From assembly GCF_900115755.1 (NCBI RefSeq), contig NZ_FOXQ01000001.1, positions 372,001 to 436,000 of the forward strand: a stretch of DNA of 64,000 bases, written 5' to 3'. The translations under genes and the position numbers were made by a program. Each line of letters begins with the position of its first letter. The first letter of the stretch is position 1. The notes below the pieces were generated by a model. The model saw only the letters and a list, made by a program, of their open reading frames with translations. It made no database searches and was not told the origin of the DNA. This stretch comes from Parafilimonas terrae (GTDB taxonomy: Bacteria > Bacteroidota > Bacteroidia > Chitinophagales > Chitinophagaceae). This document shows positions 1 through 64,000 of the stretch, one piece after another.

Positions 1-1957
1 TATCCTTACTTAAAATGCCACTTGCATACAACTGGTAAGGCAGCGGGTTTGCTGGTTTAGTCCCGGGCTCCTGCTGCGACATCAAGGATGAAGATGACGG
101 ATCATGATTAATTTGCTGTATTTCTGTACCGGTTAATTTTTTAAAGTTCGATGGCTCTTCTTTAAATTTTGCGTTATAAATCGTTTCAACAAATGGGTCT
201 CTTTTCAAAAAAGGCAACCGTTCCTGTTCTTTTTCATCAAAAACAGTAAACGCCGAAGTAAGATTTCCGCAAACGGCACGGCGCCATTCACTGATATTGG
301 TTTCCTTTATATTCTTCTTAAATTTCTTATTTAAAAATTCTTCGAGGAATTGCAGGGAAGAAGTGTGATCAAATACCTGCGAGCAAACTTTTCCGCCGCG
401 GCTCCACGGCGAAGCAATAATCATCGGCACCCTGAAACCCAGGCCAACAGGGCCGCCACGAGCTTCTTTTTTAGATATGCCATCACGAAGTTCATTTTCA
501 AGCCGTATATGCTCCTCACCTGTGTTATTAATGCCCGGCGAGCATTTGCCGGTTAAAGGTTCTTTATGATCAGGTGCAATAAAAGGCGGAACATGATCAA
601 AATAACCATCGTTTTCATCATAAGTGAGAATGAAAATAGTTTTCTTCCATACATCAGGATTTTTGGTAAGTATATCCAACACCTCTGAAACCAGCCAGGC
701 GCCGTACCAGGGTGCGCTCGGATGATCGGAAATATTCTGCGACGGCACCAGCCATGAAACCGTGGGCAATTTACCGGTATCAACATCCTGCCTGAACTGG
801 TAAAGCACATCGCCTTTGGGAACGGGCAACTCACGATCCACCCCATTATCATCATATTTTAATGTGGTTAGCTCATGATATTCCGGATCGGCGGCGTTCG
901 TGCTAAATGCCTTGTTATAAATATTTTTTTGATAAGAAGATAACTTTTCAAAATTTTCAGCGCTCCATTTTTGCAACTGTTCTTTTGCGCTGCCTAATAC
1001 TTCCTTCTTTTTTGCAATATCCTTTTGCAGCTTATCGTAATTTTTATCAGTTGAAGATGTAGCCGAAAGCTTGCTTTCCAGCTCCGTTATTTCCTTTGGA
1101 AGTGTTTCAAGCTGCTTTTGCAGGCTTTGCACATACCGGGGATAAAAGCGCACATTATATTGTGCTAAAAACTCCAGCGGGTTACAACCGAAATTAGACA
1201 GCCATGCCCGTTCATCGCCGGTAAAACCGCCGCCGGCCGTAATATCATTCTGATATACTTTCCAGTCTATTCCATTTTCTTCCAGCCTTTCAGGAAAAGT
1301 TTTCCAGCGTGCTTCACCATAAGGTATTTCATTTCTTATGTAAGCCTTTGAAGTATCGTTTTTTTCTTCGCGTATGGTGCCTCCCCAAAGAAACAGGCGG
1401 TTGGGCCAGGTGCTTGTCATGGCCGATGCAAAATGCTGGTCGCAAACTGTGAAAGCATCAGCCATTGCATAATTGAAAGGAAGGTCTTCACGGGTGTAAT
1501 GCCCCAGTGTAAGTGGCATATCCGCATATTTTTGATTGCCTGATCTTTTTGCATCCAGCCACTTGTCATACTTTCCCCGGTTATCGGCATCTACCTGGCT
1601 GGAACGCGAATGCGGCACAGAGCCCATCCAGGTTATTTTTGTATCGCGAATATCAAAACGGAATGGCGAATAAGTTTCGCCTGCTTTATTGGATTGCAGC
1701 CACACCAGGTTTTTATCGGGCAATGTTATAGCTCTCGGATCATTAAACCCGCGAACGCCCCGCAGCATACCAAAGCAATGATCGAAAGAACGGTTTTCCT
1801 GCATTAGTATTACAACATGTTCCGCATCAAGGAAACTGCTGCCGGGCTGCGGATCTATAGCAACGGCACGTGTAATAGAAGCATGCAGCTTACCGGAAAG
1901 GCCTGCTGCGCTGGACAGCATGATTGCATTTTTAATAAAGTTTCTTCTTGTATTCAT
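1..1957 (-). CDS. Phosphocholine-type phospholipase C, Tat-exported (C-terminus beyond the left edge)
   Basis: The frame stays open from an ATG at 1957 to the left edge, about 652 codons, so the C-terminal part is missing. The N-terminus has a twin-arginine signal (TRRNFIK followed by a hydrophobic stretch), predicting folded export. The phosphoesterase core shows ENRSFDHCFG near residue 55 and YDENDGYFDHVPPF in the middle, both hallmarks of the bacterial phospholipase C / acid phosphatase family. The last visible part (NPLPYQLYASG) fits the start of the C-terminal domain repeats of the phosphocholine-specific subfamily. Members cleave phosphatidylcholine or sphingomyelin to diacylglycerol or ceramide plus phosphocholine. 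The gene lies last in a SusC/SusD and glycerol gene run, so a role in releasing glycerol-containing products is inferred. The exact substrate cannot be read from the sequence. Confidence 0.9.
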   Translation of the reverse strand, partial: MNTRRNFIKNAIMLSSAAGLSGKLHASITRAVAIDPQPGSSFLDAEHVVILMQENRSFDHCFGMLRGVRGFNDPRAITLPDKNLVWLQSNKAGETYSPFRFDIRDTKITWMGSVPHSRSSQVDADNRGKYDKWLDAKRSGNQKYADMPLTLGHYTREDLPFNYAMADAFTVCDQHFASAMTSTWPNRLFLWGGTIREEKNDTSKAYIRNEIPYGEARWKTFPERLEENGIDWKVYQNDITAGGGFTGDERAWLSNFGCNPLEFLAQYNVRFYPRYVQSLQKQLETLPKEITELESKLSATSSTDKNYDKLQKDIAKKKEVLGSAKEQLQKWSAENFEKLSSYQKNIYNKAFSTNAADPEYHELTTLKYDDNGVDRELPVPKGDVLYQFRQDVDTGKLPTVSWLVPSQNISDHPSAPWYGAWLVSEVLDILTKNPDVWKKTIFILTYDENDGYFDHVPPFIAPDHKEPLTGKCSPGINNTGEEHIRLENELRDGISKKEARGGPVGLGFRVPMIIASPWSRGGKVCSQVFDHTSSLQFLEEFLNKKFKKNIKETNISEWRRAVCGNLTSAFTVFDEKEQERLPFLKRDPFVETIYNAKFKEEPSNFKKLTGTEIQQINHDPSSSSLMSQQEPGTKPANPLPYQLYASGILSKD

Positions 1958-2028
1958 ATCAGAAATTGATTTTTTTTGAGCAGCAGCAGGGAGGCTCAAT
2001 TTATACTATTTTTTTTCATTGTCGCAGG

Positions 2029-2105
2029 CTTAAGAAACACTCAATATCCAATACACAATAATCAATGCTCAATTGTACCCCCGCAAAATGAATACTGAAT
2101 ATTTC
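2029..2105. repeat. AT-rich intergenic repeat, copy A
   Basis: This segment begins CTTAAGAAACACTCAATA and ends GCAAAATGAATACTGAATA. It aligns along its length with 53429-53540, which has the same blocks in the same order plus an extra piece of about 22-26 bases in the middle. It lies in the 184-base gap between the SusD gene and the phospholipase C gene. No protein is coded here. It looks like a dispersed, non-autonomous intergenic repeat. Confidence 0.6.
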
Positions 2106-2141
2106 AAAGAATCTAAACCTAAGCCAACGACATTGCTATTT

Positions 2142-3710
2142 TTAATAACCGGGGTTTTGCTCAAGCGCAGGATTTAAATCGGTTTGTGTTAATGGAACAG
2201 GCCAGAAATAATCCCGTGCGGCATCAAATGTTCTTATTTCTATCTGGCTTCCGTCATACGTTTTGATTGGAGCGTTTAAAACTGATTGCGCCGTTTTCCA
2301 GCGGCGTATATCGTTATAATATAACCCTTCGCCTGCTAACTCAATCCTTCGCTCATATCTTATGATTTCTCTCAGTTCCGATTGCGGGTATGTTTCGGCA
2401 ATACCAGGCATACCGGCGCGTTCCCTCACGGCATTAATTGCTGCATACACCGATGCATCCGGGCCAGTTGCTTCGTTCTGGGCTTCGGCGTACATTAACA
2501 GAACATCAGCATAGCGCAAAATGATAAAATTTGTTTCAGACTGGCCGGATTTTAAATCCGATTGACCTTCAGGCGCAGGGCCCTTATCATAAATAGTATA
2601 TTTTTTCATCCCGAAACCGGTTACGGCAAAACGATCATTTGTAACAGGAACTTCCATTAATGTATCGCCAGGGAAAAAGATAGTACCATACAGGCGTGCA
2701 TCCCTGTTAGCATAAGGTTTGGCAGGATCATAACCTGAAGCAGGATCAGTAATTGGCAGGCCGTTATTCATCTGGTAAGCCTGAGCCAGGCCGAGTAAAG
2801 GTGCATTGGTATTATATTGTTTTCCAATCAGGTCAAAAGAGGTGCCAAGGCCAGGAAAAATATATTGTACGTCGAAGATCACCTCTTCATTATTCTCATT
2901 TTGCGGAAGGAATAATTCACGGTAATTATCATATAACCCATAACCGGCTTCTGTAAAATCCATTACGGCTTTGGCCGCAGCAGCGGCTGCTTGCCATTTT
3001 GCCGCATCGTTTGAAGTATTGAATAAGGGGCTTGCCTCATACAATAAAATACGGGCTTTTAATGCCAGTGCGGCGCCTTTGGTGGCCCGCCCAATATCAC
3101 CACCCGTATATTTTGCGGGTAAAACCAATGCAGCGCTATCTAAATCTTTTATGATTTGCGCCACCACTTCTTCCCGCGGCGTGCGTGGAAGATCCGCCTG
3201 CGTTTCAAGATTCGGTTCTTCTAAAATCAGCGGCACATCGCCATAATAATTTTCCAGCATGAAATAATATAAACCGCGTAGAAAATGCACTTCGCCCTTC
3301 ATGCGGGTTTTTGTATCTGCACTCATTTCTACCTGGTCCACATTTGCAAAAAAAGCATTGCAGCGGCCAATGCCCACATAGCTATCGTGCCAGCGCTGGG
3401 CTATAATACCGCCATCGTTAGATTGCTGGCGGCCTTCGGCAATTAAATTAAAACCCATTGCGTTGCTATAATTATAAGCATTTGGCGTTGCAGTTTCTTC
3501 CCATAAAGGAGTGGCTTCGCCGCCAAACAACCCATCAGTAGTAAGCGGGTTATAACAACCAGATAATGCGGCACTCACAGCAGCCTCGGAATTCCAGAAA
3601 TTGCCTTCGTTATATTTATCTGTTGGCTGCGTGTCCAGCACATCTTTTTTGCAACTGCTTCCCGCTGCAAGCAAAATAAACAGTGCGGTTATAATTGTTA
3701 TATTCTTCAT
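2142..3710 (-). CDS. SusD/RagB-family outer-membrane lipoprotein (pair 1)
   Basis: This 522-residue protein has a lipoprotein signal (LLAAGSSC, cysteine 20). It has the SusD arrangement: an N-terminal helical TPR-like region with FLRGLYYFMLENYYGDVPLI near residue 145, and a C-terminal domain with NFIILRYADVLLMYAEA and ERRIELAGEG, ending in the common LEQNPGY. SusD proteins sit on the cell surface as a lid over a SusC channel and bind the ligand. The partner SusC ends 20 bases upstream on the same strand, so the two are co-transcribed. Phospholipase C follows 184 bases downstream. The ligand is not readable; the context suggests a glycerol- or phosphate-containing molecule rather than a glycan. 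Confidence 0.95.
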   Translation of the reverse strand: MKNITIITALFILLAAGSSCKKDVLDTQPTDKYNEGNFWNSEAAVSAALSGCYNPLTTDGLFGGEATPLWEETATPNAYNYSNAMGFNLIAEGRQQSNDGGIIAQRWHDSYVGIGRCNAFFANVDQVEMSADTKTRMKGEVHFLRGLYYFMLENYYGDVPLILEEPNLETQADLPRTPREEVVAQIIKDLDSAALVLPAKYTGGDIGRATKGAALALKARILLYEASPLFNTSNDAAKWQAAAAAAKAVMDFTEAGYGLYDNYRELFLPQNENNEEVIFDVQYIFPGLGTSFDLIGKQYNTNAPLLGLAQAYQMNNGLPITDPASGYDPAKPYANRDARLYGTIFFPGDTLMEVPVTNDRFAVTGFGMKKYTIYDKGPAPEGQSDLKSGQSETNFIILRYADVLLMYAEAQNEATGPDASVYAAINAVRERAGMPGIAETYPQSELREIIRYERRIELAGEGLYYNDIRRWKTAQSVLNAPIKTYDGSQIEIRTFDAARDYFWPVPLTQTDLNPALEQNPGY

Positions 3711-3730
3711 CTGTATATTTTTTCGTGTGA

Positions 3731-6700
3731 TTAAAATGTAATGTTTATACCACCGCTAACCGTTTTTAGCATCGGATAATGGTATATGGTACTTGCATTA
3801 AGAATTGATTCAGGATCAAATCCTTTATACTTTGAAAAAGTGAGGATGTTTTCTGCATTTACATATATAGAAACCCTGCTGATCTTTATTGCCCTTAACC
3901 ATTGTGCAGGCAACGCATAACTCAACTGTATATTTTTCATTCTTAAATAGGAGCCATCCTGCAGCCAAAAATCAGAAGACACATAATTATCATCATCCAC
4001 ATCACTTGGCGTAACCTGCGGCAGGCGGGCATTTGTGCGTTCCGGCGTCCATGAATCGGTTGCCCATTCCCAGGTTGCATTGGCGCCGTTATTGAACGGA
4101 AAGGCGAGGTTTGCTGTTGGATAAATTTTCAAACCGGATACGCCCTGGAAAAATGCATTTAAAGAAAATCCCTTATACCCTAAATCAATACCAAAACCAA
4201 AAGTGTATTTGGGTATTTGAGTAGAGGTTGATATAATCACACGGTCATCGCTGGTAATTTTATTGTCACCGTTAATGTCGCGGTATTTTAAATCGCCGGC
4301 AGTGGTAGTAGCCGTTTGAAAAGGGCTTTTATCCACTTCTTCCTGGCTTTGAAAAATACCGATAGCATCATAAATGAAATAAGAGTTAACAGGATAGCCG
4401 GCCTGGGTAATAGTGGCAAGATTGGTATTGAAACTATATAAAATTTCACCTTTTAAATCAACCACTTTATTCTTATTGTAAGAAATATTACCATTAAAAC
4501 CGTAATTAAATTCTCCGATATTATTGTGATACCCCAACGTAAGTTCTATACCGGTATTCCGCATAGAACCTACGTTTTTGCTTGGCCCGGATAAACCAAT
4601 CTGGTCAGGGATATTTACTGCCCGCAGAATATCGGTAGTATATTTTTTATAAACATCTATGCTGAAATTAATACGATTATTGAGCAAGGCAGCATCCAGG
4701 CCTGCATTGTAAGTAGTGGTTGTTTCCCAGGAAGTATTCGGATCACTGTAAGCTGTTGCAGCAGCCCCGGAAGACAATGCCCCGCCAAAGCTATAATCCT
4801 GGCCAAGATTGATTGAGTTTTGATAACTATACAAGGCTACAGCCTGGTTTCCCAGTTCTCCATAAGAAGCCCGGAGTTTTAGCAGGTTAAACACATCTTC
4901 CAGATGAAAGAAAGATTCTTTATCAATACGCCATCCGGCAGATACTGCAGGAAAAAAGCCCCAGCGTTTTCCACTGGCAAAACGGGAAGATCCATCATAA
5001 CGGAATGTTGCTTCCAACAGGTATTTTCCTTCAAAATCATAATTAAGCCTGCCAAAATAAGAGGTTAATACGTCTTCAGTAGAATTACCGCTGATATAAC
5101 CTTCATAAGGAAGCGAACCAGCGCTTATAGCAGTTAGTGTGCCATCAAGATAACCATACGATCCGCTGGAAAAAGACCTGCTGTCAAAATCATCATAACT
5201 GCTTCCAATCATTGCATTAAGATTGTGACTGCCGGCAAATGTTTTATCCCAGTCAAACGTATTGTAAAAATGAATATTTAGATCGTTGTAATCAATTGCC
5301 CTGGAGCGGGGTGCGGTGGAAGGGCTGTTCCAGTTGATCGCGGCCCCTGTTTTAGGATTGAATGTTTGCGACAGCGGCGTAAAATTTTCCAAAAGGCCAT
5401 CATATTTATCCCCGCCAAGTTTTGCCCGGTAAGTAATATCAAAAGGCAACTGGTATTCAGCAGACACTGTTGCCAGAAAACGGCTTACCACTTTTTTTGC
5501 AAACCCGGTTTCCGAAATCATCCTTGGGTTTTCCCAGTTATTCCTGCCCGGTGTGCGCAGCCAGGAATTACCATAACGCCCGTCTGCCAGCGTATCTGTA
5601 AGAATCGGGAGTGTTCGGGTTAAATATTGCCAGAAACTGTTATAATAAGGTTCGTTATAATGGCGGTAATAACCATCCAGTGTTAAGCCAACTTTTAACC
5701 GTTTACTCACTTTCATGCTGGCATTAACGCCCAGGGAATATTTCTTTTCCTGGTCGTTTGGCCCAATAATTATACCCTTACGGTCTAAATAACCCAGCGA
5801 AACACGGTATTGATATTTATCGCTGCTGCCTGAAACACTCACATCATGTTTTTGAATAACGCCGTTATCAAGCGCTATGTCAAACCAGTCGCTTGCAGGA
5901 TAAGTAAACGGATCGGTTTTCATTCCCTGCTCATATTCAGCAATATCTTCATCTGAATAATCATGCACTTTGCCAATGTTTTCAAGCGCCTGGTTTTTCA
6001 GGTTCATATATACAATAGGGTCCCAGATGGCATCGGGCATGGTAGTCGGCTTTTGAATGCCGTTATAGTAGCTGTAATTTACTTTGGAAGCACCATGTCC
6101 TGTTTTTGTAGTAACCAGTATTACGCCGTTAGCAGCCCTTGAACCATAAATAGCCGCAGAAGCATCTTTCAAAACTGAAATGCTGGCAATATCAGCAGGG
6201 TTTAATTCATCCATAGAATATTCAATTCCATCCACCAATACCAATGGGTCATTATCATTTAAAGTTCCCATTCCACGAATACGTATCGTTGCCCTGTCAA
6301 CGCCAGGCTGGCTGTTGCCGAGATTAACAAAAAGCCCCGGTGCGCCATGCAGGGCGTTGCTCACATTGGTTATGGGCTGCCCTTCTTTATCCGTCATATC
6401 AACAGTAGTAACTGCTCCGGTTAAATTTACTTTTTTCTGTGTGCCATAGCCCACAACCACTACAGAATCGAGCGCATTTACGCTGCCTTCAAGGCTTATG
6501 TTACCAAGATTAGAGCCGTTAACTTTAATTGTTTTCGGCACATACCCGGTAAGGGAGAAACTAAGTTCACTGCCTATTTCAGCACTTACAGTAAAAGTTC
6601 CATCATCTTTGGTAACTGTGCCTGAAGAAGAATTAATAACAGTTACAGTTACTCCCGGCAGAGGAGACTGGTTTTCGGCGGAAATAATTTTTCCGGTAAT

Positions 6701-6802
6701 GTTTTGTTGCTGCGCATTGAGGGGAATTTGCAGCAACGTGAAGAAGGCCATGCATACAATCAGGGGCATAAAGGCCTGCAATCGGTTCGCTGTTAAATAC
6801 AT
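3731..6802 (-). CDS. SusC/RagA-family TonB-dependent transporter (pair 1)
   Basis: The protein has 1023 residues. It has a signal peptide ending near residue 30 (LNAQ), a carboxypeptidase-D-like regulatory domain (about 33-115), the SusC-typical VVVGYGTQKKVNLTGAV box near 115-131, a plug domain (DNDPLVLVDGIEY, SVLKDASAAIYGSRAANGV), and a long beta-barrel ending in GGINITF with a terminal phenylalanine. It imports ligand across the outer membrane with energy from TonB. It is paired with SusD 20 bases downstream. Its first 130 residues closely resemble those of the second SusC in this window, which points to duplication. A hairpin in the gap upstream may give this pair its own transcription unit. 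Confidence 0.96.
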   Translation of the reverse strand: MYLTANRLQAFMPLIVCMAFFTLLQIPLNAQQQNITGKIISAENQSPLPGVTVTVINSSSGTVTKDDGTFTVSAEIGSELSFSLTGYVPKTIKVNGSNLGNISLEGSVNALDSVVVVGYGTQKKVNLTGAVTTVDMTDKEGQPITNVSNALHGAPGLFVNLGNSQPGVDRATIRIRGMGTLNDNDPLVLVDGIEYSMDELNPADIASISVLKDASAAIYGSRAANGVILVTTKTGHGASKVNYSYYNGIQKPTTMPDAIWDPIVYMNLKNQALENIGKVHDYSDEDIAEYEQGMKTDPFTYPASDWFDIALDNGVIQKHDVSVSGSSDKYQYRVSLGYLDRKGIIIGPNDQEKKYSLGVNASMKVSKRLKVGLTLDGYYRHYNEPYYNSFWQYLTRTLPILTDTLADGRYGNSWLRTPGRNNWENPRMISETGFAKKVVSRFLATVSAEYQLPFDITYRAKLGGDKYDGLLENFTPLSQTFNPKTGAAINWNSPSTAPRSRAIDYNDLNIHFYNTFDWDKTFAGSHNLNAMIGSSYDDFDSRSFSSGSYGYLDGTLTAISAGSLPYEGYISGNSTEDVLTSYFGRLNYDFEGKYLLEATFRYDGSSRFASGKRWGFFPAVSAGWRIDKESFFHLEDVFNLLKLRASYGELGNQAVALYSYQNSINLGQDYSFGGALSSGAAATAYSDPNTSWETTTTYNAGLDAALLNNRINFSIDVYKKYTTDILRAVNIPDQIGLSGPSKNVGSMRNTGIELTLGYHNNIGEFNYGFNGNISYNKNKVVDLKGEILYSFNTNLATITQAGYPVNSYFIYDAIGIFQSQEEVDKSPFQTATTTAGDLKYRDINGDNKITSDDRVIISTSTQIPKYTFGFGIDLGYKGFSLNAFFQGVSGLKIYPTANLAFPFNNGANATWEWATDSWTPERTNARLPQVTPSDVDDDNYVSSDFWLQDGSYLRMKNIQLSYALPAQWLRAIKISRVSIYVNAENILTFSKYKGFDPESILNASTIYHYPMLKTVSGGINITF

Positions 6803-6877
6803 AATTTTCGGTTTTTTTATTTGGATAATCGGAATTTTATTTCAGCATTTCTACCTTGAAATATTGAACAATAATGT

Positions 6878-6909
6878 AAAAAGGGGCCCGGCTTGTTTTC
6901 CAGGCCCGC
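6878..6909 (-). terminator. Putative terminator after the metallophosphoesterase gene, overlapping a short tandem repeat
   Basis: Read on the minus strand, GGGCC (6907-6903) can pair with GGCCC (6889-6885), and a run of five T residues follows. The stem is short, so this is only a plausible rho-independent terminator. It overlaps an imperfect tandem duplication, GGCCCGGCTTGTTTTCC at 6885-6901 and GGCCCGCTTGTTTTCC at 6903-6918. If it works, it separates the first SusC/SusD pair and phospholipase C from the upstream operon. Confidence 0.4.
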
Positions 6910-6929
6910 TTGTTTTCCGGTGCTTTTTT

Positions 6930-8153
6930 TTAACGCCGTTTGCGGCTTTCAACCGTAACATTTCCAACTTCGGTACCATCATCTCTTAACATAACCAGTT
7001 TCAATTCGCGGCTATTGGCATTTACCTTTATTATTGTTCTTTTTGATTCCAGCGGCCCGCCGCCAATAACCAGCGGGTAATGGTGCGTGGCATCATCAGC
7101 CAGATAAGTTCCATACCTGTGTGTGTGGCCGCAAATAAGCAGGTCTATCTTTCCTTTATTAAACAATGGATTGAACAACGCCCTGCAATGCATGGTTCCA
7201 TGCCAGTCGCCGGACTGATATGGGGGGATATGCATCATTACCACCCGGAAAGGTGCTTTTTTAAATGCAGGCGTTTCTATTTCTTTTGCCAGCCATTTCT
7301 CCTGTTCTTCACGGTAAGCATCAAATGCGGCAAGACCTCCGTATTCCGCATGATCGTCTTCTTTATCTTCCCCGGTATCCAGCACTACGAAATGTACCGG
7401 CCCGCGGGTAAAAGAGAAATAATAACGATTATCAGGATTTTCAAAATAGTTGTAATGGTTCCTGGCAAATACACCACGTGTTTCATGATTGCCCCTTGTG
7501 TATATAAACGGAGTTGTAGTACTGAAAATGTTTCCCAGCGGCGATAAGAGATGATCGATCATTTGCTGCTGGTTGGTTTGATAATCAAACATGTCGCCAT
7601 TCAGAAAAACGAAATCATATTTAAAATCCTTAACCAGGGAAAACAGTAAAGGAAAGGAAGCAGGACGGTCGTGTATATCATTTAATACCACCCAGGAAAT
7701 ATTATCTTCCTGTGTATCCGGCGTAGTAAAATAATATAATTCGCTCTGTTCGTCGGCCCCCCACGTTAATTTATAAGGTTGAAAATCCGAGATTTCATGC
7801 GAGCATATCCTGTAACAATATTTAGTGCCCGGCTGCAGGTTACTGAGCGTGATCTTATTAATATAATTAGCATCAATGAGGCCAATACTTGCATGGGAAG
7901 CTTTTTTATCCGGGGCTGACGTACCATATTCTACCCAGCTTTTGCAGGGTTTCCCGGTAATCCATATAACGGTACAGGCAGTCGGGCTAAGGTTTTGCAG
8001 GTAAGGCTTCGTAATAAAAAGTGCGCCCGCCGAATTTTTAACCGGTGCATCATTTTGTTCTGCAAAGTCCGGCCGGGGAAGCAGGCCTACAAGGCCTGCT
8101 TTTGTAATATCTCCTATAAAATTTCTCCGATTATATGTTGTATTTTTTTGCAT
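6930..8153 (-). CDS. Tat-exported metallophosphoesterase of the purple acid phosphatase type
   Basis: The protein has 407 residues. The N-terminus has a twin-arginine motif (NRRNFIG) and a hydrophobic segment. Residues about 45-140 look like the fibronectin-III-like domain of purple acid phosphatases (KPYLQNLSPTACTVIWI). The calcineurin-like core follows with metal-binding motifs NDIHD, FLNGDMFD, RGNHETRG, MMHIPPY and CGHTHRYG. The first motif lacks the usual D-x-H order (NDIHD instead of GDxH), but the histidines and aspartates of the other blocks are present. Such enzymes remove phosphate from organic esters in the periplasm or outside. The gene sits between two SusC/SusD pairs, 35 bases after the second SusD, so it probably acts on imported or surface-bound phosphate esters. 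The exact substrate is unknown. Confidence 0.88.
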   Translation of the reverse strand: MQKNTTYNRRNFIGDITKAGLVGLLPRPDFAEQNDAPVKNSAGALFITKPYLQNLSPTACTVIWITGKPCKSWVEYGTSAPDKKASHASIGLIDANYINKITLSNLQPGTKYCYRICSHEISDFQPYKLTWGADEQSELYYFTTPDTQEDNISWVVLNDIHDRPASFPLLFSLVKDFKYDFVFLNGDMFDYQTNQQQMIDHLLSPLGNIFSTTTPFIYTRGNHETRGVFARNHYNYFENPDNRYYFSFTRGPVHFVVLDTGEDKEDDHAEYGGLAAFDAYREEQEKWLAKEIETPAFKKAPFRVVMMHIPPYQSGDWHGTMHCRALFNPLFNKGKIDLLICGHTHRYGTYLADDATHHYPLVIGGGPLESKRTIIKVNANSRELKLVMLRDDGTEVGNVTVESRKRR

Positions 8154-8188
8154 ATCGATTATTTGAAAAGGAAAAATTTAAAAGGGGG

Positions 8189-9955
8189 TTAATAACCCGG
8201 GTTTTGCTTCAACAGCGGGTTACGTTTCATTTCTTCAAACTGGATGGGTAAGAAATACATTTTATCGTCCCATTTCCTGTTTTGAACAGAGATTATTTTG
8301 TATTTATAATCATAATAAGTACTGCGGTCTGCCCTGTCTGTTCCCCTTACTGTAATTTCAATTCCACCGGCATTTTCATTCATTACCTGCGGGGCAATCA
8401 TCCAGCGGCGGATGTCGAAGAAACGATGCTCTTCAAATGCCAGTTCTATGCGGCGCTCATTGCGGTATTCATCCCTTAGTTCAGTTCCGGTAACAGCGGC
8501 TGTAAATTCAGGCATGCCCGCCCTTCTTCTTATTTGGTTAAGTGCATCCCTGGCTTCCTGTTCCTGCCCCAGTTCAATGCAGGCTTCGGCATAGTTTAAT
8601 AAAATTTCGGCGTAGCGGAAAAAAGGCCAGGGTATTTCCTGGGCAACAGATCTGTGGTCATTCGTGGGGTCAACAAATTTCCGCAGGTAATAATTAGGAT
8701 AACTTCCGTTCCAGTTTTCAATGGGGCCGTTACGGGTATCAATCCCAGGCAGCGTATCTCCATTTGGCAGTATAAGGTTTTTAAAAGCCTGAACAACGCC
8801 CACGGGATCATAAACCTGCCCGTCTGAAGTGCGTTGCTTCCATTTGGTGCCATCATAAAAAACAGTGGCATAAAAACGAGGGTCCCTGTTTTCGTAAGGA
8901 TGTGCGGCTTCGTCAGGATTACTCCAGCTGAATTTTGTGCCGTCCTTCATTTCATAAGCATCTACCATTTGCTGGATTGGCGAGTTTTCACCGTATCCAT
9001 GATAGCCATTTGGATTGAACCATAAACCAACATTTGGGGCGCCATTATTAACGCTGGTAAACCGGTTGAAAATAATTTCCTCGTTGGTTTTTGTAAGAAA
9101 AATATTGGCGTAGTTCTCGGCAGTGGAATCGCCGGGCGCCGGGTCTGCTTTGTAAAGACTGTAAATATGAAGGTCCATCACGGCCTTGGCTGCATCACGG
9201 GCAGCAGTCCAATGGGCCTGCCTGTCCGGCGAAGTATAACCCGTTTCCGGCATGTGGCTTGGATTAATGTTATACAAATCGCTGGCCGCATATAATAATA
9301 CACGGGATTTTAAAGCCATGGCTGCACCTTTTGTGGCTCGCCCCAAATCATTACCTGAATAAGAATCCGGTAATAATAAAGCTGCAGAATCTGCATTGTT
9401 TACAATAAAATCAATGGTTTCTTCAAAGCTGCTCCTGGCGATGGCGGTGCTGTCTTCCAATCCGTAAACCTTGGTAATAAGCGGCACGCCGCCATTAACT
9501 TTCATGAGGTTATGATAAAAATAACCCCTTAGAAAATAAGCTTCCCCCCTTAATCTTTTCAATTTATCCTGATCTACAGAAGTACTTACTGCATTGGCAA
9601 GGAAATCGTTACACTGGCGAATGCCGGAATAAAGCGTTCCCCATACCAGGTAACTGAACCTCGAGCCGCCCAGGATATCGAGGTTGGATGATGTGATAGT
9701 AGATTGAACGATGGGCCCGCCGCCGTTTGTCCACATAGCCTCATCGCCTAAAGAGCTCAGGCCGCTGGTGGAGTTAAATTCACCCAGGCCAAGAAAAGTA
9801 TAGATATTATTGATGTATGCTTCCATAAGCGATGCATCGCTCCAGACGGCCGCACTTGTAATTTGATTGGATGGCTTGATATCCAACATTTTATTACAGC
9901 CTGCAATAACACTAATGGCTATGGTTGCGGAAAGTATAAGCAAATATTTTTTCAT
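8189..9955 (-). CDS. SusD/RagB-family outer-membrane lipoprotein (pair 2)
   Basis: The protein has 588 residues. A lipoprotein signal ends at SVIAGC (cysteine 20). SusD features include FLRGYFYHNLMKVNGGVPLI near residue 145, PFFRYAEILLNYAEACIE, ERRIELAFEEHRFFDIRRW, and the terminal LLKQNPGY. It is about 65 residues longer than the other SusD here. Its SusC partner ends 11 bases upstream, and a metallophosphoesterase starts 35 bases downstream on the same strand. The tight spacing indicates one transcript. As a surface ligand-binding lid it decides what the SusC channel takes up; the ligand is inferred only from the neighbours. Confidence 0.95.
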   Translation of the reverse strand: MKKYLLILSATIAISVIAGCNKMLDIKPSNQITSAAVWSDASLMEAYINNIYTFLGLGEFNSTSGLSSLGDEAMWTNGGGPIVQSTITSSNLDILGGSRFSYLVWGTLYSGIRQCNDFLANAVSTSVDQDKLKRLRGEAYFLRGYFYHNLMKVNGGVPLITKVYGLEDSTAIARSSFEETIDFIVNNADSAALLLPDSYSGNDLGRATKGAAMALKSRVLLYAASDLYNINPSHMPETGYTSPDRQAHWTAARDAAKAVMDLHIYSLYKADPAPGDSTAENYANIFLTKTNEEIIFNRFTSVNNGAPNVGLWFNPNGYHGYGENSPIQQMVDAYEMKDGTKFSWSNPDEAAHPYENRDPRFYATVFYDGTKWKQRTSDGQVYDPVGVVQAFKNLILPNGDTLPGIDTRNGPIENWNGSYPNYYLRKFVDPTNDHRSVAQEIPWPFFRYAEILLNYAEACIELGQEQEARDALNQIRRRAGMPEFTAAVTGTELRDEYRNERRIELAFEEHRFFDIRRWMIAPQVMNENAGGIEITVRGTDRADRSTYYDYKYKIISVQNRKWDDKMYFLPIQFEEMKRNPLLKQNPGY

Positions 9956-9966
9956 TACTTGTTTGT

Positions 9967-12900
9967 TTAAAAGGTTAGATTAAATCCTATGTTATACACT
10001 CTTGTCTGGGGATAATAGTCACCGGCGGCATTGCTTGCCTCAGGATCCATCAGCTTAAACTTATCCCAGGTGAGCAGGTTATACCCGTTCACATAAATGC
10101 GGAAATCGTTTAATCCTCCTAATTTTTTTAATAGTGAATGTGGAAGGCTGTACCCTATTTCGAGAGATTTGAGCCTGATGTAGTTTGTGCTTCTTAAGAA
10201 ATAAGTATTGTTGTTGGTAGTCCAGTAAGTATCTCCCCTGTCAAATGTCCTCGGGCCGGAATAAGTGGCGCCGCCTGCTGCGGTCATGCCTGTAAGATCA
10301 TCGGGGTCTGGCCTCCAGCGCTGGGTTGCAAAATCTGCAAGGTAATTTCCTATATCGCCGGATTCTGTAGATACATATTGTACATCACCCGCAGAACCCT
10401 GGAAGAAAATACGGGCGCTTAGCTGTTTCCAATTCAGCCCGAGGCTTATTCCGCCTGTCCATACCGGGGTGCTGTTTTTATTAACGCGGATCCTGTCGTC
10501 AGCATTGATAATACCATTACCATCCACATCTTCAAATATTATGTCGCCGGGCCTGGCGCCATTCCAGTGCGGGTAATCTTCCACCTGCTTTTCATTTTGG
10601 AAAATGCCAATCGCCTTATAGTATAAACCGGTGCTTATCTTTTTCCCGGTAGATACCTGGTATTCCGGCGCTCCGGGCGGTTCGTCCCAGAACATAATTT
10701 TGGTAGTGGAATAACCTGCATTAAGCGAAACATTGAATGAGAGGTCATCGTTTACGCTTTGGTTCCAGGTGATATTTCCATCATATCCCCAGCTTTTTAC
10801 TTTACCAAGGTTTTCTTTTGGAAGCGTAAGCCCGGTACTTTGCGGTACAGAAGCGTTACGGGCTATTAAAATGCCGCTTCTTAACTGGTTCCAGTAATCC
10901 ACGGTAAAGGAGAGCTTATTTTTCAGCAACACACCATCGAGGCCTACATTAAACTGGTTGGCCCTTTCCCAGGTGATATAAGGATTCGCCACATAAGTGG
11001 GTTCGATATTTTGCGCTATCTGGTCTATGCCCAGCACATAGCCGTTACCAAACTGGAAGCCGCTGTAGTATTGCTGTGCTTCCACCAATGCGTTGGGATT
11101 TGTAATATCGTTGCCTGTTTTTCCCCATGAAGCTCTTATTTTCAACTCGTCCACAAACTGGATACTGTTTTTGAAGAAAGGTTCTTCAGATATTCTCCAT
11201 CCTCCCGAAAAGGCCGGGAAAAATCCAAACCTGCTGTCTTTGGGGAAAAGATAAGAACCATCATAACGGCCTACCACCTGTAACAGGTATTTGTGCCGGA
11301 ACGCATAATCAATCCTGCCAAAGTAACTTACCCTTGTACCTTTAGCGCCGGATCCGTTGTTCGTCCAGTTTTCCTGGCTGCCTGCAAACAACTCGGAGAT
11401 GCTGGTGGAGATATAATCGCGGCGAAACGCATTAAAAGTATTATCGTTAAACCGCTGAGATTCTGCACCGCCCATTAAGGTAATATCATGATCGCCAAAG
11501 GAACGTTTGTAATTAGCTACTATGTTTTCCAGTATTTTTTGCTCCTGGTAATAGGTTTGCGAAAGAGATGGATCGGAAGGCCCTGCAGAAAAAGCGGTCA
11601 GGAAACTTTCAGGGTCCTGCATATTATTGTTTATATAGGCTTGCTTATCAAAAGTGTATAAATTCCACGGCGTATTCCACACTTTTACTTCCTGGAATTG
11701 TTTGTTATAAGATAATAATCCCCTTATACTCAAACCTTCTACACCGGGTATAGTTATATCCACCGAAAGATTCCCGGTCATATAATATCGCTGATTATGA
11801 TCGTAGCCGGTGGCGGGTGTTCCGGTTACAACCGGCTGGTTGCCACCTTCCTGGTCTGGCCCCGGAAGCCCATTTGGAAAAAAGGCCGGGTCTGTAGGGC
11901 GCCCTCTAATAAGCATACGAAATATCTGGCCTGCGGATACAGTTGGGAAGTTCCTGTCTTCTTTTCTTCCACTTAAATTCAACCCTATTTTAATATTTTT
12001 AGTAACCTGGCTGGAAATATTACTTCTAATATTAAACTGGTTATAGCGGGTAGCGCTTTGTTTGTAATACCCATCCTGGGTAAGAGCCCCCAATGAAAGA
12101 AAATAAGTGAGCGCAGCAGTTCCACCCTGCACGGAGAGGTTGCCATTGGTTTGAGGTGATAAAGTTTTCAGGCCTTCTTTAAACCAGTCAGTGCTTGGGT
12201 ACAGCCAGGGATCTCTGTTGGGATCTTTATAAGCTTCAATTGTTTCTTTTGAAAACTGGGCAGTGGTGCCATGATAAATAGCCGCTTCATTAAGCATTTC
12301 CATGTAATCAACAGCCCCGGCCATTTTGGGAATGCGTGAAGGCTGGTTATATCCCTGGTTAAAATTAATCGTAACCTGTGCAGGTTGATTTTTGCGGCCT
12401 TGCCTGGTTGTAATTAAAATAACGCCATTAGCCGATTCCGAACCATATATGGAAGCAGTGGCGTCTTTAAGTACACTGATATTTTCTATATCGTTAGGAT
12501 TTATCCTTTCCAGTATTTCACTGGGCGTGGGTACGCCATCTACCACCACAAGCGGTGCATTATTGTTAAGGCTGTGGTTGCCTCTTATCAGTATAGAGCT
12601 TCCGTCCTCGCCCGGCTCGCCGCTTCCATTTATGGCTATTACGCCAGGCAACCTGCCGGCAAGTGTATTGGAAAAATTTGTTACCGGCGCTTCCTGCAGT
12701 GTTCTCACAGGAACAGTAGAAACCGCACCGGTTAAGTTTACTTTCTTTTGTGTTCCATATCCTATAACCACAACTGAATCAAGCGAAACAAGATCAGTTT
12801 CCATACTTATTACACCCAAATCGGCGCCTGAAATCTTGATTGATTTTGATACAAAGCCGGCAATAGAGAAATTGAGCGTACTGCCCATGCCGGCGTTTAT

Positions 12901-13122
12901 GGTAAAAGCTCCGTCCACGCCGGAAACCGTACCATTATTAGAATTGTCAACAGTAACAGTAACCCCTTGCAGTGGTGACTGATCAGCAGCTGAAATAATT
13001 TTTCCGGTAATGTTTTGCTGTTGTGCATAAAGTGGAGACTGTGCCATAGCCAGCATAATAAATGCAGCAAGTAGCCTCAGCACTTTCCCTTTCATTACCA
13101 AAAGTTTGATTTTGGAATTCAT
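9967..13122 (-). CDS. SusC/RagA-family TonB-dependent transporter (pair 2)
   Basis: The protein has 1051 residues. A signal peptide ends at LYAQ near residue 34; a second ATG at 13095 would give a more compact signal peptide and may be the true start. The order is the carboxypeptidase-like regulatory domain (about 36-118), VVVIGYGTQKKVNLTGAV, the plug domain (NAPLVVVDGVPT, SVLKDATASIYGSESANGV) and the beta-barrel ending in IGFNLTF. Its N-terminal region is strongly similar to that of the other SusC in the window, while the barrel differs, suggesting different ligands. It follows glpF by 210 bases on the same strand, which links this uptake system to glycerol metabolism. Confidence 0.96.
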   Translation of the reverse strand: MNSKIKLLVMKGKVLRLLAAFIMLAMAQSPLYAQQQNITGKIISAADQSPLQGVTVTVDNSNNGTVSGVDGAFTINAGMGSTLNFSIAGFVSKSIKISGADLGVISMETDLVSLDSVVVIGYGTQKKVNLTGAVSTVPVRTLQEAPVTNFSNTLAGRLPGVIAINGSGEPGEDGSSILIRGNHSLNNNAPLVVVDGVPTPSEILERINPNDIENISVLKDATASIYGSESANGVILITTRQGRKNQPAQVTINFNQGYNQPSRIPKMAGAVDYMEMLNEAAIYHGTTAQFSKETIEAYKDPNRDPWLYPSTDWFKEGLKTLSPQTNGNLSVQGGTAALTYFLSLGALTQDGYYKQSATRYNQFNIRSNISSQVTKNIKIGLNLSGRKEDRNFPTVSAGQIFRMLIRGRPTDPAFFPNGLPGPDQEGGNQPVVTGTPATGYDHNQRYYMTGNLSVDITIPGVEGLSIRGLLSYNKQFQEVKVWNTPWNLYTFDKQAYINNNMQDPESFLTAFSAGPSDPSLSQTYYQEQKILENIVANYKRSFGDHDITLMGGAESQRFNDNTFNAFRRDYISTSISELFAGSQENWTNNGSGAKGTRVSYFGRIDYAFRHKYLLQVVGRYDGSYLFPKDSRFGFFPAFSGGWRISEEPFFKNSIQFVDELKIRASWGKTGNDITNPNALVEAQQYYSGFQFGNGYVLGIDQIAQNIEPTYVANPYITWERANQFNVGLDGVLLKNKLSFTVDYWNQLRSGILIARNASVPQSTGLTLPKENLGKVKSWGYDGNITWNQSVNDDLSFNVSLNAGYSTTKIMFWDEPPGAPEYQVSTGKKISTGLYYKAIGIFQNEKQVEDYPHWNGARPGDIIFEDVDGNGIINADDRIRVNKNSTPVWTGGISLGLNWKQLSARIFFQGSAGDVQYVSTESGDIGNYLADFATQRWRPDPDDLTGMTAAGGATYSGPRTFDRGDTYWTTNNNTYFLRSTNYIRLKSLEIGYSLPHSLLKKLGGLNDFRIYVNGYNLLTWDKFKLMDPEASNAAGDYYPQTRVYNIGFNLTF

Positions 13123-13332
13123 AATTGTAATTGTAGATTTTTTTAATAAACAGTTATAGAAGAGAAATAGTTAAGCCCTTATTTGGTAGTGGCAGAACGG
13201 GTTGGAAAACCCCGGTAATGATACTGCTTGCGGACGGCACTTTTACCCCCGGCGAATTGCTTTGAATGCTCGTTGCTTGCCTGCAGACGAGCTTGGCTGT
13301 AAAATGAATGTAAAATGTAGAGTACATAGCTT

Positions 13333-14073
13333 TTATTTTGGTGAATGTTGTAAGAATAAATAAAGCGCTGCCGCAATAGCTGCGCCCGCAAAAGGCCCGA
13401 GAACAGGCACCCATGCGTATTTCCAGTGGCTGCTTCCTTTATGTTTTAACGGTAAAAATGCGTGAACAATGCGCGGGCCAAAATCCCTTGCAGGATTAAT
13501 AGCATACCCTGTGGTACCGCCCAGTGAAAGGCCGATTGACCATACCAATAATGCCACCGGCAGTGCGCCCAGCGAACCCAGGCCGATTGGCGTTTTTGAA
13601 TCAGTGATTTCTGCATTGGTAAAATAAAATACCACGAACACCAGCACAAAAGTGCCTGCCACTTCGCTCATGAAATTGAAGGATAAATTTTTAATGGCAG
13701 GAGACGTGCTGAAAGCAGCCAGCTGAGTTTCTGCATCCGGCGTTTCATCAAAATGATTTTTGTAAATAACCCACACTAAAAAAGAGCCAATCATGGCGCC
13801 GATAACCTGGGCGGCAATAAAAGACAGCACTTTCGACCAGGCAAATTTACCAGCCAGCGCCAACCCTATGGTTACAGCAGGATTTAAATGCGCGCCGCTG
13901 AAAGGCGTTGCAATTACCACACCGGCAAACACCGCAAAAGCCCAGCCGGCAGTAATCACGATCCATCCGCCGTTATTCCCCTTTGTGCCTTTAAGAACCA
14001 CATTAGCTACTACGCCATTGCCCAATAAAATCAAGATCATTGTACCGATTAATTCGGCGGCAAATTGAGACAT
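13333..14073 (-). CDS. glpF: Glycerol uptake facilitator (aquaglyceroporin)
   Basis: This 246-residue MIP-family channel has two half-repeats carrying the NPA motifs: GAHLNPAVTIG near residue 66 and YAINPARDFGPR near 200. The aspartate after the second motif (NPARD) is typical of glycerol facilitators rather than water-only aquaporins. About six membrane helices and two half-helices are expected. It lets glycerol diffuse across the inner membrane, where glycerol kinase 53 bases upstream on the same strand traps it. The gene order glpD-glpK-glpF supports the assignment. Membership in the same transcript as the SusC gene 210 bases downstream is inferred from strand alone. Confidence 0.95.
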   Translation of the reverse strand: MSQFAAELIGTMILILLGNGVVANVVLKGTKGNNGGWIVITAGWAFAVFAGVVIATPFSGAHLNPAVTIGLALAGKFAWSKVLSFIAAQVIGAMIGSFLVWVIYKNHFDETPDAETQLAAFSTSPAIKNLSFNFMSEVAGTFVLVFVVFYFTNAEITDSKTPIGLGSLGALPVALLVWSIGLSLGGTTGYAINPARDFGPRIVHAFLPLKHKGSSHWKYAWVPVLGPFAGAAIAAALYLFLQHSPK

Positions 14074-14126
14074 GAGATTTTTTTTATGGTAAACAAATCG
14101 TTATGCTTATATTATGAAAAGATTAC

Positions 14127-15620
14127 TTACACATCCGCAGCCCATGATTTACAAGCGTTTACAGCTCTCTGCCATCCCGCTATCAGTGTGGCTGAATTAT
14201 TATTTTCCGATGGCTGGAATATGCGGTCTGCAGCCCACTGCGCCTGTATCTCATCTATATTTTTCCAGAAGCCGATGGCCAGGCCGGCCAGGTAAGCTGC
14301 GCCGATAGCCGTGGTTTCCGTAATTTTTGGCCTTATTACTTCTGTGTTTAAAACATCGGCCTGTATTTGCAGCAACAGGTTATTTGCGGTAGCGCCGCCG
14401 TCAACACGCAATTGTTTAATTGTTGCTCCGGCATCGGCTTCCATTGCTTTTAGTACTTCCATGGTTTGCAGGGCAATGCTTTCCAATGCCGCCCTGGCAA
14501 TATGTTCATCTGTAGTGCCGCGGGTTAACCCAACGATCATGCCCCTTGCATGCTGGTTCCAGTGCGGTGCGCCTAACCCGGCAAAAGCAGGAACCATATA
14601 AACGCCGCCATTATCTGTAACTTTTGAGGCTTTTTCTTCTATTGCCGAAGAAGAAGAAATAATACCAAGCCCGTCGCGCAGCCATTGCACCACAGCGCCA
14701 CCAATAAAAATGCTGCCTTCCAATGCGTATTGAATGGTATCACCAATTTGCCAGGCAATGGTGGTTAATAATTTGTTGCCGGAAATGATGGGCTTATCGC
14801 CAATATTCATCAGCATAAAACAGCCGGTGCCATAAGTATTTTTTACCATACCTTTTTGCGTACACATTTGTCCGAAAAGGGCGGCCTGCTGATCTCCGGC
14901 TATTCCGGCAATTGGAATTTTAGCAGCCAGCAACTGGCCGGAAGTTTCTCCGTACACTTCACTGGAAGATTTTACCTGTGGTAATATTGATGCGGGAATA
15001 TCCAGCAGCGTTAATAATTCATCATCCCATTGCCGGGTATGAATATTAAAAAGCATGGTGCGGGAAGCGTTTGTAATATCTGTAACATGCACCTTACCTG
15101 CTGTAAAATTCCATAACAGCCAGGCATCAACAGTGCCGAATGCAAGCAAGCCTTTTTCGGCTTTTTCACGGGCGCCTTCCACATTATCTAATATCCATTT
15201 GATTTTTGTGGCAGAAAAATAGGCGTCAATTAAAAGGCCCGTCTTTTCCTGTATAAGTTTTTCTTTACCGCTATTTTTTAATTCATCGCAGATACCAGCG
15301 GTGCGCCTGTCCTGCCAAACAATTGCATTATAAACCGGCACGCCGGTTTCCCTGTCCCAGATAATTGTGGTTTCTCTCTGGTTTGTGATGCCGATGGCGG
15401 CAATATCAGTAGCATTAATCCCGGCTTTTAAAACGGCTTCCCCCAAAACCGTAGCCTGCGAAGACCATATTTCCTTCGCATTGTGCTCTACCCAGCCGGG
15501 CTGCGGGTAATATTGTGTAAACTCTTTTTGTGCAAGCGCAACAATATTTCCTGTCTTATTAAAAACTATTGCACGGGAACTGGTAGTGCCCTGGTCAAGT
15601 GCAAGAATATATTTTTCCAT
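14127..15620 (-). CDS. glpK: Glycerol kinase
   Basis: The protein has 497 residues, the usual length of the FGGY-family glycerol kinase. Visible motifs are [14 protein letters not shown] at the N-terminus (phosphate binding), [24 protein letters not shown] and [10 protein letters not shown] (glycerol site), the ATP-binding region [10 protein letters not shown], and [17 protein letters not shown] near the C-terminus. It phosphorylates glycerol to sn-glycerol 3-phosphate in the cytoplasm. The gene lies 15 bases after glpD and 53 bases before glpF, an operon for glycerol catabolism. It is probably controlled by the divergent DeoR-type regulator. Confidence 0.97.
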
Positions 15621-15635
15621 AGCAAGCGTTGAATT

Positions 15636-17249
15636 TTAATTTTTATGTATTGCCATTTTTTGATCTGTTTTCAATAAATAATTTGCTGCAAGTATTTTGA
15701 AACTTTCCAGTTGTTCTTTTTTCCAACTGGCATCTTTTTCCAGTTCACCGGCCATCAGATCTGCAACAACCGGCGCTGCATCCAGGGCCGCCGCTGCATC
15801 CAGGAATAAAAGCCGCAGCCGCCTGGCCAGTACATCTTCCACGGTTCTTGCCATTTCGTGCCGCACTGCCCATATTGCATTGGCCCAGGTATAAGGAAAA
15901 CCTTCAATGATTTTATTATTCAGCGAATGATCTTCATTTGCCAAAGCCTGGATTTTCTTATAATCGCTGCCGTAAACGGTAATGCTATAGTCGCTATTAC
16001 CTGTTACAGTTGCTGAACCATGAATGGGCAGCGCAGCCGTTTTACAGTCAGCTTTTTTAAGATGGCCTACTTCTATTGCTTTATTCACCGTTACCTCTGC
16101 CATTTGGCGATAGGTTGTCCATTTTCCCCCTGTTATTGTAATAAGGCCAGACGGGCTTACCATTAATTTGTGGTCTCTTGAAATTTCTTTCGTGCTATCT
16201 GTTTCTTTTTGCGGTGCAGCCAGCGGACGCAGACCGGCAAAAACACTTAAAACATCTTTTCTTGTTATAGCTTTCGAGAAATATTGCCGCACTGTTTTCA
16301 GTATAAAATCTATTTCTGCTTCCAGCGCCCTGGGTTCCAGCGTGTGCTTATTTAATGGCGTATCGGTAGTGCCAACCAATACGTGGTTGTGCCAGGGAAC
16401 AGCAAACAGTACCCGCCCATCTGCAGTTTCAGGGATCATCAGAGCAGCCTCACTGTTTAGAAAAGACTTATCAAAAACCAGGTGCACACCCTGGCTCGGC
16501 TGAACGATTGGTTTTTTTCCAGGCGTATCGAGACATAAAATATCATCTACAAATACGCCGGTTGCATTAATAACTGTTTTTGATTGAATGTGATAAGGTT
16601 TACCGGTTTCAATATCAGTGGCAATAACACCGCATATTTTATTATTTTCTTTAAGCAACTGGTTTACCTTAAAATAATTTAACGTAACTCCTCCATTGGC
16701 TGCGCTGGTTTCAGCAAGATTTATAGCAAGCCTTGCATCATCAAACTGGCCGTCGTAATATTCTATACCGCCAACTAATTTTTCCTGCCTGATGCCGGGC
16801 ATTATACCGGTCATCTTATTTTTACTGATATATTTTGAACGGCCGAAACTAAAACGTCCCGAAAGCCAGTCATACAATTTTAAACCCGTGAGATATTTGA
16901 TCTTATCCCAAAGGCTGTAACAGGGAATGACAAAGGCCTGTTTTTTTACAATATGAGGCGCATTTTTCATTAGAATTCCTCTTTCGCGCAAGGCATCGTA
17001 AACAAGTTTTATATTACCCTGCGCCAGGTAACGAACACCGCCGTGTACCAGTTTGGTGCTGCGGCTTGATGTTCCTTTGGCAAAATCTGATTGCTCCAGT
17101 AATAAAGTTGAGTAACCCCTGCTGGCCGCATCCACAGCAACTCCCAACCCTGTGGCGCCGCCACCTATAACAATTATGTCCCAAACCACTTGATCCTCTA
17201 ACCTTTTCAATGCCTTTTTACGATTCAGAAGCCCGTTTTCTTCCTGCAT
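15636..17249 (-). CDS. glpD: Aerobic-type glycerol-3-phosphate dehydrogenase
   Basis: The start at 17249 (MQEENGLL) is preferred. An upstream ATG at 17360 would add 37 residues rich in Phe and Leu that have no place before the Rossmann fold. The protein then has 537 residues. The FAD-binding motif DIIVIGGGATGLGVAVDAA lies near residues 23-41, followed by KGTSSRSTKLVHGGVRYL, typical of this family. The C-terminal region carries the helical cap (WAVRHEMARTVEDVLARR). It oxidises glycerol 3-phosphate to dihydroxyacetone phosphate and passes electrons to quinone at the inner membrane. It is the first gene of the glp run and is divergent from the regulator at 17420. Confidence 0.95.
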   Translation of the reverse strand: MQEENGLLNRKKALKRLEDQVVWDIIVIGGGATGLGVAVDAASRGYSTLLLEQSDFAKGTSSRSTKLVHGGVRYLAQGNIKLVYDALRERGILMKNAPHIVKKQAFVIPCYSLWDKIKYLTGLKLYDWLSGRFSFGRSKYISKNKMTGIMPGIRQEKLVGGIEYYDGQFDDARLAINLAETSAANGGVTLNYFKVNQLLKENNKICGVIATDIETGKPYHIQSKTVINATGVFVDDILCLDTPGKKPIVQPSQGVHLVFDKSFLNSEAALMIPETADGRVLFAVPWHNHVLVGTTDTPLNKHTLEPRALEAEIDFILKTVRQYFSKAITRKDVLSVFAGLRPLAAPQKETDSTKEISRDHKLMVSPSGLITITGGKWTTYRQMAEVTVNKAIEVGHLKKADCKTAALPIHGSATVTGNSDYSITVYGSDYKKIQALANEDHSLNNKIIEGFPYTWANAIWAVRHEMARTVEDVLARRLRLLFLDAAAALDAAPVVADLMAGELEKDASWKKEQLESFKILAANYLLKTDQKMAIHKN

Positions 17250-17419
17250 CAATCTATTTCTTTTAGTTTCGTTTAACTTCCATTTATGAGTGTTCAGGAA
17301 TAAAAATAGAATAAAAAAGAAATAAAAGGAAAATATTTTTAATAAAAAAGAAACTAACACCTGGTATTATTGATAATTGATATACCTAAAATTTTGTTTA
17401 TATTTAGCCTTTAAATTGT

Positions 17420-18181
17420 ATGACTAGTACAGAGAGACATCAGCTTATTCTTGAGAAATTGCACCAGGAAGGCGACCTGAATGTTATCAGCCTATATAAA
17501 GAATTAAGGGTAAGCCGCGTAACCATACGAAAGGATTTGAAACTGCTGGAAGAAAAGGGACTTCTCTTCCGTACGCATGGAGGAGCAACTCTTAAAAATC
17601 CTTATACAATCGACAGGCCGGTAAATGAAAAAGAGAAATTACAATCTGGCGAGAAATCAAAAATTGGCGCCGCAGCGGCCCGGCTAATAGATGATAATGA
17701 TTCAATTATTATCGCTTCCGGCACTACGGTGCTGGCGCTCGCCAAAAAAATTCAGAATAAAAAAAACCTAACGGTTATTACGGCCTCCTTAAATGTTGCA
17801 CTGGAACTATTACAGCAGCCCGATATTGAAGTGCTGCAGTTAGGCGGCATTTTGCGCAAAACCTCATCTTCGGTTACGGGGCCTTACGCACAAAGCATAT
17901 TGGCAGATTTTTCGTGCACCAAATTATTTTTGGGTGTGGATGGAATTGATCTTGAATTTGGCCTTAGCACCACCAGCGCCATGGAAGCGCATTTAAACAG
18001 GCAGATGATTGAAGCTTCTCAAAAGGTAATTGTGCTTTCTGATTCAACAAAATTTGGAAAGAGGGGTTTTGGAAAAATATGCGGCCTCGATAAAGTGGAC
18101 CGCATTATTACAGACGCCGGCATTTCCGAACATTTTGTAAAGCAGCTTGAAAATCTGGGAATTGAAGTAACAGTGGTTTAA
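17420..18181 (+). CDS. DeoR-family transcriptional regulator, probable glycerol regulon repressor
   Basis: The protein has 253 residues. An N-terminal DeoR helix-turn-helix (about 5-57) includes RVSRVTIRKDLKLLEEKG and the typical RTHGGA. The C-terminal sugar-phosphate sensor domain shows ASGTTVLALA, TVITASLNVA, LFLGVDGID and DSTKFGKRGF. Proteins of this kind are released from DNA by a phosphorylated sugar or polyol; GlpR responds to glycerol 3-phosphate. It is transcribed divergently from glpD with 170 bases between the starts, so control of glpDKF and perhaps the whole SusCD block is likely. The ligand is inferred from context only. Confidence 0.88.
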   Translation: MTSTERHQLILEKLHQEGDLNVISLYKELRVSRVTIRKDLKLLEEKGLLFRTHGGATLKNPYTIDRPVNEKEKLQSGEKSKIGAAAARLIDDNDSIIIASGTTVLALAKKIQNKKNLTVITASLNVALELLQQPDIEVLQLGGILRKTSSSVTGPYAQSILADFSCTKLFLGVDGIDLEFGLSTTSAMEAHLNRQMIEASQKVIVLSDSTKFGKRGFGKICGLDKVDRIITDAGISEHFVKQLENLGIEVTVV

Positions 18182-18269
18182 AAAGAAAAGGATAATTACT
18201 AAATATCTGCAATAAGACAGGTAAGCTAAACATGCATTGTTCACTTATCTTCGTTACAAAAAATTTATT

Positions 18270-18869
18270 ATGAGATCATTACTTGTTTGCACAGGCTTGC
18301 TTTTTTGTTTGTTTGCATCAGCGCAGAAAAAAGAAAATTTATTTAACGGGAAAGACCTGACTGGCTGGACTATTCATGGCACCGAAAAATGGTATGCATC
18401 CAATGGAGAATTGATTTGCGAAAGCGGCCCTGATAAACAGTATGGCTATCTCTCCACCAATAAAGACTATAAGAATTTTATACTCACGCTTGAGTTTAAG
18501 CAGGAAGCCAATGGCAACAGCGGCGTATTTTTCCGTTCCCATATTCCTGAAGGCGTGACAATAAGCGGCTGGCAGGCTGAGGTGGCTCCCGCAGGGCACC
18601 ATACCGGTGGCATTTATGAATCTTATGGCCGCGGCTGGCTTGTGCAACCCAAGGCTGAAGATGAGCAATATTTAAAACAGGGCGGATGGAATACTTACAA
18701 AATAAAAGTAAATGGCGATGAAGTAACTACCTGGTTAAACGGCCACCAGATGTGCTATATAAAAGATGCAAAGATTGGTGAAGGCAATGGTTTTATTGCC
18801 TTGCAGATACATGAAGGCGGCGGCATTAAAGTGCGCTGGAGAAATATTGAAGTAGAAGAATTGAAATAA
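18270..18869 (+). CDS. Secreted DUF1080 protein (3-keto-disaccharide hydrolase family)
   Basis: The start at 18270 gives a clean signal peptide (MRSLLVCTGLLFCLFASAQ); an ATG 33 bases upstream adds only a basic extension. The mature part, about 180 residues, is a single DUF1080 jelly-roll. It has the usual NLFNGKDLTGW opening, EANGNSGVFFRSH in the middle, GWNTYKIKVNGDEVTTWLNG and the terminal IKVRWRNIEV. The family includes enzymes that hydrolyse 3-keto-glycosides, and many members are only predicted. A possible -7 box (TATCTTCG) lies at 18246-18253, 17 bases before the start. The gene begins a same-strand group with an OYE, a sugar isomerase and cytochromes c. Confidence 0.85.
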   Translation: MRSLLVCTGLLFCLFASAQKKENLFNGKDLTGWTIHGTEKWYASNGELICESGPDKQYGYLSTNKDYKNFILTLEFKQEANGNSGVFFRSHIPEGVTISGWQAEVAPAGHHTGGIYESYGRGWLVQPKAEDEQYLKQGGWNTYKIKVNGDEVTTWLNGHQMCYIKDAKIGEGNGFIALQIHEGGGIKVRWRNIEVEELK

Positions 18870-18918
18870 TATTACGCCCTGGACTTTTATCGAAGCAATA
18901 CTCAATATTCAGCAAAAC

Positions 18919-18966
18919 AATATTCAATGGGCAATGAAAAACTTATGTAATTGCTCATTGAATATT
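18919..18966. repeat. Hairpin-forming AT-rich repeat (copy B of the CAATATTCAAT type)
   Basis: The 17-base arms 18919-18935 and 18950-18966 (AATATTCAATGGGCAAT against ATTGCTCATTGAATATT) pair with one mismatch around a 14-base loop. The word content, built from CAATATTCAAT and CTCATTGAATATT, resembles the intergenic repeats at 2029-2105 and 53429-53540. It lies just after the DUF1080 stop, so it may also stop transcription or protect the mRNA end, though a clear T run is missing. Confidence 0.5.
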
Positions 18967-19035
18967 TTATATTAACAATTAATTCTTGAGCAATTAATTA
19001 CAGGCACTCCGGTTTTTTCATAAGCATACATAAAA

Positions 19036-20118
19036 ATGGCACTCGCTTTCGAACCTTTAACAATACGCAGCATAACATTCAAGAACCGCATAGTGGTATC
19101 ACCCATGTGTGAATACTCCAGTATTGATGGTTTTGCTAACGACTGGCACCTGGTGCATCTCGGGAGCCGCGCCGTTGGAGGAGCCGGATTGGTATTTACA
19201 GAAGCTACGGCTGTATCGCCCGAAGGCCGCATCACGCCGGATGATTTGGGTATTTGGAAAGATGAACATATAGAATTTTTAAACCGCATCGCCACATTTA
19301 TTGCAGCCCAGGGCAGCATACCCGGCATACAGCTTGCACATGCCGGCAGAAAAGCCAGCCATACAAGCCCATGGAAAGGCAACCGGCCTTTAAAATCTGA
19401 AGAAAATGCATGGACAACATTAGCACCAGCCTCTATCAGTTTTAAAGAAACTGATCCATTGCCAAAGGCAATGACTGTTGCCGATATTGAACAACTGAAA
19501 AAGGATTTTCGCAATGCGGCTTTAAGGGCACTGCAAGCAGGCTTTAAGGTGATTGAAATACATGCAGCACATGGTTATTTATTGAATGAATTTCTTTCAC
19601 CGCTTAGTAACAAACGCAATGATGAATATGGAGGTTCATTTGAAAACCGTGTAAAATTATTGCTCGAAGTAGTGGATGTGGTGCGTTCTGTGCTTACAGA
19701 TGCTTTGCCTTTATTTGTGCGCATATCTGCAGTTGAGTGGGTGAAAGACGGATGGTCTATTGAAGATTCTGTTGCACTGGCAAAGCTTTTAAAAGATAAA
19801 GGTGTTGATTTAATTGATTGTTCCTCCGGCGGTAATTCATCTAATCAAAAAATACCGGCAGCGCCTTTATACCAGGTGCCTTTTGCAGAAAAAATAAAAC
19901 AAGGTGCTGATATATTAACCGGAGCTGTAGGATTAATAACAACTCCGCAACAGGCTGAAGATATATTGCAGAAAGGCCAGGCTGATCTCATCATTCTTGC
20001 AAGGCAAATGCTTCGTGATCCTTACTTTACCTTGCATGCTGCAAAAGAATTAGATGCTGATGTACAATGGCCGGTTCAATATGAAAGGGCAAAGGAGAAA
20101 AAACATTCTAACGCATAA
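19036..20118 (+). CDS. NADH:flavin oxidoreductase / Old Yellow Enzyme, YqjM-like
   Basis: The protein has 360 residues and forms an FMN-binding TIM barrel. It carries the YqjM/NamA-type signature: SPMCEYSSIDG near residue 23 with the regulatory cysteine, QLAHAGRKASH near 97, the substrate-binding HAAHGYLLNEFLSPLSN near 176, NDEYGGSFENR, and the C-terminal FMN phosphate site LARQMLRDPY. It would reduce alpha,beta-unsaturated carbonyl compounds with NAD(P)H in the cytoplasm. It lies between a DUF1080 gene and a sugar isomerase on the same strand, but gaps of 166 and 194 bases on each side do not show that it shares a transcript with them. Confidence 0.93.
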   Translation: MALAFEPLTIRSITFKNRIVVSPMCEYSSIDGFANDWHLVHLGSRAVGGAGLVFTEATAVSPEGRITPDDLGIWKDEHIEFLNRIATFIAAQGSIPGIQLAHAGRKASHTSPWKGNRPLKSEENAWTTLAPASISFKETDPLPKAMTVADIEQLKKDFRNAALRALQAGFKVIEIHAAHGYLLNEFLSPLSNKRNDEYGGSFENRVKLLLEVVDVVRSVLTDALPLFVRISAVEWVKDGWSIEDSVALAKLLKDKGVDLIDCSSGGNSSNQKIPAAPLYQVPFAEKIKQGADILTGAVGLITTPQQAEDILQKGQADLIILARQMLRDPYFTLHAAKELDADVQWPVQYERAKEKKHSNA

Positions 20119-20234
20119 TCCATTAATATCCGCATACACTGCATGCATGATATTGTTGTTACAGACAGCAATACAATTCAACATTCCTTATATAAAACAA
20201 CCCCGGACTTTAAAAAAATCTGCATCACACAATC

Positions 20235-20256
20235 CTCTTTTAAAAAGAGTTTTATA
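20235..20256 (+). terminator. Weak putative terminator after the OYE gene
   Basis: CTCTTTT (20235-20241) pairs with AAAAGAG (20243-20249), followed by TTTTAT. The stem has only seven pairs, five of them A-T, with a one-base loop, so it would be weak or a palindrome with another role. Confidence 0.25.
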
Positions 20257-20312
20257 TTAGCCAAAATATATTCTATTGTAATACATCTAATGATCGCTAA
20301 ATTCTCAACATT

Positions 20313-21368
20313 ATGACAACACTTAAAGGTCCCGGTATTTTTCTTGCGCAATTCTTAGGCGATGAAGCGCCTTTTAATAGTTTGGAATCTATATGTAAAT
20401 GGTCGAAAGGCCTTGGTTTTGCCGGTGTGCAAATTCCCACATGGGATGCACGCTGCATTGATCTGCAGAAAGCAGCCGAAAGCAAAACTTATGCAGACGA
20501 ATTAAAAGGAAAAATCAACGAACTGGGATTAGAGATAACGGAACTTTCCACGCACTTGCAGGGCCAGTTGGTGGCAGTGCACCCGGCTTACGATGTTTTG
20601 TTTGACGGGTTTGCGCCTGAACAATACCATAACAATCCAAAAGCAAGAACAGAATGGGCCGTACAGCAATTAAAGTGGGCCGCAAAAGCTTCCCAGAATT
20701 TAGGCCTGAATGCACATGCTACATTCAGCGGCGCTTTGCTGTGGCAAACAGTTTATCCCTGGCCGCAGCGTCCGGCAGGCCTCGTTGAAACAGGTTTTAC
20801 AGAATTGGCCAACCGTTGGTTGCCTATTTTAAATGCATTTGATGAATGCGGTGTGGATTTGTGTTATGAAATTCACCCCGGCGAAGATTTGCATGACGGC
20901 GTTTCCTATGAAATGTTTTTAGAAAAAGTAAATAACCATGCACGCGCCTGCCTTCTGTATGACCCATCGCATTTTATTTTGCAATGCCTCAATTATCTTG
21001 AATATATTGATAATTATCATGAACGCATCCGCATGTTTCATGTAAAAGATGCAGAGTTTAACCCAACGGGCAAACAAGGCGTTTATGGCGGTTATCAAAG
21101 CTGGATTAACCGGGCCGGAAGGTTCCGCTCATTGGGCGATGGCCAGGTGGATTTCAAATCTGTATTCAGTAAGCTGGCGCAATATGATTTTAAGGGATGG
21201 GCCGTAATGGAATGGGAATGCTGTTTGAAACATCCGGTTGACGGTGCTACAGAAGGCGCTAAATTCATAAAAGACCACATTATTCATGTAACAGAAAAGG
21301 CATTCGATGATTTTGCATCTGCAGGCGCAGATGAAAATTTAAACAGGCTGGTATTAGGATTGCAGTGA
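20313..21368 (+). CDS. Sugar phosphate isomerase/epimerase (xylose-isomerase-like TIM barrel)
   Basis: The protein has 351 residues. It fits the AP-endonuclease-2 / xylose isomerase-like barrel: it begins GPGIFLAQFLGDEAPF, and has metal-ligand regions CYEIHPGEDLHDG (Glu, His), LLYDPSHFILQ (Asp, His), MFHVKDAEF (His, Lys, Asp, Glu) and a late AVMEWECC (Glu). The set of four acidic or histidine metal sites is intact. Such enzymes isomerise or epimerise sugars or keto-sugars. The neighbouring lipoprotein cytochromes and DUF1080 proteins suggest work on oxidised sugars (3-keto-sugars), as in homologous Bacteroidota clusters. The exact substrate is not known. Confidence 0.88.
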   Translation: MTTLKGPGIFLAQFLGDEAPFNSLESICKWSKGLGFAGVQIPTWDARCIDLQKAAESKTYADELKGKINELGLEITELSTHLQGQLVAVHPAYDVLFDGFAPEQYHNNPKARTEWAVQQLKWAAKASQNLGLNAHATFSGALLWQTVYPWPQRPAGLVETGFTELANRWLPILNAFDECGVDLCYEIHPGEDLHDGVSYEMFLEKVNNHARACLLYDPSHFILQCLNYLEYIDNYHERIRMFHVKDAEFNPTGKQGVYGGYQSWINRAGRFRSLGDGQVDFKSVFSKLAQYDFKGWAVMEWECCLKHPVDGATEGAKFIKDHIIHVTEKAFDDFASAGADENLNRLVLGLQ

Positions 21369-21393
21369 TATAAGTCAAACAAAAGCTTATATC

Positions 21394-21813
21394 ATGAAAT
21401 TTATTTTGATTATTGCAGCCGCAATAATGTTTGCTTCGTGTGGCGCGGGAACAGGAGAAACAGAAGCAAGCGACAGTGCGAATGCAACGCAGGATCTTAT
21501 TAATACCGGTTCAGCCATTGGCTCAGATACTGGAAATATTAATGCCGGGGGAAAACTGATAGCAGCAAATGATTGCCTTACCTGTCACCAGATAGATAAA
21601 AAAAGCATCGGGCCATCTTACAGGCAAATCGCAGAAAAGTATGATTTGAACCAGGGCAATATTGAAAATCTTGCCACTGCAGTTATAAAAGGAAGCAGGG
21701 GTTTATGGGGAAATGCGGCGATGACTCCACATCCACGCTTAACAAATGATGAGGCGGAAGCAATGTGCCGTTACATATTATCGCTAAGGAATTATGCAGA
21801 TACTTTAAAATAA
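21394..21813 (+). CDS. Lipoprotein cytochrome c (first of two)
   Basis: The protein has 139 residues. A lipoprotein signal ends at MFASC (cysteine 16). After an acidic low-complexity linker comes a single c-type domain with CLTCH at 61-65 (haem attachment) and AAMTPHPRL supplying the likely axial methionine near residue 108. It is an electron carrier in the cell envelope. It starts 25 bases after the sugar isomerase and is followed 81 bases later by a second, related cytochrome. The pair probably accepts electrons from a sugar or polyol dehydrogenase that is not in this window. Confidence 0.93.
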   Translation: MKFILIIAAAIMFASCGAGTGETEASDSANATQDLINTGSAIGSDTGNINAGGKLIAANDCLTCHQIDKKSIGPSYRQIAEKYDLNQGNIENLATAVIKGSRGLWGNAAMTPHPRLTNDEAEAMCRYILSLRNYADTLK

Positions 21814-21894
21814 TTTACCATTCATGAACCGGCTTCAATAAATTTGTGACATTATTTTGACAATCTATTATTTCATTTTTAAAATCAGAATCAA

Positions 21895-22296
21895 TTGAAA
21901 AAGTATTTTGTAACAGTTGCATTACTCGCAGTAATTGCAGCCTGCAATAACAGCGGAACAGAAAGCGAAACATCAGATTCATCTTCAACAGAAGCACCGG
22001 CTGCTCCATCGAATGATCTGTCATCAAACCCTGATTATCAGAAAGGCCTGGCGCTCGTTGCTTCAAACGATTGCCTTACCTGCCATAAAGTAGATGAAAA
22101 AGTTACTGGCCCTGCTTACAGGGATGTTGCAAATAAATTTGAGAATACACCTGAGAATGTAAGCATGCTGGCCCAGAAAGTTATTAATGGCAGCGTGGGC
22201 GATTGGGGCCAGGTGGCTATGACGCCGCACCCTGCATTATCACAGGCAGACGCAGAACAAATGGTGAAGTATATTTTATTATTAAGAAATAAATAA
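21895..22296 (+). CDS. Lipoprotein cytochrome c (second of two)
   Basis: The protein has 133 residues and starts at a TTG codon, which gives a good signal sequence (KKYFVTVALLAVIAAC, cysteine 17); there is no suitable in-frame ATG. The linker is rich in Ser, Thr and Glu. CLTCH is at 60-64 and AMTPHPAL gives the axial methionine. The haem domain is clearly related to the gene just upstream (both have SNDCLTCH or ANDCLTCH and GPxYR), so the two arose by tandem duplication. The next gene starts 6 bases after its stop, a tight operon link to a DUF1080 lipoprotein. Confidence 0.92.
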   Translation: MKKYFVTVALLAVIAACNNSGTESETSDSSSTEAPAAPSNDLSSNPDYQKGLALVASNDCLTCHKVDEKVTGPAYRDVANKFENTPENVSMLAQKVINGSVGDWGQVAMTPHPALSQADAEQMVKYILLLRNK

Positions 22297-22302
22297 AACC
22301 AC

Positions 22303-23043
22303 ATGAGATTATTAAAAACGATTGCGGCAGCATCCATACTCTTTGCAGCATGTAATTCTTCGTCTTCCGATACGGCAGCAACAGATACAACAGCTGCGGC
22401 AGATGCAACCACAGAAACTTCATCAAGCGATACAGGATGGATTTCTTTGTTTGATGGCTCTACCTTGAATGGCTGGCATGCATTCGGGCAAACCGGCACC
22501 GGGAAATGGTCTGCTGACAGCGGGGCAATCTATCTTAATTCGGCTTCAAAAGCTGAAGACGGAGACCTTGTAAGCAACGACAGCTTTGGCAATTTTGATT
22601 TAAAGCTCGACTGGAAAATATCCAAAGACGGCAACAGCGGTATTTTGTTTTATGTGCAGGATGATAAGGCAAAATATGAGGACACTTACAAAACCGGGCC
22701 TGAAATGCAGGTGCTGGATGATGAAAGAAATGAAGACAATAAAACGCCCACCCACCGCGCTGGTAGTTTATATGATATGATACAAGCAACGCCCGGTGCA
22801 GTAAAGCCTGCCGAAGAATGGAATAGCGTGGAAATAGTAAGTAACAATGGCAAGCTTGATTTTTACCTGAACGGCGTCCACGTTGTAAACACTACTATTT
22901 TTGATGATAACTGGACAAAGATGATTGCCAATAGCAAGTTTAAACAATGGCCTGCTTTCGGTACCTTTAAAGAAGGACATATTGCATTGCAGGATCATGG
23001 TCATGATGTTTGGTTCAGGAATATTATGATTAAGAAGCTGTAA
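22303..23043 (+). CDS. DUF1080 lipoprotein (3-keto-disaccharide hydrolase family)
   Basis: The protein has 246 residues. A lipoprotein signal ends at LFAAC (cysteine 17), followed by a Ser/Thr/Ala-rich linker. The DUF1080 domain runs from about 45 to the end: WISLFDGSTLNGWH, DLKLDWKISKDGNSGILFYV, PEMQVLDDER (acidic motif of the family), WNSVEIVSNNGKLDFYLNG and VWFRNIMIKKL. It differs from the DUF1080 gene at 18270 in carrying a lipid anchor and a GPEMQVLDD segment. It is co-transcribed with the two cytochromes. The role in cleaving oxidised glycosides is inferred from the family. Confidence 0.9.
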   Translation: MRLLKTIAAASILFAACNSSSSDTAATDTTAAADATTETSSSDTGWISLFDGSTLNGWHAFGQTGTGKWSADSGAIYLNSASKAEDGDLVSNDSFGNFDLKLDWKISKDGNSGILFYVQDDKAKYEDTYKTGPEMQVLDDERNEDNKTPTHRAGSLYDMIQATPGAVKPAEEWNSVEIVSNNGKLDFYLNGVHVVNTTIFDDNWTKMIANSKFKQWPAFGTFKEGHIALQDHGHDVWFRNIMIKKL

Positions 23044-23066
23044 CAAAGCCTTGATATTATTCCAAT

Positions 23067-23101
23067 AAAAAATCCCGTAAATCATTCTGCGGGATTTTTT
23101 T
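23067..23101. terminator. Bidirectional intrinsic terminator
   Basis: The arms AAAAAATCCCG (23067-23077) and CGGGATTTTTT (23090-23100) pair perfectly, with T runs on both strands. It lies between the convergent DUF1080 lipoprotein gene and the oxidoreductase gene and can end both transcripts. Confidence 0.9.
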
Positions 23102-23119
23102 ATGAATGCTTTACAGATA

Positions 23120-24967
23120 TTACAAATACTTTCTTATCTCTTCCACCAACTCACCCTTTGCAATGGGCACGCCCTTTACTTTATTGTAAGCCTTGGCGTC
23201 AACTAAATATTTATCACGGATAATTTTTATCAATTGCCCGTTATTAATTTCAGGAACTAATATTGTTTCAAAATTGTTTAATATCTCTCCAAGGTTTTTT
23301 GGAAAAGGCCGCAGATAACGTAGATGTGCATGGCTTACTGCATGGCCTTCCCACTGCAATTGCCTTGCTGCACTTTCAATAGCGCCATAGGTGCTTCCCC
23401 AGCCAAGTACCAGCACTTTACCTTTTTCAGGGCCGCTGTCTAAAGTTTGCAAAGGGATATAATCGGCAATATTTTCCACTTTCTTCTCGCGGATGTTTAC
23501 CATCAATTGGTGGTTCTCCGGATCGTAGCTTACGTTCCCGGTAATATTTTGCTTTTCAATGCCGCCTATCCGATGCTCCAAACCCGGCGTACCGGGTATG
23601 GCCCAGGGGCGAACGAGCTTTTCATCCCGTTTATAAGGAAGGAATTTATGCTCATCTTCTTCCAGGTCTGTCTTGAATTTCACATGTATCGGCTGCAGGT
23701 CTTCACTTTTTGGAAAACGCCAGGGCTCTGCACCGTTAGCTATATAACCATCGCTTAAAAATATAACCGGTGTCATGTGCTGGAGCGAAATCCTTACTGC
23801 TTCAAAAACAGCATTAAAACAATCACTTGGCGTTTTTGCGGCAATCACCGGCATGGGGCATTCACCATTCCTGCCATAATAAGCCTGCAGCAGATCGCTT
23901 TGTTCTGTTTTGGTTGGAAGCCCGGTTGAAGGGCCGCCACGCTGCACATCAATTATCACCAGCGGAATTTCAAGCATTACTGCCAAACCCATTGCTTCTG
24001 ACTTTAAAGCCATACCGGGGCCTGATGTTGTGGTTACGCCAAGGCTTCCACCGTAGCTTGCGCCAATGGCTGATGTAATGGCCGCAATTTCATCTTCAGC
24101 CTGGAAGGTTCTTACGCCAAATGCTTTATGGCGGCTTAATTCATGCAGAATATCTGATGCAGGCGTAATGGGATAACTTCCCAAAAATAAAGGCAGGCCG
24201 CTTTTTTCGCTGGCGGCAATTAAGCCATACGCCAATGCCTGGTTGCCCATGATGCTGCGATAGGTGCCTGCAGGCATCCTGGCTTTCTCCACCTTATAAC
24301 GCGTTGTAAAGGTTTCGGTGGTATCACCATAATTATAACCGGCCTGCAACACTTTTATATTGCTGGCAAGTATGTTTTCCTTCTTTCCAAACTTTTCTTC
24401 AAGATAATTAATAGTACTGTCGAGGCTGCGATTGTACATCCAGTATAAAAAACCAAGCACAAACATGTTTTTGGCGCGGTCTTTTTCCTTCATACCAAGC
24501 TCAGGAAAATCTTTCAGCGTTTCGCGGGTGAGTTTGGTAACGTCTATTTTAATTACATCATAACTATCAAGGCTTCCGTTTTCCAGCGGGTTAATGCCAT
24601 CAATATAATTGGCGAGGCGAAGATTTTTGGCATCAAAACCATCAATATTGGCAATGATCCTTCCTCCTTTTTTCAAAAAAGCGAGGTTCGCTTTCAGCGC
24701 CGCTGCGTTCATCGCCACCAGCACATCGCACATATCACCAGGGGTAAAAACGCGGTCAGAAGAGAAGTGCAACTGGAAGCCGCTCACACCCGGCAAAGTG
24801 CCTTGCGGTGCACGAATTTCTGCCGGAAAATCGGGGAAAGTGGCCAGGTCGAGGCCGAGAAGGGCTGTGTTATTGGTAAACTGGGTTCCGGTAAGCTGCA
24901 TGCCATCACCGCTGTCGCCTGCAAACTTAATCACTACGTCACTCAGCAAAACATCTTGTTTTTCCAT
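23120..24967 (-). CDS. 2-oxoacid:ferredoxin oxidoreductase, fused gamma-alpha subunit (KorA-type)
   Basis: The start at 24967 (MEKQDVLLSD) is chosen because upstream codons (from 25021) have no family match. The protein has 615 residues. The N-terminal gamma domain (about 10-190) has FAGDSGDGMQLTG, and the alpha domain follows with SYPITPASDILHELS, FQAEDEIAAITSAIGASYGG, TTTSGPGMALKSEAMG and VQRGGPSTGLPTKTEQSDL. The order matches the KorA form, which joins to a TPP-binding beta subunit to make 2-oxoglutarate or another 2-oxoacid:ferredoxin oxidoreductase. The beta gene normally lies next door, but here a terminator follows at once, so the partner must be elsewhere. Confidence 0.92.
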   Translation of the reverse strand: MEKQDVLLSDVVIKFAGDSGDGMQLTGTQFTNNTALLGLDLATFPDFPAEIRAPQGTLPGVSGFQLHFSSDRVFTPGDMCDVLVAMNAAALKANLAFLKKGGRIIANIDGFDAKNLRLANYIDGINPLENGSLDSYDVIKIDVTKLTRETLKDFPELGMKEKDRAKNMFVLGFLYWMYNRSLDSTINYLEEKFGKKENILASNIKVLQAGYNYGDTTETFTTRYKVEKARMPAGTYRSIMGNQALAYGLIAASEKSGLPLFLGSYPITPASDILHELSRHKAFGVRTFQAEDEIAAITSAIGASYGGSLGVTTTSGPGMALKSEAMGLAVMLEIPLVIIDVQRGGPSTGLPTKTEQSDLLQAYYGRNGECPMPVIAAKTPSDCFNAVFEAVRISLQHMTPVIFLSDGYIANGAEPWRFPKSEDLQPIHVKFKTDLEEDEHKFLPYKRDEKLVRPWAIPGTPGLEHRIGGIEKQNITGNVSYDPENHQLMVNIREKKVENIADYIPLQTLDSGPEKGKVLVLGWGSTYGAIESAARQLQWEGHAVSHAHLRYLRPFPKNLGEILNNFETILVPEINNGQLIKIIRDKYLVDAKAYNKVKGVPIAKGELVEEIRKYL

Positions 24968-25167
24968 ATCTCTTAAAAAAATGGGTGCAAAGTTAGTTAT
25001 ATAAAAATTCAGTGCCGGCAATTTTACATTTCATGAAGAATTGCTACTGTTATGAAAGCTATTTGCCGTTTGCAAAATTCCTGCAAAGCGCTAATTGGCT
25101 ATTAACGATTTACGAAATAATTATGTGCAAACGGAAATAGTCAGAAGATTGATCAATAATTGATTAG

Positions 25168-27450
25168 CTATGCGGAATTTCCCAGGCTTTCCTGCCAGTT
25201 TTTAAATTTATTCCTGTCAACCACAAGCCACACCACGTCATCCCATTCAAATACGGTAGAAGAATCAGGGTTTAGAATTCGCTCATTACCTCTTTCAATA
25301 CCTATTACAAGACCGGAAGTTTTTTCGCGGATGCGTGATTCCCGGATGCTTAACCCTTTAAGACGGTTGTATTCGTCCACTACAATTTTTTGCAGAACAA
25401 TATTGGCGATCTCCGAGTTTTCCGATTCTGTTACATCGGCATTTTCAAATACCGGTTTAAACATTTGCATTTGTTCGTCTGTGGCAATAATACCGGCATG
25501 ATCGTATGGAAGCAGTTTGTTATACCGGTTAGGTGCATGAATAAGTTTCTGTCCGCGTTTTATATAGGCCACATTAATTCCATACTTTTCACGCCATCCA
25601 AGCTCCAGCAAAGTTTTGCCAATGTAATCAGCATTCGGGTTTACCTCCATATCAATTATACCGGCAGACCAGGGCAATAACTGCGACCGGAGGCTGGCCG
25701 CTTTTTTAAGCATTTCTTCCGGTGCATTGTTTTTTAACGCGGCCGTTTCCCTTGCATTGAGGTTAGTTAAGAAACTGCCTTCAATACGCTGGTAAAACCT
25801 TTGTATTCTTTTAGAGAAAAGGTATAAGAAAGCAATGGCAACCGGCACCAGCAGCAATACAGAGGCTCTCGCCGAAATTAATTTATCAGCCCAAAAACCT
25901 ATAAGGGCAATACCGATCATTATTCTTACAACTTCAATAATGAGCAATGGGCCTTTACTATATTTTTCATCAAGCCAAAGCTCCCTGTAAGCCATGCTAT
26001 CGGGTTTTCTCGTCATTAGCGCCAGCAGGAAAGGCGCGCCCAACCCAAGCAAAGCAACAAGGCAAACTATGCCAGGCCATATATTGCCTTGTATATTTTT
26101 ATTCAAAAATGGAACAAGCACATTAAATGCCATCAGGCTAAGCGCAAGGAGTATAAATGCATTTATAAAGACTATTTTTATATATGAGCCAAGTACCCTT
26201 TTCCAGGTGCTTTCCGCCTGGATTTTTTGAGCACCGGAAGAATAATTTTCAATTGCCGTTACAAACCTTTGCGGCAGTATGCGTAATAAAGAATTGTAAA
26301 AAGGTTCTGAATATTTAATAAGATAGGGAGTTGTAAATGTAGTAATGGCCGATGCACCCACCGCCACAGGAAACAGGAAATTGCTGATGACCCCAAGGTT
26401 AAGCCCAAGCGTGGCAACGATAAAGGCAAACTCACCTATCTGCGCCATGCTCATGCCCACCTGTACAGATTGCTTGAGCGACTGGCCGGAAAGAACGGCG
26501 CCTATTGTTGTACTAAACAGCTTACCAAAAACCGTAAGCAGTGTAACGATTAATACGGGCCACTTGTATTCAATCATAGCGGCAGGGTCTATCATCATAC
26601 CGACCGATATAAAAAATACAGCGCCAAAAAGATCTTTCACAGGCTTGATAATATGCTCCACTTTTTCAGCAGAAGTGGTTTCCGCAAATATGGAACCCAT
26701 AATGAATGCGCCAAGCTCGGCAGAAAAACCAACCTTCGTTGCCAGTATTACCATGCCTAAACAAAGGCCAATGGAAAGAATAAGCAGTGTCTCATCATTA
26801 ATTAAATTCTTTGCTTTCTTTAATAAGGTGGGCAGCAGGAATATGCCCATAATAAACCATAAAGCCAGGAAAAACAGCAGCTTCAAAACAGTCTGCAAAA
26901 GTTCGCCGCCTTCAAATTGCTGGCTTACTGCCATGGTGGAAAGCAGCACCATTAATAATATCACCACTATATCTTCCACAACCAGCACGCCAAACACCAC
27001 ATTGGCATACCGTTTTGTTTTCACACCCATTTCTTCAAAAGCACGAATAATAATTGTAGTGGATGAGCTTGCCAGCATGCCGCCTAAAAAAATGCTGTCC
27101 ATCTTCGACCATCCCATCCATTTGCCGGCAAAATAACCAGCAGTTACAATGAAAACAATTTCTGTAAATGCGGTAATGGTTGAAGCACCGCCAACGCGTA
27201 TGAGTTTCTTAAAGCTAAATTCAAGACCCAGGCTGAATAAAAGGAAGATCACGCCAATTTCTGCCAGCGTTTCAATGTTTTCCTTATCGGCAACAGTTGG
27301 CGTAATAGAAAAATGCGGCCCTACCAAAAGGCCTGCAATAATATAACCCAGCACCAATGGCTGTTTTATCTTCTTAAAAATTAAAGTGGTAATAGCACCT
27401 GTTACAAGAATAAGTGCTAAGTCTTCTATCAATTTTGGTAAATGGCCCAT
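25168..27450 (-). CDS. Cation:proton antiporter, CPA2 (KefB-like), with C-terminal RCK_C domains
   Basis: The protein has 760 residues. The N-terminal half (about 1-390) has 11-13 membrane helices with VLGYIIAGLLVGPH, LFSLGLEFSFKKL, MLASSSTTIII and VGMSMAQIGEFAFI, typical of CPA2 sodium or potassium/proton antiporters. A second hydrophobic block follows (about 420-540). The cytoplasmic tail has two TrkA-C-like segments (about 590-670 and 680-755, the last with WDDVVWLVVDRNKF). No nucleotide-binding RCK_N domain is visible, unlike classic KefB. It would exchange K+ or Na+ for protons at the inner membrane. It stands alone, with 200 bases between its stop and the oxidoreductase start downstream. 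Confidence 0.92.
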   Translation of the reverse strand: MGHLPKLIEDLALILVTGAITTLIFKKIKQPLVLGYIIAGLLVGPHFSITPTVADKENIETLAEIGVIFLLFSLGLEFSFKKLIRVGGASTITAFTEIVFIVTAGYFAGKWMGWSKMDSIFLGGMLASSSTTIIIRAFEEMGVKTKRYANVVFGVLVVEDIVVILLMVLLSTMAVSQQFEGGELLQTVLKLLFFLALWFIMGIFLLPTLLKKAKNLINDETLLILSIGLCLGMVILATKVGFSAELGAFIMGSIFAETTSAEKVEHIIKPVKDLFGAVFFISVGMMIDPAAMIEYKWPVLIVTLLTVFGKLFSTTIGAVLSGQSLKQSVQVGMSMAQIGEFAFIVATLGLNLGVISNFLFPVAVGASAITTFTTPYLIKYSEPFYNSLLRILPQRFVTAIENYSSGAQKIQAESTWKRVLGSYIKIVFINAFILLALSLMAFNVLVPFLNKNIQGNIWPGIVCLVALLGLGAPFLLALMTRKPDSMAYRELWLDEKYSKGPLLIIEVVRIMIGIALIGFWADKLISARASVLLLVPVAIAFLYLFSKRIQRFYQRIEGSFLTNLNARETAALKNNAPEEMLKKAASLRSQLLPWSAGIIDMEVNPNADYIGKTLLELGWREKYGINVAYIKRGQKLIHAPNRYNKLLPYDHAGIIATDEQMQMFKPVFENADVTESENSEIANIVLQKIVVDEYNRLKGLSIRESRIREKTSGLVIGIERGNERILNPDSSTVFEWDDVVWLVVDRNKFKNWQESLGNSA

Positions 27451-28051
27451 ACTTATTCGTATTAATTTCAGATAGATGCTGACCTGCGGAAGATAATAAA
27501 AAACAAAAATTCTGCGATAAAAATTACCCCTTTTCCCCGGATTTTTTTAGCCTGAAAACAATATCAAATTTTTATTTTTAATATACCGGGATAGCAAAAA
27601 AACTATCCTCTGTCAGACGGCATATTGATTTCAATCAATATTCATCATAAAAACTGCAGGTAAGTTTGCAACTTATATTTCAACAATATCTTTTTTATAT
27701 ATTTTTGTACAGAGTCCATTGTGAAAGACTTGATACACGCAGGCCCGATAAAAAGTATAAACTGAAAAAGCAACGAACAATAATAATTATCTTCTCCTGC
27801 GGTAAGTTTCGTAAATAAAGACTGTTGGGTTTGCTGGATGTGGAAACACTACGGTTAAGAAATGCATGTAAGATGGTTACGTGGCATGCGGGTTGTTAAC
27901 CATAACAGGTAATGAATGAAATTCTCTGTTAGAAGCCCGTAATAATGCAAATGCATAATTCTGAACCGGCTAAGATTAACGGCAACATCTGGCAGCAAGA
28001 TGACAACGGTTATAAAATATAAAGCCAGGATATTAAAATCATACAAGGAAA
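27451..28051. other. 601-base gap between the antiporter and the LytTR regulator
   Basis: No convincing gene is seen on either strand; the small ORF at 27855-28046 on the minus strand has no family features. An inverted repeat, ATATTGAT (27622-27629) with ATCAATAT (27634-27641), and a TATTTTTG sequence fitting the Bacteroidota -7 box (27700-27707, plus strand) are the only marked signals. No TTTG lies at the expected spacing upstream of that box, so its use as a promoter is uncertain. A long untranslated leader for the regulator at 28052 would follow if it is used. Confidence 0.4.
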
Positions 28052-28735
28052 ATGATTGATTGCATTATTATTGAAGACGACCACATTTCATCGTTTCATT
28101 TACGCCGCCTTGTGGAACAGGAAAGTTCACTGGCACTTCACGGAACATTTTTCAGCGCCAGGGAGGCGCTCGATTTCCTGTCTAAAGAAATGATCGACCT
28201 TATTTTTCTTGACATAGAAATGCCTGATGTAACAGGTTTCGACCTGCTTGACCAGTTGCCTTACCGTCCTTATATTATCCTCACCACTTCAAAAACGGAA
28301 TATGCTTTTACGGCATTTCAATATAACGTTGTTGATTATTTAAAGAAGCCTATAACGCTGCCGAGGTTTAAAGAATCGATAGAAAAGATTAAGCCGCGCA
28401 TTAACCACGAAAAAGCGCGTGTGTCAAACGATATTTTTATTAAAGCTGATGGCAAGCTCATAAGATTGCATGATAATGATATAAATTTTATTGAGGCTGT
28501 GGGCGATTATGTAAAATTTGTAACAACGGAAAAAACATTTTTATCGCTTGCCACTTTAAAAAGCATTGAGGAAAAATTAAACCCGGACGCTTTTGTAAAA
28601 GTGCACCGCTCTTATATCATCAACACAAAAAAGATAAGCGATATAGAAGATAATACCATCCTTATAGGCAAGCACGTTATACCCATAAGTAAAGCACACC
28701 GCAAAGTAATAATGGACAGGCTGAATATAATCTGA
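28052..28735 (+). CDS. LytTR-type response regulator, orphan
   Basis: The protein has 227 residues. The receiver domain (1-120) has the acidic pair E8-D9-D10, the phospho-acceptor D54 in IFLDIEMPD, threonines in LTTSKTEY and lysine in YLKKPI, so it looks fully competent. The LytTR DNA-binding domain (about 130-225) contains INFIEAVGDYVKF and FVKVHRSYIIN. In Bacteroidota such regulators usually sit beside a membrane histidine kinase of the HisKA-less (LytS) type; none is present here. It precedes an outer-membrane barrel gene by 110 bases on the same strand, a possible target. Confidence 0.93.
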   Translation: MIDCIIIEDDHISSFHLRRLVEQESSLALHGTFFSAREALDFLSKEMIDLIFLDIEMPDVTGFDLLDQLPYRPYIILTTSKTEYAFTAFQYNVVDYLKKPITLPRFKESIEKIKPRINHEKARVSNDIFIKADGKLIRLHDNDINFIEAVGDYVKFVTTEKTFLSLATLKSIEEKLNPDAFVKVHRSYIINTKKISDIEDNTILIGKHVIPISKAHRKVIMDRLNII

Positions 28736-28845
28736 TAAAAAAATCAAACTACAAACACGGCATGAAACGCCTATGTAAAATTTTGATATGCAGAGGAATG
28801 TTAATCAGGCGTTCCACCTGGCCTGCTTAAAATAAAAAATAACAG

Positions 28846-29688
28846 ATGAAATATATCGGCTTATTCATTCTTGTTCAGTTATTCTATACAAAAGCAATTG
28901 CAGAAAACAGCTGTAATATTATTGATACAGTAACACAGGTTACGGTTTTTAGCGATACAACAATTAAAGAAAAGCCGCAGCAAAAATTACTATTATCTGT
29001 TGACCAACTGCGGTATTCGCCGCAGGAAGTAAACATTACACAAATTGGCGCAGGTTATTCCATAAAAGGGAAAAATGATCACCTGATCTTAAAGTTTAAT
29101 AATGCTTTCAGCGGTCATGATTATAGCGCACAGTTGTTTTCTGAATACTATCATAACTTTTCAAAGAAAGATTACATTAATATTTTGCTGGCCGGTTCTG
29201 ATGGTAAATTTTTTCCGGCATTTATTGCTGGATTTTCTAATTTCTTTGTTCCGGGAAAAGGCTGGGAACTGCAGGCGGGCGCCAGGGTTTATGCACCTAA
29301 AAATGATAGCAGGAGTTTTGTATTCCCGGTTGGCGTAAGCAAGCAAATTGATAAACATTTTTTTGGTTACACATTATACATGGTTGAACAAAAAAAGCAA
29401 CTGAGTTTTGTAAACAATTTTAATTACCGGTATTATTTTAAAGGCGACCAGTTTTTTTCACTTAACTATGGCATAGGCGATCGCTATAATATTTTTCAAC
29501 CCGAAAATGTAACGGATATACCTGCATCAAAAATGAATACACAAACTGTAAATGCTTTATTTACTACACCGGTTGGCGCCAAATGGAACCTTGAATTACA
29601 CTTCACTTATGAACATTATAAGGACTCTAAAAGCGACAAAGATTTTAATATTTATATGCCGGGCTTAATGGTAAGCAGAAAATTGTAA
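28846..29688 (+). CDS. Putative outer-membrane beta-barrel protein, YaiO-like
   Basis: The protein has 280 residues. A signal peptide ends near AIAEN (residue 20). The rest is made of alternating hydrophobic and aromatic stretches typical of beta-barrel strands (HLILKFNNAF, AQLFSEYYHNF, GWELQAGARVYA, FSLNYGIGDRYN) and ends in a charged-hydrophobic tail (MVSRKL). The pattern and length resemble the YaiO family of outer-membrane proteins, which often accompany glycosyltransferases. The match is by general look, so it may be another barrel family. It lies 110 bases after the orphan LytTR regulator on the same strand. Confidence 0.55.
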   Translation: MKYIGLFILVQLFYTKAIAENSCNIIDTVTQVTVFSDTTIKEKPQQKLLLSVDQLRYSPQEVNITQIGAGYSIKGKNDHLILKFNNAFSGHDYSAQLFSEYYHNFSKKDYINILLAGSDGKFFPAFIAGFSNFFVPGKGWELQAGARVYAPKNDSRSFVFPVGVSKQIDKHFFGYTLYMVEQKKQLSFVNNFNYRYYFKGDQFFSLNYGIGDRYNIFQPENVTDIPASKMNTQTVNALFTTPVGAKWNLELHFTYEHYKDSKSDKDFNIYMPGLMVSRKL

Positions 29689-29838
29689 GAAGCCCATTCA
29701 TAGTATTTTATATTGTTTTTTAAAGGGCTTAGGGCCGTTTGCTTTATACTCAATGGTGCTTAGGATTGAAGAGCTATATCTTTAAAAAATATTATACAGT
29801 TAAAAGGGTTAAGGTTGATTTTGCTTTATTTTCATCAA

Positions 29839-30090
29839 CTAAAACTTGCTAAACAACCAATTGATCCACTCCACGTCACTTGGGTAAAACCTTTCCTTTA
29901 TAAAAGCTGCTGCAATCAATGCAGTTACCAATAAAACCTGGCAGATAAAAAGTCTTTTTTCTTTTTTCTTATCCGCCTTAATTTCTGCTTCATGCAAAGC
30001 TGCATAGCGCAGCATATTTTCTTCTTCTTCTGAAAGCGGTACAGCTAACCTGCTATAACTACTTTGCCCGATTTTTGAGTCTTGTCCCAT
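29839..30090 (-). CDS. Small single-pass membrane protein, unknown function
   Basis: The protein has 83 residues. Residues 1-45 are polar (EEEENMLRYAALHEAEIKAD), followed by a lysine-rich stretch (KKKEKR) and one membrane helix near 47-63 (LFICQVLLVTALIAAAF). This predicts a cytoplasmic N-terminus. Its start overlaps the end of the glycosyltransferase gene by 46 bases in another frame, suggesting translational coupling. A later start at 30015 would remove the overlap. No family was recognised. By position it may be an accessory of the polysaccharide synthase, like the small PgaD partner of PgaC; that is inference from position and size only. Confidence 0.6.
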   Translation of the reverse strand: MGQDSKIGQSSYSRLAVPLSEEEENMLRYAALHEAEIKADKKKEKRLFICQVLLVTALIAAAFIKERFYPSDVEWINWLFSKF

Positions 30091-31529
30091 TTTAATTCAG
30101 CTTTTTTATATTCCATTATATAAGAGTACAGCGTAATGGTGCAGAGTAATGCGCCAAAACCTGAAATCAATAATAAAGTGAGTGATAGCCAGTAAGGCTT
30201 TTTGTTCTTATCGGCGATGTAAGCCCAATATGCAAAGAGCATGCATAATGAAGCCCAGGCATACATAAACAATACAATAATTTTTTGTGTTAATCCAAGG
30301 TCGGCCTGCGTCATGCCGTTTACAAAATGAATGAAATCATCTATAGCAGCAGGAAAGCAGGAAAGCACAATGATAGTGAGCGAAATAATGCCGGGGAACA
30401 GCACACCCTGCAGCCATGCTTTTTTTGCAGTTTGCTTATCGATGATGAGCGAATAAATGGTTACAAATAAATAAGTGAATGCATTAACAATCCACAACTG
30501 TTTAAACAGCAGCCACGATTCGCTGAAGTTGGAAAAAAACAGCCATATCAAACCGATTGATGACAATATCATAAATACCGGCATCAATAAAATAGCAAAC
30601 CATAATAAAGAAAAACTAAAGCTGCCTAATTTCTTTCCGTTCTTTTTATTGAGCCATATATGTTTGAAGGCTTTTGTTACCTGCACATTGCCACGCGCCC
30701 ATCTTAATCTTTGTTTCCATATTGCAACAACAGAGCCCGGCTCTTCAGCCCAAACGGTTGCATTGCCATCAAACACAGCTTTGCGGCCATTCAGTTGAGT
30801 TTTAAAAGTGGTGAATGTGTCTTCTGCAAGTGATGATGTATCTATTTTTCCGCCAATAGCCAGCAGGTTTTCACGGCTGTGTAATTGCGCACCGCCTGCC
30901 AAACAAGCCAGCGACCCCATTACATTCTGCGCTCTTCTCGATGCGGCCTGCGCCGTTATATATTCAAACGCAATAAACTTTGAAATGAAATTGCCTGGTG
31001 CACTGCCCTCTTTGATATATGCCGTAACAGAACCCACATTTTTATCAGCAAGATGCCTCGTCATTAAACGCAGTGCATTCTTTTCAAATAAAACATCGGC
31101 ATCAATAATCAATAAAGCTTCAGCCCAGTTTTCTTCAAGTATTATATTAATACCGTGATTTAATGTATGCGCTTTTCCCTGGCCGCCTTTTTCTCTTCTT
31201 AAATGAAAAACGTTATCAGGATATTGTTCATGCTTTTCTTTTACAACATCAGGTGTATGATCTGTGCTGGCATCATCCACCACATATACTCTTAGTGCAT
31301 GTTTTGGATAATCCATCGATAAAAGATGCTCGATTGTGTTACCAATTACATCACCTTCATTCCATGCCGGAACAATTATCGCAACCCTGGGCATATAAGC
31401 AGCCGTGTGTTTATAATGATTCTTTATGCCATGAATGCCGATCATAAAAAACTGGTACAGCGACGCCCATACAGGTATAGTACCGAGCAGTGCAAAAAAA
31501 ATGGCGATATAATCAAATATAAGCGGCAT
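30045..31529 (-). CDS. Family 2 processive glycosyltransferase, PgaC/poly-GlcNAc-synthase-like
   Basis: The start at 31529 (MPLIFDYIAIFF) is preferred over 31574, because the upstream codons run into an inverted repeat at 31554-31581. The protein has 494 residues: membrane helices at about 1-25, the catalytic domain with VDDASTDHTPD, IIDADVLF (DxD), LAEDT and QRLRWARG (the QxxRW motif of processive synthases), then four or five C-terminal helices. It likely polymerises a UDP-sugar, for instance GlcNAc, and moves the chain across the inner membrane. It follows an ATP-grasp gene and a PIG-L deacetylase gene in one operon. The product sugar is inferred. Confidence 0.85.
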   Translation of the reverse strand: MPLIFDYIAIFFALLGTIPVWASLYQFFMIGIHGIKNHYKHTAAYMPRVAIIVPAWNEGDVIGNTIEHLLSMDYPKHALRVYVVDDASTDHTPDVVKEKHEQYPDNVFHLRREKGGQGKAHTLNHGINIILEENWAEALLIIDADVLFEKNALRLMTRHLADKNVGSVTAYIKEGSAPGNFISKFIAFEYITAQAASRRAQNVMGSLACLAGGAQLHSRENLLAIGGKIDTSSLAEDTFTTFKTQLNGRKAVFDGNATVWAEEPGSVVAIWKQRLRWARGNVQVTKAFKHIWLNKKNGKKLGSFSFSLLWFAILLMPVFMILSSIGLIWLFFSNFSESWLLFKQLWIVNAFTYLFVTIYSLIIDKQTAKKAWLQGVLFPGIISLTIIVLSCFPAAIDDFIHFVNGMTQADLGLTQKIIVLFMYAWASLCMLFAYWAYIADKNKKPYWLSLTLLLISGFGALLCTITLYSYIMEYKKAELKWDKTQKSGKVVIAG

Positions 31530-31553
31530 GAAAAAGCTTGTAATAGTGTTATT

Positions 31554-31581
31554 GTGAGTTGTGAGTGATTTCACAACTCAC
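31554..31581. repeat. Perfect 11-base inverted repeat between ATP-grasp and glycosyltransferase genes
   Basis: The arms GTGAGTTGTGA (31554-31564) and TCACAACTCAC (31571-31581) pair perfectly around a six-base loop. It lies in the 62-base gap inside the operon. It may be a dispersed repeat, or an mRNA hairpin that sets the ratio of the two products. There is no T run typical of a terminator. Confidence 0.6.
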
Positions 31582-31591
31582 CAAATAATAT

Positions 31592-32593
31592 TTAAACTGC
31601 CAATACTAATGTTTCGGGTGCATGTTCTTCTTCATTCAAAAAGAGGGAAGGGTCGAAGAATTTTTCCTGGAAATAACGCACCATAGCAATCTCTTTATAA
31701 TCGGCCACAATAGCCACCGGCCTGTTAAACAAAATATTTTCTGCGCACATTAAAGGTATATCTGCACCGGCTGCAATGATGAGGCTGAGGCCTCCGGAGA
31801 AACGCGGGTTTATTTCAAGCAACATAGGCCCGTTTTCTGTATCAATAACCTGCACATTAATGGCAAACCTTAAGTTTAAACTTTCAGCCACAGCTATTGC
31901 ATATTCAATAATCTCTTTCTTCTTAGTAACTTTTGAAGTAACGGCAACGCCTGAATCTGTTCTCATTCTTTCACGGGCAACAGCAGCGCACACTTTACCA
32001 TTTTTATCAATCATCATATCTATGCTGTATTCTTTGCCTTCCAAAAATTCCTGCACCATAAAATTCTTTCCTTCCAGGTGTGCCAGGTTTTCCAGTTCTT
32101 CGCGGTTAGTTACTTTAAATATATCCCTTGAACCACTGCCGTTTCTTGGCTTTACGATCCAGTTATTATTAAAATGCGGGTTAGCTAAAAAGTTTTCAAA
32201 CAAATCATAATCACCTAACTGCACATTCTTTTTGCAGGCTTCCATTAAAAGATATTTATCCTGGCAGGTTTCCAGTGCATCTACAGGTGAAACCAACACC
32301 TTGCAATCAATAGCTTCAAATGCTTCAATGTTATTTGCCACCGGCATTAATTCAACATCACATGTAGGTATTAAAAGATCAATGTTATGCTTCTGGCAAA
32401 GCTCAAGCAAGAAGGGAACAAACATTTCAGATTTACCGGCAGGTAATATAAACTGCTGGCCTTTTGGAACGAGGTATAAACCGGCAGACATGGGATCCAT
32501 ATCACCCATAAAAATATTATAACCGGCTGCTGATAAAGATTTGTAAGCGCATATTGCGGCGGGCCCGCCTGCTCCTGTAATTAAGATATTCAT
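31592..32593 (-). CDS. ATP-grasp ligase of the carbamoyl-phosphate-synthase-like type
   Basis: The protein has 333 residues. The N-terminal Rossmann-like part starts MNILITGAGGPAAICAYKSL. The ATP-grasp fold follows, with WIVKPRNGSGSRDIF near residue 145, VQEFLEGKEYSIDMM and the metal-binding MLLEINPRFSGG near 265. These enzymes join a carboxylate to an amine or similar acceptor through an acyl phosphate. It lies between the PIG-L deacetylase (43 bases upstream) and the glycosyltransferase (62 bases downstream). A free amine made by a deacetylase could be its acceptor; this is inference. The true substrates are unknown. Confidence 0.88.
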   Translation of the reverse strand: MNILITGAGGPAAICAYKSLSAAGYNIFMGDMDPMSAGLYLVPKGQQFILPAGKSEMFVPFLLELCQKHNIDLLIPTCDVELMPVANNIEAFEAIDCKVLVSPVDALETCQDKYLLMEACKKNVQLGDYDLFENFLANPHFNNNWIVKPRNGSGSRDIFKVTNREELENLAHLEGKNFMVQEFLEGKEYSIDMMIDKNGKVCAAVARERMRTDSGVAVTSKVTKKKEIIEYAIAVAESLNLRFAINVQVIDTENGPMLLEINPRFSGGLSLIIAAGADIPLMCAENILFNRPVAIVADYKEIAMVRYFQEKFFDPSLFLNEEEHAPETLVLAV

Positions 32594-32636
32594 AATTTCT
32601 TTTTTAAAATTTTTTATTAATTGGTTTGGTTATTTA

Positions 32637-33608
32637 TTAGGCACGAATTACTTCAAAGGGTTCAACAATGCCATACCTTGAAAAACGGCCCCAGTATTCT
32701 GCGGTTGATCTTATCAACGAATCGGCGAGGTAAGCGCATTTTGTTTTTTGGGAATGAAAGAATGAGATCATTTCAATTTTATCATCCATATATTTTTCAA
32801 CATGCTCAAAGCGCAAAGGCTTAAAGTTGATATTGCATGATGGGCTTAAGTAAGAATACACCTGCGTAACGCCACGTGCAGCCACCATAGTTGCATGATA
32901 AGTGTTCCTGTGGTCCTGGTGATTATCGTTTATGCTGTGCGTATAAATAATATCGGGCTGCACTTTAGCTATAACTTCTTCAATAGTTTTAATGGTTTCA
33001 GGGCCATCAGTTATAAAAGTATCTTTCAGGTTTTTCATATATAAATTGGCATTTACATACTCAGCCGCTTTAAGCGATTCTTTGTAACGGATATCTATAC
33101 TGCCGCCCTGTTCGCCATTGGTGAGTGTAAGAATATGCACCTTATCGCCTCTTTCAGCGTGCTTCATTAAGCTGGCGCCGCAGCCAATTTCAACGTCATC
33201 CGGGTGAGCGCCGATTGCCAGCACTTTCTTTATATTCAAAGTTTCGCGGATGGTTTTTATTTCGGTTGATAACCTTTCCAGCAAAACCTGTGTAGCCAGC
33301 GGGTAAACCAAAAAGTGGTTAACGCCGCTATCCAGCGCTGAAGACATTAAATCCACATCTTTATTCGCAGATATTAATATTACGTGCGAAGAAGGATTGT
33401 TTTGTTTGATGGAATAAAGAGTTGTGCATGCTGTGGCCAGGTTTTCATAATTCACTGCCATTATTATTAAATGCCAGCGTTTCTTTTGAATACGGTAAAC
33501 AATATCAGCAGTCAGTTCCATTTGTTCGCACTTTTGTGCGGTTTGGGCTTCCAGTTCATCGGCAAGTATCTGGGTTTCTGCAAGCTTGCCAACAATTACG
33601 ATGTTCAT
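32637..33608 (-). CDS. PIG-L/LmbE deacetylase with an N-terminal degenerate receiver domain
   Basis: The protein has 323 residues. Residues 127-323 are a PIG-L family zinc-dependent deacetylase with AIGAHPDDVEIGCG (AHPDD at 134-138) and SINDNHQDHRNTYHA, giving the metal ligands and catalytic aspartate. Residues 1-125 follow the pattern of a response-regulator receiver (HVILISANKD, ALDSGVNHFLVYP), but the acidic pair is replaced by VGKL, the phospho-acceptor position lies in IIMAVNY without aspartate, and the conserved lysine is tyrosine in VYP. So it cannot be phosphorylated in the usual way. PIG-L enzymes remove acetyl groups from N-acetyl-amino sugars. It begins a four-gene operon. Confidence 0.9.
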   Translation of the reverse strand: MNIVIVGKLAETQILADELEAQTAQKCEQMELTADIVYRIQKKRWHLIIMAVNYENLATACTTLYSIKQNNPSSHVILISANKDVDLMSSALDSGVNHFLVYPLATQVLLERLSTEIKTIRETLNIKKVLAIGAHPDDVEIGCGASLMKHAERGDKVHILTLTNGEQGGSIDIRYKESLKAAEYVNANLYMKNLKDTFITDGPETIKTIEEVIAKVQPDIIYTHSINDNHQDHRNTYHATMVAARGVTQVYSYLSPSCNINFKPLRFEHVEKYMDDKIEMISFFHSQKTKCAYLADSLIRSTAEYWGRFSRYGIVEPFEVIRA

Positions 33609-33820
33609 ATAAATTTTTAATTTGCGAGAGCAAAATTATCAGCCGGTTATGCCCTTTATATTTCATATCGGTGAAATGATAATTATTATCGTTGAATGGA
33701 TTTAAAAATCTGTCGGGGCAGGGTTCAAGAATGGTTTTACCCGGATGTTTAAAGCTGGCAAGGTTTAAAAGCCTGGGTTTTATACCCTAAATTAAAAGAC
33801 TGAATTAAGAAGGATTGTAT

Positions 33821-34177
33821 CTATTTCTCGTCTCTTCCGAATAATTTTCGTAATTCGTTTTTCGAATCATCCAATACCTTCTTTTGCGCAGCGCTAAGAT
33901 TATCGCCTGCTCTGTTTTCGTAAAAATTAATCATACTCATGGCAGATTGAAAAGGGCCTGCTTTTCTCCGTTTGCTCCTTTCTGCCGAACGCTTTACCGA
34001 TAAAGCAATCTTTTTCGCATCTGTTGATTTGAAAATATTTTTTTCCAAATCCATCGCATTGCTGGTTTGCGTAACCTTTTTCGACCATCTTTTGGGTGCT
34101 GCCTTCCGGGTAGTTTCTTTTGAAGCAGATTTTTTCGCAGTGCTTTTCGTTTTTTTAGCGGATGCTGCTTTTGCCAT
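33821..34177 (-). CDS. DUF3175 protein
   Basis: The start at 34177 (MAKAASAKKTKSTAKK) is preferred; an ATG 24 bases upstream adds a Cys-rich extension. The protein has 118 residues. An N-terminal lysine/alanine/serine-rich tail resembles histone-H1-like tails, and the DUF3175 domain follows from about residue 28: KRWSKKVTQTSNAMDLE, FKSTDAKKIALSVKRSAE and MSMINFYENRAG. DUF3175 is a small domain of unknown function; the basic tail suggests nucleic acid binding. It is a single gene between the PIG-L operon and a symporter gene on the same strand. Confidence 0.85.
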   Translation of the reverse strand: MAKAASAKKTKSTAKKSASKETTRKAAPKRWSKKVTQTSNAMDLEKNIFKSTDAKKIALSVKRSAERSKRRKAGPFQSAMSMINFYENRAGDNLSAAQKKVLDDSKNELRKLFGRDEK

Positions 34178-34270
34178 AATATTTTTTATAAAACAGCACA
34201 ATCATAATACCAGCTTTCAGAGGGGTTTAGGAATTTATTTTTTTACGGCACCCACCGGAATGGTTTAAAA

Positions 34271-35488
34271 CTATTCTCTATTTCCCTGCCCATATAATAC
34301 CTCGTTCATCTTACTCCTGTCGAATTCTTTTTCATTATTGGAAAGCCAGATGGTAGCCACACCGTTACCTATAAAATTGGTAAGCGCCCTTGCTTCGCTC
34401 ATAAACCTGTCAACGCCTAACAAAAATGCAAGGCCTTCAATGGGAATTACTTTCACAGCTGTAAGGGTTGATGCAAGCACAATAAAACCACTGCCCGTAA
34501 CGCCTGCTGCACCTTTTGATGTTACAAGTAAAACGCCAATAATAACAAACACCTGGTGAAGCGTAAGCTCAATATTATATACCTGCGCAAGAAACATTAC
34601 AGCCATAGAAAGATAAATGGTTGTGCCATCAAGATTGAAAGAATAACCTGCGGGAACCACCAGCCCTGTAACCGATTTTGTGCAACCCATGCGTTCCAGC
34701 TTTTCAATCAATGAAGGCAATGCTGCTTCTGATGAAGAGGTACCCAATACAATTAAAAGTTCGTTGCGTATATATTTTAAAAATTTAAGAATACTGATAT
34801 TATAATAACGCAGCAATAAACCAAGCACAATAAAAATGAAACACAAACAAGTAATATAAACGCATACCATCAGCCTTATTAAAGGCAATAATGTATGTAT
34901 GCCAAACTTGCCAATGGTATAAGCCATGCCGCCAAAAGCGCCAAGCGGCGCCAGCAGCATTACAAAATGCAAAGCTTTAAAAACATATCTCGAAATATTG
35001 GTAAGCGGAGTAATGATAATTTCTTTTTTGTTATACCTGCTTAACCATATTCCAAAAATTATGGCAACGATTAATATCTGGAGCGTTGGATTATCTTTTA
35101 AAAACTGGAGCCAGCTAAATTCTTTTGATTCTTTTATATATGCAGAAATATCGCCGCCTTTTATAGATGAAATGTCAACGCCGCGGCCCGGTTGTATAAA
35201 ATGAGAAACTATAATGCCAATTAATAATGCAAACGTTGTAACTATTTCAAAATATAATAATGCTTTGCCACCAACGCGGCCCGTTTTTTTCAGGTCGCCC
35301 ATGTTGCTGATGCCAAGCGATATGGTTAAGAAAATTATAGGGTAAATAAAATATTTAATCAGCACGATGAAATAGTCACCGAATACCTTCATTTTTATGG
35401 CAGTGCCAGGATAGAAATTTCCTAACAGTGCGCCGGCTGTTATGGCAACAAGCACCCAAAATGTTAAATTGGTAAATAGTTTTTTCAC
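34271..35488 (-). CDS. Dicarboxylate/amino acid:cation symporter (DAACS family)
   Basis: The protein has 405 residues, near the usual length for this family. It has about eight membrane helices plus two re-entrant loops. Motifs: GTSSSEAALPSLIEKLE (serine-rich loop, HP1), YSFNLDGTTIYLSMAVMF (the NxxG... region of helix 7), SKGAAGVTGSGFIVLAST (HP2) and VDRFMSEARALTNFIGNGVAT (helix 8 with the aspartate and asparagine that bind substrate and sodium). It imports C4-dicarboxylates or acidic amino acids with Na+ or H+. No genes for its metabolism are adjacent. Confidence 0.95.
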   Translation of the reverse strand: MKKLFTNLTFWVLVAITAGALLGNFYPGTAIKMKVFGDYFIVLIKYFIYPIIFLTISLGISNMGDLKKTGRVGGKALLYFEIVTTFALLIGIIVSHFIQPGRGVDISSIKGGDISAYIKESKEFSWLQFLKDNPTLQILIVAIIFGIWLSRYNKKEIIITPLTNISRYVFKALHFVMLLAPLGAFGGMAYTIGKFGIHTLLPLIRLMVCVYITCLCFIFIVLGLLLRYYNISILKFLKYIRNELLIVLGTSSSEAALPSLIEKLERMGCTKSVTGLVVPAGYSFNLDGTTIYLSMAVMFLAQVYNIELTLHQVFVIIGVLLVTSKGAAGVTGSGFIVLASTLTAVKVIPIEGLAFLLGVDRFMSEARALTNFIGNGVATIWLSNNEKEFDRSKMNEVLYGQGNRE

Positions 35489-35620
35489 AAGACAATAATA
35501 ACTTAATTATAAGTTCAGGAAGAATTACAGCAGTATTAAATGCATGCCTTGGTTATTAATAAGGATTACTTTAGTATAGATAAATGGGTTTGCTTTAATT
35601 TAAAATCCTTAACATCGAAT

Positions 35621-37006
35621 ATGGCTTTAAGCGAAATGGATGATCTGAAACAGCAGGTGAAAAAATTATCGCAGCAGTTACAACAGGTGCAGGAAGAATT
35701 AATGCAAATGCAGCGCAGGATAAATAAAAGCGATAACCATACTGTTGGTCCTGCTAAGTTGCCGGAGCCTGCTGCTTCATCGGCACAGGCGGTGAAAAGG
35801 AGTATTGCTTTGCAACGTTCAGTTGAAAGCTTTATAGGTTTAAAGATCATTAACCTTGTTGGTATAGTTGTATTGCTGATTGGTATTTCTATAGGCGTAA
35901 AATATGCAATTGATAAAAACCTCATTACACCTTTTGCAAGAATTATACTTGCTTACTCAGCAAGCGCCGTATTGCTTTTGTTATCGTTCATGCTAAAGAA
36001 AAACTATGAAGGCTTCAGCGCTATTTTATTCAGTGGCGCAATGGCTTCCATGTATTTTACAACGTATGGCGCATTCACGTATTACGATTTCTTTTCGCAA
36101 ATACTTTGCTTTATTATAATGGCAGTGATTGCCCTTTATACGGCAAGCAGGTCGCTGCAATATAACCGCCAGGAAATTGCTGTTGTTGGCATGGTTGGCG
36201 CTTATGCCATACCCATTCTCATCAGCACCAATCATGAAAATTATCTCTTACTGTTTAGCTATATACTTGTAATGAATGCAGGCATACTCATTATATCTTT
36301 CAAACGTTCATGGAAATTATTAAACCTGCTTGCACTGATTATTACCTGGAGTTTTTTCATTGGCTGGCTGCTTGCGAGGTACAAAGAAGCTTATCAGTTT
36401 TATGCAGTTGTTTTTATGAGTATTTATTATATTTTATTCCTGCTGAGCGCTTTTGCATTTACCATAACAAGAAAAACGAGATTAAGCAATCAGCAACTGC
36501 TGCATATACTTATCAATAACTTTTCACTCTTTATTTCACTGCTTGCCATTTTTAGCGCATCTTCTTCCAATGCAAATGCGGCTGCTGTAACAGCCTTTTG
36601 CGCCCTGTTGTTTTTTAGCTTTGCTATTGCAGGCAATAATTTCTTTCACGATGAAAAAGTGCTTAACCGCATACATTATGCAACTGCACTTTTACTTGCT
36701 GTTTTATGGATAGGCATACAATACAGCGGCTTAACCATTACCATGCTCTGGATGCTGCTTGCTATAATTGTATTTATCATTGGCATTATAACAAAAACAA
36801 TATGGCCAAGGCTTGCCGCCATTTTACTTGTAGGGCTTACGCTGTTAAAACTGGTTCTGTTAGATAGCATATTCTTTACGGCCGTTCAAAAAATTATTGC
36901 TTACATAACCATTGGCACATTACTGCTCGTGCTTTCTTTCTTCTATCAAAAATTTAAAGCGGTTTTGTCTGCAGATGATGAAAATAAAACAAACATCAGC
37001 GATTAA
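35621..37006 (+). CDS. DUF2339 multi-pass membrane protein
   Basis: The start at 35621 (MALSEMDDLKQQ) is chosen; the longer start at 35540 adds 27 residues of no family likeness. The protein has 461 residues. A coiled coil at about 6-36 (QQVKKLSQQLQQVQEELMQ) is followed by FIGLKIINLVGIVVLLIGIS and about 12 further hydrophobic segments. This is the layout of DUF2339 proteins, although many are longer (600-900 residues). Function unknown. Its end overlaps the convergent nitronate monooxygenase gene by 11 bases. Confidence 0.85.
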   Translation: MALSEMDDLKQQVKKLSQQLQQVQEELMQMQRRINKSDNHTVGPAKLPEPAASSAQAVKRSIALQRSVESFIGLKIINLVGIVVLLIGISIGVKYAIDKNLITPFARIILAYSASAVLLLLSFMLKKNYEGFSAILFSGAMASMYFTTYGAFTYYDFFSQILCFIIMAVIALYTASRSLQYNRQEIAVVGMVGAYAIPILISTNHENYLLLFSYILVMNAGILIISFKRSWKLLNLLALIITWSFFIGWLLARYKEAYQFYAVVFMSIYYILFLLSAFAFTITRKTRLSNQQLLHILINNFSLFISLLAIFSASSSNANAAAVTAFCALLFFSFAIAGNNFFHDEKVLNRIHYATALLLAVLWIGIQYSGLTITMLWMLLAIIVFIIGIITKTIWPRLAAILLVGLTLLKLVLLDSIFFTAVQKIIAYITIGTLLLVLSFFYQKFKAVLSADDENKTNISD

Positions 37007-37952
37007 AATGAAAAGGGTTGTTTGCTGCTGCACTAAATTCATTCCATATTTCCTGTACAATATCGGCAGCAGGTTTTATATTGTTTATTAAGGCGCTTAC
37101 CGCTCCAATTTCCAGCTCGCCTTCATCAAGTTCACCTTCCAGCATGCCTTTTTTTGCACGGCCATGCCCTAATATTGCTGCAAGTTCTTCCCTGGTTGCG
37201 CCACGCATTTCAGCTTCTTTTATCGTCTCAAAAAAATTATTTTTAAGCAACCGCACCGGCACCACTTTTTTCATGCTCAGCATTGTATCGCCTTCTTTAC
37301 TGTTTATAACAGCCTCTTTAAACTTTATATGATTAGAAGCCTCGTTACTGCATACAAAGCGGCTGCCTACCTGCACGCCATCGGCGCCTAAAACCATAGC
37401 GGCCAGCATTTGCCTTCCCGTTGCAATGCCGCCTGCGGCCAGCACCGGAATTTTCACTGCTTCTTTCACAAGCGGGGTTAAAACCATTGTAGTGGTTTCT
37501 TCACGGCCATTATGACCGCCGGCTTCAAAACCTTCAGCCACTACAGCATCGCAGCCTGCAGCTTCCGCTTTTTTTGCAAATGTGCTGCTGCTTACCACAT
37601 GTACTACCGTTATACCATGTTGTCTTAAAACCGGCGTCCAGGTTTTAGGATTACCGGCGCTCGTAAAAACAATTTTCACACCTTCATCAATTACAATCTG
37701 GATGTGCTTTTCTATGTCAGGGTATAAAAGCGGGATATTTACGCCAAAAGGTTTTGCCGTGGCTGCTTTGCATTGGCGGATATGTTGAAGCAATACATCA
37801 GGATACATGCTGCCGCTGCCAATTAAGCCCAATGCGCCTGCATTGCTTACTGCGCTGGCAAGTTTCCAGCCGCTTGTCCAAACCATTCCGGCCTGAACAA
37901 TAGGGTAATCAATATTAAAAAGCTGTGTAATGCGGTTAGAAAAGTTTGACAT
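36996..37952 (-). CDS. Nitronate monooxygenase / FabK-like flavoprotein
   Basis: The start at 37952 (MSNFSNRITQLFNIDYP) is chosen over 37970. The protein has 318 residues. It is a TIM-barrel FMN enzyme with PIVQAGMVWTSG at the N-terminus, FGVNIPLL, AEGFEAGGHNGREE (the GGHxGR motif with the catalytic-region histidine), PVLAAGGIATGRQM and LGADGVQVGSRF for FMN phosphate binding. Family members oxidise alkyl nitronates, or act as enoyl-ACP reductases (FabK); the sequence alone does not decide. It stands alone on the minus strand. Confidence 0.9.
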   Translation of the reverse strand: MSNFSNRITQLFNIDYPIVQAGMVWTSGWKLASAVSNAGALGLIGSGSMYPDVLLQHIRQCKAATAKPFGVNIPLLYPDIEKHIQIVIDEGVKIVFTSAGNPKTWTPVLRQHGITVVHVVSSSTFAKKAEAAGCDAVVAEGFEAGGHNGREETTTMVLTPLVKEAVKIPVLAAGGIATGRQMLAAMVLGADGVQVGSRFVCSNEASNHIKFKEAVINSKEGDTMLSMKKVVPVRLLKNNFFETIKEAEMRGATREELAAILGHGRAKKGMLEGELDEGELEIGAVSALINNIKPAADIVQEIWNEFSAAANNPFHFNR

Positions 37953-38031
37953 CAACCCAAAATAAAACAAAGCGGGTTAATAAATAAGAATAAAATATTT
38001 AAGCAAAATAACAGTGCAGTAACAGGAAAAA

Positions 38032-38286
38032 TTAATATAAATATCTTCTCATTTCCACGCATGAAATAAACCTCTTCATAACTGAATTTTTCTTGTTGTT
38101 ATCTGCTTTTATTTTCGAGCCCGGACTGCTTGTTTTTAATATGGGAGCAGCCGGTTGCAGGTTTTGCTTTTGCGAGGTAAATGCAATAAATAAAAACGTA
38201 GCTGACAATAATGCGGCAGCTATAAAAACTGGTATATTTCTTAAGTAGCGGATGGTGATTAATTTAGCTACGAATGTAGTCGTAAA
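38032..38286 (-). pseudogene. Open frame without a start codon, one membrane segment; possible gene remnant
   Basis: This frame stays open for 84 codons from the stop in the palindrome at 38287 down to TAA at 38032-38034. Read in this frame it gives a protein-like sequence with a membrane helix (NIPVFIAAALLSATFLFIAF) followed by a polar, lysine-rich tail (KIKADNNKKNS). There is no ATG, GTG or TTG before the helix; the first ATG lies only 16 codons from the end. It may be the remnant of an inner-membrane protein, or start at a rare codon (ATC or ATT). The family was not recognised. Confidence 0.3.
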
Positions 38287-38293
38287 TTAATCA
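38256..38293. promoter_or_regulatory. Long palindrome with an inner CTAC-N4-GTAG dyad, BlaI/MecI-operator-like
   Basis: The arms TGATTAATTTA (38256-38266) and TAAATTAATCA (38283-38293) are perfect inverted repeats. Between them is GCTACGAATGTAGTCG, itself holding the dyad CTAC (38268-38271) and GTAG (38276-38279). The inner element resembles the TAC-N-GTA core of BlaI/MecI-family operators. No such repressor is present in the window. The palindrome overlaps the upstream end of the open frame at 38032-38286 and lies 193 bases before the KBL gene, so which gene it would control is open. Confidence 0.45.
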
Positions 38294-38485
38294 GTTTATA
38301 AAATTCCCGCTGTTAAAAAAAACAAAACAATACCGGTACAGGCTTATCAACAATTGTATTAGGTTTGCCTCATCTTAATTGTGCAGGTATGAAATAAAGC
38401 ATAAAAAATTCCCGGGAATTTTATACCACGTGATGTTATGCGTTATTCCTGTTTGGCAAAAAATGTAAAAACAAAAAATATACAG

Positions 38486-39679
38486 ATGAATGAAAGTTTT
38501 ACTAACCGCATCCAGGCGGAATTGCTTGAAATAGAGTCTTCCGGTTTGTTTAAAAAAGAACGCATTATTACCAGCCCGCAGGGCGCTGAAATAACTGTAA
38601 ACGGGAAGCAGGTTCTGAACTTTTGCGCCAACAATTATCTCGGCCTTTCCTCTCATCCTAAAGTTATAGAAGCAGCACACAAAGCCATTGAAACACATGG
38701 CTACGGTTTAAGCAGCGTACGGTTTATTTGCGGCACGCAGGATATTCATAAAGAACTTGAAAAGAAAATAGCTGATTTTCTCGGCACAGAAGATACCATT
38801 TTATACTGTGCTGCCTTTGATGCCAATGGCGGCGTTTTTGAACCTTTATTTAATGAGCAGGATGCTATTATAAGCGATGCTTTGAACCATGCCTCCGTAA
38901 TTGACGGCGTGCGTTTATGCAAGGCGCAGCGTTACCGCTACGAGCATAATAACATGGAAGACCTTGAAGCGAAGCTGATTGATGCTGCTCATTTGCGCAG
39001 CCGTATTATTGTAACGGACGGATCCTTCAGCATGGATGGCACCATAGCGCAATTAGATATTATTTGCGAACTGGCTGAAAAATATGATACTGTGGTAATG
39101 ATTGATGATAGCCATTCAACCGGGTTTCTTGGCAAAACGGGCCGCGGCACCCATGAGTACAAAAATGTGATGGGTAAAGTTGATATTATTACCGGCACAT
39201 TGGGCAAAGCGCTTGGCGGCGCCAATGGCGGTTTTACCAGTGGCAAAAAGGAAATTATTGAAATGCTGCGCCAACGCTCCCGTCCTTATCTTTTCTCCAA
39301 TACATTGGCGCCGGCCATTGTGGGCGCATCCATTGCGGTTTTTGATATGCTTTCCGAAACAACGGAGTTGCGTGATAAACTGGAAAGCAATACTGTTTAT
39401 TTCAGGAAAAAAATTACAGAAGCCGGTTTTGATATAAAACCCGGCGAACACCCGATTGTGCCCATAATGTTGTACGACGCCGTTGTGGCCCAGCAGTTTG
39501 CAGCCAAATTGCTGGATGAAGGCATTTATGTAATTGGGTTCTTTTACCCTGTGGTGCCAAAAGGCCAGGCACGCATCCGCGTGCAGTTAAGTGCAGCGCA
39601 CGAAATAAAAGATATTGACAAAGCAATCACAGCTTTCACAAAAATTGGAAAAGAGTTAGGTGTAATAAAAAACGGGTAA
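38486..39679 (+). CDS. kbl: 2-amino-3-ketobutyrate CoA ligase (glycine C-acetyltransferase)
   Basis: The start at 38486 (MNESFTNRIQAEL) is chosen; the ATG at 38438 adds 16 atypical residues. The protein has 397 residues, the usual length. It is a PLP-dependent alpha-oxoamine synthase: FCANNYLGLSSHPKV, GYGLSSVRFICGTQDIHKELE, the aspartate in IDDSHSTGFLG and the PLP lysine in TGTLGKALGGANGG. The SVRFICGTQ motif favours KBL over serine palmitoyltransferase or BioF. It joins with threonine dehydrogenase in threonine breakdown, cleaving 2-amino-3-ketobutyrate with CoA to glycine and acetyl-CoA. No threonine dehydrogenase gene lies near. Confidence 0.93.
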   Translation: MNESFTNRIQAELLEIESSGLFKKERIITSPQGAEITVNGKQVLNFCANNYLGLSSHPKVIEAAHKAIETHGYGLSSVRFICGTQDIHKELEKKIADFLGTEDTILYCAAFDANGGVFEPLFNEQDAIISDALNHASVIDGVRLCKAQRYRYEHNNMEDLEAKLIDAAHLRSRIIVTDGSFSMDGTIAQLDIICELAEKYDTVVMIDDSHSTGFLGKTGRGTHEYKNVMGKVDIITGTLGKALGGANGGFTSGKKEIIEMLRQRSRPYLFSNTLAPAIVGASIAVFDMLSETTELRDKLESNTVYFRKKITEAGFDIKPGEHPIVPIMLYDAVVAQQFAAKLLDEGIYVIGFFYPVVPKGQARIRVQLSAAHEIKDIDKAITAFTKIGKELGVIKNG

Positions 39680-39710
39680 TACCTTTGGGGCGTAATCAAA
39701 GAGCAATCCG

Positions 39711-39908
39711 ATGAATACTATACTTCGTTCTGAAAGCGAAAAACCGAAATTAATGGAAGCCGGCCTTCCTTTCTGGAAACTGGTTAACATGTTAGATAAC
39801 GGGATGACTGAAGAGCAAATTATCATTCAATACCCGTTGCTTTCGTCTGCAGAAATAAAGGTCGCTATGAAGTATGCTGGTTCCACAGCAGTTACTATAA
39901 ACCAATAA
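39711..39908 (+). CDS. Small DUF433-like protein
   Basis: The protein has 65 residues. Residues 20-57 (PFWKLVNMLDNGMTEEQI, then YPLLSSAEIKVAMKYA) match the C-terminal part of DUF433, a short helical domain often seen in antitoxins or DNA-binding proteins. The usual N-terminal half with its GTRIPV motif is not present, so this is a shortened form. No toxin gene is visible beside it. It starts 31 bases after kbl and ends in a strong terminator. Confidence 0.65.
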   Translation: MNTILRSESEKPKLMEAGLPFWKLVNMLDNGMTEEQIIIQYPLLSSAEIKVAMKYAGSTAVTINQ

Positions 39909-39942
39909 ACAGCCGTTGTAATTTAACGGCTGTTAGTTTTTT
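39908..39942 (+). terminator. Strong intrinsic terminator after the DUF433-like gene
   Basis: The arms AACAGCCGTT (39908-39917) and AACGGCTGTT (39925-39934) pair perfectly with a seven-base loop, followed by AGTTTTTT. It ends the kbl/DUF433 unit just before the beta-lactamase-like gene. Confidence 0.9.
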
Positions 39943-39955
39943 AAACCAATCAATA

Positions 39956-40789
39956 ATGCGTGTAATTAGGCATCCCGGTTTTTATTGCCTGCTTTTAGGC
40001 ATCTTCTTTTTAGCAGCCTGTTCCAGCAATAATATTACCAGCGATGACAGCCTGAAAAAGTATTTTGATGAATACCATGTTACAGGCACTTTTGGCATGT
40101 TTGATAACGGGCAGGCTCAGTTCACCATTTATAATTTGAGAAGATTTACCGACAGCGCTTATCTGCCTGCATCCACATTCAAAATTGTTAACTCACTTAT
40201 TGGCCTGCAAACTGGTGTTATTTCCGGTGAGAAAATGGTTATACCGTGGGATGGCGTGGTACGTTCTAATGCTGAATGGAACAAAGACCTTACCATGGAG
40301 CAGGCTTTTAAATTATCAGCCGTTCCTTACTACCAGGAGGTGGCAAGAAGAATTGGGAAAGATACCATGCAGCACTGGCTGGATAGCTTGGGTTATGGTT
40401 CAAAATATAACCGCGCCGTTATTAAAAATGATCTTGATTCTTTCTGGCTCGATAATAATATAAAAATTACGGCTGATGAACAGCTTGGCCTGGCAAAGAA
40501 ATTATACTTTGAGCAACTGCCTTTTCAAAAACGCGTACAGACTGTTGTAAAAAACGTGATGGTGCAGGAAAAGAATTCCAACTATACGCTTGCATATAAA
40601 ACAGGCTGGGGTTATAAGGAAGACGGAAAATCTATCGGCTGGATTGTTGGCTGGGAAGAAGAAAACAGGCATCCCTATTTTTTCGTTTTGCAGATTGAAG
40701 GCCCGCATGATATGGATATGGTAACAGCACGGCTGGCCATCTTAAAAAATATCCTTTCACAGTATGGATTTTTTAAAGGACAGCGGTAA
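39956..40789 (+). CDS. Class D beta-lactamase-like (OXA-type) lipoprotein
   Basis: The protein has 277 residues. A lipoprotein signal ends at LAAC (cysteine 22). Class D features are present: the active-site S73-T-F-K76 in PASTFKIVNSLIGLQTG, the S121-A-V motif in KLSAVPYYQ, K215-T-G217 in AYKTGWGY, and the downstream GWIVGW. The usual YGN motif is changed, with LGYGS at the expected place. Members hydrolyse beta-lactams or act as related penicillin-binding domain proteins; true activity cannot be told from sequence. It follows a terminator, so it has its own promoter. No regulator (BlaI/BlaR1) is adjacent. Confidence 0.88.
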   Translation: MRVIRHPGFYCLLLGIFFLAACSSNNITSDDSLKKYFDEYHVTGTFGMFDNGQAQFTIYNLRRFTDSAYLPASTFKIVNSLIGLQTGVISGEKMVIPWDGVVRSNAEWNKDLTMEQAFKLSAVPYYQEVARRIGKDTMQHWLDSLGYGSKYNRAVIKNDLDSFWLDNNIKITADEQLGLAKKLYFEQLPFQKRVQTVVKNVMVQEKNSNYTLAYKTGWGYKEDGKSIGWIVGWEEENRHPYFFVLQIEGPHDMDMVTARLAILKNILSQYGFFKGQR

Positions 40790-40794
40790 GCATT

Positions 40795-41232
40795 TCAAAC
40801 ATCCATCTCAAAAATTTTCTGTTCCTTTTTTTCTTTAAATCCAAGATGGAGATAGAAAGCATGCGATGCATTCCTCACAACATTGCACCTCACTCTTAAT
40901 CTTTCACGTTTATTATCCCGGCACCATTGTTTCGTTTTTTCAATTAGTGCTTTACCAATTTGTTTATTGCGCAACTGCTCATCCACAATGAGCCCGCGGA
41001 TTTCACAGTAAGGAGAAGATTCAAGTGTTATAACGCCTGCCACTGTCATCCAGCCAATTACCCGGTTATTTAATACAGCAACAAATGCTGCAGCATCATC
41101 ATCGTTTAAGAGCAATTCAAGATTGCATTTAACCTGCGCAATATCTATGGAATAACCAAGCTGGCCGGTTAGCATATTTACGGCCTCGGCATCTTCAATC
41201 TGCATTCTTCTTATAAAAATTTCCTGCATCAT
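40795..41232 (-). CDS. GNAT-family N-acetyltransferase
   Basis: The start at 41232 or the adjacent ATG at 41229 (MQEIFIRRMQIEDAEAV) is chosen over 41268, which adds a hydrophobic run unlike the family. The protein has about 145 residues. GNAT features: FIRRMQIEDAEAVNML at the first strand and helix, IRGLIVDEQLRNKQIGKALIEK (motif A, acetyl-CoA pyrophosphate loop with the R/Q-x-x-G-x-G/A pattern) and ASHAFYLHLGFKEK near the end. The substrate is unknown. It converges with the beta-lactamase-like gene, 5 bases between their stops. Confidence 0.9.
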   Translation of the reverse strand: MMQEIFIRRMQIEDAEAVNMLTGQLGYSIDIAQVKCNLELLLNDDDAAAFVAVLNNRVIGWMTVAGVITLESSPYCEIRGLIVDEQLRNKQIGKALIEKTKQWCRDNKRERLRVRCNVVRNASHAFYLHLGFKEKKEQKIFEMDV

Positions 41233-41343
41233 AATTAATTGCAATTTTAATATTGTTATTTCTGCCAATCATTAATCAAACCATAAAAATCAGGTTTTAA
41301 ATACACGATTGGCTTAATGCTTGTAGCTTGCAGCAATCACATT

Positions 41344-42351
41344 ATGTTTCAGTTTGAACATACCATATACCTTGCCGGGTTAATAATAATTATTCCACTC
41401 GTTTTACTATTATTTTCCGTATTGCAATGGAAGAAGAAAGTAAAAAGAGCTTTGGGCGATGAGAAACTCATTGATCAGCTTACCAAAAACTATGATGGAA
41501 GAAAATATAAACTCAAGTTTATATTAATAGCCGCAAGCATAGTGTTATTAATTATTGCTGCGGCCAATTTAAGAAAACCGGTTATTGGTAAAGATGAAAA
41601 ACGTGCAGGCATTGACATAATGATTGCATTGGATGTAAGTAAAAGCATGTGGGCCGAAGATGTAAAGCCTTCCAGGCTTGACGCCGCAAAACAGTTTGTA
41701 AACAACCTTATTGATAAGCTGGATGATAACCGTGTTGGCCTCGTGGTTTTTGCAGGCCGCGCTGTATTGCAAATGCCGCTTACATCAGATTTTGCCGTGT
41801 CCAAATTATATGTTTCCAATGCTTCACCAGAAGCTGTGCCCATACAGGGAACAGTTGTGGGCGACGCATTGCGTTTATGCGCCGGTTCGTTCAGTTCAGA
41901 AGAAAAAAAATACAAGGCTGTTGTTCTAATTTCCGATGGAGAAGATCATGACCCCGGCACAGAAGATATATTACAACAGCTAAGCGATAAAGGTATTATT
42001 GTAAATACGATTGGCGTGGGCAGCGTAAACGGCGCTCCCATAACAGAACCGGGCGCCAATGCTTATAAGGTTGACCGTAACGGGCAAACTGTTATAAGCA
42101 AATTAAACGAACAAGAACTCCGCACAATAGCACAGCAAACAGGTGGCGCTTATTTTCATCTTGATAATGCAGGTACTTCTGCCAGCAATATTGCTGCCAT
42201 TTTAGATGGTATGGAAAAGAAAGCCATAGAAACAGGAGGCGGCGAAAAACAATACAGTTCATTGTATGGTATTTTTGTATTGATAGCTTTGCTGTTGTTA
42301 ATCGCAGAAATTTTTATTCCTGAAACAAAAAGAAAAATACAAACAAGCTGA
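41344..42351 (+). CDS. BatB-like von Willebrand factor A membrane protein
   Basis: The start at 41344 (MFQFEHTIYLAG) is preferred. The protein has 335 residues: membrane helices near 10-30 and 50-75, a VWA domain (about 85-290) with the MIDAS motif DVSKSMWAED and SDGEDHDPGT, and a C-terminal membrane helix (LYGIFVLIALLLLIAEIFI). This is the layout of BatA/BatB proteins of the Bacteroidota aerotolerance operon. The next gene is a BatC-like TPR protein overlapping its stop by four bases. The batA, batD and batE genes that often flank it are not seen here. Confidence 0.88.
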   Translation: MFQFEHTIYLAGLIIIIPLVLLLFSVLQWKKKVKRALGDEKLIDQLTKNYDGRKYKLKFILIAASIVLLIIAAANLRKPVIGKDEKRAGIDIMIALDVSKSMWAEDVKPSRLDAAKQFVNNLIDKLDDNRVGLVVFAGRAVLQMPLTSDFAVSKLYVSNASPEAVPIQGTVVGDALRLCAGSFSSEEKKYKAVVLISDGEDHDPGTEDILQQLSDKGIIVNTIGVGSVNGAPITEPGANAYKVDRNGQTVISKLNEQELRTIAQQTGGAYFHLDNAGTSASNIAAILDGMEKKAIETGGGEKQYSSLYGIFVLIALLLLIAEIFIPETKRKIQTS

Positions 42352-42947
42352 AATATTTTTTTACCATATTGATAATGTTTTTTACTGCGGGTATTATGGC
42401 GCAGCCGGCCAACAGTGAAATAAACAAAGGCAATGAAGCTTATCGCAAAGGCGATTATAAAACTGCCATTGAAGCCTATAAAAATGCATTGCGGAAAGAC
42501 CCGGCTAATAATACGGCCCGCTTTAATCTTGCCAATGCTTTGCAAAGGCAAAATGAATTGAATGAAGCCAGTAAAAATTACGATGAAGTAGTAAAAGATG
42601 CAACACTTAATTCATTAAGATCTGATGCCAACTATAATAAAGCGCTGGCTTATTTAAAAGGAAAAGATTTACTAAAAGCCATTAATGCATTTAAGGAATC
42701 ATTAAAAGAAAACCCCGATGATGATGATGCAAGGGAAAACCTTCAGAAGGCATTGAATGAATTAAAACAGCAGCAGCAACAAAGCAAACCAAAGAGCCAA
42801 CAACAAAATCAGCAACAGCAAAAACAAAAACCGCTGAATAAAGATATGATGCAGCAGAAGTTTAATGAGCTGCGCAACCAGGAAAAACAGTTGCAGCAAA
42901 AACTGCAGGATAAAAACAGTACCATACAACCCGACAAAGACTGGTAA
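42348..42947 (+). CDS. BatC-like TPR protein, probable CTG start
   Basis: Starting at CTG 42348 (overlapping the BatB stop as CTGA) gives MKYFFTILIMFFTAGIMAQ, a regular signal peptide; the TTG at 42369 or ATG at 42375 would leave it without the basic residue. The protein then has 199 residues. TPR units run from about 27 to 135 (NEAYRKGDYKTAIEAYKNAL, NYNKALAYLKGKDL). The C-terminal third is very rich in Gln and Lys (QQQQSKPKSQQQNQQQQ) and ends in a coiled coil with DKDW. BatC-type proteins are periplasmic scaffolds of the Bat complex. The start is decided by the signal peptide, not by experiment. Confidence 0.85.
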   Translation: MKYFFTILIMFFTAGIMAQPANSEINKGNEAYRKGDYKTAIEAYKNALRKDPANNTARFNLANALQRQNELNEASKNYDEVVKDATLNSLRSDANYNKALAYLKGKDLLKAINAFKESLKENPDDDDARENLQKALNELKQQQQQSKPKSQQQNQQQQKQKPLNKDMMQQKFNELRNQEKQLQQKLQDKNSTIQPDKDW

Positions 42948-42950
42948 CAG

Positions 42951-43676
42951 TTAATCGGTATTCGAATGCTGCGGTTCTTTGCCCGGGTGGCCGCCATTAA
43001 TGACAAGCATCATTTGTATAAAATTTTTACCGCTGCCATCATCGGCTTTACGATAATCAAACTGCCTTATAAAACCAGCCTGCAATGCAATGCTTTTTGT
43101 AAACTGGTAACCAATGCCGCCAAATGCCCTGTTGCGTATAAAATAAGGTGCTTTATTGGTAAAGAAAACCTCGTTATAAAAAGGTATGTAAACTGTGTTT
43201 GCCGTAAGTTTTGAATGGTTAAGCGGTATGATAGGATTTATGCGGTAACGAAAACGGCTGGAGAAATCGCCGTTAATCCAGCGCTGTTCAATACGGAAAC
43301 GGTTTTCAAATTTAATACGGTCTATGTAAGCAGAAATAACAAACTGCTCCCATATCCTGAACTCATTTGAAGTAAGCGGTTTCTTTAAGTTGCCGGGAAA
43401 AGTATAGGTTTCATAGTTCCCCAAACCTATAAAGGCCGAACTTTTATCGGTTATATTATATCCGCCGCCAAACTTTAATTCGTGGTAATAGAAATCATTA
43501 GCTATATGCTGGCTGCGCAACTGAGCTTCACTGTACAGGAACACTTTCTTATTAAAGGAATAATTATAATTAAGAATATTCCATCCGCCCAATACATTGT
43601 TTTGAGCTAATAATGAATTGCTGGCAAGCAGCAATAAAAGAAATGCTGATGCTTTATAGATCACAGATAATTTCAA
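42951..43676 (-). CDS. DUF2490 outer-membrane protein
   Basis: The protein has 241 residues and starts at TTG 43676; no in-frame ATG fits. A signal peptide ends at SNSLLAQ (residue 25). The rest is beta-barrel-like: WNILNYNYSFNKKVFLYSEAQ, NDFYYHELKFGGGYNI, RFRIEQRWI, SRFRYRINPIIPL and NRAFGGIGYQFTKSIALQAG. This matches DUF2490, a barrel family common in Bacteroidota, of unknown function. It converges with the BatC-like gene, three bases between stops, and ends in a short polar tail. Confidence 0.8.
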   Translation of the reverse strand: MKLSVIYKASAFLLLLLASNSLLAQNNVLGGWNILNYNYSFNKKVFLYSEAQLRSQHIANDFYYHELKFGGGYNITDKSSAFIGLGNYETYTFPGNLKKPLTSNEFRIWEQFVISAYIDRIKFENRFRIEQRWINGDFSSRFRYRINPIIPLNHSKLTANTVYIPFYNEVFFTNKAPYFIRNRAFGGIGYQFTKSIALQAGFIRQFDYRKADDGSGKNFIQMMLVINGGHPGKEPQHSNTD

Positions 43677-43815
43677 GCAAAATATTTCGGCAATGATAGC
43701 AATAAAATAATATTAATATCTGCAATAACCGTTAATTGTTTCGAGGCATATTATTGGTTGGTTTAACGTTACAACCGAAGCGTGTTATAGCTTTCAACCT
43801 TAGTATCTTTACAAA

Positions 43816-44085
43816 ATGAAGATGAAGAATGAAGACCTTAAAAAGATCACTGAAATAAAGCAATACCTGCTTGACCCGCCGGTAAGTTTTAAACTGGGCG
43901 ATTATGCAATTGCTTACCTGCAAAATGCCATTGATATTTTAACTGCTTATCCTGATGCCGCTTCAACCGTTGAAAATCTTCAGCAAACTTTACAGCAACT
44001 GCAGCTTAAAAATATAGCAACAGAAAATTTACGAAGCACATTGCAGGATTTGGGAAAACAACTCAGTGCGCTAACAAACAGATAA
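43816..44085 (+). CDS. Small helical protein, unknown function
   Basis: The protein has 89 residues and no signal peptide. It is predicted all-helical, with the coiled-coil-like second half rich in Leu and Gln (VENLQQTLQQLQLKN, LRSTLQDLGKQLSAL). No family was recognised. A TATCTTTA sequence, close to a Bacteroidota -7 box, lies at 43804-43811, only a few bases before the ATG, and a strong terminator follows. It therefore looks like a single-gene unit. Confidence 0.6.
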   Translation: MKMKNEDLKKITEIKQYLLDPPVSFKLGDYAIAYLQNAIDILTAYPDAASTVENLQQTLQQLQLKNIATENLRSTLQDLGKQLSALTNR

Positions 44086-44088
44086 CTA

Positions 44089-44124
44089 TAAAGCTGCCGG
44101 GTGAATTGCCGGCAGCTTTATTAT
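44089..44124 (+). terminator. Intrinsic terminator after the small helical protein gene
   Basis: The arms AAGCTGCCGG (44091-44100) and CCGGCAGCTT (44109-44118) pair perfectly with an eight-base loop and are followed by TATTAT. The T run is weak, but the stem is strong. Confidence 0.75.
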
Positions 44125-44181
44125 AGTTTCAGAGAGTATGGAATTATAATTTCAAAGGGTACGGAAGTATAAGAACTTACT

Positions 44182-44736
44182 TTAGTTCAATAACATTAAA
44201 CAAATGTGCCGGTGTAATTTAAAAACAGCATCAGCCAATTCGCATTCATCGGCAGCATATGTGCATAGGGAAATGCTGGTATATTCGCCTAACTGGCTTT
44301 CTGCAATTGTAATAAGCATTTCTTCTGTAACCTCTTTTCCCCTGCTGTTTACAGGCAGCATGCCCGGCGTTTCCGCAACCGTATTGCCCAAATGAATAAA
44401 TGTTGGATGCAGTTCATCAATGGCTAAAGAAAAATCAATAACCTTTTTACCTGCTACAGGTTCATTTGGCAAGGTTATAAAATCATTGCCCACACAATAA
44501 ACAATTTCATTCTTATTGTTTACAGTCCACCGGTTAAAATTTTTAAAATCGAATGCATTTAAATTATCCACAAAGCCGATAAACCTGTTTAACCGTGCCG
44601 TGATGCCGGGATTGGGATATAAGCCCTTCCTGCCCAGTTCCAGCCGTATGCGTACGAAATTGCGGCTCATGGTATTGTAATAATAGAATGAATTGAACGG
44701 TTGCCGGGATTTTGTTACCCATGTTTTCAGTGGCAT
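44182..44736 (-). CDS. Hypothetical cytoplasmic protein
   Basis: The start at 44736 (MPLKTWVTKS) is a guess; 44769 and 44670 are also in-frame ATGs. With 44736 the protein has 184 residues. No signal peptide, membrane helix or known motif is seen. It has a mixed alpha/beta look (RNFVRIRLELGRKGLY, NEIVYCVGNDFITLP, IDFSLAIDELHPTFIHLG) and ends in a helix with two histidines (FKLHRHICLMLL). It lies 108 bases after the NarL-type regulator gene on the same strand and could be its target or partner. I do not recognise a family. Confidence 0.5.
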   Translation of the reverse strand: MPLKTWVTKSRQPFNSFYYYNTMSRNFVRIRLELGRKGLYPNPGITARLNRFIGFVDNLNAFDFKNFNRWTVNNKNEIVYCVGNDFITLPNEPVAGKKVIDFSLAIDELHPTFIHLGNTVAETPGMLPVNSRGKEVTEEMLITIAESQLGEYTSISLCTYAADECELADAVFKLHRHICLMLLN

Positions 44737-44843
44737 AGAATAAATGTTTTTCAGAATGATTAATGCCACAAAATAAAACTGCTTTAAAACCGGTTACAAG
44801 CGTAAGAAGACGGGTTTTTAAAAACACGTATTTCTACGTGCTT

Positions 44844-45500
44844 TCAGGAAAGTGCATCAATAATATTATAACGAACGGCAAATAAAACAAGGCCTGCAGT
44901 ATTACGGCTACCGGTTTTTAAAATGAGGTTATTGCGATGGCCTTCTATGGTACGCACGCTTACACAAAGTTCATCAGCTATTTCATGGTTCGTCATTTCT
45001 CCGCATATTAATTTAAGCACTTCCATTTCACGGGCGGTTAATTCTACGGGAATGTTATTGATGTTTTTATATTTTTTAGATATCGTTCTTGCCCGCTGCA
45101 TTACTTTAAATGCATCCGGCGTAAGATAAAACCCGCAGTCATGGGTTTGCCTTATGGCATCAAACAATTCTTTAGGCTGGCAATTCTTCGATAGAAAACC
45201 AGCAGCACCGCATTCTATCAGCTTTACTACAAAGCGTTCCTGCGAGTATGCAGACAATACAATTATTTTTATAGCAGGATAATTTTTATGAAGGTAATCT
45301 GTAAGATCAAAGCCATTCATTACCGGCATTTCAATATCTATAACGGCTATGTCAATCCCTTTGCTTTTAACTAACCGGTCAATAAACTCTTTACCATTGG
45401 AAGCATCAAACAACACTTCCATATCAGGCTGCGATTGTATCAATTCAATAATGCCCGATTTAAATAAAGCATGATCGTCTGCAACAGCAACTGTTATCAT
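44844..45500 (-). CDS. NarL/LuxR-family response regulator, orphan
   Basis: The protein has 218 residues. The receiver domain (1-120) has the acidic pair D8-D9, the phospho-acceptor D55 in AVIDIEMPV, serine in VLSAYSQE and lysine in FLSKNCQP, so all phosphorylation residues are present. The LuxR-type helix-turn-helix is at about 150-215 (VELTAREMEVLKLICGEMTNHEIA, VSVRTIEGHRNNL). No histidine kinase gene lies beside it. It is probably activated by a kinase coded elsewhere. Confidence 0.95.
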   Translation of the reverse strand: MITVAVADDHALFKSGIIELIQSQPDMEVLFDASNGKEFIDRLVKSKGIDIAVIDIEMPVMNGFDLTDYLHKNYPAIKIIVLSAYSQERFVVKLIECGAAGFLSKNCQPKELFDAIRQTHDCGFYLTPDAFKVMQRARTISKKYKNINNIPVELTAREMEVLKLICGEMTNHEIADELCVSVRTIEGHRNNLILKTGSRNTAGLVLFAVRYNIIDALS

Positions 45501-45692
45501 TGGTACTTGGTTGATATATTAAAGCAACTGGTTATTTTTTTACCGGGATATAGAGCAACAGGCATGTTAGCTGAAGTTTGACTTTTCATGTACTTTGGAT
45601 ATCGTGTTAATGCCGGTAAATTTATTAATTAAATTGATGCATTAAAGCCATATTTCATTATCCGGGGATGAAAATTGTAATCCAGGGATAAT

Positions 45693-45729
45693 AAGAGAGG
45701 CTGCCCGTTTATGCCAGGCAGCCTCTCTT
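45693..45729. terminator. Strong hairpin downstream of the S9 peptidase gene
   Basis: The 13-base arms AAGAGAGGCTGCC (45693-45705) and GGCAGCCTCTCTT (45717-45729) pair perfectly. It lies 22 bases beyond the stop of the minus-strand peptidase gene. The T run is weak on that strand, so it may act with other signals or stabilise the mRNA end. Confidence 0.65.
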
Positions 45730-45751
45730 AAAAATGTTTTCAATTATCTTA

Positions 45752-47653
45752 TTACTTTCCGGCTGTTGGCGGTTTTAAATATTTATCAAGGAAAGCCAGT
45801 GTTTTTTCTGATGTTGTTATCTGGTTTTCTTTCTTTACAAAACCATGTCCTTCATCCGGATAAGTTACATACTCAACCGGCACGCCGTTTTTCTTTACAC
45901 CTTCAACAATTTCATCACTTTCAACAGGCAATACACGCACATCGTTCATGCCCTGGAATACAATTAAGGGTTTTGTTATTTTCTGATAATTGTATAAAGG
46001 TGATGCTTCTTTTAAATGAATACTGTCGCTGGTATTGGGGTCGCCCATTTCTTCATACAAAGCCTTGCGGAACGATTCCCAATAAGGCGGTATGCTGCGC
46101 AAAGTACGCAGCCAGTTGGCAACACCAAATAAATCAACACCCACTTTAAATTCATCAGGGTAACTGCAAAGTGCATTCAGCACCATGCAGCCGCCATAAC
46201 TGCCACCATAAATACCAATGGCATTGCTGTCAATATAATCCTGCTCAGCCAGCCATTTCCTGCCCCATACACAGTCTTTAAGATCAGCATTACCATGATC
46301 TTTATTATCCATTTTATAGAACGTTTTTCCATAACCACTGCTGCCGCGGTTATTCACAGCAAGCACTGCATAACCATGATTAACAAGATATTGAATAGCA
46401 TTGCTGAAACCAATACGGCTTTGACCGCCGGGGCCGCCATGCACCCAAACCAAAGCGCCCACTTTATTACCGGCGCCCGCCTGCAATGGCTTATAATAAA
46501 TAGCAGGAATTTCTTTACCGTCAAAAGATTTAAAGCGGACCACCTCTGCTTTTACCAAATCATTTTCATCTATTTCTTTGTTCAAGGTTGATGTAAGCTG
46601 TTTTAACTGTTTGCTTTCAATATTATAAGCATACAAATTGTTAGGGCTCGTACTGCTGCCCACAGACAGCAATAAGTTTTTTTCTGACGGCGATATGATA
46701 ACACTCTGCACATCACCATCTTTAATTTCAGGGAAAGGAATTTCTTTATTTGAAGCATGATCAAATAATAACACCTTGTTTTTGCCATCGTCGTTTATAA
46801 AGATGGTATGATATTTTTCATGGTCGCTTAAACTCATGCCTGCCACATCCCATTTATCTTCATAAATTTTATCAGCCTTGCCGCTGTTGATGTTATACTT
46901 TACGAGATAACTGAATTCATTACCATCGTTTGTGGTGTAATATAAAATACTGTCGTTTTTTTCTATAGACTGCAGGTTCCAGTTAGCTTCCTTATCGTTG
47001 CTCAGGCGTTTGGTTGTCTTTGTATCACGGTCATACAGGTACAGTTCGTTTTTATCGGTAGTAATACTTTTATTTAAACCAATATATTTTTCGCTTTTGC
47101 TGATGCCTGCTATATCATAAGCAGAATCGTTTTCATAAAGCAGGCTGGCTTTCCAGGTGGCAGTATCAATCTTCCACAAGTCAAATACCTGCGGATTACG
47201 CTGGTTGCTGGTAATATACATCGCCGTTTTATCATCGCTCCAGCCATAGAAATTATTAGCGCTGCCGGCCCAGGGCGTAATATCTTTTGCGCCTGTATCG
47301 GTTTTGCTCTTGAGGTAAAGATGCGAATTTTCATTACCACCCTGGTCTGCAGAATAAATGAATTTTTCAGTTCCGGGCAAATAATCAATCGCAAAAAAAG
47401 ATTCTTTGGCAGATGTTGTTAAAGGCGTTACTGCCGTATCTGCAACGTTCAGCTCATATACATTATAAATGCCGGTGCTGTTATTGTTTATAAGCACCTT
47501 GCTTTCATCACTGTTAAAACCTGCCGCGCCAACGGAAAGGTTATTATATAGTTGCTGGATGGTGTATTGTTTTGGCATGCGGGCCTCTTGTTCCGGTTGA
47601 TTGCAACTGATAAATAAGAGCAGCAACGCTGCAGCAGTCAGGTGTTTAAGCAT
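45752..47653 (-). CDS. Prolyl oligopeptidase family (S9) serine peptidase, lipoprotein
   Basis: The start at 47653 (MLKHLTAAALLLLFISC) gives a lipoprotein signal; the longer ATG at 47710 adds a basic, non-signal extension. The protein has 633 residues. A beta-propeller (about 30-360) is built of repeats such as GWSDDKTAMYITSN. The alpha/beta-hydrolase domain (about 370-633) has VWVHGGPGGQ, the nucleophile in YGGSYGGCM, the aspartate in QGMNDVRV and the histidine in DEGHGF. It cleaves short peptides, probably in the periplasm or outer membrane, for peptide feeding. It is a single gene. Confidence 0.93.
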   Translation of the reverse strand: MLKHLTAAALLLLFISCNQPEQEARMPKQYTIQQLYNNLSVGAAGFNSDESKVLINNNSTGIYNVYELNVADTAVTPLTTSAKESFFAIDYLPGTEKFIYSADQGGNENSHLYLKSKTDTGAKDITPWAGSANNFYGWSDDKTAMYITSNQRNPQVFDLWKIDTATWKASLLYENDSAYDIAGISKSEKYIGLNKSITTDKNELYLYDRDTKTTKRLSNDKEANWNLQSIEKNDSILYYTTNDGNEFSYLVKYNINSGKADKIYEDKWDVAGMSLSDHEKYHTIFINDDGKNKVLLFDHASNKEIPFPEIKDGDVQSVIISPSEKNLLLSVGSSTSPNNLYAYNIESKQLKQLTSTLNKEIDENDLVKAEVVRFKSFDGKEIPAIYYKPLQAGAGNKVGALVWVHGGPGGQSRIGFSNAIQYLVNHGYAVLAVNNRGSSGYGKTFYKMDNKDHGNADLKDCVWGRKWLAEQDYIDSNAIGIYGGSYGGCMVLNALCSYPDEFKVGVDLFGVANWLRTLRSIPPYWESFRKALYEEMGDPNTSDSIHLKEASPLYNYQKITKPLIVFQGMNDVRVLPVESDEIVEGVKKNGVPVEYVTYPDEGHGFVKKENQITTSEKTLAFLDKYLKPPTAGK

Positions 47654-47785
47654 ATAATTGGTTTTGAACGAAACTACGGAAGTTTTCCGCTTATAAAAAA
47701 TGCGGCGCATTAACTACAACTGCTTTGCCTTAACGTTAAATTTTATCCTAATTCTGAAAAAATAACCCATCACCTGCCTATTGCA

Positions 47786-47793
47786 TAAATTTG
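47786..47793 (+). promoter_or_regulatory. Putative -7 box of ispG
   Basis: TAAATTTG fits the Bacteroidota sigma-A -7 consensus TAnnTTTG exactly and lies six bases before the ATG at 47800, which would give a leaderless or nearly leaderless mRNA. A TTTG -33 element at the standard spacing is not seen, so confidence is moderate. It also argues against the in-frame TTG at 47791 as start. Confidence 0.4.
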
Positions 47794-47799
47794 CAGCCT

Positions 47800-49899
47800 A
47801 TGCAGCTATATTGCAATTCACTTACGGCGTACAGCCGCTTAAAAACCCGGGAAGTAAAGATTGGGGATCTTTTATTGGGAAACCTGCACCCGGTGCGTGT
47901 GCAAACCATGACGACTACCGATACGATGGATACAATTGCCACGGTTGAACAAACCATCCGTTGTATCGAAGCCGGCGCAGAACTGGTGCGCATTACAGCG
48001 CCTTCAAAAAAAGATGCGGAAAATTTACTCAACATAAAAAATGAACTGCATAAACGTGGTTATACAACGCCGCTGGTGGCAGATATTCATTTCACACCCA
48101 ATGCAGCGGAAATTGCAGCCCGCATAGTTGAAAAGGTTAGGGTTAACCCAGGCAATTATGTTGACAAGAAAAAGTTTGAACAAATTGAATATTCCGATGC
48201 AGAATATGCAGAAGAGATAGACCGCATACGCAACCGCTTTACGCCGCTGGTTAAAATTTGTAAGGAATATGGAACGGCTATGCGTATTGGCACCAATCAT
48301 GGCTCTTTGAGCGACAGGATCATGAGCCGTTATGGCGATACGCCCATGGGCATGGTGGAAAGCGCAATGGAATTTCTGCGCATAGCGAGAAATGAAAGCT
48401 ACCACAATATTGTATTAAGCATGAAGGCCAGTAACACACTGGTTATGGTGCAGGCTTACCGGTTGCTGGTGAATACCATGTTTGAAGAGTTTGGCGAAAT
48501 ATATCCTTTACACCTCGGCGTTACTGAAGCCGGCGATGGCGAAGACGGACGAATAAAAAGCGCTGTGGGCATCGGCACTTTAATGGAAGACGGATTAGGC
48601 GATACGATACGTGTATCACTTACAGAAGACCCTGAATTTGAAATACCGGTTTGTAAAGATTTGGTGAAGCGTTATGAAAACCGTGAGCACCATTCACCTG
48701 TAGCTGATTTGTTGCAGAAGATAAAGTCCACAGTTCACAGTCAACCGTTCACAGAAGAACTTTCAACTGCACAACGGTCATCGGCTGACAGTCACCGGTT
48801 AACCTTGCCCTACAATCCTTTTGAGTACAAACGCAGGATTACAAACGAAGTAAATAATATTGGCGGCACATTGGTACCAGTTGCAGTGGCTGATTTCATG
48901 CAGAAAGAAAAGATCAATGCGGAAGATTTAAAAGTTATTGGTTATAGTTATGATGCTGCAACGGATAAATGGAATATTGGCGACTCCGCCGCAGATTATA
49001 TTTATACAGCAAATAAAACCTTAGACTTTCATTTGCCCGGCACGTTAAAAGTTATATGCAATGCTAAAACGTGGTTAGAAGCTAAAAACTCTCTGTCCTC
49101 TGGAGAGGGCCGGGAAGAGGCCGCTTTCCCATTGTTTGAAGGCGTTGACTATCTTGATATAGCGGAAAAATCAGCTAAACAAAATTTTATTGCGATTGAT
49201 GTTCATACGATTGATAAGGAAATAAAAGAAAGGATTTTCGACCAGGTTGCCACCGACGTAACCGCTGTTCTTTGCCTGTATTCAACCAACAAACACAGCA
49301 TGGCAGATGTGCGCCGCAATATTATTGAACTGATGGAACGCAACATAAAAGCGCCTGTTATTATTTGTGTTGAAAGCCATTGCGCTTCGGTGGATGAACA
49401 GCTTATTCAATTTTCGGCAGAAGCAGGCGCTTTACTGCTTGATGGTTTTGGCGATGGTATATGGCTGATGAATGATCCTCAAAAAATGAGTAACACACGG
49501 GTAAGCGGCCGTAATTATATTGCTGTTGCCAACAATCATCAATTCCTTAATGCAACATCATTTTCCATATTGCAGGCAACCCGCACCCGCATTTCAAAAA
49601 CCGAATACATCAGTTGTCCAAGCTGTGGAAGAACATTGTTTGAACTGCAGGAAACCACCGCAAAAATCCGTGCGGTAACCAATCATTTAAAGGGTGTAAA
49701 AATTGCCATTATGGGTTGCATTGTAAACGGCCCCGGCGAAATGGCTGACGCCGATTTTGGTTATGTGGGCAGCGGCGTTGGCAAAATAACTTTATACAAA
49801 GGCAAAGAGGTTATTAAACGTAATGTTGACAGCAATGTAGCAGTTGATGAGCTGATCAATCTTATTAAAGATTACGGCGCCTGGATTGAACCGGTGTAA
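47800..49899 (+). CDS. ispG: 4-hydroxy-3-methylbut-2-en-1-yl diphosphate synthase, large Bacteroidota form
   Basis: The ATG at 47800 (MQLYCNSLTAYSR) is the likely start. The protein has 699 residues, much longer than the 370 of E. coli, as it carries the inserted domain known in Bacteroidota, Chlamydia and plants. The N-terminal TIM barrel has VRVQTMTTTDTMD, PLVADIHFTPNAAE, RVNPGNYVD and LGVTEAGDGEDG. The C-terminal domain has the 4Fe-4S cysteines (SCPSCGRT and MGCIVNGPGE). It makes HMBPP from MEcPP in the MEP isoprenoid pathway, using reduced ferredoxin or flavodoxin. Two low-complexity segments, near residues 310-334 and 430-441, are coded by repeat-like DNA. Confidence 0.96.
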   Translation: MQLYCNSLTAYSRLKTREVKIGDLLLGNLHPVRVQTMTTTDTMDTIATVEQTIRCIEAGAELVRITAPSKKDAENLLNIKNELHKRGYTTPLVADIHFTPNAAEIAARIVEKVRVNPGNYVDKKKFEQIEYSDAEYAEEIDRIRNRFTPLVKICKEYGTAMRIGTNHGSLSDRIMSRYGDTPMGMVESAMEFLRIARNESYHNIVLSMKASNTLVMVQAYRLLVNTMFEEFGEIYPLHLGVTEAGDGEDGRIKSAVGIGTLMEDGLGDTIRVSLTEDPEFEIPVCKDLVKRYENREHHSPVADLLQKIKSTVHSQPFTEELSTAQRSSADSHRLTLPYNPFEYKRRITNEVNNIGGTLVPVAVADFMQKEKINAEDLKVIGYSYDAATDKWNIGDSAADYIYTANKTLDFHLPGTLKVICNAKTWLEAKNSLSSGEGREEAAFPLFEGVDYLDIAEKSAKQNFIAIDVHTIDKEIKERIFDQVATDVTAVLCLYSTNKHSMADVRRNIIELMERNIKAPVIICVESHCASVDEQLIQFSAEAGALLLDGFGDGIWLMNDPQKMSNTRVSGRNYIAVANNHQFLNATSFSILQATRTRISKTEYISCPSCGRTLFELQETTAKIRAVTNHLKGVKIAIMGCIVNGPGEMADADFGYVGSGVGKITLYKGKEVIKRNVDSNVAVDELINLIKDYGAWIEPV
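48728..48800 (+). repeat. CACAGTTCACAGTC-type repeat inside ispG
   Basis: A run of related words (CACAGTTCACAGTC, AACCGTTCACAG, ACGGTCATCGG, CTGACAGTCACCGG) lies in frame within the linker before the inserted domain. Such words are typical of short intergenic repeats in Bacteroidota rather than of coding sequence. It codes for the polar stretch STVHSQPFTEELSTAQRSS. Confidence 0.55.
49089..49120 (+). repeat. CTCTCC-GGAGAGGG-type palindromic repeat inside ispG
   Basis: The segment with CTCTGTCCTCTGGAGAGGG followed by CCGGGAAGAGG is in frame and codes NSLSSGEGREEA. CCTCT pairs with GGAGAGG-type words, as in the short palindromic repeats found between genes in many Bacteroidota. It lies in a second variable loop of the IspG inserted domain. 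Confidence 0.5.
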
Positions 49900-49973
49900 A
49901 AAAGTTTACTCTTTTCTTTGCAAGGCGTTCATATCTTAAAGATGCAGAACCTCCTTATTATTTGACGCAAGCA

Positions 49974-50453
49974 ATGCAGATGGCAGATTATACACAACAA
50001 ACGCCCATTAAAGTTCCAAGATTTGAAGAAGATGCTGGTTTTTATACAACACCAGTTAGAAGCGCTTTAATGTCGAAAATCAAGAGCAAGGATACAAAGC
50101 CTGAAATTTTATTTCGAAAAAAGTTATGGGCTTCTGGTCTTCGATACAGGAAATATAATAAAAATTTGCCGGGCAATCCTGATATAGTAATAAAGAAATA
50201 TAAACTTGTAATATTTATTGATGGGGAATTTTGGCATGGCTATAAATGGAATGAAAAAAAAGGCAAGATCAAGGCAAATAGGGGGTTTTGGATACCTAAG
50301 ATTGAGAGGAATATGCAACGGGATTTAGAAAACAACACAAAAATTGCTGCCTTAGGGTATAAGGTCTTCCGGTTTTGGAATAATGAAATAATTAAAAGAC
50401 CACAAACCTGCTTGGATATGGTATTTGGATATATACATTCTTTGCACATATAA
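49974..50453 (+). CDS. Vsr-type very short patch repair endonuclease
   Basis: The start is 49974 (MQMADYTQQT) or 49980; the protein has about 159 residues. Vsr motifs: RSALMSKIKSKDTKPE near 29-44, GLRYRKYNKNLPGNPDIV with the catalytic aspartate D70, VIFIDGEFWHGYKWN and FWIPKIERNMQRD. Vsr nicks next to T:G mismatches formed when 5-methylcytosine deaminates. The cysteines of the zinc site seen in E. coli Vsr are absent (GEFWHGY instead of GCFWH...C). The gene lies 70 bases before the cytosine methyltransferase, a standard pairing. AT-rich, likely acquired with the island. Confidence 0.9.
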   Translation: MQMADYTQQTPIKVPRFEEDAGFYTTPVRSALMSKIKSKDTKPEILFRKKLWASGLRYRKYNKNLPGNPDIVIKKYKLVIFIDGEFWHGYKWNEKKGKIKANRGFWIPKIERNMQRDLENNTKIAALGYKVFRFWNNEIIKRPQTCLDMVFGYIHSLHI

Positions 50454-50484
50454 CATCTACTATATTTTTTTTCGGCGGTTTCTA

Positions 50485-50511
50485 TAAATTTGTAACCATT
50501 GTATAAGGTTA
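50485..50511 (+). promoter_or_regulatory. Putative promoter and operator of the methyltransferase gene
   Basis: TAAATTTG at 50485-50492 matches the Bacteroidota -7 consensus exactly. It is followed at once by the small dyad TAACC (50493-50497) and GGTTA (50507-50511), which would overlap the transcription start, 12 bases before the ATG at 50524. The methyltransferase has an N-terminal helix-turn-helix, so self-repression at this site is an attractive inference. Confidence 0.4.
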
Positions 50512-50523
50512 TATAACTTGGTT

Positions 50524-51762
50524 ATGAAAGAATATTTATCATTGTCAGAAACTTCAAAACTTATTGGAAAAAGTAAAGAAACATTAAGACGGTGGGACAG
50601 AGATGGCAAGCTAAATGCTGTAAGAGAACCAATTAGCAATTATAGGGTTTATGAAAAAGCTAAGGTTCAAACTTTATTTGCAAACTTGTTAGGTGAAAAT
50701 ATCGAAGAAGAAACGTCCAATTTTGTTAAAGCCAAAAAGGATTATAAAGTACTGGAATTATTTGCGGGTGCCGGAGGATTTGCTGTGGGTATGGAAAAGT
50801 CAGGCTTAAAATGTGTTGCCCTAAATGAAATTGATAAATGGGCTTGCCAAACTTTACGTCAAAACAGGCCTGCTTGGAAAGTTTTGGAAGGTGATATAAG
50901 GGCATTTGATTTCACTGAGTATAAAGATAAAGTTGATGTTGTTACAGGCGGTTTCCCTTGCCAGGCATTTAGCTATGCGGGTAAAAAATTAGGGCTTGCA
51001 GATGCAAGAGGAACCCTTTTCTATGAGTTTGCCAGGGTTGTAAAAGAAGTAAATCCTCCCATTTGCATTGGCGAAAATGTACGTGGTTTATTAAGCCACG
51101 CAAATGGAAAAACTTTGCAAGGGATGATCTCAATATTGAGTGAGATTGGATATAACGTTGCACCTGTACAAGTTTTAAAGGCAATCAATTTTAAAGTGCC
51201 TCAAAAAAGGGAACGGCTTATTTTAGTTGCTATCAGAAAGGATATAGACTTACAATATTATTACCCAAAACCTTATAAAAAAGTGTATAATTTGGAAGAT
51301 GCTTTAAAGAAAGGGGATTTGTTTTGTAACAATGTGCCAAAATCAAAGGGCGCTAAATATCCTGAAAGCAAAAAGCAAGTGTTAGATCTTGTACCACCAA
51401 AAGGTTATTGGCGCGATTTACCAATAGAAGTCCAAAAACAATTTATGGGAAAAAGTTTTTACCTCGGTGGTGGTAAAACAGGTATGGCGCGCAGAATTGG
51501 ATGGGATGAACCTTGCCTTACTTTAACCTGTAGTCCAGCGCAAAAGCAAACTGAACGTTGCCATCCCGATGAGACGAGGCCTTTTACAATAAGAGAGTAT
51601 GCCCGTATCCAGACTTTTCCTGATGATTGGGAGTTTTCCGGTTCTTTGGCGCAGCAATACAAACAAATAGGGAATGCGGTACCTGTTAATTTAGGATGTG
51701 AAGTAGGTTATTCAATTATCAAGTTTTTAAATAAGTACTATGATTTAAATTCAAAGAGCTGA
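50524..51762 (+). CDS. DNA (cytosine-5)-methyltransferase with N-terminal MerR-like helix-turn-helix
   Basis: The start at 50524 (MKEYLSLSETSKLIG) is an ATG; an in-frame TTG lies two codons upstream. The protein has 412 residues. Residues 1-55 form a MerR/excisionase-like helix-turn-helix (SKLIGKSKETLRRWDRDGKL). The methyltransferase follows with motif I LELFAGAGGFAVGM, motif IV GGFPCQAFS (Cys146), motif VI IGENVRGL, motif VIII QKRERLILV and motif X YKQIGNAVPV. It protects host DNA from the convergent endonuclease gene, with which it overlaps by 25 bases. The N-terminal domain may let it regulate its own gene. AT-rich. Confidence 0.95.
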   Translation: MKEYLSLSETSKLIGKSKETLRRWDRDGKLNAVREPISNYRVYEKAKVQTLFANLLGENIEEETSNFVKAKKDYKVLELFAGAGGFAVGMEKSGLKCVALNEIDKWACQTLRQNRPAWKVLEGDIRAFDFTEYKDKVDVVTGGFPCQAFSYAGKKLGLADARGTLFYEFARVVKEVNPPICIGENVRGLLSHANGKTLQGMISILSEIGYNVAPVQVLKAINFKVPQKRERLILVAIRKDIDLQYYYPKPYKKVYNLEDALKKGDLFCNNVPKSKGAKYPESKKQVLDLVPPKGYWRDLPIEVQKQFMGKSFYLGGGKTGMARRIGWDEPCLTLTCSPAQKQTERCHPDETRPFTIREYARIQTFPDDWEFSGSLAQQYKQIGNAVPVNLGCEVGYSIIKFLNKYYDLNSKS

Positions 51763-52460
51763 GAGCTTTCAATTTCATTAGCAAGTCCTTCAAGACCTTT
51801 GCTAATTGCATTATTTGTATCTATGCCTCCAATTAATAAATGAAGTCCTGAAACCAAGCCCTCATAGAACTTTGGAAATCCAGTAACTCTTTGCCAGAAT
51901 TCTTTGCCAATTATAACTGGATGAACTTTGTCTATGACTTTATAATGCATGCTTAATTCCTCTTTCTCACCATAAAGTACGCCCACAATAAAATCGGTAT
52001 TATTAATATTTTTAGAGATCTTGTTTGTTCTTGCAAGATTTATTGTATCAGTAAATTTTTTAATCAGAGGTTTTACATCTTCGGAATTTATAGTGTTAGG
52101 GCCTGATTTAAGTTGGCACCATTTTCTACGGTTATCAATTTTATCAGTAAATTCTATATCCATGCCCTTAATCAAAGACCCTTCTGCAATTTTCAAGTCA
52201 ACGAACATATTTTGTATCCTTGTTCCGAATGAAGTATTAATAGAAGTTCCTAAAACTCTCGGATAATAAAGTGCCTTAGCAACACCCATGGGCGTATAAT
52301 TATCTTCCAGTAATTTCGATAGATATTTTACAACTATAGGATTTATATTATACTTCTTCAGCTTTGAATGCACATTTATAGAGGCGTTAATATGATTTTC
52401 AAAAATATAAACCTTAAAATATTCTACAATTTCCTGTATTAATTCATCTTGTGTTTTCAT
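51738..52460 (-). CDS. Type II restriction endonuclease, PD-(D/E)xK-like
   Basis: The start at 52460 (MKTQDELIQEIVEY) is chosen; the ATG at 52511 would overlap the FAH gene. The protein has 240 residues. The likely active site is GMD101IEF and, after a spacer, KWCQ116LK118SGPN, a variant of PD-(E/Q)xK. TSFGTRIQNMFVDL precedes it. The sequence recalls the PmeII-type endonuclease family, but this rests on memory of the family, not on a search. Convergent overlap of 25 bases with the cytosine methyltransferase and the nearby vsr gene strongly support an R-M role. Recognition sequence unknown. Confidence 0.8.
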   Translation of the reverse strand: MKTQDELIQEIVEYFKVYIFENHINASINVHSKLKKYNINPIVVKYLSKLLEDNYTPMGVAKALYYPRVLGTSINTSFGTRIQNMFVDLKIAEGSLIKGMDIEFTDKIDNRRKWCQLKSGPNTINSEDVKPLIKKFTDTINLARTNKISKNINNTDFIVGVLYGEKEELSMHYKVIDKVHPVIIGKEFWQRVTGFPKFYEGLVSGLHLLIGGIDTNNAISKGLEGLANEIESSQLFEFKS

Positions 52461-52488
52461 GTAACTCTTTTTGAAAGCATTCCAACTA

Positions 52489-53319
52489 TTACATCCTGTA
52501 TGCCACCACATTCACCAGCACGCCAATATTTTCAATACCAATTGAAATTTCGTCGCCGGATTGTAAGGTAAATTCATTCGGAGGAATGATGCCTGTGCCG
52601 GTCATTAAAAAGCAACCGTGTTCAAAAATGTTTTCACGGTATAAATATTCAGCAAGCTCCTTAAAGTTTCTTTTCATGCGGTTTAACTGTATGGAGCCTT
52701 CAAACACAATTTCATCGCCTCTTTTAATACTTAAATTGATGGTTGTATCCAATGAAATTTCGTTCCCGGGAACATATAAACAAGGGCCGAGTGCAGCACT
52801 GCGGTAATACAGCTTTGCCTGGGGCAGATACAAGGGGTTTTCACCCTCAATATCCCTGGAGCTCATATCGTTGCCAATGGTATAAGCAACAATTTTTCCT
52901 TTTGAATTAATAAGCAGTGTGCATTCGGGCTCAGGCACATTCCATTTGGAATCTTTACGAATGAATACTTCTTCACCCGGTGCTGAAACGCTGTGCGGCA
53001 AAGCCTTAAAAAATAATTCAGGCCTTTCAGCATTATACACTTTACTGTAAAAATCTGCACCACCCGCATCTTTACTCTCTTCCATTCTTGCATCGCGGCT
53101 GCGTAAATAAGTAACGCCTGCAGCCCATACTTCCTGCCTGCCTATAGGTGCAAGCATTTTTATTTCATTCCAGTTTACAGTAATTTTTTCTGATGAAACA
53201 GATGACAGGTATTCAAATAAATTATCACGGTTTATCAGTGCATCAAAGTCTTCGTTCAATACAAAATGTTCTTCATTGCGCTGAAGAAAAATGCCGGCAG
53301 AGGTTTTAAATAATTTCAT
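52489..53319 (-). CDS. Fumarylacetoacetate hydrolase family protein, probable keto-deoxy sugar acid dehydratase
   Basis: The protein has 276 residues. The FAH-family C-terminal domain has metal ligands in WNVPEPECTLLINS (ExE), AYTIGNDMSSRDIEGEN and LYLPQAKLYYRSAALGP. The LYLPQAK segment and ExE spacing suggest the branch acting as 2-keto-3-deoxy-arabinonate/xylonate dehydratase rather than fumarylacetoacetase. It is on the same strand as an altronate dehydratase family gene 268 bases upstream; together they suggest a sugar acid pathway. The exact reaction is uncertain. Confidence 0.82.
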   Translation of the reverse strand: MKLFKTSAGIFLQRNEEHFVLNEDFDALINRDNLFEYLSSVSSEKITVNWNEIKMLAPIGRQEVWAAGVTYLRSRDARMEESKDAGGADFYSKVYNAERPELFFKALPHSVSAPGEEVFIRKDSKWNVPEPECTLLINSKGKIVAYTIGNDMSSRDIEGENPLYLPQAKLYYRSAALGPCLYVPGNEISLDTTINLSIKRGDEIVFEGSIQLNRMKRNFKELAEYLYRENIFEHGCFLMTGTGIIPPNEFTLQSGDEISIGIENIGVLVNVVAYRM

Positions 53320-53428
53320 TGTAGCTAATTGATTATATGGTATGGTTAAATATATAGGTTATTTAATAAAGTGCTTAAGAGAGGCCGTTTGCTGTATGTT
53401 GTTATTGTTATTCACTCAATCTCGTATA

Positions 53429-53540
53429 CTTAAGAAATATTCAATAATCAATATGCAATAATCCCCGCCTGAAGGACAGGCAGGAATGTTCAATTATAAT
53501 CTTTTGCAAAATGAATATTGAATATTGAGCATTGATCATT
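53429..53540. repeat. AT-rich intergenic repeat, copy C, with nested GC-rich palindrome
   Basis: The segment begins CTTAAGAAATATTCAATAAT and ends near GAATATTGAGCATTGATC. It matches copy A (2029-2105) block by block. A GC-rich palindromic piece at 53463-53484 (GCCTGAAGGACAGGC core) is present here and lacking in copy A, so it looks like a separate small element inserted into the repeat. It fills part of the gap between the FAH and altronate dehydratase genes. Confidence 0.65.
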
Positions 53541-53587
53541 TACTGCTATCAGCCTGGCGCACCGGAGGCATCTGGCCGTATTTAAAT

Positions 53588-55240
53588 TTATAAAGATATT
53601 CCGCGTTTCCACGGAATAAAATCATCATGCAAACCTGCTTCTGCTTTAGCCTGCACATTGCCATTGGCAACATCAATTATGTAATTCAAAATTCTTTCAC
53701 CGGCCTGTTCAATCGTTTCATTGCCTTCTATAATGGGGCCGGTGTCAATGTCAATTATATCGGTCATTTTATTATACAGGGCAGTATTGGTAGATAGCTT
53801 TAATACCGGCGTTACAGGGTTGCCGGTTGGCGTGCCCAAGCCTGTTGTAAACAAAACAATATTGGCGCCTGCCCCCACTTCTGCCGTGGTGGATTCCACA
53901 TCGCTGCCGGGCGTGCATAATAAATTTAAACCGGGTTTCGAAACTTTACCGGGATAATCCAGCACATCGGTTACAGGAGAAGTGCCGCCTTTTTTTGCAG
54001 CGCCTGCAGATTTTATAGCATCTGTTATAAGCCCGTCTTTAATATTACCCGGCGAAGGATTGGCATAAAAACCGGAGCCAACATCCACAGCACGCTGGTT
54101 ATAAGTAGTCATTAGTTGCATGAAATTTTCTGCTGTATTATCATCAACGCAACGGTCGCTGAGTTCCTGTTCCACGCCGCAGAGCTCAGGAAATTCAGAT
54201 AAGATAACAGTGCCGCCCAATGCCACCAATATATCAGAAGTATAACCGATAGCAGGATTGGCGGAAATGCCTGAAAAACCATCTGAGCCACCACATTCCA
54301 GGCCAATGCACAATTTGCTTAAAGGCGCCGGTTTGCGTTCGAGTTCATTTGCCATTGCAAGGCCTTCAAACGTTTTTTTAATGGCTTCGCCCAACAATTT
54401 TTTTTCGTTGCCGATCTTTTGCTGTTCAAGTAATATTAAAGGCTTTGAAAAATTTGCATCACGTTTTTCAATTTCTTCTTTTAACGTTGCCAACTGGGCG
54501 TTTTGGCAGCCCAGGCTTAAAACTGTTGCACCAGCCACATTGGGATGTGTAATATAACCGGCCAGCAGGCCGCATAAAGCCCTTGCATCATCGCGTGTGC
54601 CGCCGCAGCCCATAGTGTGGGTTAAAAATTTTATACCGTCAACGTTTGGGAATACCTTTTTATTTTCCAACACAAATTCATCTTCATCTGCAAACATCAG
54701 ATCATATTCCTTATTGCCGCTCTCATATTCGCGTATCATACGCTGCACCATAGCTTCATAAGGCGATTCTTTTGGAGCATATCCGAGCGCTTTCATAAAG
54801 GCTTCCTGCAATACGTCCACATTTTTGTTTTCGCAAAAAACCATTGGAATTACTATCCAAAAATTTCTTGTGCCAACAGCGCCATCTGCGCGGTGATAGC
54901 CATTAAAGGTTTTGTTTTCAAAAGCGGCAACATCAGGCTTGTGCCATTCTGTGTGCCTTTCCTTTAATTCAAAACTGCCTGAAGCGTGTTTTACATTTTT
55001 TATGGAAAGCAGGCCACCCTTTGGTATAAAGCTCATGGCTTTGCCTACCAATACGCCATACATAAATATTTCATCGCCCTCATTTAAATCAACCAGGGCA
55101 TACTTATGCTTGGCGGGAATGTTCTCCTGTATTTCAACCTGTGGCAAAGCAGGCTGGTTAATTTGCTCTCCTTTGTACAAAACCGTTAATGCAACGGCTA
55201 CATTATCTTTCGGGTGAATGCGTAAAGCTTTTGTTTGCAT
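53588..55240 (-). CDS. UxaA-family altronate/galactarate-type dehydratase
   Basis: The protein has 550 residues. The N-terminal SAF domain (about 1-100) shows NVAVALTVL, GDEIFMYGVLVGKAM. The main UxaA part has GAVGTRNFWIVIPMVFC, FLTHTMGCGGTRDDAR, VLSLGCQNAQ, LECGGSDGFSGISANPAIG and a C-terminal TTGLGTPTGNPVTPVLKLSTN. Members remove water from altronate or similar sugar acids to give 2-keto-3-deoxy acids, with an Fe2+ centre. The FAH-type gene downstream could take the product further. The substrate could be altronate or another hexonate/pentonate; not decided by sequence. Confidence 0.9.
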   Translation of the reverse strand: MQTKALRIHPKDNVAVALTVLYKGEQINQPALPQVEIQENIPAKHKYALVDLNEGDEIFMYGVLVGKAMSFIPKGGLLSIKNVKHASGSFELKERHTEWHKPDVAAFENKTFNGYHRADGAVGTRNFWIVIPMVFCENKNVDVLQEAFMKALGYAPKESPYEAMVQRMIREYESGNKEYDLMFADEDEFVLENKKVFPNVDGIKFLTHTMGCGGTRDDARALCGLLAGYITHPNVAGATVLSLGCQNAQLATLKEEIEKRDANFSKPLILLEQQKIGNEKKLLGEAIKKTFEGLAMANELERKPAPLSKLCIGLECGGSDGFSGISANPAIGYTSDILVALGGTVILSEFPELCGVEQELSDRCVDDNTAENFMQLMTTYNQRAVDVGSGFYANPSPGNIKDGLITDAIKSAGAAKKGGTSPVTDVLDYPGKVSKPGLNLLCTPGSDVESTTAEVGAGANIVLFTTGLGTPTGNPVTPVLKLSTNTALYNKMTDIIDIDTGPIIEGNETIEQAGERILNYIIDVANGNVQAKAEAGLHDDFIPWKRGISL

Positions 55241-55454
55241 AAAATTTAATAACAGGTTGCTTAATGTTAAAGCTTCCTAAATAAACAGGAATAGCTATAC
55301 AAAATTTATTTCGCCGGTAAATACTAATTGTATTTTAGCAACCGCGAATTTATTTGTTTAATAGTTACACTTTACAAAACAGATGCACCTTTTGCCGAAA
55401 AACAAATCAACTGTACAAGTGAGTGGCTCCCGAAAAAAACGGGACAGGCTAACT

Positions 55455-56795
55455 ATGCTGCCGCAAAGCTCTAAAACCCGTTATATAAAAATTATATCAG
55501 TAAAGCGAAGTTTACTGGCTGCTTTGCTGTTCACGGCAGGCATTACTTGTTTCGGGCAGCAAACACTAACGCTTGACAGTGCTATAGCTATTGCATTGCG
55601 CAACAGTTATGATATTGAAATAGCAAGAAATAATGTTGAAGCTGCAGACATTAGTAACAGTTATGGTATGGCAGGCGGGCTGCCTGTTGTTACGGGCACG
55701 GCTACCGACAGGGAGCAACTGAATGCCGTAAATCAAAGAATAAGCACCGGGGAACATATTAACCGTAAATCTGCTGCAGGCAACAGCGCCACGGCTGGGG
55801 TGCAGGGCAGTATTCTTTTATATAACGGCATGCAGGTGGTGGCAACCAAACACCGCCTGGAGGAACTGGAGAAGCAAAGCCAGGAATACCTGAATGCAAA
55901 TATTATAAACACCATTGCCACGGTAATGACGCAGTACTACGATGTAGTGCGCCAGCAGAGCTATTTAACTACGCTTGATACTTCCATTGCAGTAAGCCAG
56001 CAACGTGTGGATATTATAAAAACGCAATTAGATGTTGGGCTGGCAAATAATGCGGACCTTTTTCAATCGCAGCTTGATTTGAATGCATTGATACAATCCA
56101 GAAAATTACAGGAGCTTGCTATTGAACAGGCCAAAACAAGTTTATTAACCTCACTTACTTTAAAACCAGACAGCAATATTGTAATTACTGATTCAATAAC
56201 CGTTGACCAAAGCCTGATGCTGGAAGATGTAATGAACAATATTTATCAAAGCCCCGATATTACGGCAGCCAGCATGCAGGTTACAATAAACCGGTTAATA
56301 GAAAAAGAAACCGCAGCGCAGCGATATCCTTCATTGTATGCCAACGCAGGATACAACTATAACCGTTCGCAAACGGCTGCGGGCAATGTATTACTTAATC
56401 AAACATACGGGCCGTATGTGGGCGTGAGCCTGACCATACCTATTTATAATGGGTCTGTTTATAAACGCCAGCAAAAAATAGCGGCGATAAATACAGAGAA
56501 TGCACGGCTGCAGGAGGACATTATAGTGCGTGACAACACTTCCAATGCTGTGAAGAATTACCAGGCCTATCAGAAATCTTTGCAGCAATTGCAAACGCAG
56601 CAGGAGAGTTATGCACTTGCCAAACAATTGCTTGATCTTGTGTTACTGAAATTCCAGGCACGTGTTGCCACTATTGTTGATGTAAAGAATGCGCAGGAAA
56701 GTTTTGCCAATGCAGGTTATCTTTTGGTAAACATGAGCTATGCTGCTAAGGCTGCTGAAATTGAAATGAAGCGGCTTACGTACAAGTTGCGATAA
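55455..56795 (+). CDS. TolC-family outer-membrane efflux protein
   Basis: The start at 55455 (MLPQSSKTRYIKI) is chosen; 55383 adds 24 basic residues. The protein has 446 residues with a signal peptide ending at CFGQ. Two OEP repeats: the first with LTLDSAIAIALRNSYDIEIARNN and long helices (QSYLTTLDTSIAVSQQRVDI), the second with NRLIEKETAAQRYPSLYANAGY, and strands VGVSLTIPIYNGSVYKRQQ. It forms the trimeric outer-membrane duct of tripartite efflux or type I secretion. Inner-membrane partners (RND pump, membrane-fusion protein) are not next to it. It converges with a hypothetical gene 3 bases away. Confidence 0.92.
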   Translation: MLPQSSKTRYIKIISVKRSLLAALLFTAGITCFGQQTLTLDSAIAIALRNSYDIEIARNNVEAADISNSYGMAGGLPVVTGTATDREQLNAVNQRISTGEHINRKSAAGNSATAGVQGSILLYNGMQVVATKHRLEELEKQSQEYLNANIINTIATVMTQYYDVVRQQSYLTTLDTSIAVSQQRVDIIKTQLDVGLANNADLFQSQLDLNALIQSRKLQELAIEQAKTSLLTSLTLKPDSNIVITDSITVDQSLMLEDVMNNIYQSPDITAASMQVTINRLIEKETAAQRYPSLYANAGYNYNRSQTAAGNVLLNQTYGPYVGVSLTIPIYNGSVYKRQQKIAAINTENARLQEDIIVRDNTSNAVKNYQAYQKSLQQLQTQQESYALAKQLLDLVLLKFQARVATIVDVKNAQESFANAGYLLVNMSYAAKAAEIEMKRLTYKLR

Positions 56796-56798
56796 ATA

Positions 56799-57491
56799 TT
56801 ATTGTTGTATTTGCTTTATAAAATCAATAAGCTTTATAAGGTCTTCTTTTTTATCCAGGTTAATATTATTATCATTCATAAATGTTTCAATCGCTGTTTT
56901 ATTGGCATTGAACATGGTGAAAATATTCTTTTTTAAAGCAGGGTTAAAGTTGTTGAATCTATCAGCTATAAAATAATAGGTTTCTTTATGCAATAAAATT
57001 TTGTTGGCTATTTCAAGCTTTGAAACCTGGTTGTTTGCACCATAATAGCTTATGTTACTAATAGAAGAAGTTGAAGTCATTTGACCGTATCCACTTTTCT
57101 TTATTTCATCAACTTTTTTTAAAACCTCAATCTTTCCAAATTTGGCCGCCGCATTTCCGTATATTAATTGTACATAAACTTTATTATAATAAAACGTATC
57201 GTTTTGTATGGTTATGTATTTAATAAGCCCTTCGTCGGCAAGCGCCATTGTATCGCCTGAATATTGTATAAACTGCATTTCGCCGTTGAAGATGTTTAAA
57301 TTAAGATTACCGCTTGAAGCAGTACCATTTTTAAAATAAACAATGCCTGCTTTAAATTGCGGGTATTGATAAATAACACTGTCACCTAAAGCATTTTTTA
57401 CATCTTCGCCTGGCTTCACAAGCCATTCTTTGTTTTGGGAATAAATGTTATAATGCATTATTAAGGCAGCTATAATCAGTGAGAATTTCAT
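56799..57491 (-). CDS. Secreted hypothetical protein
   Basis: The protein has 230 residues. A signal peptide ends near NIYSQ (residue 19). The mature part is mainly beta-strand in the first 120 residues (FKAGIVYFKNGTASSGNLNLN, FIQYSGDTMALADE) and helical in the last 80 (KKNIFTMFNANKTAIETF, KKEDLIKLIDFIKQ). No family was recognised. It converges with the TolC-like gene. The next gene on the same strand, a carboxypeptidase-like domain protein, lies 73 bases upstream. Confidence 0.7.
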   Translation of the reverse strand: MKFSLIIAALIMHYNIYSQNKEWLVKPGEDVKNALGDSVIYQYPQFKAGIVYFKNGTASSGNLNLNIFNGEMQFIQYSGDTMALADEGLIKYITIQNDTFYYNKVYVQLIYGNAAAKFGKIEVLKKVDEIKKSGYGQMTSTSSISNISYYGANNQVSKLEIANKILLHKETYYFIADRFNNFNPALKKNIFTMFNANKTAIETFMNDNNINLDKKEDLIKLIDFIKQIQQ

Positions 57492-57564
57492 GGCAGGCGG
57501 TATTAAATTAAAAGCATATTGTAATATAATAAATCATTATTAAACCTCGCCCGCTTTATGATGG

Positions 57565-58722
57565 CTATTTGCCATACTTATAATCAAACGGCAGCATTCT
57601 TGAAATTTTTTCGCTCCATCCCCAATAACCTGTATTTAACAGCGCCAACTGCGGATGGAAATTACCATTCGCATCAACCTGCAAAGTAACTTTTTCCAGC
57701 AGTGTTATTTCTGAAGCCATGTTTGCACTGCTGCGCGGAAAACTTCTGAGAAAAGCATCGGGTACTTTCTTTTTATTGTAGTTGATATAAAGATAATTAT
57801 CAAATTCAAAGCCTGCGGTTATATCATTAATACCAAACGCAATGCTGTCGCCGGTTAACTTGCCTGAGTATATAATTGATTTTTCATCTGGTTCTGCAAG
57901 AATATTTTCATAATATTTCGAACTGTCTTCAGGCATCGGGTTGTATTTCAGCATCAACCTTATTCTTTTCTTTTCTTCATTTTCTATTTTACGCATCCTG
58001 AATACATCAAAGCCTTCTTCAACAATAACATTTCTGCACAGGCTTCGCATAAAATGCATTTGCGACCCTTCATATACTTCTTTTCTTTTTGCCTGCCACC
58101 TTTTTTGCCTGTAACCGCTACCCCGCATTTCTGTAAATAAAGGATAGCCCTGGTAAAAAAGATATTTGTTAGTAAAGTCGTATGTAAACTCTTCAAGCTG
58201 GTATTGAATTTTATAACCCAGCGCTTTATTAATGATGGTTAATGGCTCAAATGCAATTGCCTGGAGCGTTTTAGCTTTCTTATCATGCCTGAACCTGATT
58301 GTTTTGGTGTTTTGTATAACGCATTGCCGGGCTTCATCTGTTGTTCCAATAAAAAGGTCAATAAAAAATTTGCCCCAGTTGGCCCAGCCATCTTTTTCAA
58401 AAGGTACGAGCACAACATCTTCAAGCTGGTGATCGGAAGGAGAAAGATAAACATTAAAGGGGTTGCTTATTGTATTGGTAGCATAAGTTTTTGTTGCATA
58501 TCCAATATATGAAAAAACTATTTGATAGGCGCCCTGCGGAATGGATAAGCTAAAACTTCCATCCTGTTTTGTTATGGTGCCTGCGCTGGTATTGCTTATA
58601 AAAACACTAACGTTGGCAAGTGGCTGGCTGGTAGCCGAATCAATAACCTTTCCCTGCAATGTTAATTGCGCAAAAAGGCTTTGTGCAATTAACATTAAAC
58701 AGAATATGAACAATGCCCTCAT
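57565..58722 (-). CDS. Protein with carboxypeptidase-like regulatory domain
   Basis: The start at 58722 (MRALFIFCLMLIAQ) gives a signal peptide; the ATG at 58740 adds six residues. The protein has 385 residues. Residues 20-105 form the carboxypeptidase-D-like regulatory domain often seen at the N-terminus of TonB receptors (LQGKVIDSATSQPLANVSVF, FSLSIPQGAYQIVFSYIGY). The rest, about 280 residues, has no plug or barrel signature and seems soluble or surface-attached. It starts 30 bases after the frameshifted TonB receptor gene on the same strand, so the two are probably co-transcribed. Confidence 0.8.
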   Translation of the reverse strand: MRALFIFCLMLIAQSLFAQLTLQGKVIDSATSQPLANVSVFISNTSAGTITKQDGSFSLSIPQGAYQIVFSYIGYATKTYATNTISNPFNVYLSPSDHQLEDVVLVPFEKDGWANWGKFFIDLFIGTTDEARQCVIQNTKTIRFRHDKKAKTLQAIAFEPLTIINKALGYKIQYQLEEFTYDFTNKYLFYQGYPLFTEMRGSGYRQKRWQAKRKEVYEGSQMHFMRSLCRNVIVEEGFDVFRMRKIENEEKKRIRLMLKYNPMPEDSSKYYENILAEPDEKSIIYSGKLTGDSIAFGINDITAGFEFDNYLYINYNKKKVPDAFLRSFPRSSANMASEITLLEKVTLQVDANGNFHPQLALLNTGYWGWSEKISRMLPFDYKYGK

Positions 58723-58751
58723 GCATCGAAAATAGGGCAAAACCTTTATAA

Positions 58752-60901
58752 CTAAAATTTTAGTTTAATGCCGCCATTCACCACAAAGCCATCCAATGGT
58801 GCATAAATATCACGGAAGATTGGGTTATCGATAGTCCCGGTATAAATCGTATCAAATTTTGTTTGCCTTACATCGAGAATATTCTCAAAATTGATGAACA
58901 CAGAAAACTTATCCCAGCATTTTTCAGCCATAGCGCCACACATCCAGTATGATTTTCCCATCGCACCATCGGTTAACTTTTGCGGGCTGTAATAATAGGC
59001 TTCAAGGCCAATCTTTATATCATCTTCCTTTTCATACATCAATACATTATTTAAACGATGCCTCGGCGTAAGCGGAAACCAGCTTTCAGTATTGTTATAA
59101 TGGCTATTCACACCAGCATACGTATAACCAATAAACAGTTTGAAATTGCTGTATGTAAAACGCAGGTTGGTTTCAAGCCCTTTTGTATCAATATGGCCAT
59201 TGGCATTTACAAATGCTTTATTGCCTTCACTTGTATCTTTTAATACCTGCGGGTTATGCAGCTTCGTATAAAACAACAAAACATTGGCACTAAAACCGAG
59301 CCTGCCAATATGGGTTTTGTAATTGAAATCAACATTGCCGCCCACCGATTTTTCGTTAATGGCTGTTGCTTCATTTATTGGAAGAATATGCTGAAACTGT
59401 ATCCGCTCCGCATCTTCTGTAAATACTGTTGGTGTTTTATACCCCAAGCCGCCGCCCAGTCTTGCTGTAAATGCAGGCGATACTTTAAACATGGCTGAAA
59501 TGCGTGGCAACAATTCAAAACCATATTGTTTTACATAGTCGCCGCGCAATCCTGTTTCGAGGCTAAAGTGGCTTGCCGGTGTCCAGGTGTTTTGCACAAA
59601 TACACCATAAGTATTATAATGATAATTTCTTAAAAGCATTGTGTTATGCTGCTTCTCTTTAAAATCATCTGTCAGGAAATTCAATCCTGCTATCCACAAA
59701 GCCTTTTCTTTTTTTGCAGTAAAATTCAATTCAGAATAAGATGATTGCTGCCTGCCCTGGAAGATGTAACCGGGAATTGCTATTAACCGGTTAAACCCGG
59801 AATAACTGTTTTTAAATTGAAGCGTTGAATTATCATTCAGTTTATGCTGAATATCTAACTGGGTTGAAAAACGGTCTGTATTATTCTTTTCAAAATAGCC
59901 GGGCGTGTTGTGCTTTATATAATTCATATTGCCGCCTGTTCTGTTCTCGGTTATATAACTAAACCCAATATTGGCATTGGTTTTATCGCCATATAAAAAA
60001 AGCTTTGGATTGATGGTGTAACGTTTAAACTTTGGAATAGCGGTTAATTCAATGCCTGCTGGATCATAAGCGGCGCCTGCGTTTGCCGAGCCAAACAATG
60101 TAATGCCAATATGCTTAAACCGCTGGCTGTAAAAGCTGCTGAGGTCCAGGCCTTTTGCTGATGTTGCGTTGGCAAGAAAACTCAGCTCCCTTTTTCACGC
60201 GGCGTTTTGGAAACGAGGTTTACGAGGCCTGCGATAGCGCCGCCGCCATATAAAGGAGAAAGCGAACCTTTAATTACTTCTGCCTGTTTAAGATCGAGCG
60301 GCGCCACCTGCATCAAACTTAAGCCCCCGGAGAATCCGGCATATAAAGGAAAACCATCGCGCAACAGTTGTGTATATCTGCCGTCAAGCCCTTGTATCCT
60401 TATACTTGAATTGGCAGATGTGGCAGATGTTTGCTGCGTTTGAATGCCGGTACTTTCATTCAGCATCATGCGTATATCACCAGGTTTCATATTAGCCTTT
60501 TCTTCCAGTTCTTCGCCCGATATGGTTTCAACGCGTGTTGGAATATCGCCGATGGTGCGGCTGGTTCTTGTTGCAGTTACCACTACATCATCTTCCTGTT
60601 CTTCCGCTTCATCCAGCAATATCATTACAACATTTTCATTTGGCACGTTGAGCTTTATTGTTTTTTCTTCAAAGCCTATATAAGAGATTTTAATATTGTA
60701 AACACCCTTTGCAATGTTTGTAAAAGCAATCATGCCAAGGCTGTCTGCTACTAATGTTTTATTGATGGGAACAATAGTAGCCGTGGCGCCTGCAAGCGGC
60801 GTTTTATCTTCAGTAGTTTGTATGGATAATTTAATGGTGTATTGAGAATATGCTATATGCGCATATAACATTACCATGATTAATAATAATAGTTTCTTCA
60901 T
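58752..60901 (-). pseudogene. TonB-dependent receptor split by a -1 frameshift
   Basis: The 5' part (60901-60182, 239 residues) has a signal peptide, a carboxypeptidase-like domain (about 20-95), a TonB box region (DDVVVTATRTSRTIGDIPTRVE) and most of the plug (RIQGLDGRYTQLLRDG, LSPLYGGGAIAGLVNLVS). It stops just after KTPREKG. In the -1 frame the protein goes on at once as ELSFLANATSAKG through the barrel to the terminal GGIKLKF at 58752. The break lies in an A5G3 run; one extra G would restore a protein of about 716 residues. It may be a true mutation, a phase-variable run, or a sequencing error. Together with the Cys-rich gene upstream it suggests metal uptake or export. Confidence 0.85.
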
Positions 60902-60943
60902 GTAAAAAAAGTTGGTTAATAAATGCTGGATTGCGCTGAATTA

Positions 60944-61249
60944 TTAACCTAACCGCGGAGGCTGAAAAAGCGATGGATGATATTCTGATGAAGAAGAAAG
61001 GTAGTAATCGTTATAAACAATCTCTTTCCTGAAAATAGCAGGCTCTATTGCAGCGATAATATTATTGGTAAAATTGTGTGCAGATGAGCAAACACAGAAA
61101 GGTGAACAATTATCGCAATTGTTTTTTTGCTTATTGTTTGCAGCCTGTTGGATTTGCTGTTTCTCTTCACATTTGTCAAAAAAAGAGCAGGGCACAATTA
61201 TGCTGAACAAAATATATAAAAGTAATATGGAGCAGAGCCATTTTTTCAC
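60944..61249 (-). CDS. Small Cys-rich secreted protein, DUF6660-like
   Basis: The protein has 101 residues and begins at GTG 61249. A signal peptide (KKWLCSILLLYILFSIIVPC) is followed by a Lys/Gln/Asn stretch and CDNCSPFCVC (cysteines 45, 48, 52, 54), and a polar tail ending in PPRLG. Short secreted proteins with this SPFC.C motif lie before TonB receptors in Bacteroidota and fit the DUF6660 group as I remember it. A metal-binding role, for example copper, is an inference from the cysteines. The frameshifted receptor gene starts 42 bases downstream on the same strand. Confidence 0.6.
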   Translation of the reverse strand: MKKWLCSILLLYILFSIIVPCSFFDKCEEKQQIQQAANNKQKNNCDNCSPFCVCSSAHNFTNNIIAAIEPAIFRKEIVYNDYYLSSSSEYHPSLFQPPRLG

Positions 61250-61371
61250 GGCGCAAAAATAGTTAAACCATTAAGTAAATAAATTATACCGGCCAGTTAA
61301 TATTGACTCAAATATTGATTAGCGTAAAAGCTTTAAGATTAGTGCACATTAATGCATTCAATATGCGCAAT

Positions 61372-61406
61372 AAAAAACCGCGCTGAGTTTTTCAACGCGG
61401 TTTTTG
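61372..61406. terminator. Bidirectional intrinsic terminator after the Bax-inhibitor-1 gene
   Basis: The arms AAAAACCGCG (61373-61382) and CGCGGTTTTT (61396-61405) pair perfectly, with T runs on both strands. It lies 17 bases past the stop of the minus-strand yccA-like gene. Confidence 0.9.
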
Positions 61407-61422
61407 GTGAGACTTCTACTAT

Positions 61423-62184
61423 TTATTTCCTGCCGGCGAAGCGGCTTAATAATTTTAAAATTTCAATGTACAACCAAACCATGGTTACGAGCAAACCAAA
61501 AGCGCCGTACCATTCCATATATTTGGGAGCGCCCATCTCAGCGCCTTTTTCTATCATATCAAAATCTATGATAAGGTTTAAAGCAGCAATAGCAACAATA
61601 AACAATGAAATGCCAATGCCTAATAAAGAGCTGTCGTACATGAATGGAATATTCACGCCAAATACTCTTAACAGCAATGTAATAACATAAAATATTGCAA
61701 TGCCTGCAGTGGCGGCAAATATGGTTGATTTGAATTTTTCGGTTGCTTTTATCACCCTGAAATTATACAGCAGGAACATGGCGAGTGCCACGCCAAAAGT
61801 TAAGCCCACAGCCTGCATAACAAGGCCGGGATATTTTTCGCTGAAAGCATCATTCAATACAGCCGATATGGCGCCAAGAAAGAGGCCTTCCAATATTCCG
61901 TAAGCCGGTGAAAGATAAGGCGCCAGTGTTGGCTTAAAACAAATAGCCAATACAGAAATTAAACCGCCAATTATACCAACCCACATTAAAGTGGTCATGG
62001 TTTGCGACTGGTTGTTATAATACAAATACCACGTATAAGAAGCTGCGGCCAGCACCATAAATAAAAGAAACCCGAATTTTCCAATAGAGCCGCGGACAGT
62101 CATAACGCCGGTATCGCTTTGATCCAGCGAACGGCTGAAAATTTTTTGAGATAAGGTTGGATTATCTGATTGAAAAAGTGCCAT
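61423..62184 (-). CDS. Bax inhibitor-1 / YccA family membrane protein
   Basis: The protein has 253 residues. After a polar N-terminus (FSRSLDQSDTGVMTVRGSIGK) come seven membrane helices, including AAASYTWYLYYN, MWVGIIGGLISVLAICF, SPAYGILEGLFLGAISAVLN, FGVALAMFLLYN, and the last YGAFGLLVTMVWLYIEILKLL. The conserved ILEGLFLGAIS segment and late acidic residue are typical of the YccA/BI-1 group. The family conducts calcium or modulates membrane proteases; the function here is unknown. It is a single gene with its own terminator. Confidence 0.93.
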   Translation of the reverse strand: MALFQSDNPTLSQKIFSRSLDQSDTGVMTVRGSIGKFGFLLFMVLAAASYTWYLYYNNQSQTMTTLMWVGIIGGLISVLAICFKPTLAPYLSPAYGILEGLFLGAISAVLNDAFSEKYPGLVMQAVGLTFGVALAMFLLYNFRVIKATEKFKSTIFAATAGIAIFYVITLLLRVFGVNIPFMYDSSLLGIGISLFIVAIAALNLIIDFDMIEKGAEMGAPKYMEWYGAFGLLVTMVWLYIEILKLLSRFAGRK

Positions 62185-62277
62185 AATTATTCATTTTTAG
62201 ATGCGTGAAGATAGCTGAAAATTTATTTGAAGAATAGTTAATTTGTATATGTAATGATGGTTTTTGACAACCGGTTC

Positions 62278-62308
62278 AATAGCTCACAGCTGAAGCCTGA
62301 TAGCTCAG
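62278..62308. repeat. AGCTCA-type inverted repeat after the GH92 gene
   Basis: The sequence AATAGCTCACAGCTGA followed by GCCTGATAGCTCAGCTATT contains several overlapping AGCT-centred inverted repeats. The words (AGCTCACAGCTGA) are like those of short intergenic repeats elsewhere in Bacteroidota. It begins directly at the stop codon of the mannosidase gene. Confidence 0.4.
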
Positions 62309-64000
62309 CTATTTCTTATCACTCATATAAAACACGAGCTTTCCGCCATTCATAATTTCATTGTATGTGATGTATAAACGGTCAAGCGGTTTATCATTTA
62401 ATAATACTTTTTTTACGTAAACGTTTTTATCGCTTTGATTGATGGCCTGCACTTCGAATGTTTTACCATTTTCCAGTTGCAATACAGCACCATCAATGGC
62501 AGGGCTGCCAAGTGAATACTGCCCGCTGCCCGGTGCCATAGGATAGAAGCCAAGTGTAGTAAAAATATACCATGCACTCATCTGGCCGCAATCATCATTG
62601 CCACCCAAACCATCAGGGCCGGTGTGATATTGCTTTTGTAAAATCATGCGCACACGTTCCTGTGTTTTCCAAGGCATGCCCGCATAATTATATAAATAAG
62701 CTACGTGATGAGAAGGCTCGTTGCCATGCACATAATTGCCGATAATGCCATCGCGGGTTATATCTTCCGTCTCTGCAAAAAATTCATCGGGCAAATGCAT
62801 GGTGAATAAAGAATCAAGGTGCTCAACAAAACGTTTTTTGCCGCCCATCATTGCTATTAATTGTTCCGGCTGATGCGGCACATATAAACTGTAATTCCAT
62901 GCATTGCCTTCAATAAAACCCTGGCCGTTTGTAGTAAGCACATCAAATTCTTTTCTGAAACTTCCATCACTTAATCTTGGCCGCATAAAATGAACAGAAG
63001 AATCGAATACATTTTTAAAATTTTCAGAACGCTTCATGTATTCGTTGTAAACATTCATCCTGCCAAGCTTCTTTGCAGCCTGCGCCAAACTCCAGTCGTC
63101 AAAAGCATATTCAAGCGTTGTTGAAACAGCAGTTCCGTTTTTATCAATAGGAATATAGCCTTTATCAAGATAATAATTTAAACCATCATAATTGCGGTTG
63201 CTGCTGGTGGCAATACAGGCATCTAATGCTTTATTCGCATCAAAGCCTTGTGTGTTTCCTTCAACAATAGCTTCTGCAATTACAGGCACACTGTGATAGC
63301 CGGTCATGCACCAGTTTTCATTGGCAGAATTGCTCCATACCGGCAGCATGTGTTCGGCGCTTTGGTTGTAATGCGCCAGCATGGAATTGATCATATCTGC
63401 ATTGCGTTTGGGTTGAATTAAATTGAGAAACGGGTGCAAGGCGCGGTAAGTGTCCCACAAAGAAAAAGTAGTGTAGTTGGTAAAGCCATCTGCTTTATGA
63501 ATGTTTTGATCAAGCCCGCGGTAAGAGCCATCCACATCCATATAAGTTGTTGGATTGATGAAGGCGTGATACATAGCCGTGTAAAAATTTATTTTCTCCT
63601 CATTGCTTTTTGACTGAATGGCAATTTTGCTTAATTCGTTTTGCCATTGTTGTTGTCCTGCATTTTTAACGGCATCAAAATCCCAGCCTGGCGCTTCAGC
63701 CCTTAAATTCATTAATGCATTATTGGTGCTTACCGGCGATAAAGCAAATTTTATCTTTATTTTTTCACCTTCTTCTGTTTTAAAATCGAAATAGGCGCGT
63801 ATTTGCTGGCCTGCTATTTCAGGGAAGTTTTTTGACTGGTCCCATCTTCTCCAAAACCCGCGGTACACCTGCTGTTTGGAAAAATTTTTATTGCCGTAAG
63901 CAATAAATGGCTTTGAAAAACTCATGGCAAAATATAAATACCTTGTTCTGCCCCAGCCATTGGTTTGGCGAAAGCCTGTAACCAATGTATCGTTTTCAAT
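62309..64000 (-). CDS. GH92 family alpha-1,2-mannosidase (N-terminus beyond the right edge)
   Basis: The frame runs open off the right edge; the visible part codes about 563 residues of a protein usually near 750. GH92 motifs: TGFRQTNGWG and YLYFAMSFSKPF at the left, AFINPTTYMDVDGSYRG, TTFSLWDTYRALHPFL, EGNAWNYSLYVPHQ, ITRDGIIGNYVHGNEPSHHVAYLYNYAG and the calcium-site region GNDDCGQMSAWYIFTTLGFYP. The catalytic acid and base glutamate/aspartate regions are present. It trims alpha-mannose from glycans (for example N-glycans) outside the cytoplasm; any signal peptide is beyond the window. Confidence 0.95.
   Translation of the reverse strand: MENDTLVTGFRQTNGWGRTRYLYFAMSFSKPFIAYGNKNFSKQQVYRGFWRRWDQSKNFPEIAGQQIRAYFDFKTEEGEKIKIKFALSPVSTNNALMNLRAEAPGWDFDAVKNAGQQQWQNELSKIAIQSKSNEEKINFYTAMYHAFINPTTYMDVDGSYRGLDQNIHKADGFTNYTTFSLWDTYRALHPFLNLIQPKRNADMINSMLAHYNQSAEHMLPVWSNSANENWCMTGYHSVPVIAEAIVEGNTQGFDANKALDACIATSSNRNYDGLNYYLDKGYIPIDKNGTAVSTTLEYAFDDWSLAQAAKKLGRMNVYNEYMKRSENFKNVFDSSVHFMRPRLSDGSFRKEFDVLTTNGQGFIEGNAWNYSLYVPHQPEQLIAMMGGKKRFVEHLDSLFTMHLPDEFFAETEDITRDGIIGNYVHGNEPSHHVAYLYNYAGMPWKTQERVRMILQKQYHTGPDGLGGNDDCGQMSAWYIFTTLGFYPMAPGSGQYSLGSPAIDGAVLQLENGKTFEVQAINQSDKNVYVKKVLLNDKPLDRLYITYNEIMNGGKLVFYMSDKK

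Follow-up and report, generated by a model that had tools for sequence, protein, structure and literature searches.

The glycerol catabolic genes of Parafilimonas terrae are joined to a SusC/SusD pair, SusC1/SusD1, for which comparison across relatives gives strong support as a conserved partner of glp genes. The locus occupies positions 1 to 18181 of the window, a stretch of 64,000 nucleotides, and on balance appears to be an operon under glycerol control that scavenges glycerophosphodiesters or phospholipid fragments for their carbon. Its gene content and synteny, the clade specificity of the pair and the tight gene spacing in relatives were observed directly. The interpretation of a preliminary description, in which glycerol-containing phospho-compounds are captured at the surface and their glycerol is fed to GlpFKD, is partly supported.

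All genes named in that description are present at their place and strand, and each matches its family by profile score (Table 1). Both SusC proteins exceed the TIGR04056 and TIGR04057 cut-offs and each adjoins a SusD protein with PF07980 and PF14322, as in SusCD pairs, while glycerol kinase, glycerol-3-phosphate dehydrogenase and the glycerol channel lie together as a glp operon. The glpD frame is open to position 17360, with an ATG start at 17249. A second glpD is present elsewhere in the genome. What we take to be a Tat-type motif occurs at the start of both the metallophosphoesterase and the phospholipase C (PLC). Among the locus genes scanned there is no glycoside hydrolase, as had been described, and no lyase, and the locus is therefore not classed as a polysaccharide utilisation locus. 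A scan for promoter-like sites (45 versus 41.4 expected, sd 6.5) and terminator-like sites (32 versus 23.0, sd 5.5) was uninformative.

Table 1. Features of the glp-SusCD locus; positions refer to the window, and C32 marks coordinates outside it.
Feature	Position	Strand	Evidence
DeoR-family regulator, divergent from glpD	17420..18181	+	PF00455, PF08220; GlpR by context
Candidate operator of regulator	17263..17280		18-bp motif; 14-31 bp before glpD ATG; position checked
glpD, glycerol-3-phosphate dehydrogenase	15636..17249	-	PF01266, PF16901; PRK12266 303 bits (cut-off 360)
glpK, glycerol kinase	14127..15620	-	TIGR01311 739 bits, above cut-off
glpF-type MIP channel	13333..14073	-	PF00230; TIGR00861 above cut-off
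SusC2	9967..13122	-	TIGR04056 and TIGR04057, both above cut-off
SusD2	8189..9955	-	PF07980, PF14322
Metallophosphoesterase, purple-acid-phosphatase-like	6930..8153	-	PF00149 and PF16656; Tat-type start NRRNFIG
SusC1, conserved glp-linked TonB-dependent transporter	3731..6802	-	TIGR04056 892.7 bits; TIGR04057 above cut-off; synteny
SusD1, conserved glp-linked surface lipoprotein	2142..3710	-	PF07980, PF14322; clade SH-aLRT 95
Phosphocholine-type phospholipase C	1..1957, continuing outside window to C32:371381	-	TIGR03396, PF04185, PF05506; Tat-type start NTRRNFIKN
GDSL esterase, outside window	C32:370686-371357		23 bp after PLC; PF13472; PDB lysophospholipase L1 7pzg, E 7e-52

The linkage was followed in the best 80 of 278 SusD1 relatives, taken from an alignment with four of six members glp-linked. 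In a quick tree with SH-aLRT support only, from which L122 was dropped by a length filter (as it was from the tables), SusD1 falls in a clade of 33 rows. A glp-type DeoR regulator lies near SusCD1 in 27 of 32 clade relatives and in 1 of 47 relatives outside the clade, and glpD/K/F in 21/32 and 1/47, respectively. Exported GDPD or PLC enzymes are found in 22 clade relatives (outside, 4/47), and phosphatase-type genes in 11 (outside, 1/47). Loci that end early were kept in these counts and scored as absences, and the counts are not independent because 20 of the 32 clade relatives are Chitinophaga. In the sister clade of SusD1, the linkage is with DUF6528 instead of glp. All 93 glpD places were compared with the places of homologues of the locus genes, among them the best 40 of SusD1; the binomial chance used in this comparison (0.0055) ignores relatedness. 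The grouping of the genes exceeds chance.

The order glpD-glpK-glpF-GDPD-susC-susD is found in 13 Chitinophaga loci, and in one of them (L097) the successive gaps are 51, 11, 49, 42 and 11 bp. In seven clade members, all Chitinophaga, the regulator adjoins susC1 and the stretch contains no glp gene, GDPD or PLC. No regulator is seen in five of the 32; in L092, L119 and L130 the stretch is too short to reach the position expected for it, but this is not so in the Sphingobacterium loci L125 and L126. The latter two, scored as having none of the partners, both carry GDPD and an FGGY kinase (L125 by Pfam). A PafA equivalog is present at L096, a locus of C. japonensis DSM 13484 with the GDPD form of the operon. 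L127 has an Amidase_2 gene next to SusD1, and L110 has a similar protein that was read but not scanned; both are on the other strand. The linkage of a SusCD pair, exported phosphoesterases and glp genes recurs across genera, as the check proposed in the preliminary description required. The operon in the window is without the GDPD usual in the clade, and one GDPD is located elsewhere in the genome (C23:15706-16365). A glycerophosphodiester, offered previously as an alternative substrate, fits best, since 22 of 32 clade relatives carry GDPD and only four PLC. SusD1 matched 32 chains of solved structures, none named for a phospho-ligand, and the best structural match of the HAD enzyme (E 4e-6) does not settle its substrate.

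The PLC is encoded by an 872-aa frame, whose first ATG lies at position 1957 and whose end lies 620 bp beyond the window. Its in-window part reaches 625 bits with TIGR03396 (equivalog cut-off 580.25), placing it among the phosphocholine-specific enzymes, the C-terminal PF05506 is found, and the protein matches the PDB phospholipase C 9gye (E 9e-108). Judged by its sequence, it would act on phosphatidylcholine. PLC is a weak partner of the system, because only 2 of 50 near full-length homologues lie near glpD and a SusD immediately precedes just 3 of 40. With PLC in 4 and GDPD in 22 of the 32 SusD1-clade relatives, PLC was rejected as the defining enzyme. Two Arachidicoccus loci carry SusCD1, PLC, GDPD and glp genes. 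The earlier statement that no lipase is present was wrong because the window edge hid the GDSL esterase behind PLC. Among 62 GDSL places, 12 hold homologues with at least 57% identity, and 8 of these are no more than 12 kb from glpD; of the 50 with lower identity, none is.

SusC2, SusD2 and the metallophosphoesterase, which matches purple acid phosphatases in the PDB (E 3e-6), separate glpF from susC1, a position taken by GDPD in many relatives. They had been counted as part of the same system; however, none of the best 28 SusD2 homologues and none of 14 metallophosphoesterase places lie near glpD. The best SusD2 homologue (69%, genome G018) is 1.8 Mb away from the glp-SusCD1 locus of the same genome. 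Of the 14 metallophosphoesterase loci, nine were read; in two, L172 and L175, a SusC/SusD pair precedes the homologue, with no glp genes. Nearest to the full 18-kb set is L130, which speaks for the earlier claim: behind SusCD1 it has a second SusC/SusD pair, with 36% identity to SusC2/SusD2, and another metallophosphoesterase. No relative examined joins close homologues of SusCD2 and the metallophosphoesterase with glp, and the whole set was rejected as one conserved unit. These three genes are probably a local addition.

The regulator had been called GlpR-like. It belongs to the DeoR family and is divergent from glpD, but it falls below the cut-offs of both GlpR models tested, PRK10906 (DeoR/GlpR family; 126.5 versus 331 bits) and the haloarchaeal GlpR model (182.9 versus 300), so that the name GlpR is given by position and context only. 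Its best NCBIfam model is AgaR, just below the cut-off (255.9 versus 260). A homologue with at least 50% identity is found in 27 of 32 SusD1-clade relatives. The regulator-glpD and regulator-susC intergenic regions share an 18-bp motif, which is a candidate operator of the divergent regulator. In 15 sequences, drawn from 29 intergenic sequences and including several from one genus, it scores 288.5 bits versus 214.7 (sd 4.6; maximum 223.4 of 20) for dinucleotide shuffles. With eight sequences, about one per genus but two of them Chitinophaga, the score is 143.5 versus 125.5 (sd 3.1), and 0 of 40 shuffles are as high. Operator copies before susC2, susC1 or PLC were rejected, as the best scores in these gaps are equalled by 26, 73 and 5 of 100 shuffles, respectively, which preserve base composition only. 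Since these gaps of 210, 127 and 184 bp hold no clear operator copy, a single transcript is putative.

A second SusD family, PF12771, adjoins glpD in 10 of 40 glpD loci. These were taken from the 93 places, with preference for the top-ranked ones, omitting five already examined and including the second glpD of P. terrae itself. The ten stretches also carry MetallophosN/C (7), GDPD (5), GDSL (3) and GlpT (2). Among the best 52 PF12771 homologues, one was the seed, chosen for lying by glpD, and 11 of the other 51 near glpD is therefore the fair count. It is tempting, though doubtful, to propose that Bacteroidota have at least twice, with PF07980/PF14322-type and PF12771-type SusD proteins, brought a SusCD importer under the control of a glycerol regulator, harvesting bulky glycerol-phosphate compounds of other cells (phospholipids, teichoic acid polymers) as carbon; this would be a non-glycan SusCD class defined by a catabolic regulon.

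For the glp-SusCD1 system, we infer the following ligand, reaction order, cell location and regulation. SusC1/SusD1 would capture a glycerol-phosphate compound, either a phospholipid fragment or a glycerophosphodiester, at the cell surface for import. The exported PLC may remove the phosphorylated head group and the exported GDSL esterase the acyl chains. Phosphate removal in relatives could be performed by PafA, HAD or MetallophosN/C enzymes, and in P. terrae possibly by the local metallophosphoesterase or by PafA elsewhere in the genome. Glycerol 3-phosphate would be freed by GDPD in most relatives of the clade. Glycerol is proposed to enter by GlpF, to be phosphorylated by GlpK and to be oxidised by GlpD, with the divergent DeoR regulator acting as a repressor that is relieved by glycerol 3-phosphate or a related signal.

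SusCD pairs normally serve oligomers, and small glycerophosphodiesters might pass porins. The ligand could then be a glycerol-phosphate polymer such as Gram-positive teichoic acid, with SusCD importing oligomers too big for porins, GDSL removing ester substituents and GDPD releasing glycerol 3-phosphate units. The GDPD, GDSL and phosphatase sets suit a polymer and a lipid equally well. A match of the Chitinophaga GDPD to 5t91, which we take to be a B. subtilis GDPD (E 4e-16), says little because 3ch0, presumably a Cytophaga GDPD, is matched far better (E 1e-58). A phosphocholine-type PLC is not expected with teichoic acid, and the operon genes scanned or read include no recurring enzyme of peptidoglycan or amino-sugar breakdown, which makes this ligand unlikely.

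In E. coli, glpTQ exemplifies a bacterial glp regulon with GDPD. The present system resembles such regulons in its glycerol 3-phosphate catabolism, DeoR-family regulator, exported GDPD in relatives and, in two loci of the second SusD lineage, GlpT; the locus in the window differs by adding outer-membrane SusCD, an exported esterase, PLC and a phosphatase. With polysaccharide utilisation loci it shares SusC/SusD, exported hydrolases and a regulator, but its hydrolases would act on phospho- and acyl-esters. Phosphatidylcholine catabolism by Pseudomonas PlcH likewise feeds glycerol metabolism through a phosphocholine-type PLC, but is not known to involve SusCD.

Published work on PusCD of Flavobacterium describes SusCD with phosphodiesterases and phosphatases, induced by low phosphate (PMC8115612), and the earlier claim that such a system would be new is overstated. 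Like PusCD, the locus combines SusCD with phosphodiesterases and phosphomonoesterases in place of CAZymes, none of which occur among the genes scanned. A phosphate-starvation system, in which phosphate is the purpose and glycerol the by-product, is nevertheless quite improbable here: unlike PusCD as described there, the operon adjoins glpDKF and a DeoR/Glp-type regulator, and neither an ECF sigma factor nor FecR is among the ten locus genes scanned. The PUSI layout, given in that text as an ECF sigma factor and a pf16670 enzyme, has neither element among the scanned genes of window positions 1-18181. The main text of PMC8115612 does not contain the terms "glycerol" and "glpQ", and no glycerol-linked form of SusCD with phosphoesterases is described among the literature matches listed. 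That ordinary glycan SusCD pairs stand beside a glycerol operon by chance is plausible for SusC2/SusD2, whose homologous loci L077-L080 have sugar-type neighbours (judged by eye: alpha-N-acetylglucosaminidase-like, mutarotase-like and two GH29-like proteins), and agrees with the DUF6528 linkage of the SusD1 sister clade, but is very unlikely overall because the glpD linkage recurs for SusCD1 and a second SusD family.

SusCD pairs are commonly read as glycan importers, and with a glycerol-regulated, phospho-glycerol class such loci would have to be annotated differently. The scavenging operon proposed here is a small testable set consisting of one regulator, one SusCD pair and a few enzymes. 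If the proposal is true, Chitinophaga and its kin would have a defined pathway by which carbon is drawn from lipids or cell walls and phosphate is released.

The genes named in the preliminary description, which had proposed a phospholipid-utilisation locus of SusC/SusD pairs (SusCD1 and SusCD2), phospholipase C (PLC), a metallophosphoesterase and glycerol (glp) genes, are all present on the strands stated and match their Pfam and NCBIfam families. The draft genome comprises 4,985,410 bases, and the window covers C32:372001-436000. The nearest PDB matches of a GDSL esterase behind PLC are lysophospholipase L1 7pzg (E 7e-52) and 6njc, named sialate O-acetylesterase or lysophospholipase L1. Past this gene lie a Gfo/Idh/MocA gene on the opposite strand and then an MFS and sugar-isomerase-like group, which were taken as the locus border. 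Elsewhere in the genome, one glycerophosphodiester phosphodiesterase (GDPD; contig C23) and one PafA (C15) exceed their cut-offs, and a second glpD (C36, locus L225) lies in a stretch without SusCD.

Features of the glp-SusCD locus and of related loci (L, fetched loci; G, genomes of the family; window positions unless stated)
Feature	Position	Description
PLC	across window start	872-aa frame, completed from genome; PF04185 and C-terminal PF05506
GDSL esterase	outside window, 23 bases after PLC	223 aa; PLC's strand
SusCD1	2142-6802	SusC/SusD pair
Metallophosphoesterase	6930-8153	
SusCD2	8189-13122	SusC/SusD pair
glpDKF	13333-17249	
Candidate regulator motif	17263-17280	upstream of glpD ATG at 17249; candidate operator
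Regulator	17420-18181	DeoR family
3-keto-glycoside-type flanks	18237-23043; L001 4672-14467	
G018		PLC-SusD1-SusC1-glpD, regulator, glpK-glpF; after PLC, GDPD and HAD hydrolase
G014		Phosphodiest-family (PF01663) enzyme, SusD1-SusC1-GDPD-glpD, regulator, glpF-glpK
G030		SusD1-SusC1-glpD-regulator; short contig
Split PLC match	L094 12092-14649	Arachidicoccus ginsenosidivorans
Second-lineage loci	L199, L201, L206, L207, L209, L210, L214, L217, L219, L222	

Across four genomes, SusD1 homologues of at least 57% identity occur at five positions: one each in G018, G030 and G014, and two in G071. Three of the five adjoin glpD. A six-SusD1 alignment was searched against one genome per species, giving 80 named loci (the best 80 of 278 relatives). 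The order regulator, glpD-glpK-glpF-GDPD-susC-susD occurs in 13 Chitinophaga loci and one Pontibacter locus. PafA homologues lie downstream in six Chitinophaga loci and in Thermoflavifilum, seven in all, and the L096 protein exceeds the PafA equivalog cut-off (788 bits, cut-off 650). The occurrence of PafA in operons of relatives is consistent with a role in carbon supply. Two Arachidicoccus loci hold both PLC and GDPD, and two Olivibacter loci hold GDPD, HAD and GDSL (L108 by Pfam). The gaps from glpD to susD in L097 are 51, 11, 49, 42 and 11 bp, and spacing is similar in the seven further Chitinophaga loci listed, apart from a few wider gaps or missed frames; given this tight spacing, glpD to susD are likely carried on a single transcript in those loci. 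The nearest relative of the window SusD1 (~80% identity; L092, a short MAG contig) stands in the order SusC1-SusD1-GDSL-GDPD. The SusD1 of Pontibacter (Hymenobacteraceae; L093) is 80% identical to that of the window and accompanies a glp-GDPD operon, which suggests horizontal transfer. Seven Chitinophaga loci (L100, L102, L110, L112, L124, L127, L135) have the regulator divergent from susC1-susD1, in stretches without glpD, glpK, glpF, GDPD or PLC.

In a quick maximum-likelihood phylogeny, built from 79 of the 80 loci and the window SusD1 with the window SusD2 as outgroup, the window SusD1 belongs to a 33-row clade (SH-aLRT 95). This clade contains 22 glp-linked members, including the window, seven with the regulator only, two on cut contigs and two with neither, both from Sphingobacterium (L125, L126), which carry GDPD and FGGY kinase near SusC1 (by Pfam, GDPD and two FGGY kinases in L125). 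The regulator is found in 27/32 clade relatives versus 1/47 others, glpD/K/F in 21/32 versus 1/47, GDPD or PLC in 22/32 versus 4/47, and phosphatase-type genes in 11/32 versus 1/47 (Fisher p 5e-15 to 1e-4, with relatedness ignored and 20 of the 32 being Chitinophaga). The sister clade is mostly DUF6528-linked; in its member L123, glp genes stand at the stretch edge. SusD has a DUF6528-type protein close by in much of this sister clade and in a few glp-linked loci (L099, L103, L112, L123, L128, L134, L150 and others).

An 18-bp motif, roughly TTNGTTTCGTTTTATTTC, is common to the regulator-glpD or regulator-susC1 intergenic regions. It scores 288.5 over 15 sequences (dinucleotide shuffles 214.7, sd 4.6) and 143.5 over eight (125.5, sd 3.1; 0/40 as high). 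The inner gaps show no clear copy, their best scores being reached by 26/100 (susC2), 73/100 (susC1) and 5/100 (PLC) shuffles.

Of the 93 glpD places in the family, 40 were fetched as loci, and 13 of these 40 also contain SusC or SusD genes. Ten of the 13 form a second lineage, with SusC directly after glpD or after GlpT and a SusD homologous to that of L207, which belongs to PF12771, a family other than SusD1's. All ten encode a DUF5689-like protein; a weakly similar one lies behind SusD in the first-lineage Sphingobacterium loci L125 and L126. Their stretches, several of which end early, include MetallophosN/C homologues (seven), GDPD (five), GDSL (three) and GlpT (two), and two further GDSL genes lie just past stretch ends (G104, G039). 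The window GDSL is 67% identical to that of the L207 operon (G091). The L199 GlpT exceeds TIGR00712 (728.7 bits, cut-off 632.55), which suggests glycerol 3-phosphate as a periplasmic product.

Genome-wide, homologues within 12 kb of glpD number 8/12 for GDSL at ≥57% identity and 0/50 below, 12/52 for the second-family SusD (best 52, seed included), 3/40 for SusD1 (best 40), 2/50 for PLC, 0/28 for SusD2 (best 28) and 0/14 for the metallophosphoesterase. On these counts, SusCD1 and GDSL are true partners of glp, whereas SusC2/SusD2 and the metallophosphoesterase look local. The latter genes sit between glpF and susC1, GDPD's place in many relatives. Against the local reading, L130, a clade member whose contig is cut, carries behind SusCD1 a metallophosphoesterase as well as a further SusC/SusD pair sharing 36% identity with SusC2/SusD2, and L172 and L175 have a metallophosphoesterase homologue after a SusC/SusD pair, without glp. 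SusC2/SusD2 might serve a 3-keto-glycoside-type pathway. Genes of this type lie on both flanks, which together hold two each of PF06439 3-keto-disaccharide hydrolases, cytochromes c, PF01261 TIM barrels and Pfam-assigned GMC oxidoreductases, an unscanned third protein similar to the last of these, gluconate dehydrogenase subunit 3 and Gfo/Idh/MocA.

PLC is a weaker partner than SusCD1 and GDSL. It is matched in 57 of 147 family genomes, and glpD is near it in two of 40 fetched loci (G018, G124), one of the 40 being the genome's own second PLC; L063 carries a homologue of the regulator and a distant one of the kinase. In L107 (C. terrae) and L116 (C. silvatica), a separate PLC with SusD-/SusC-like genes (11.7-19 kb) converges on the glp-SusCD1 operon. 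The L094 match consists of two pieces overlapping in different frames, so that either the gene is disrupted or the sequence contains an error.

Among the matches listed from open PubMed Central papers, none describes a glycerol operon with an attached SusCD pair, and PusCD (PMC8115612) is the closest precedent. Teichoic acid remains a rival as ligand, as does phosphate starvation as role. The central proposal of the preliminary description holds in a sharper form, with SusCD1 as the glycerol-linked importer; SusCD2 is probably not such an importer. SusCD1 likely has glycerophosphodiesters or phospholipid fragments as its ligands.
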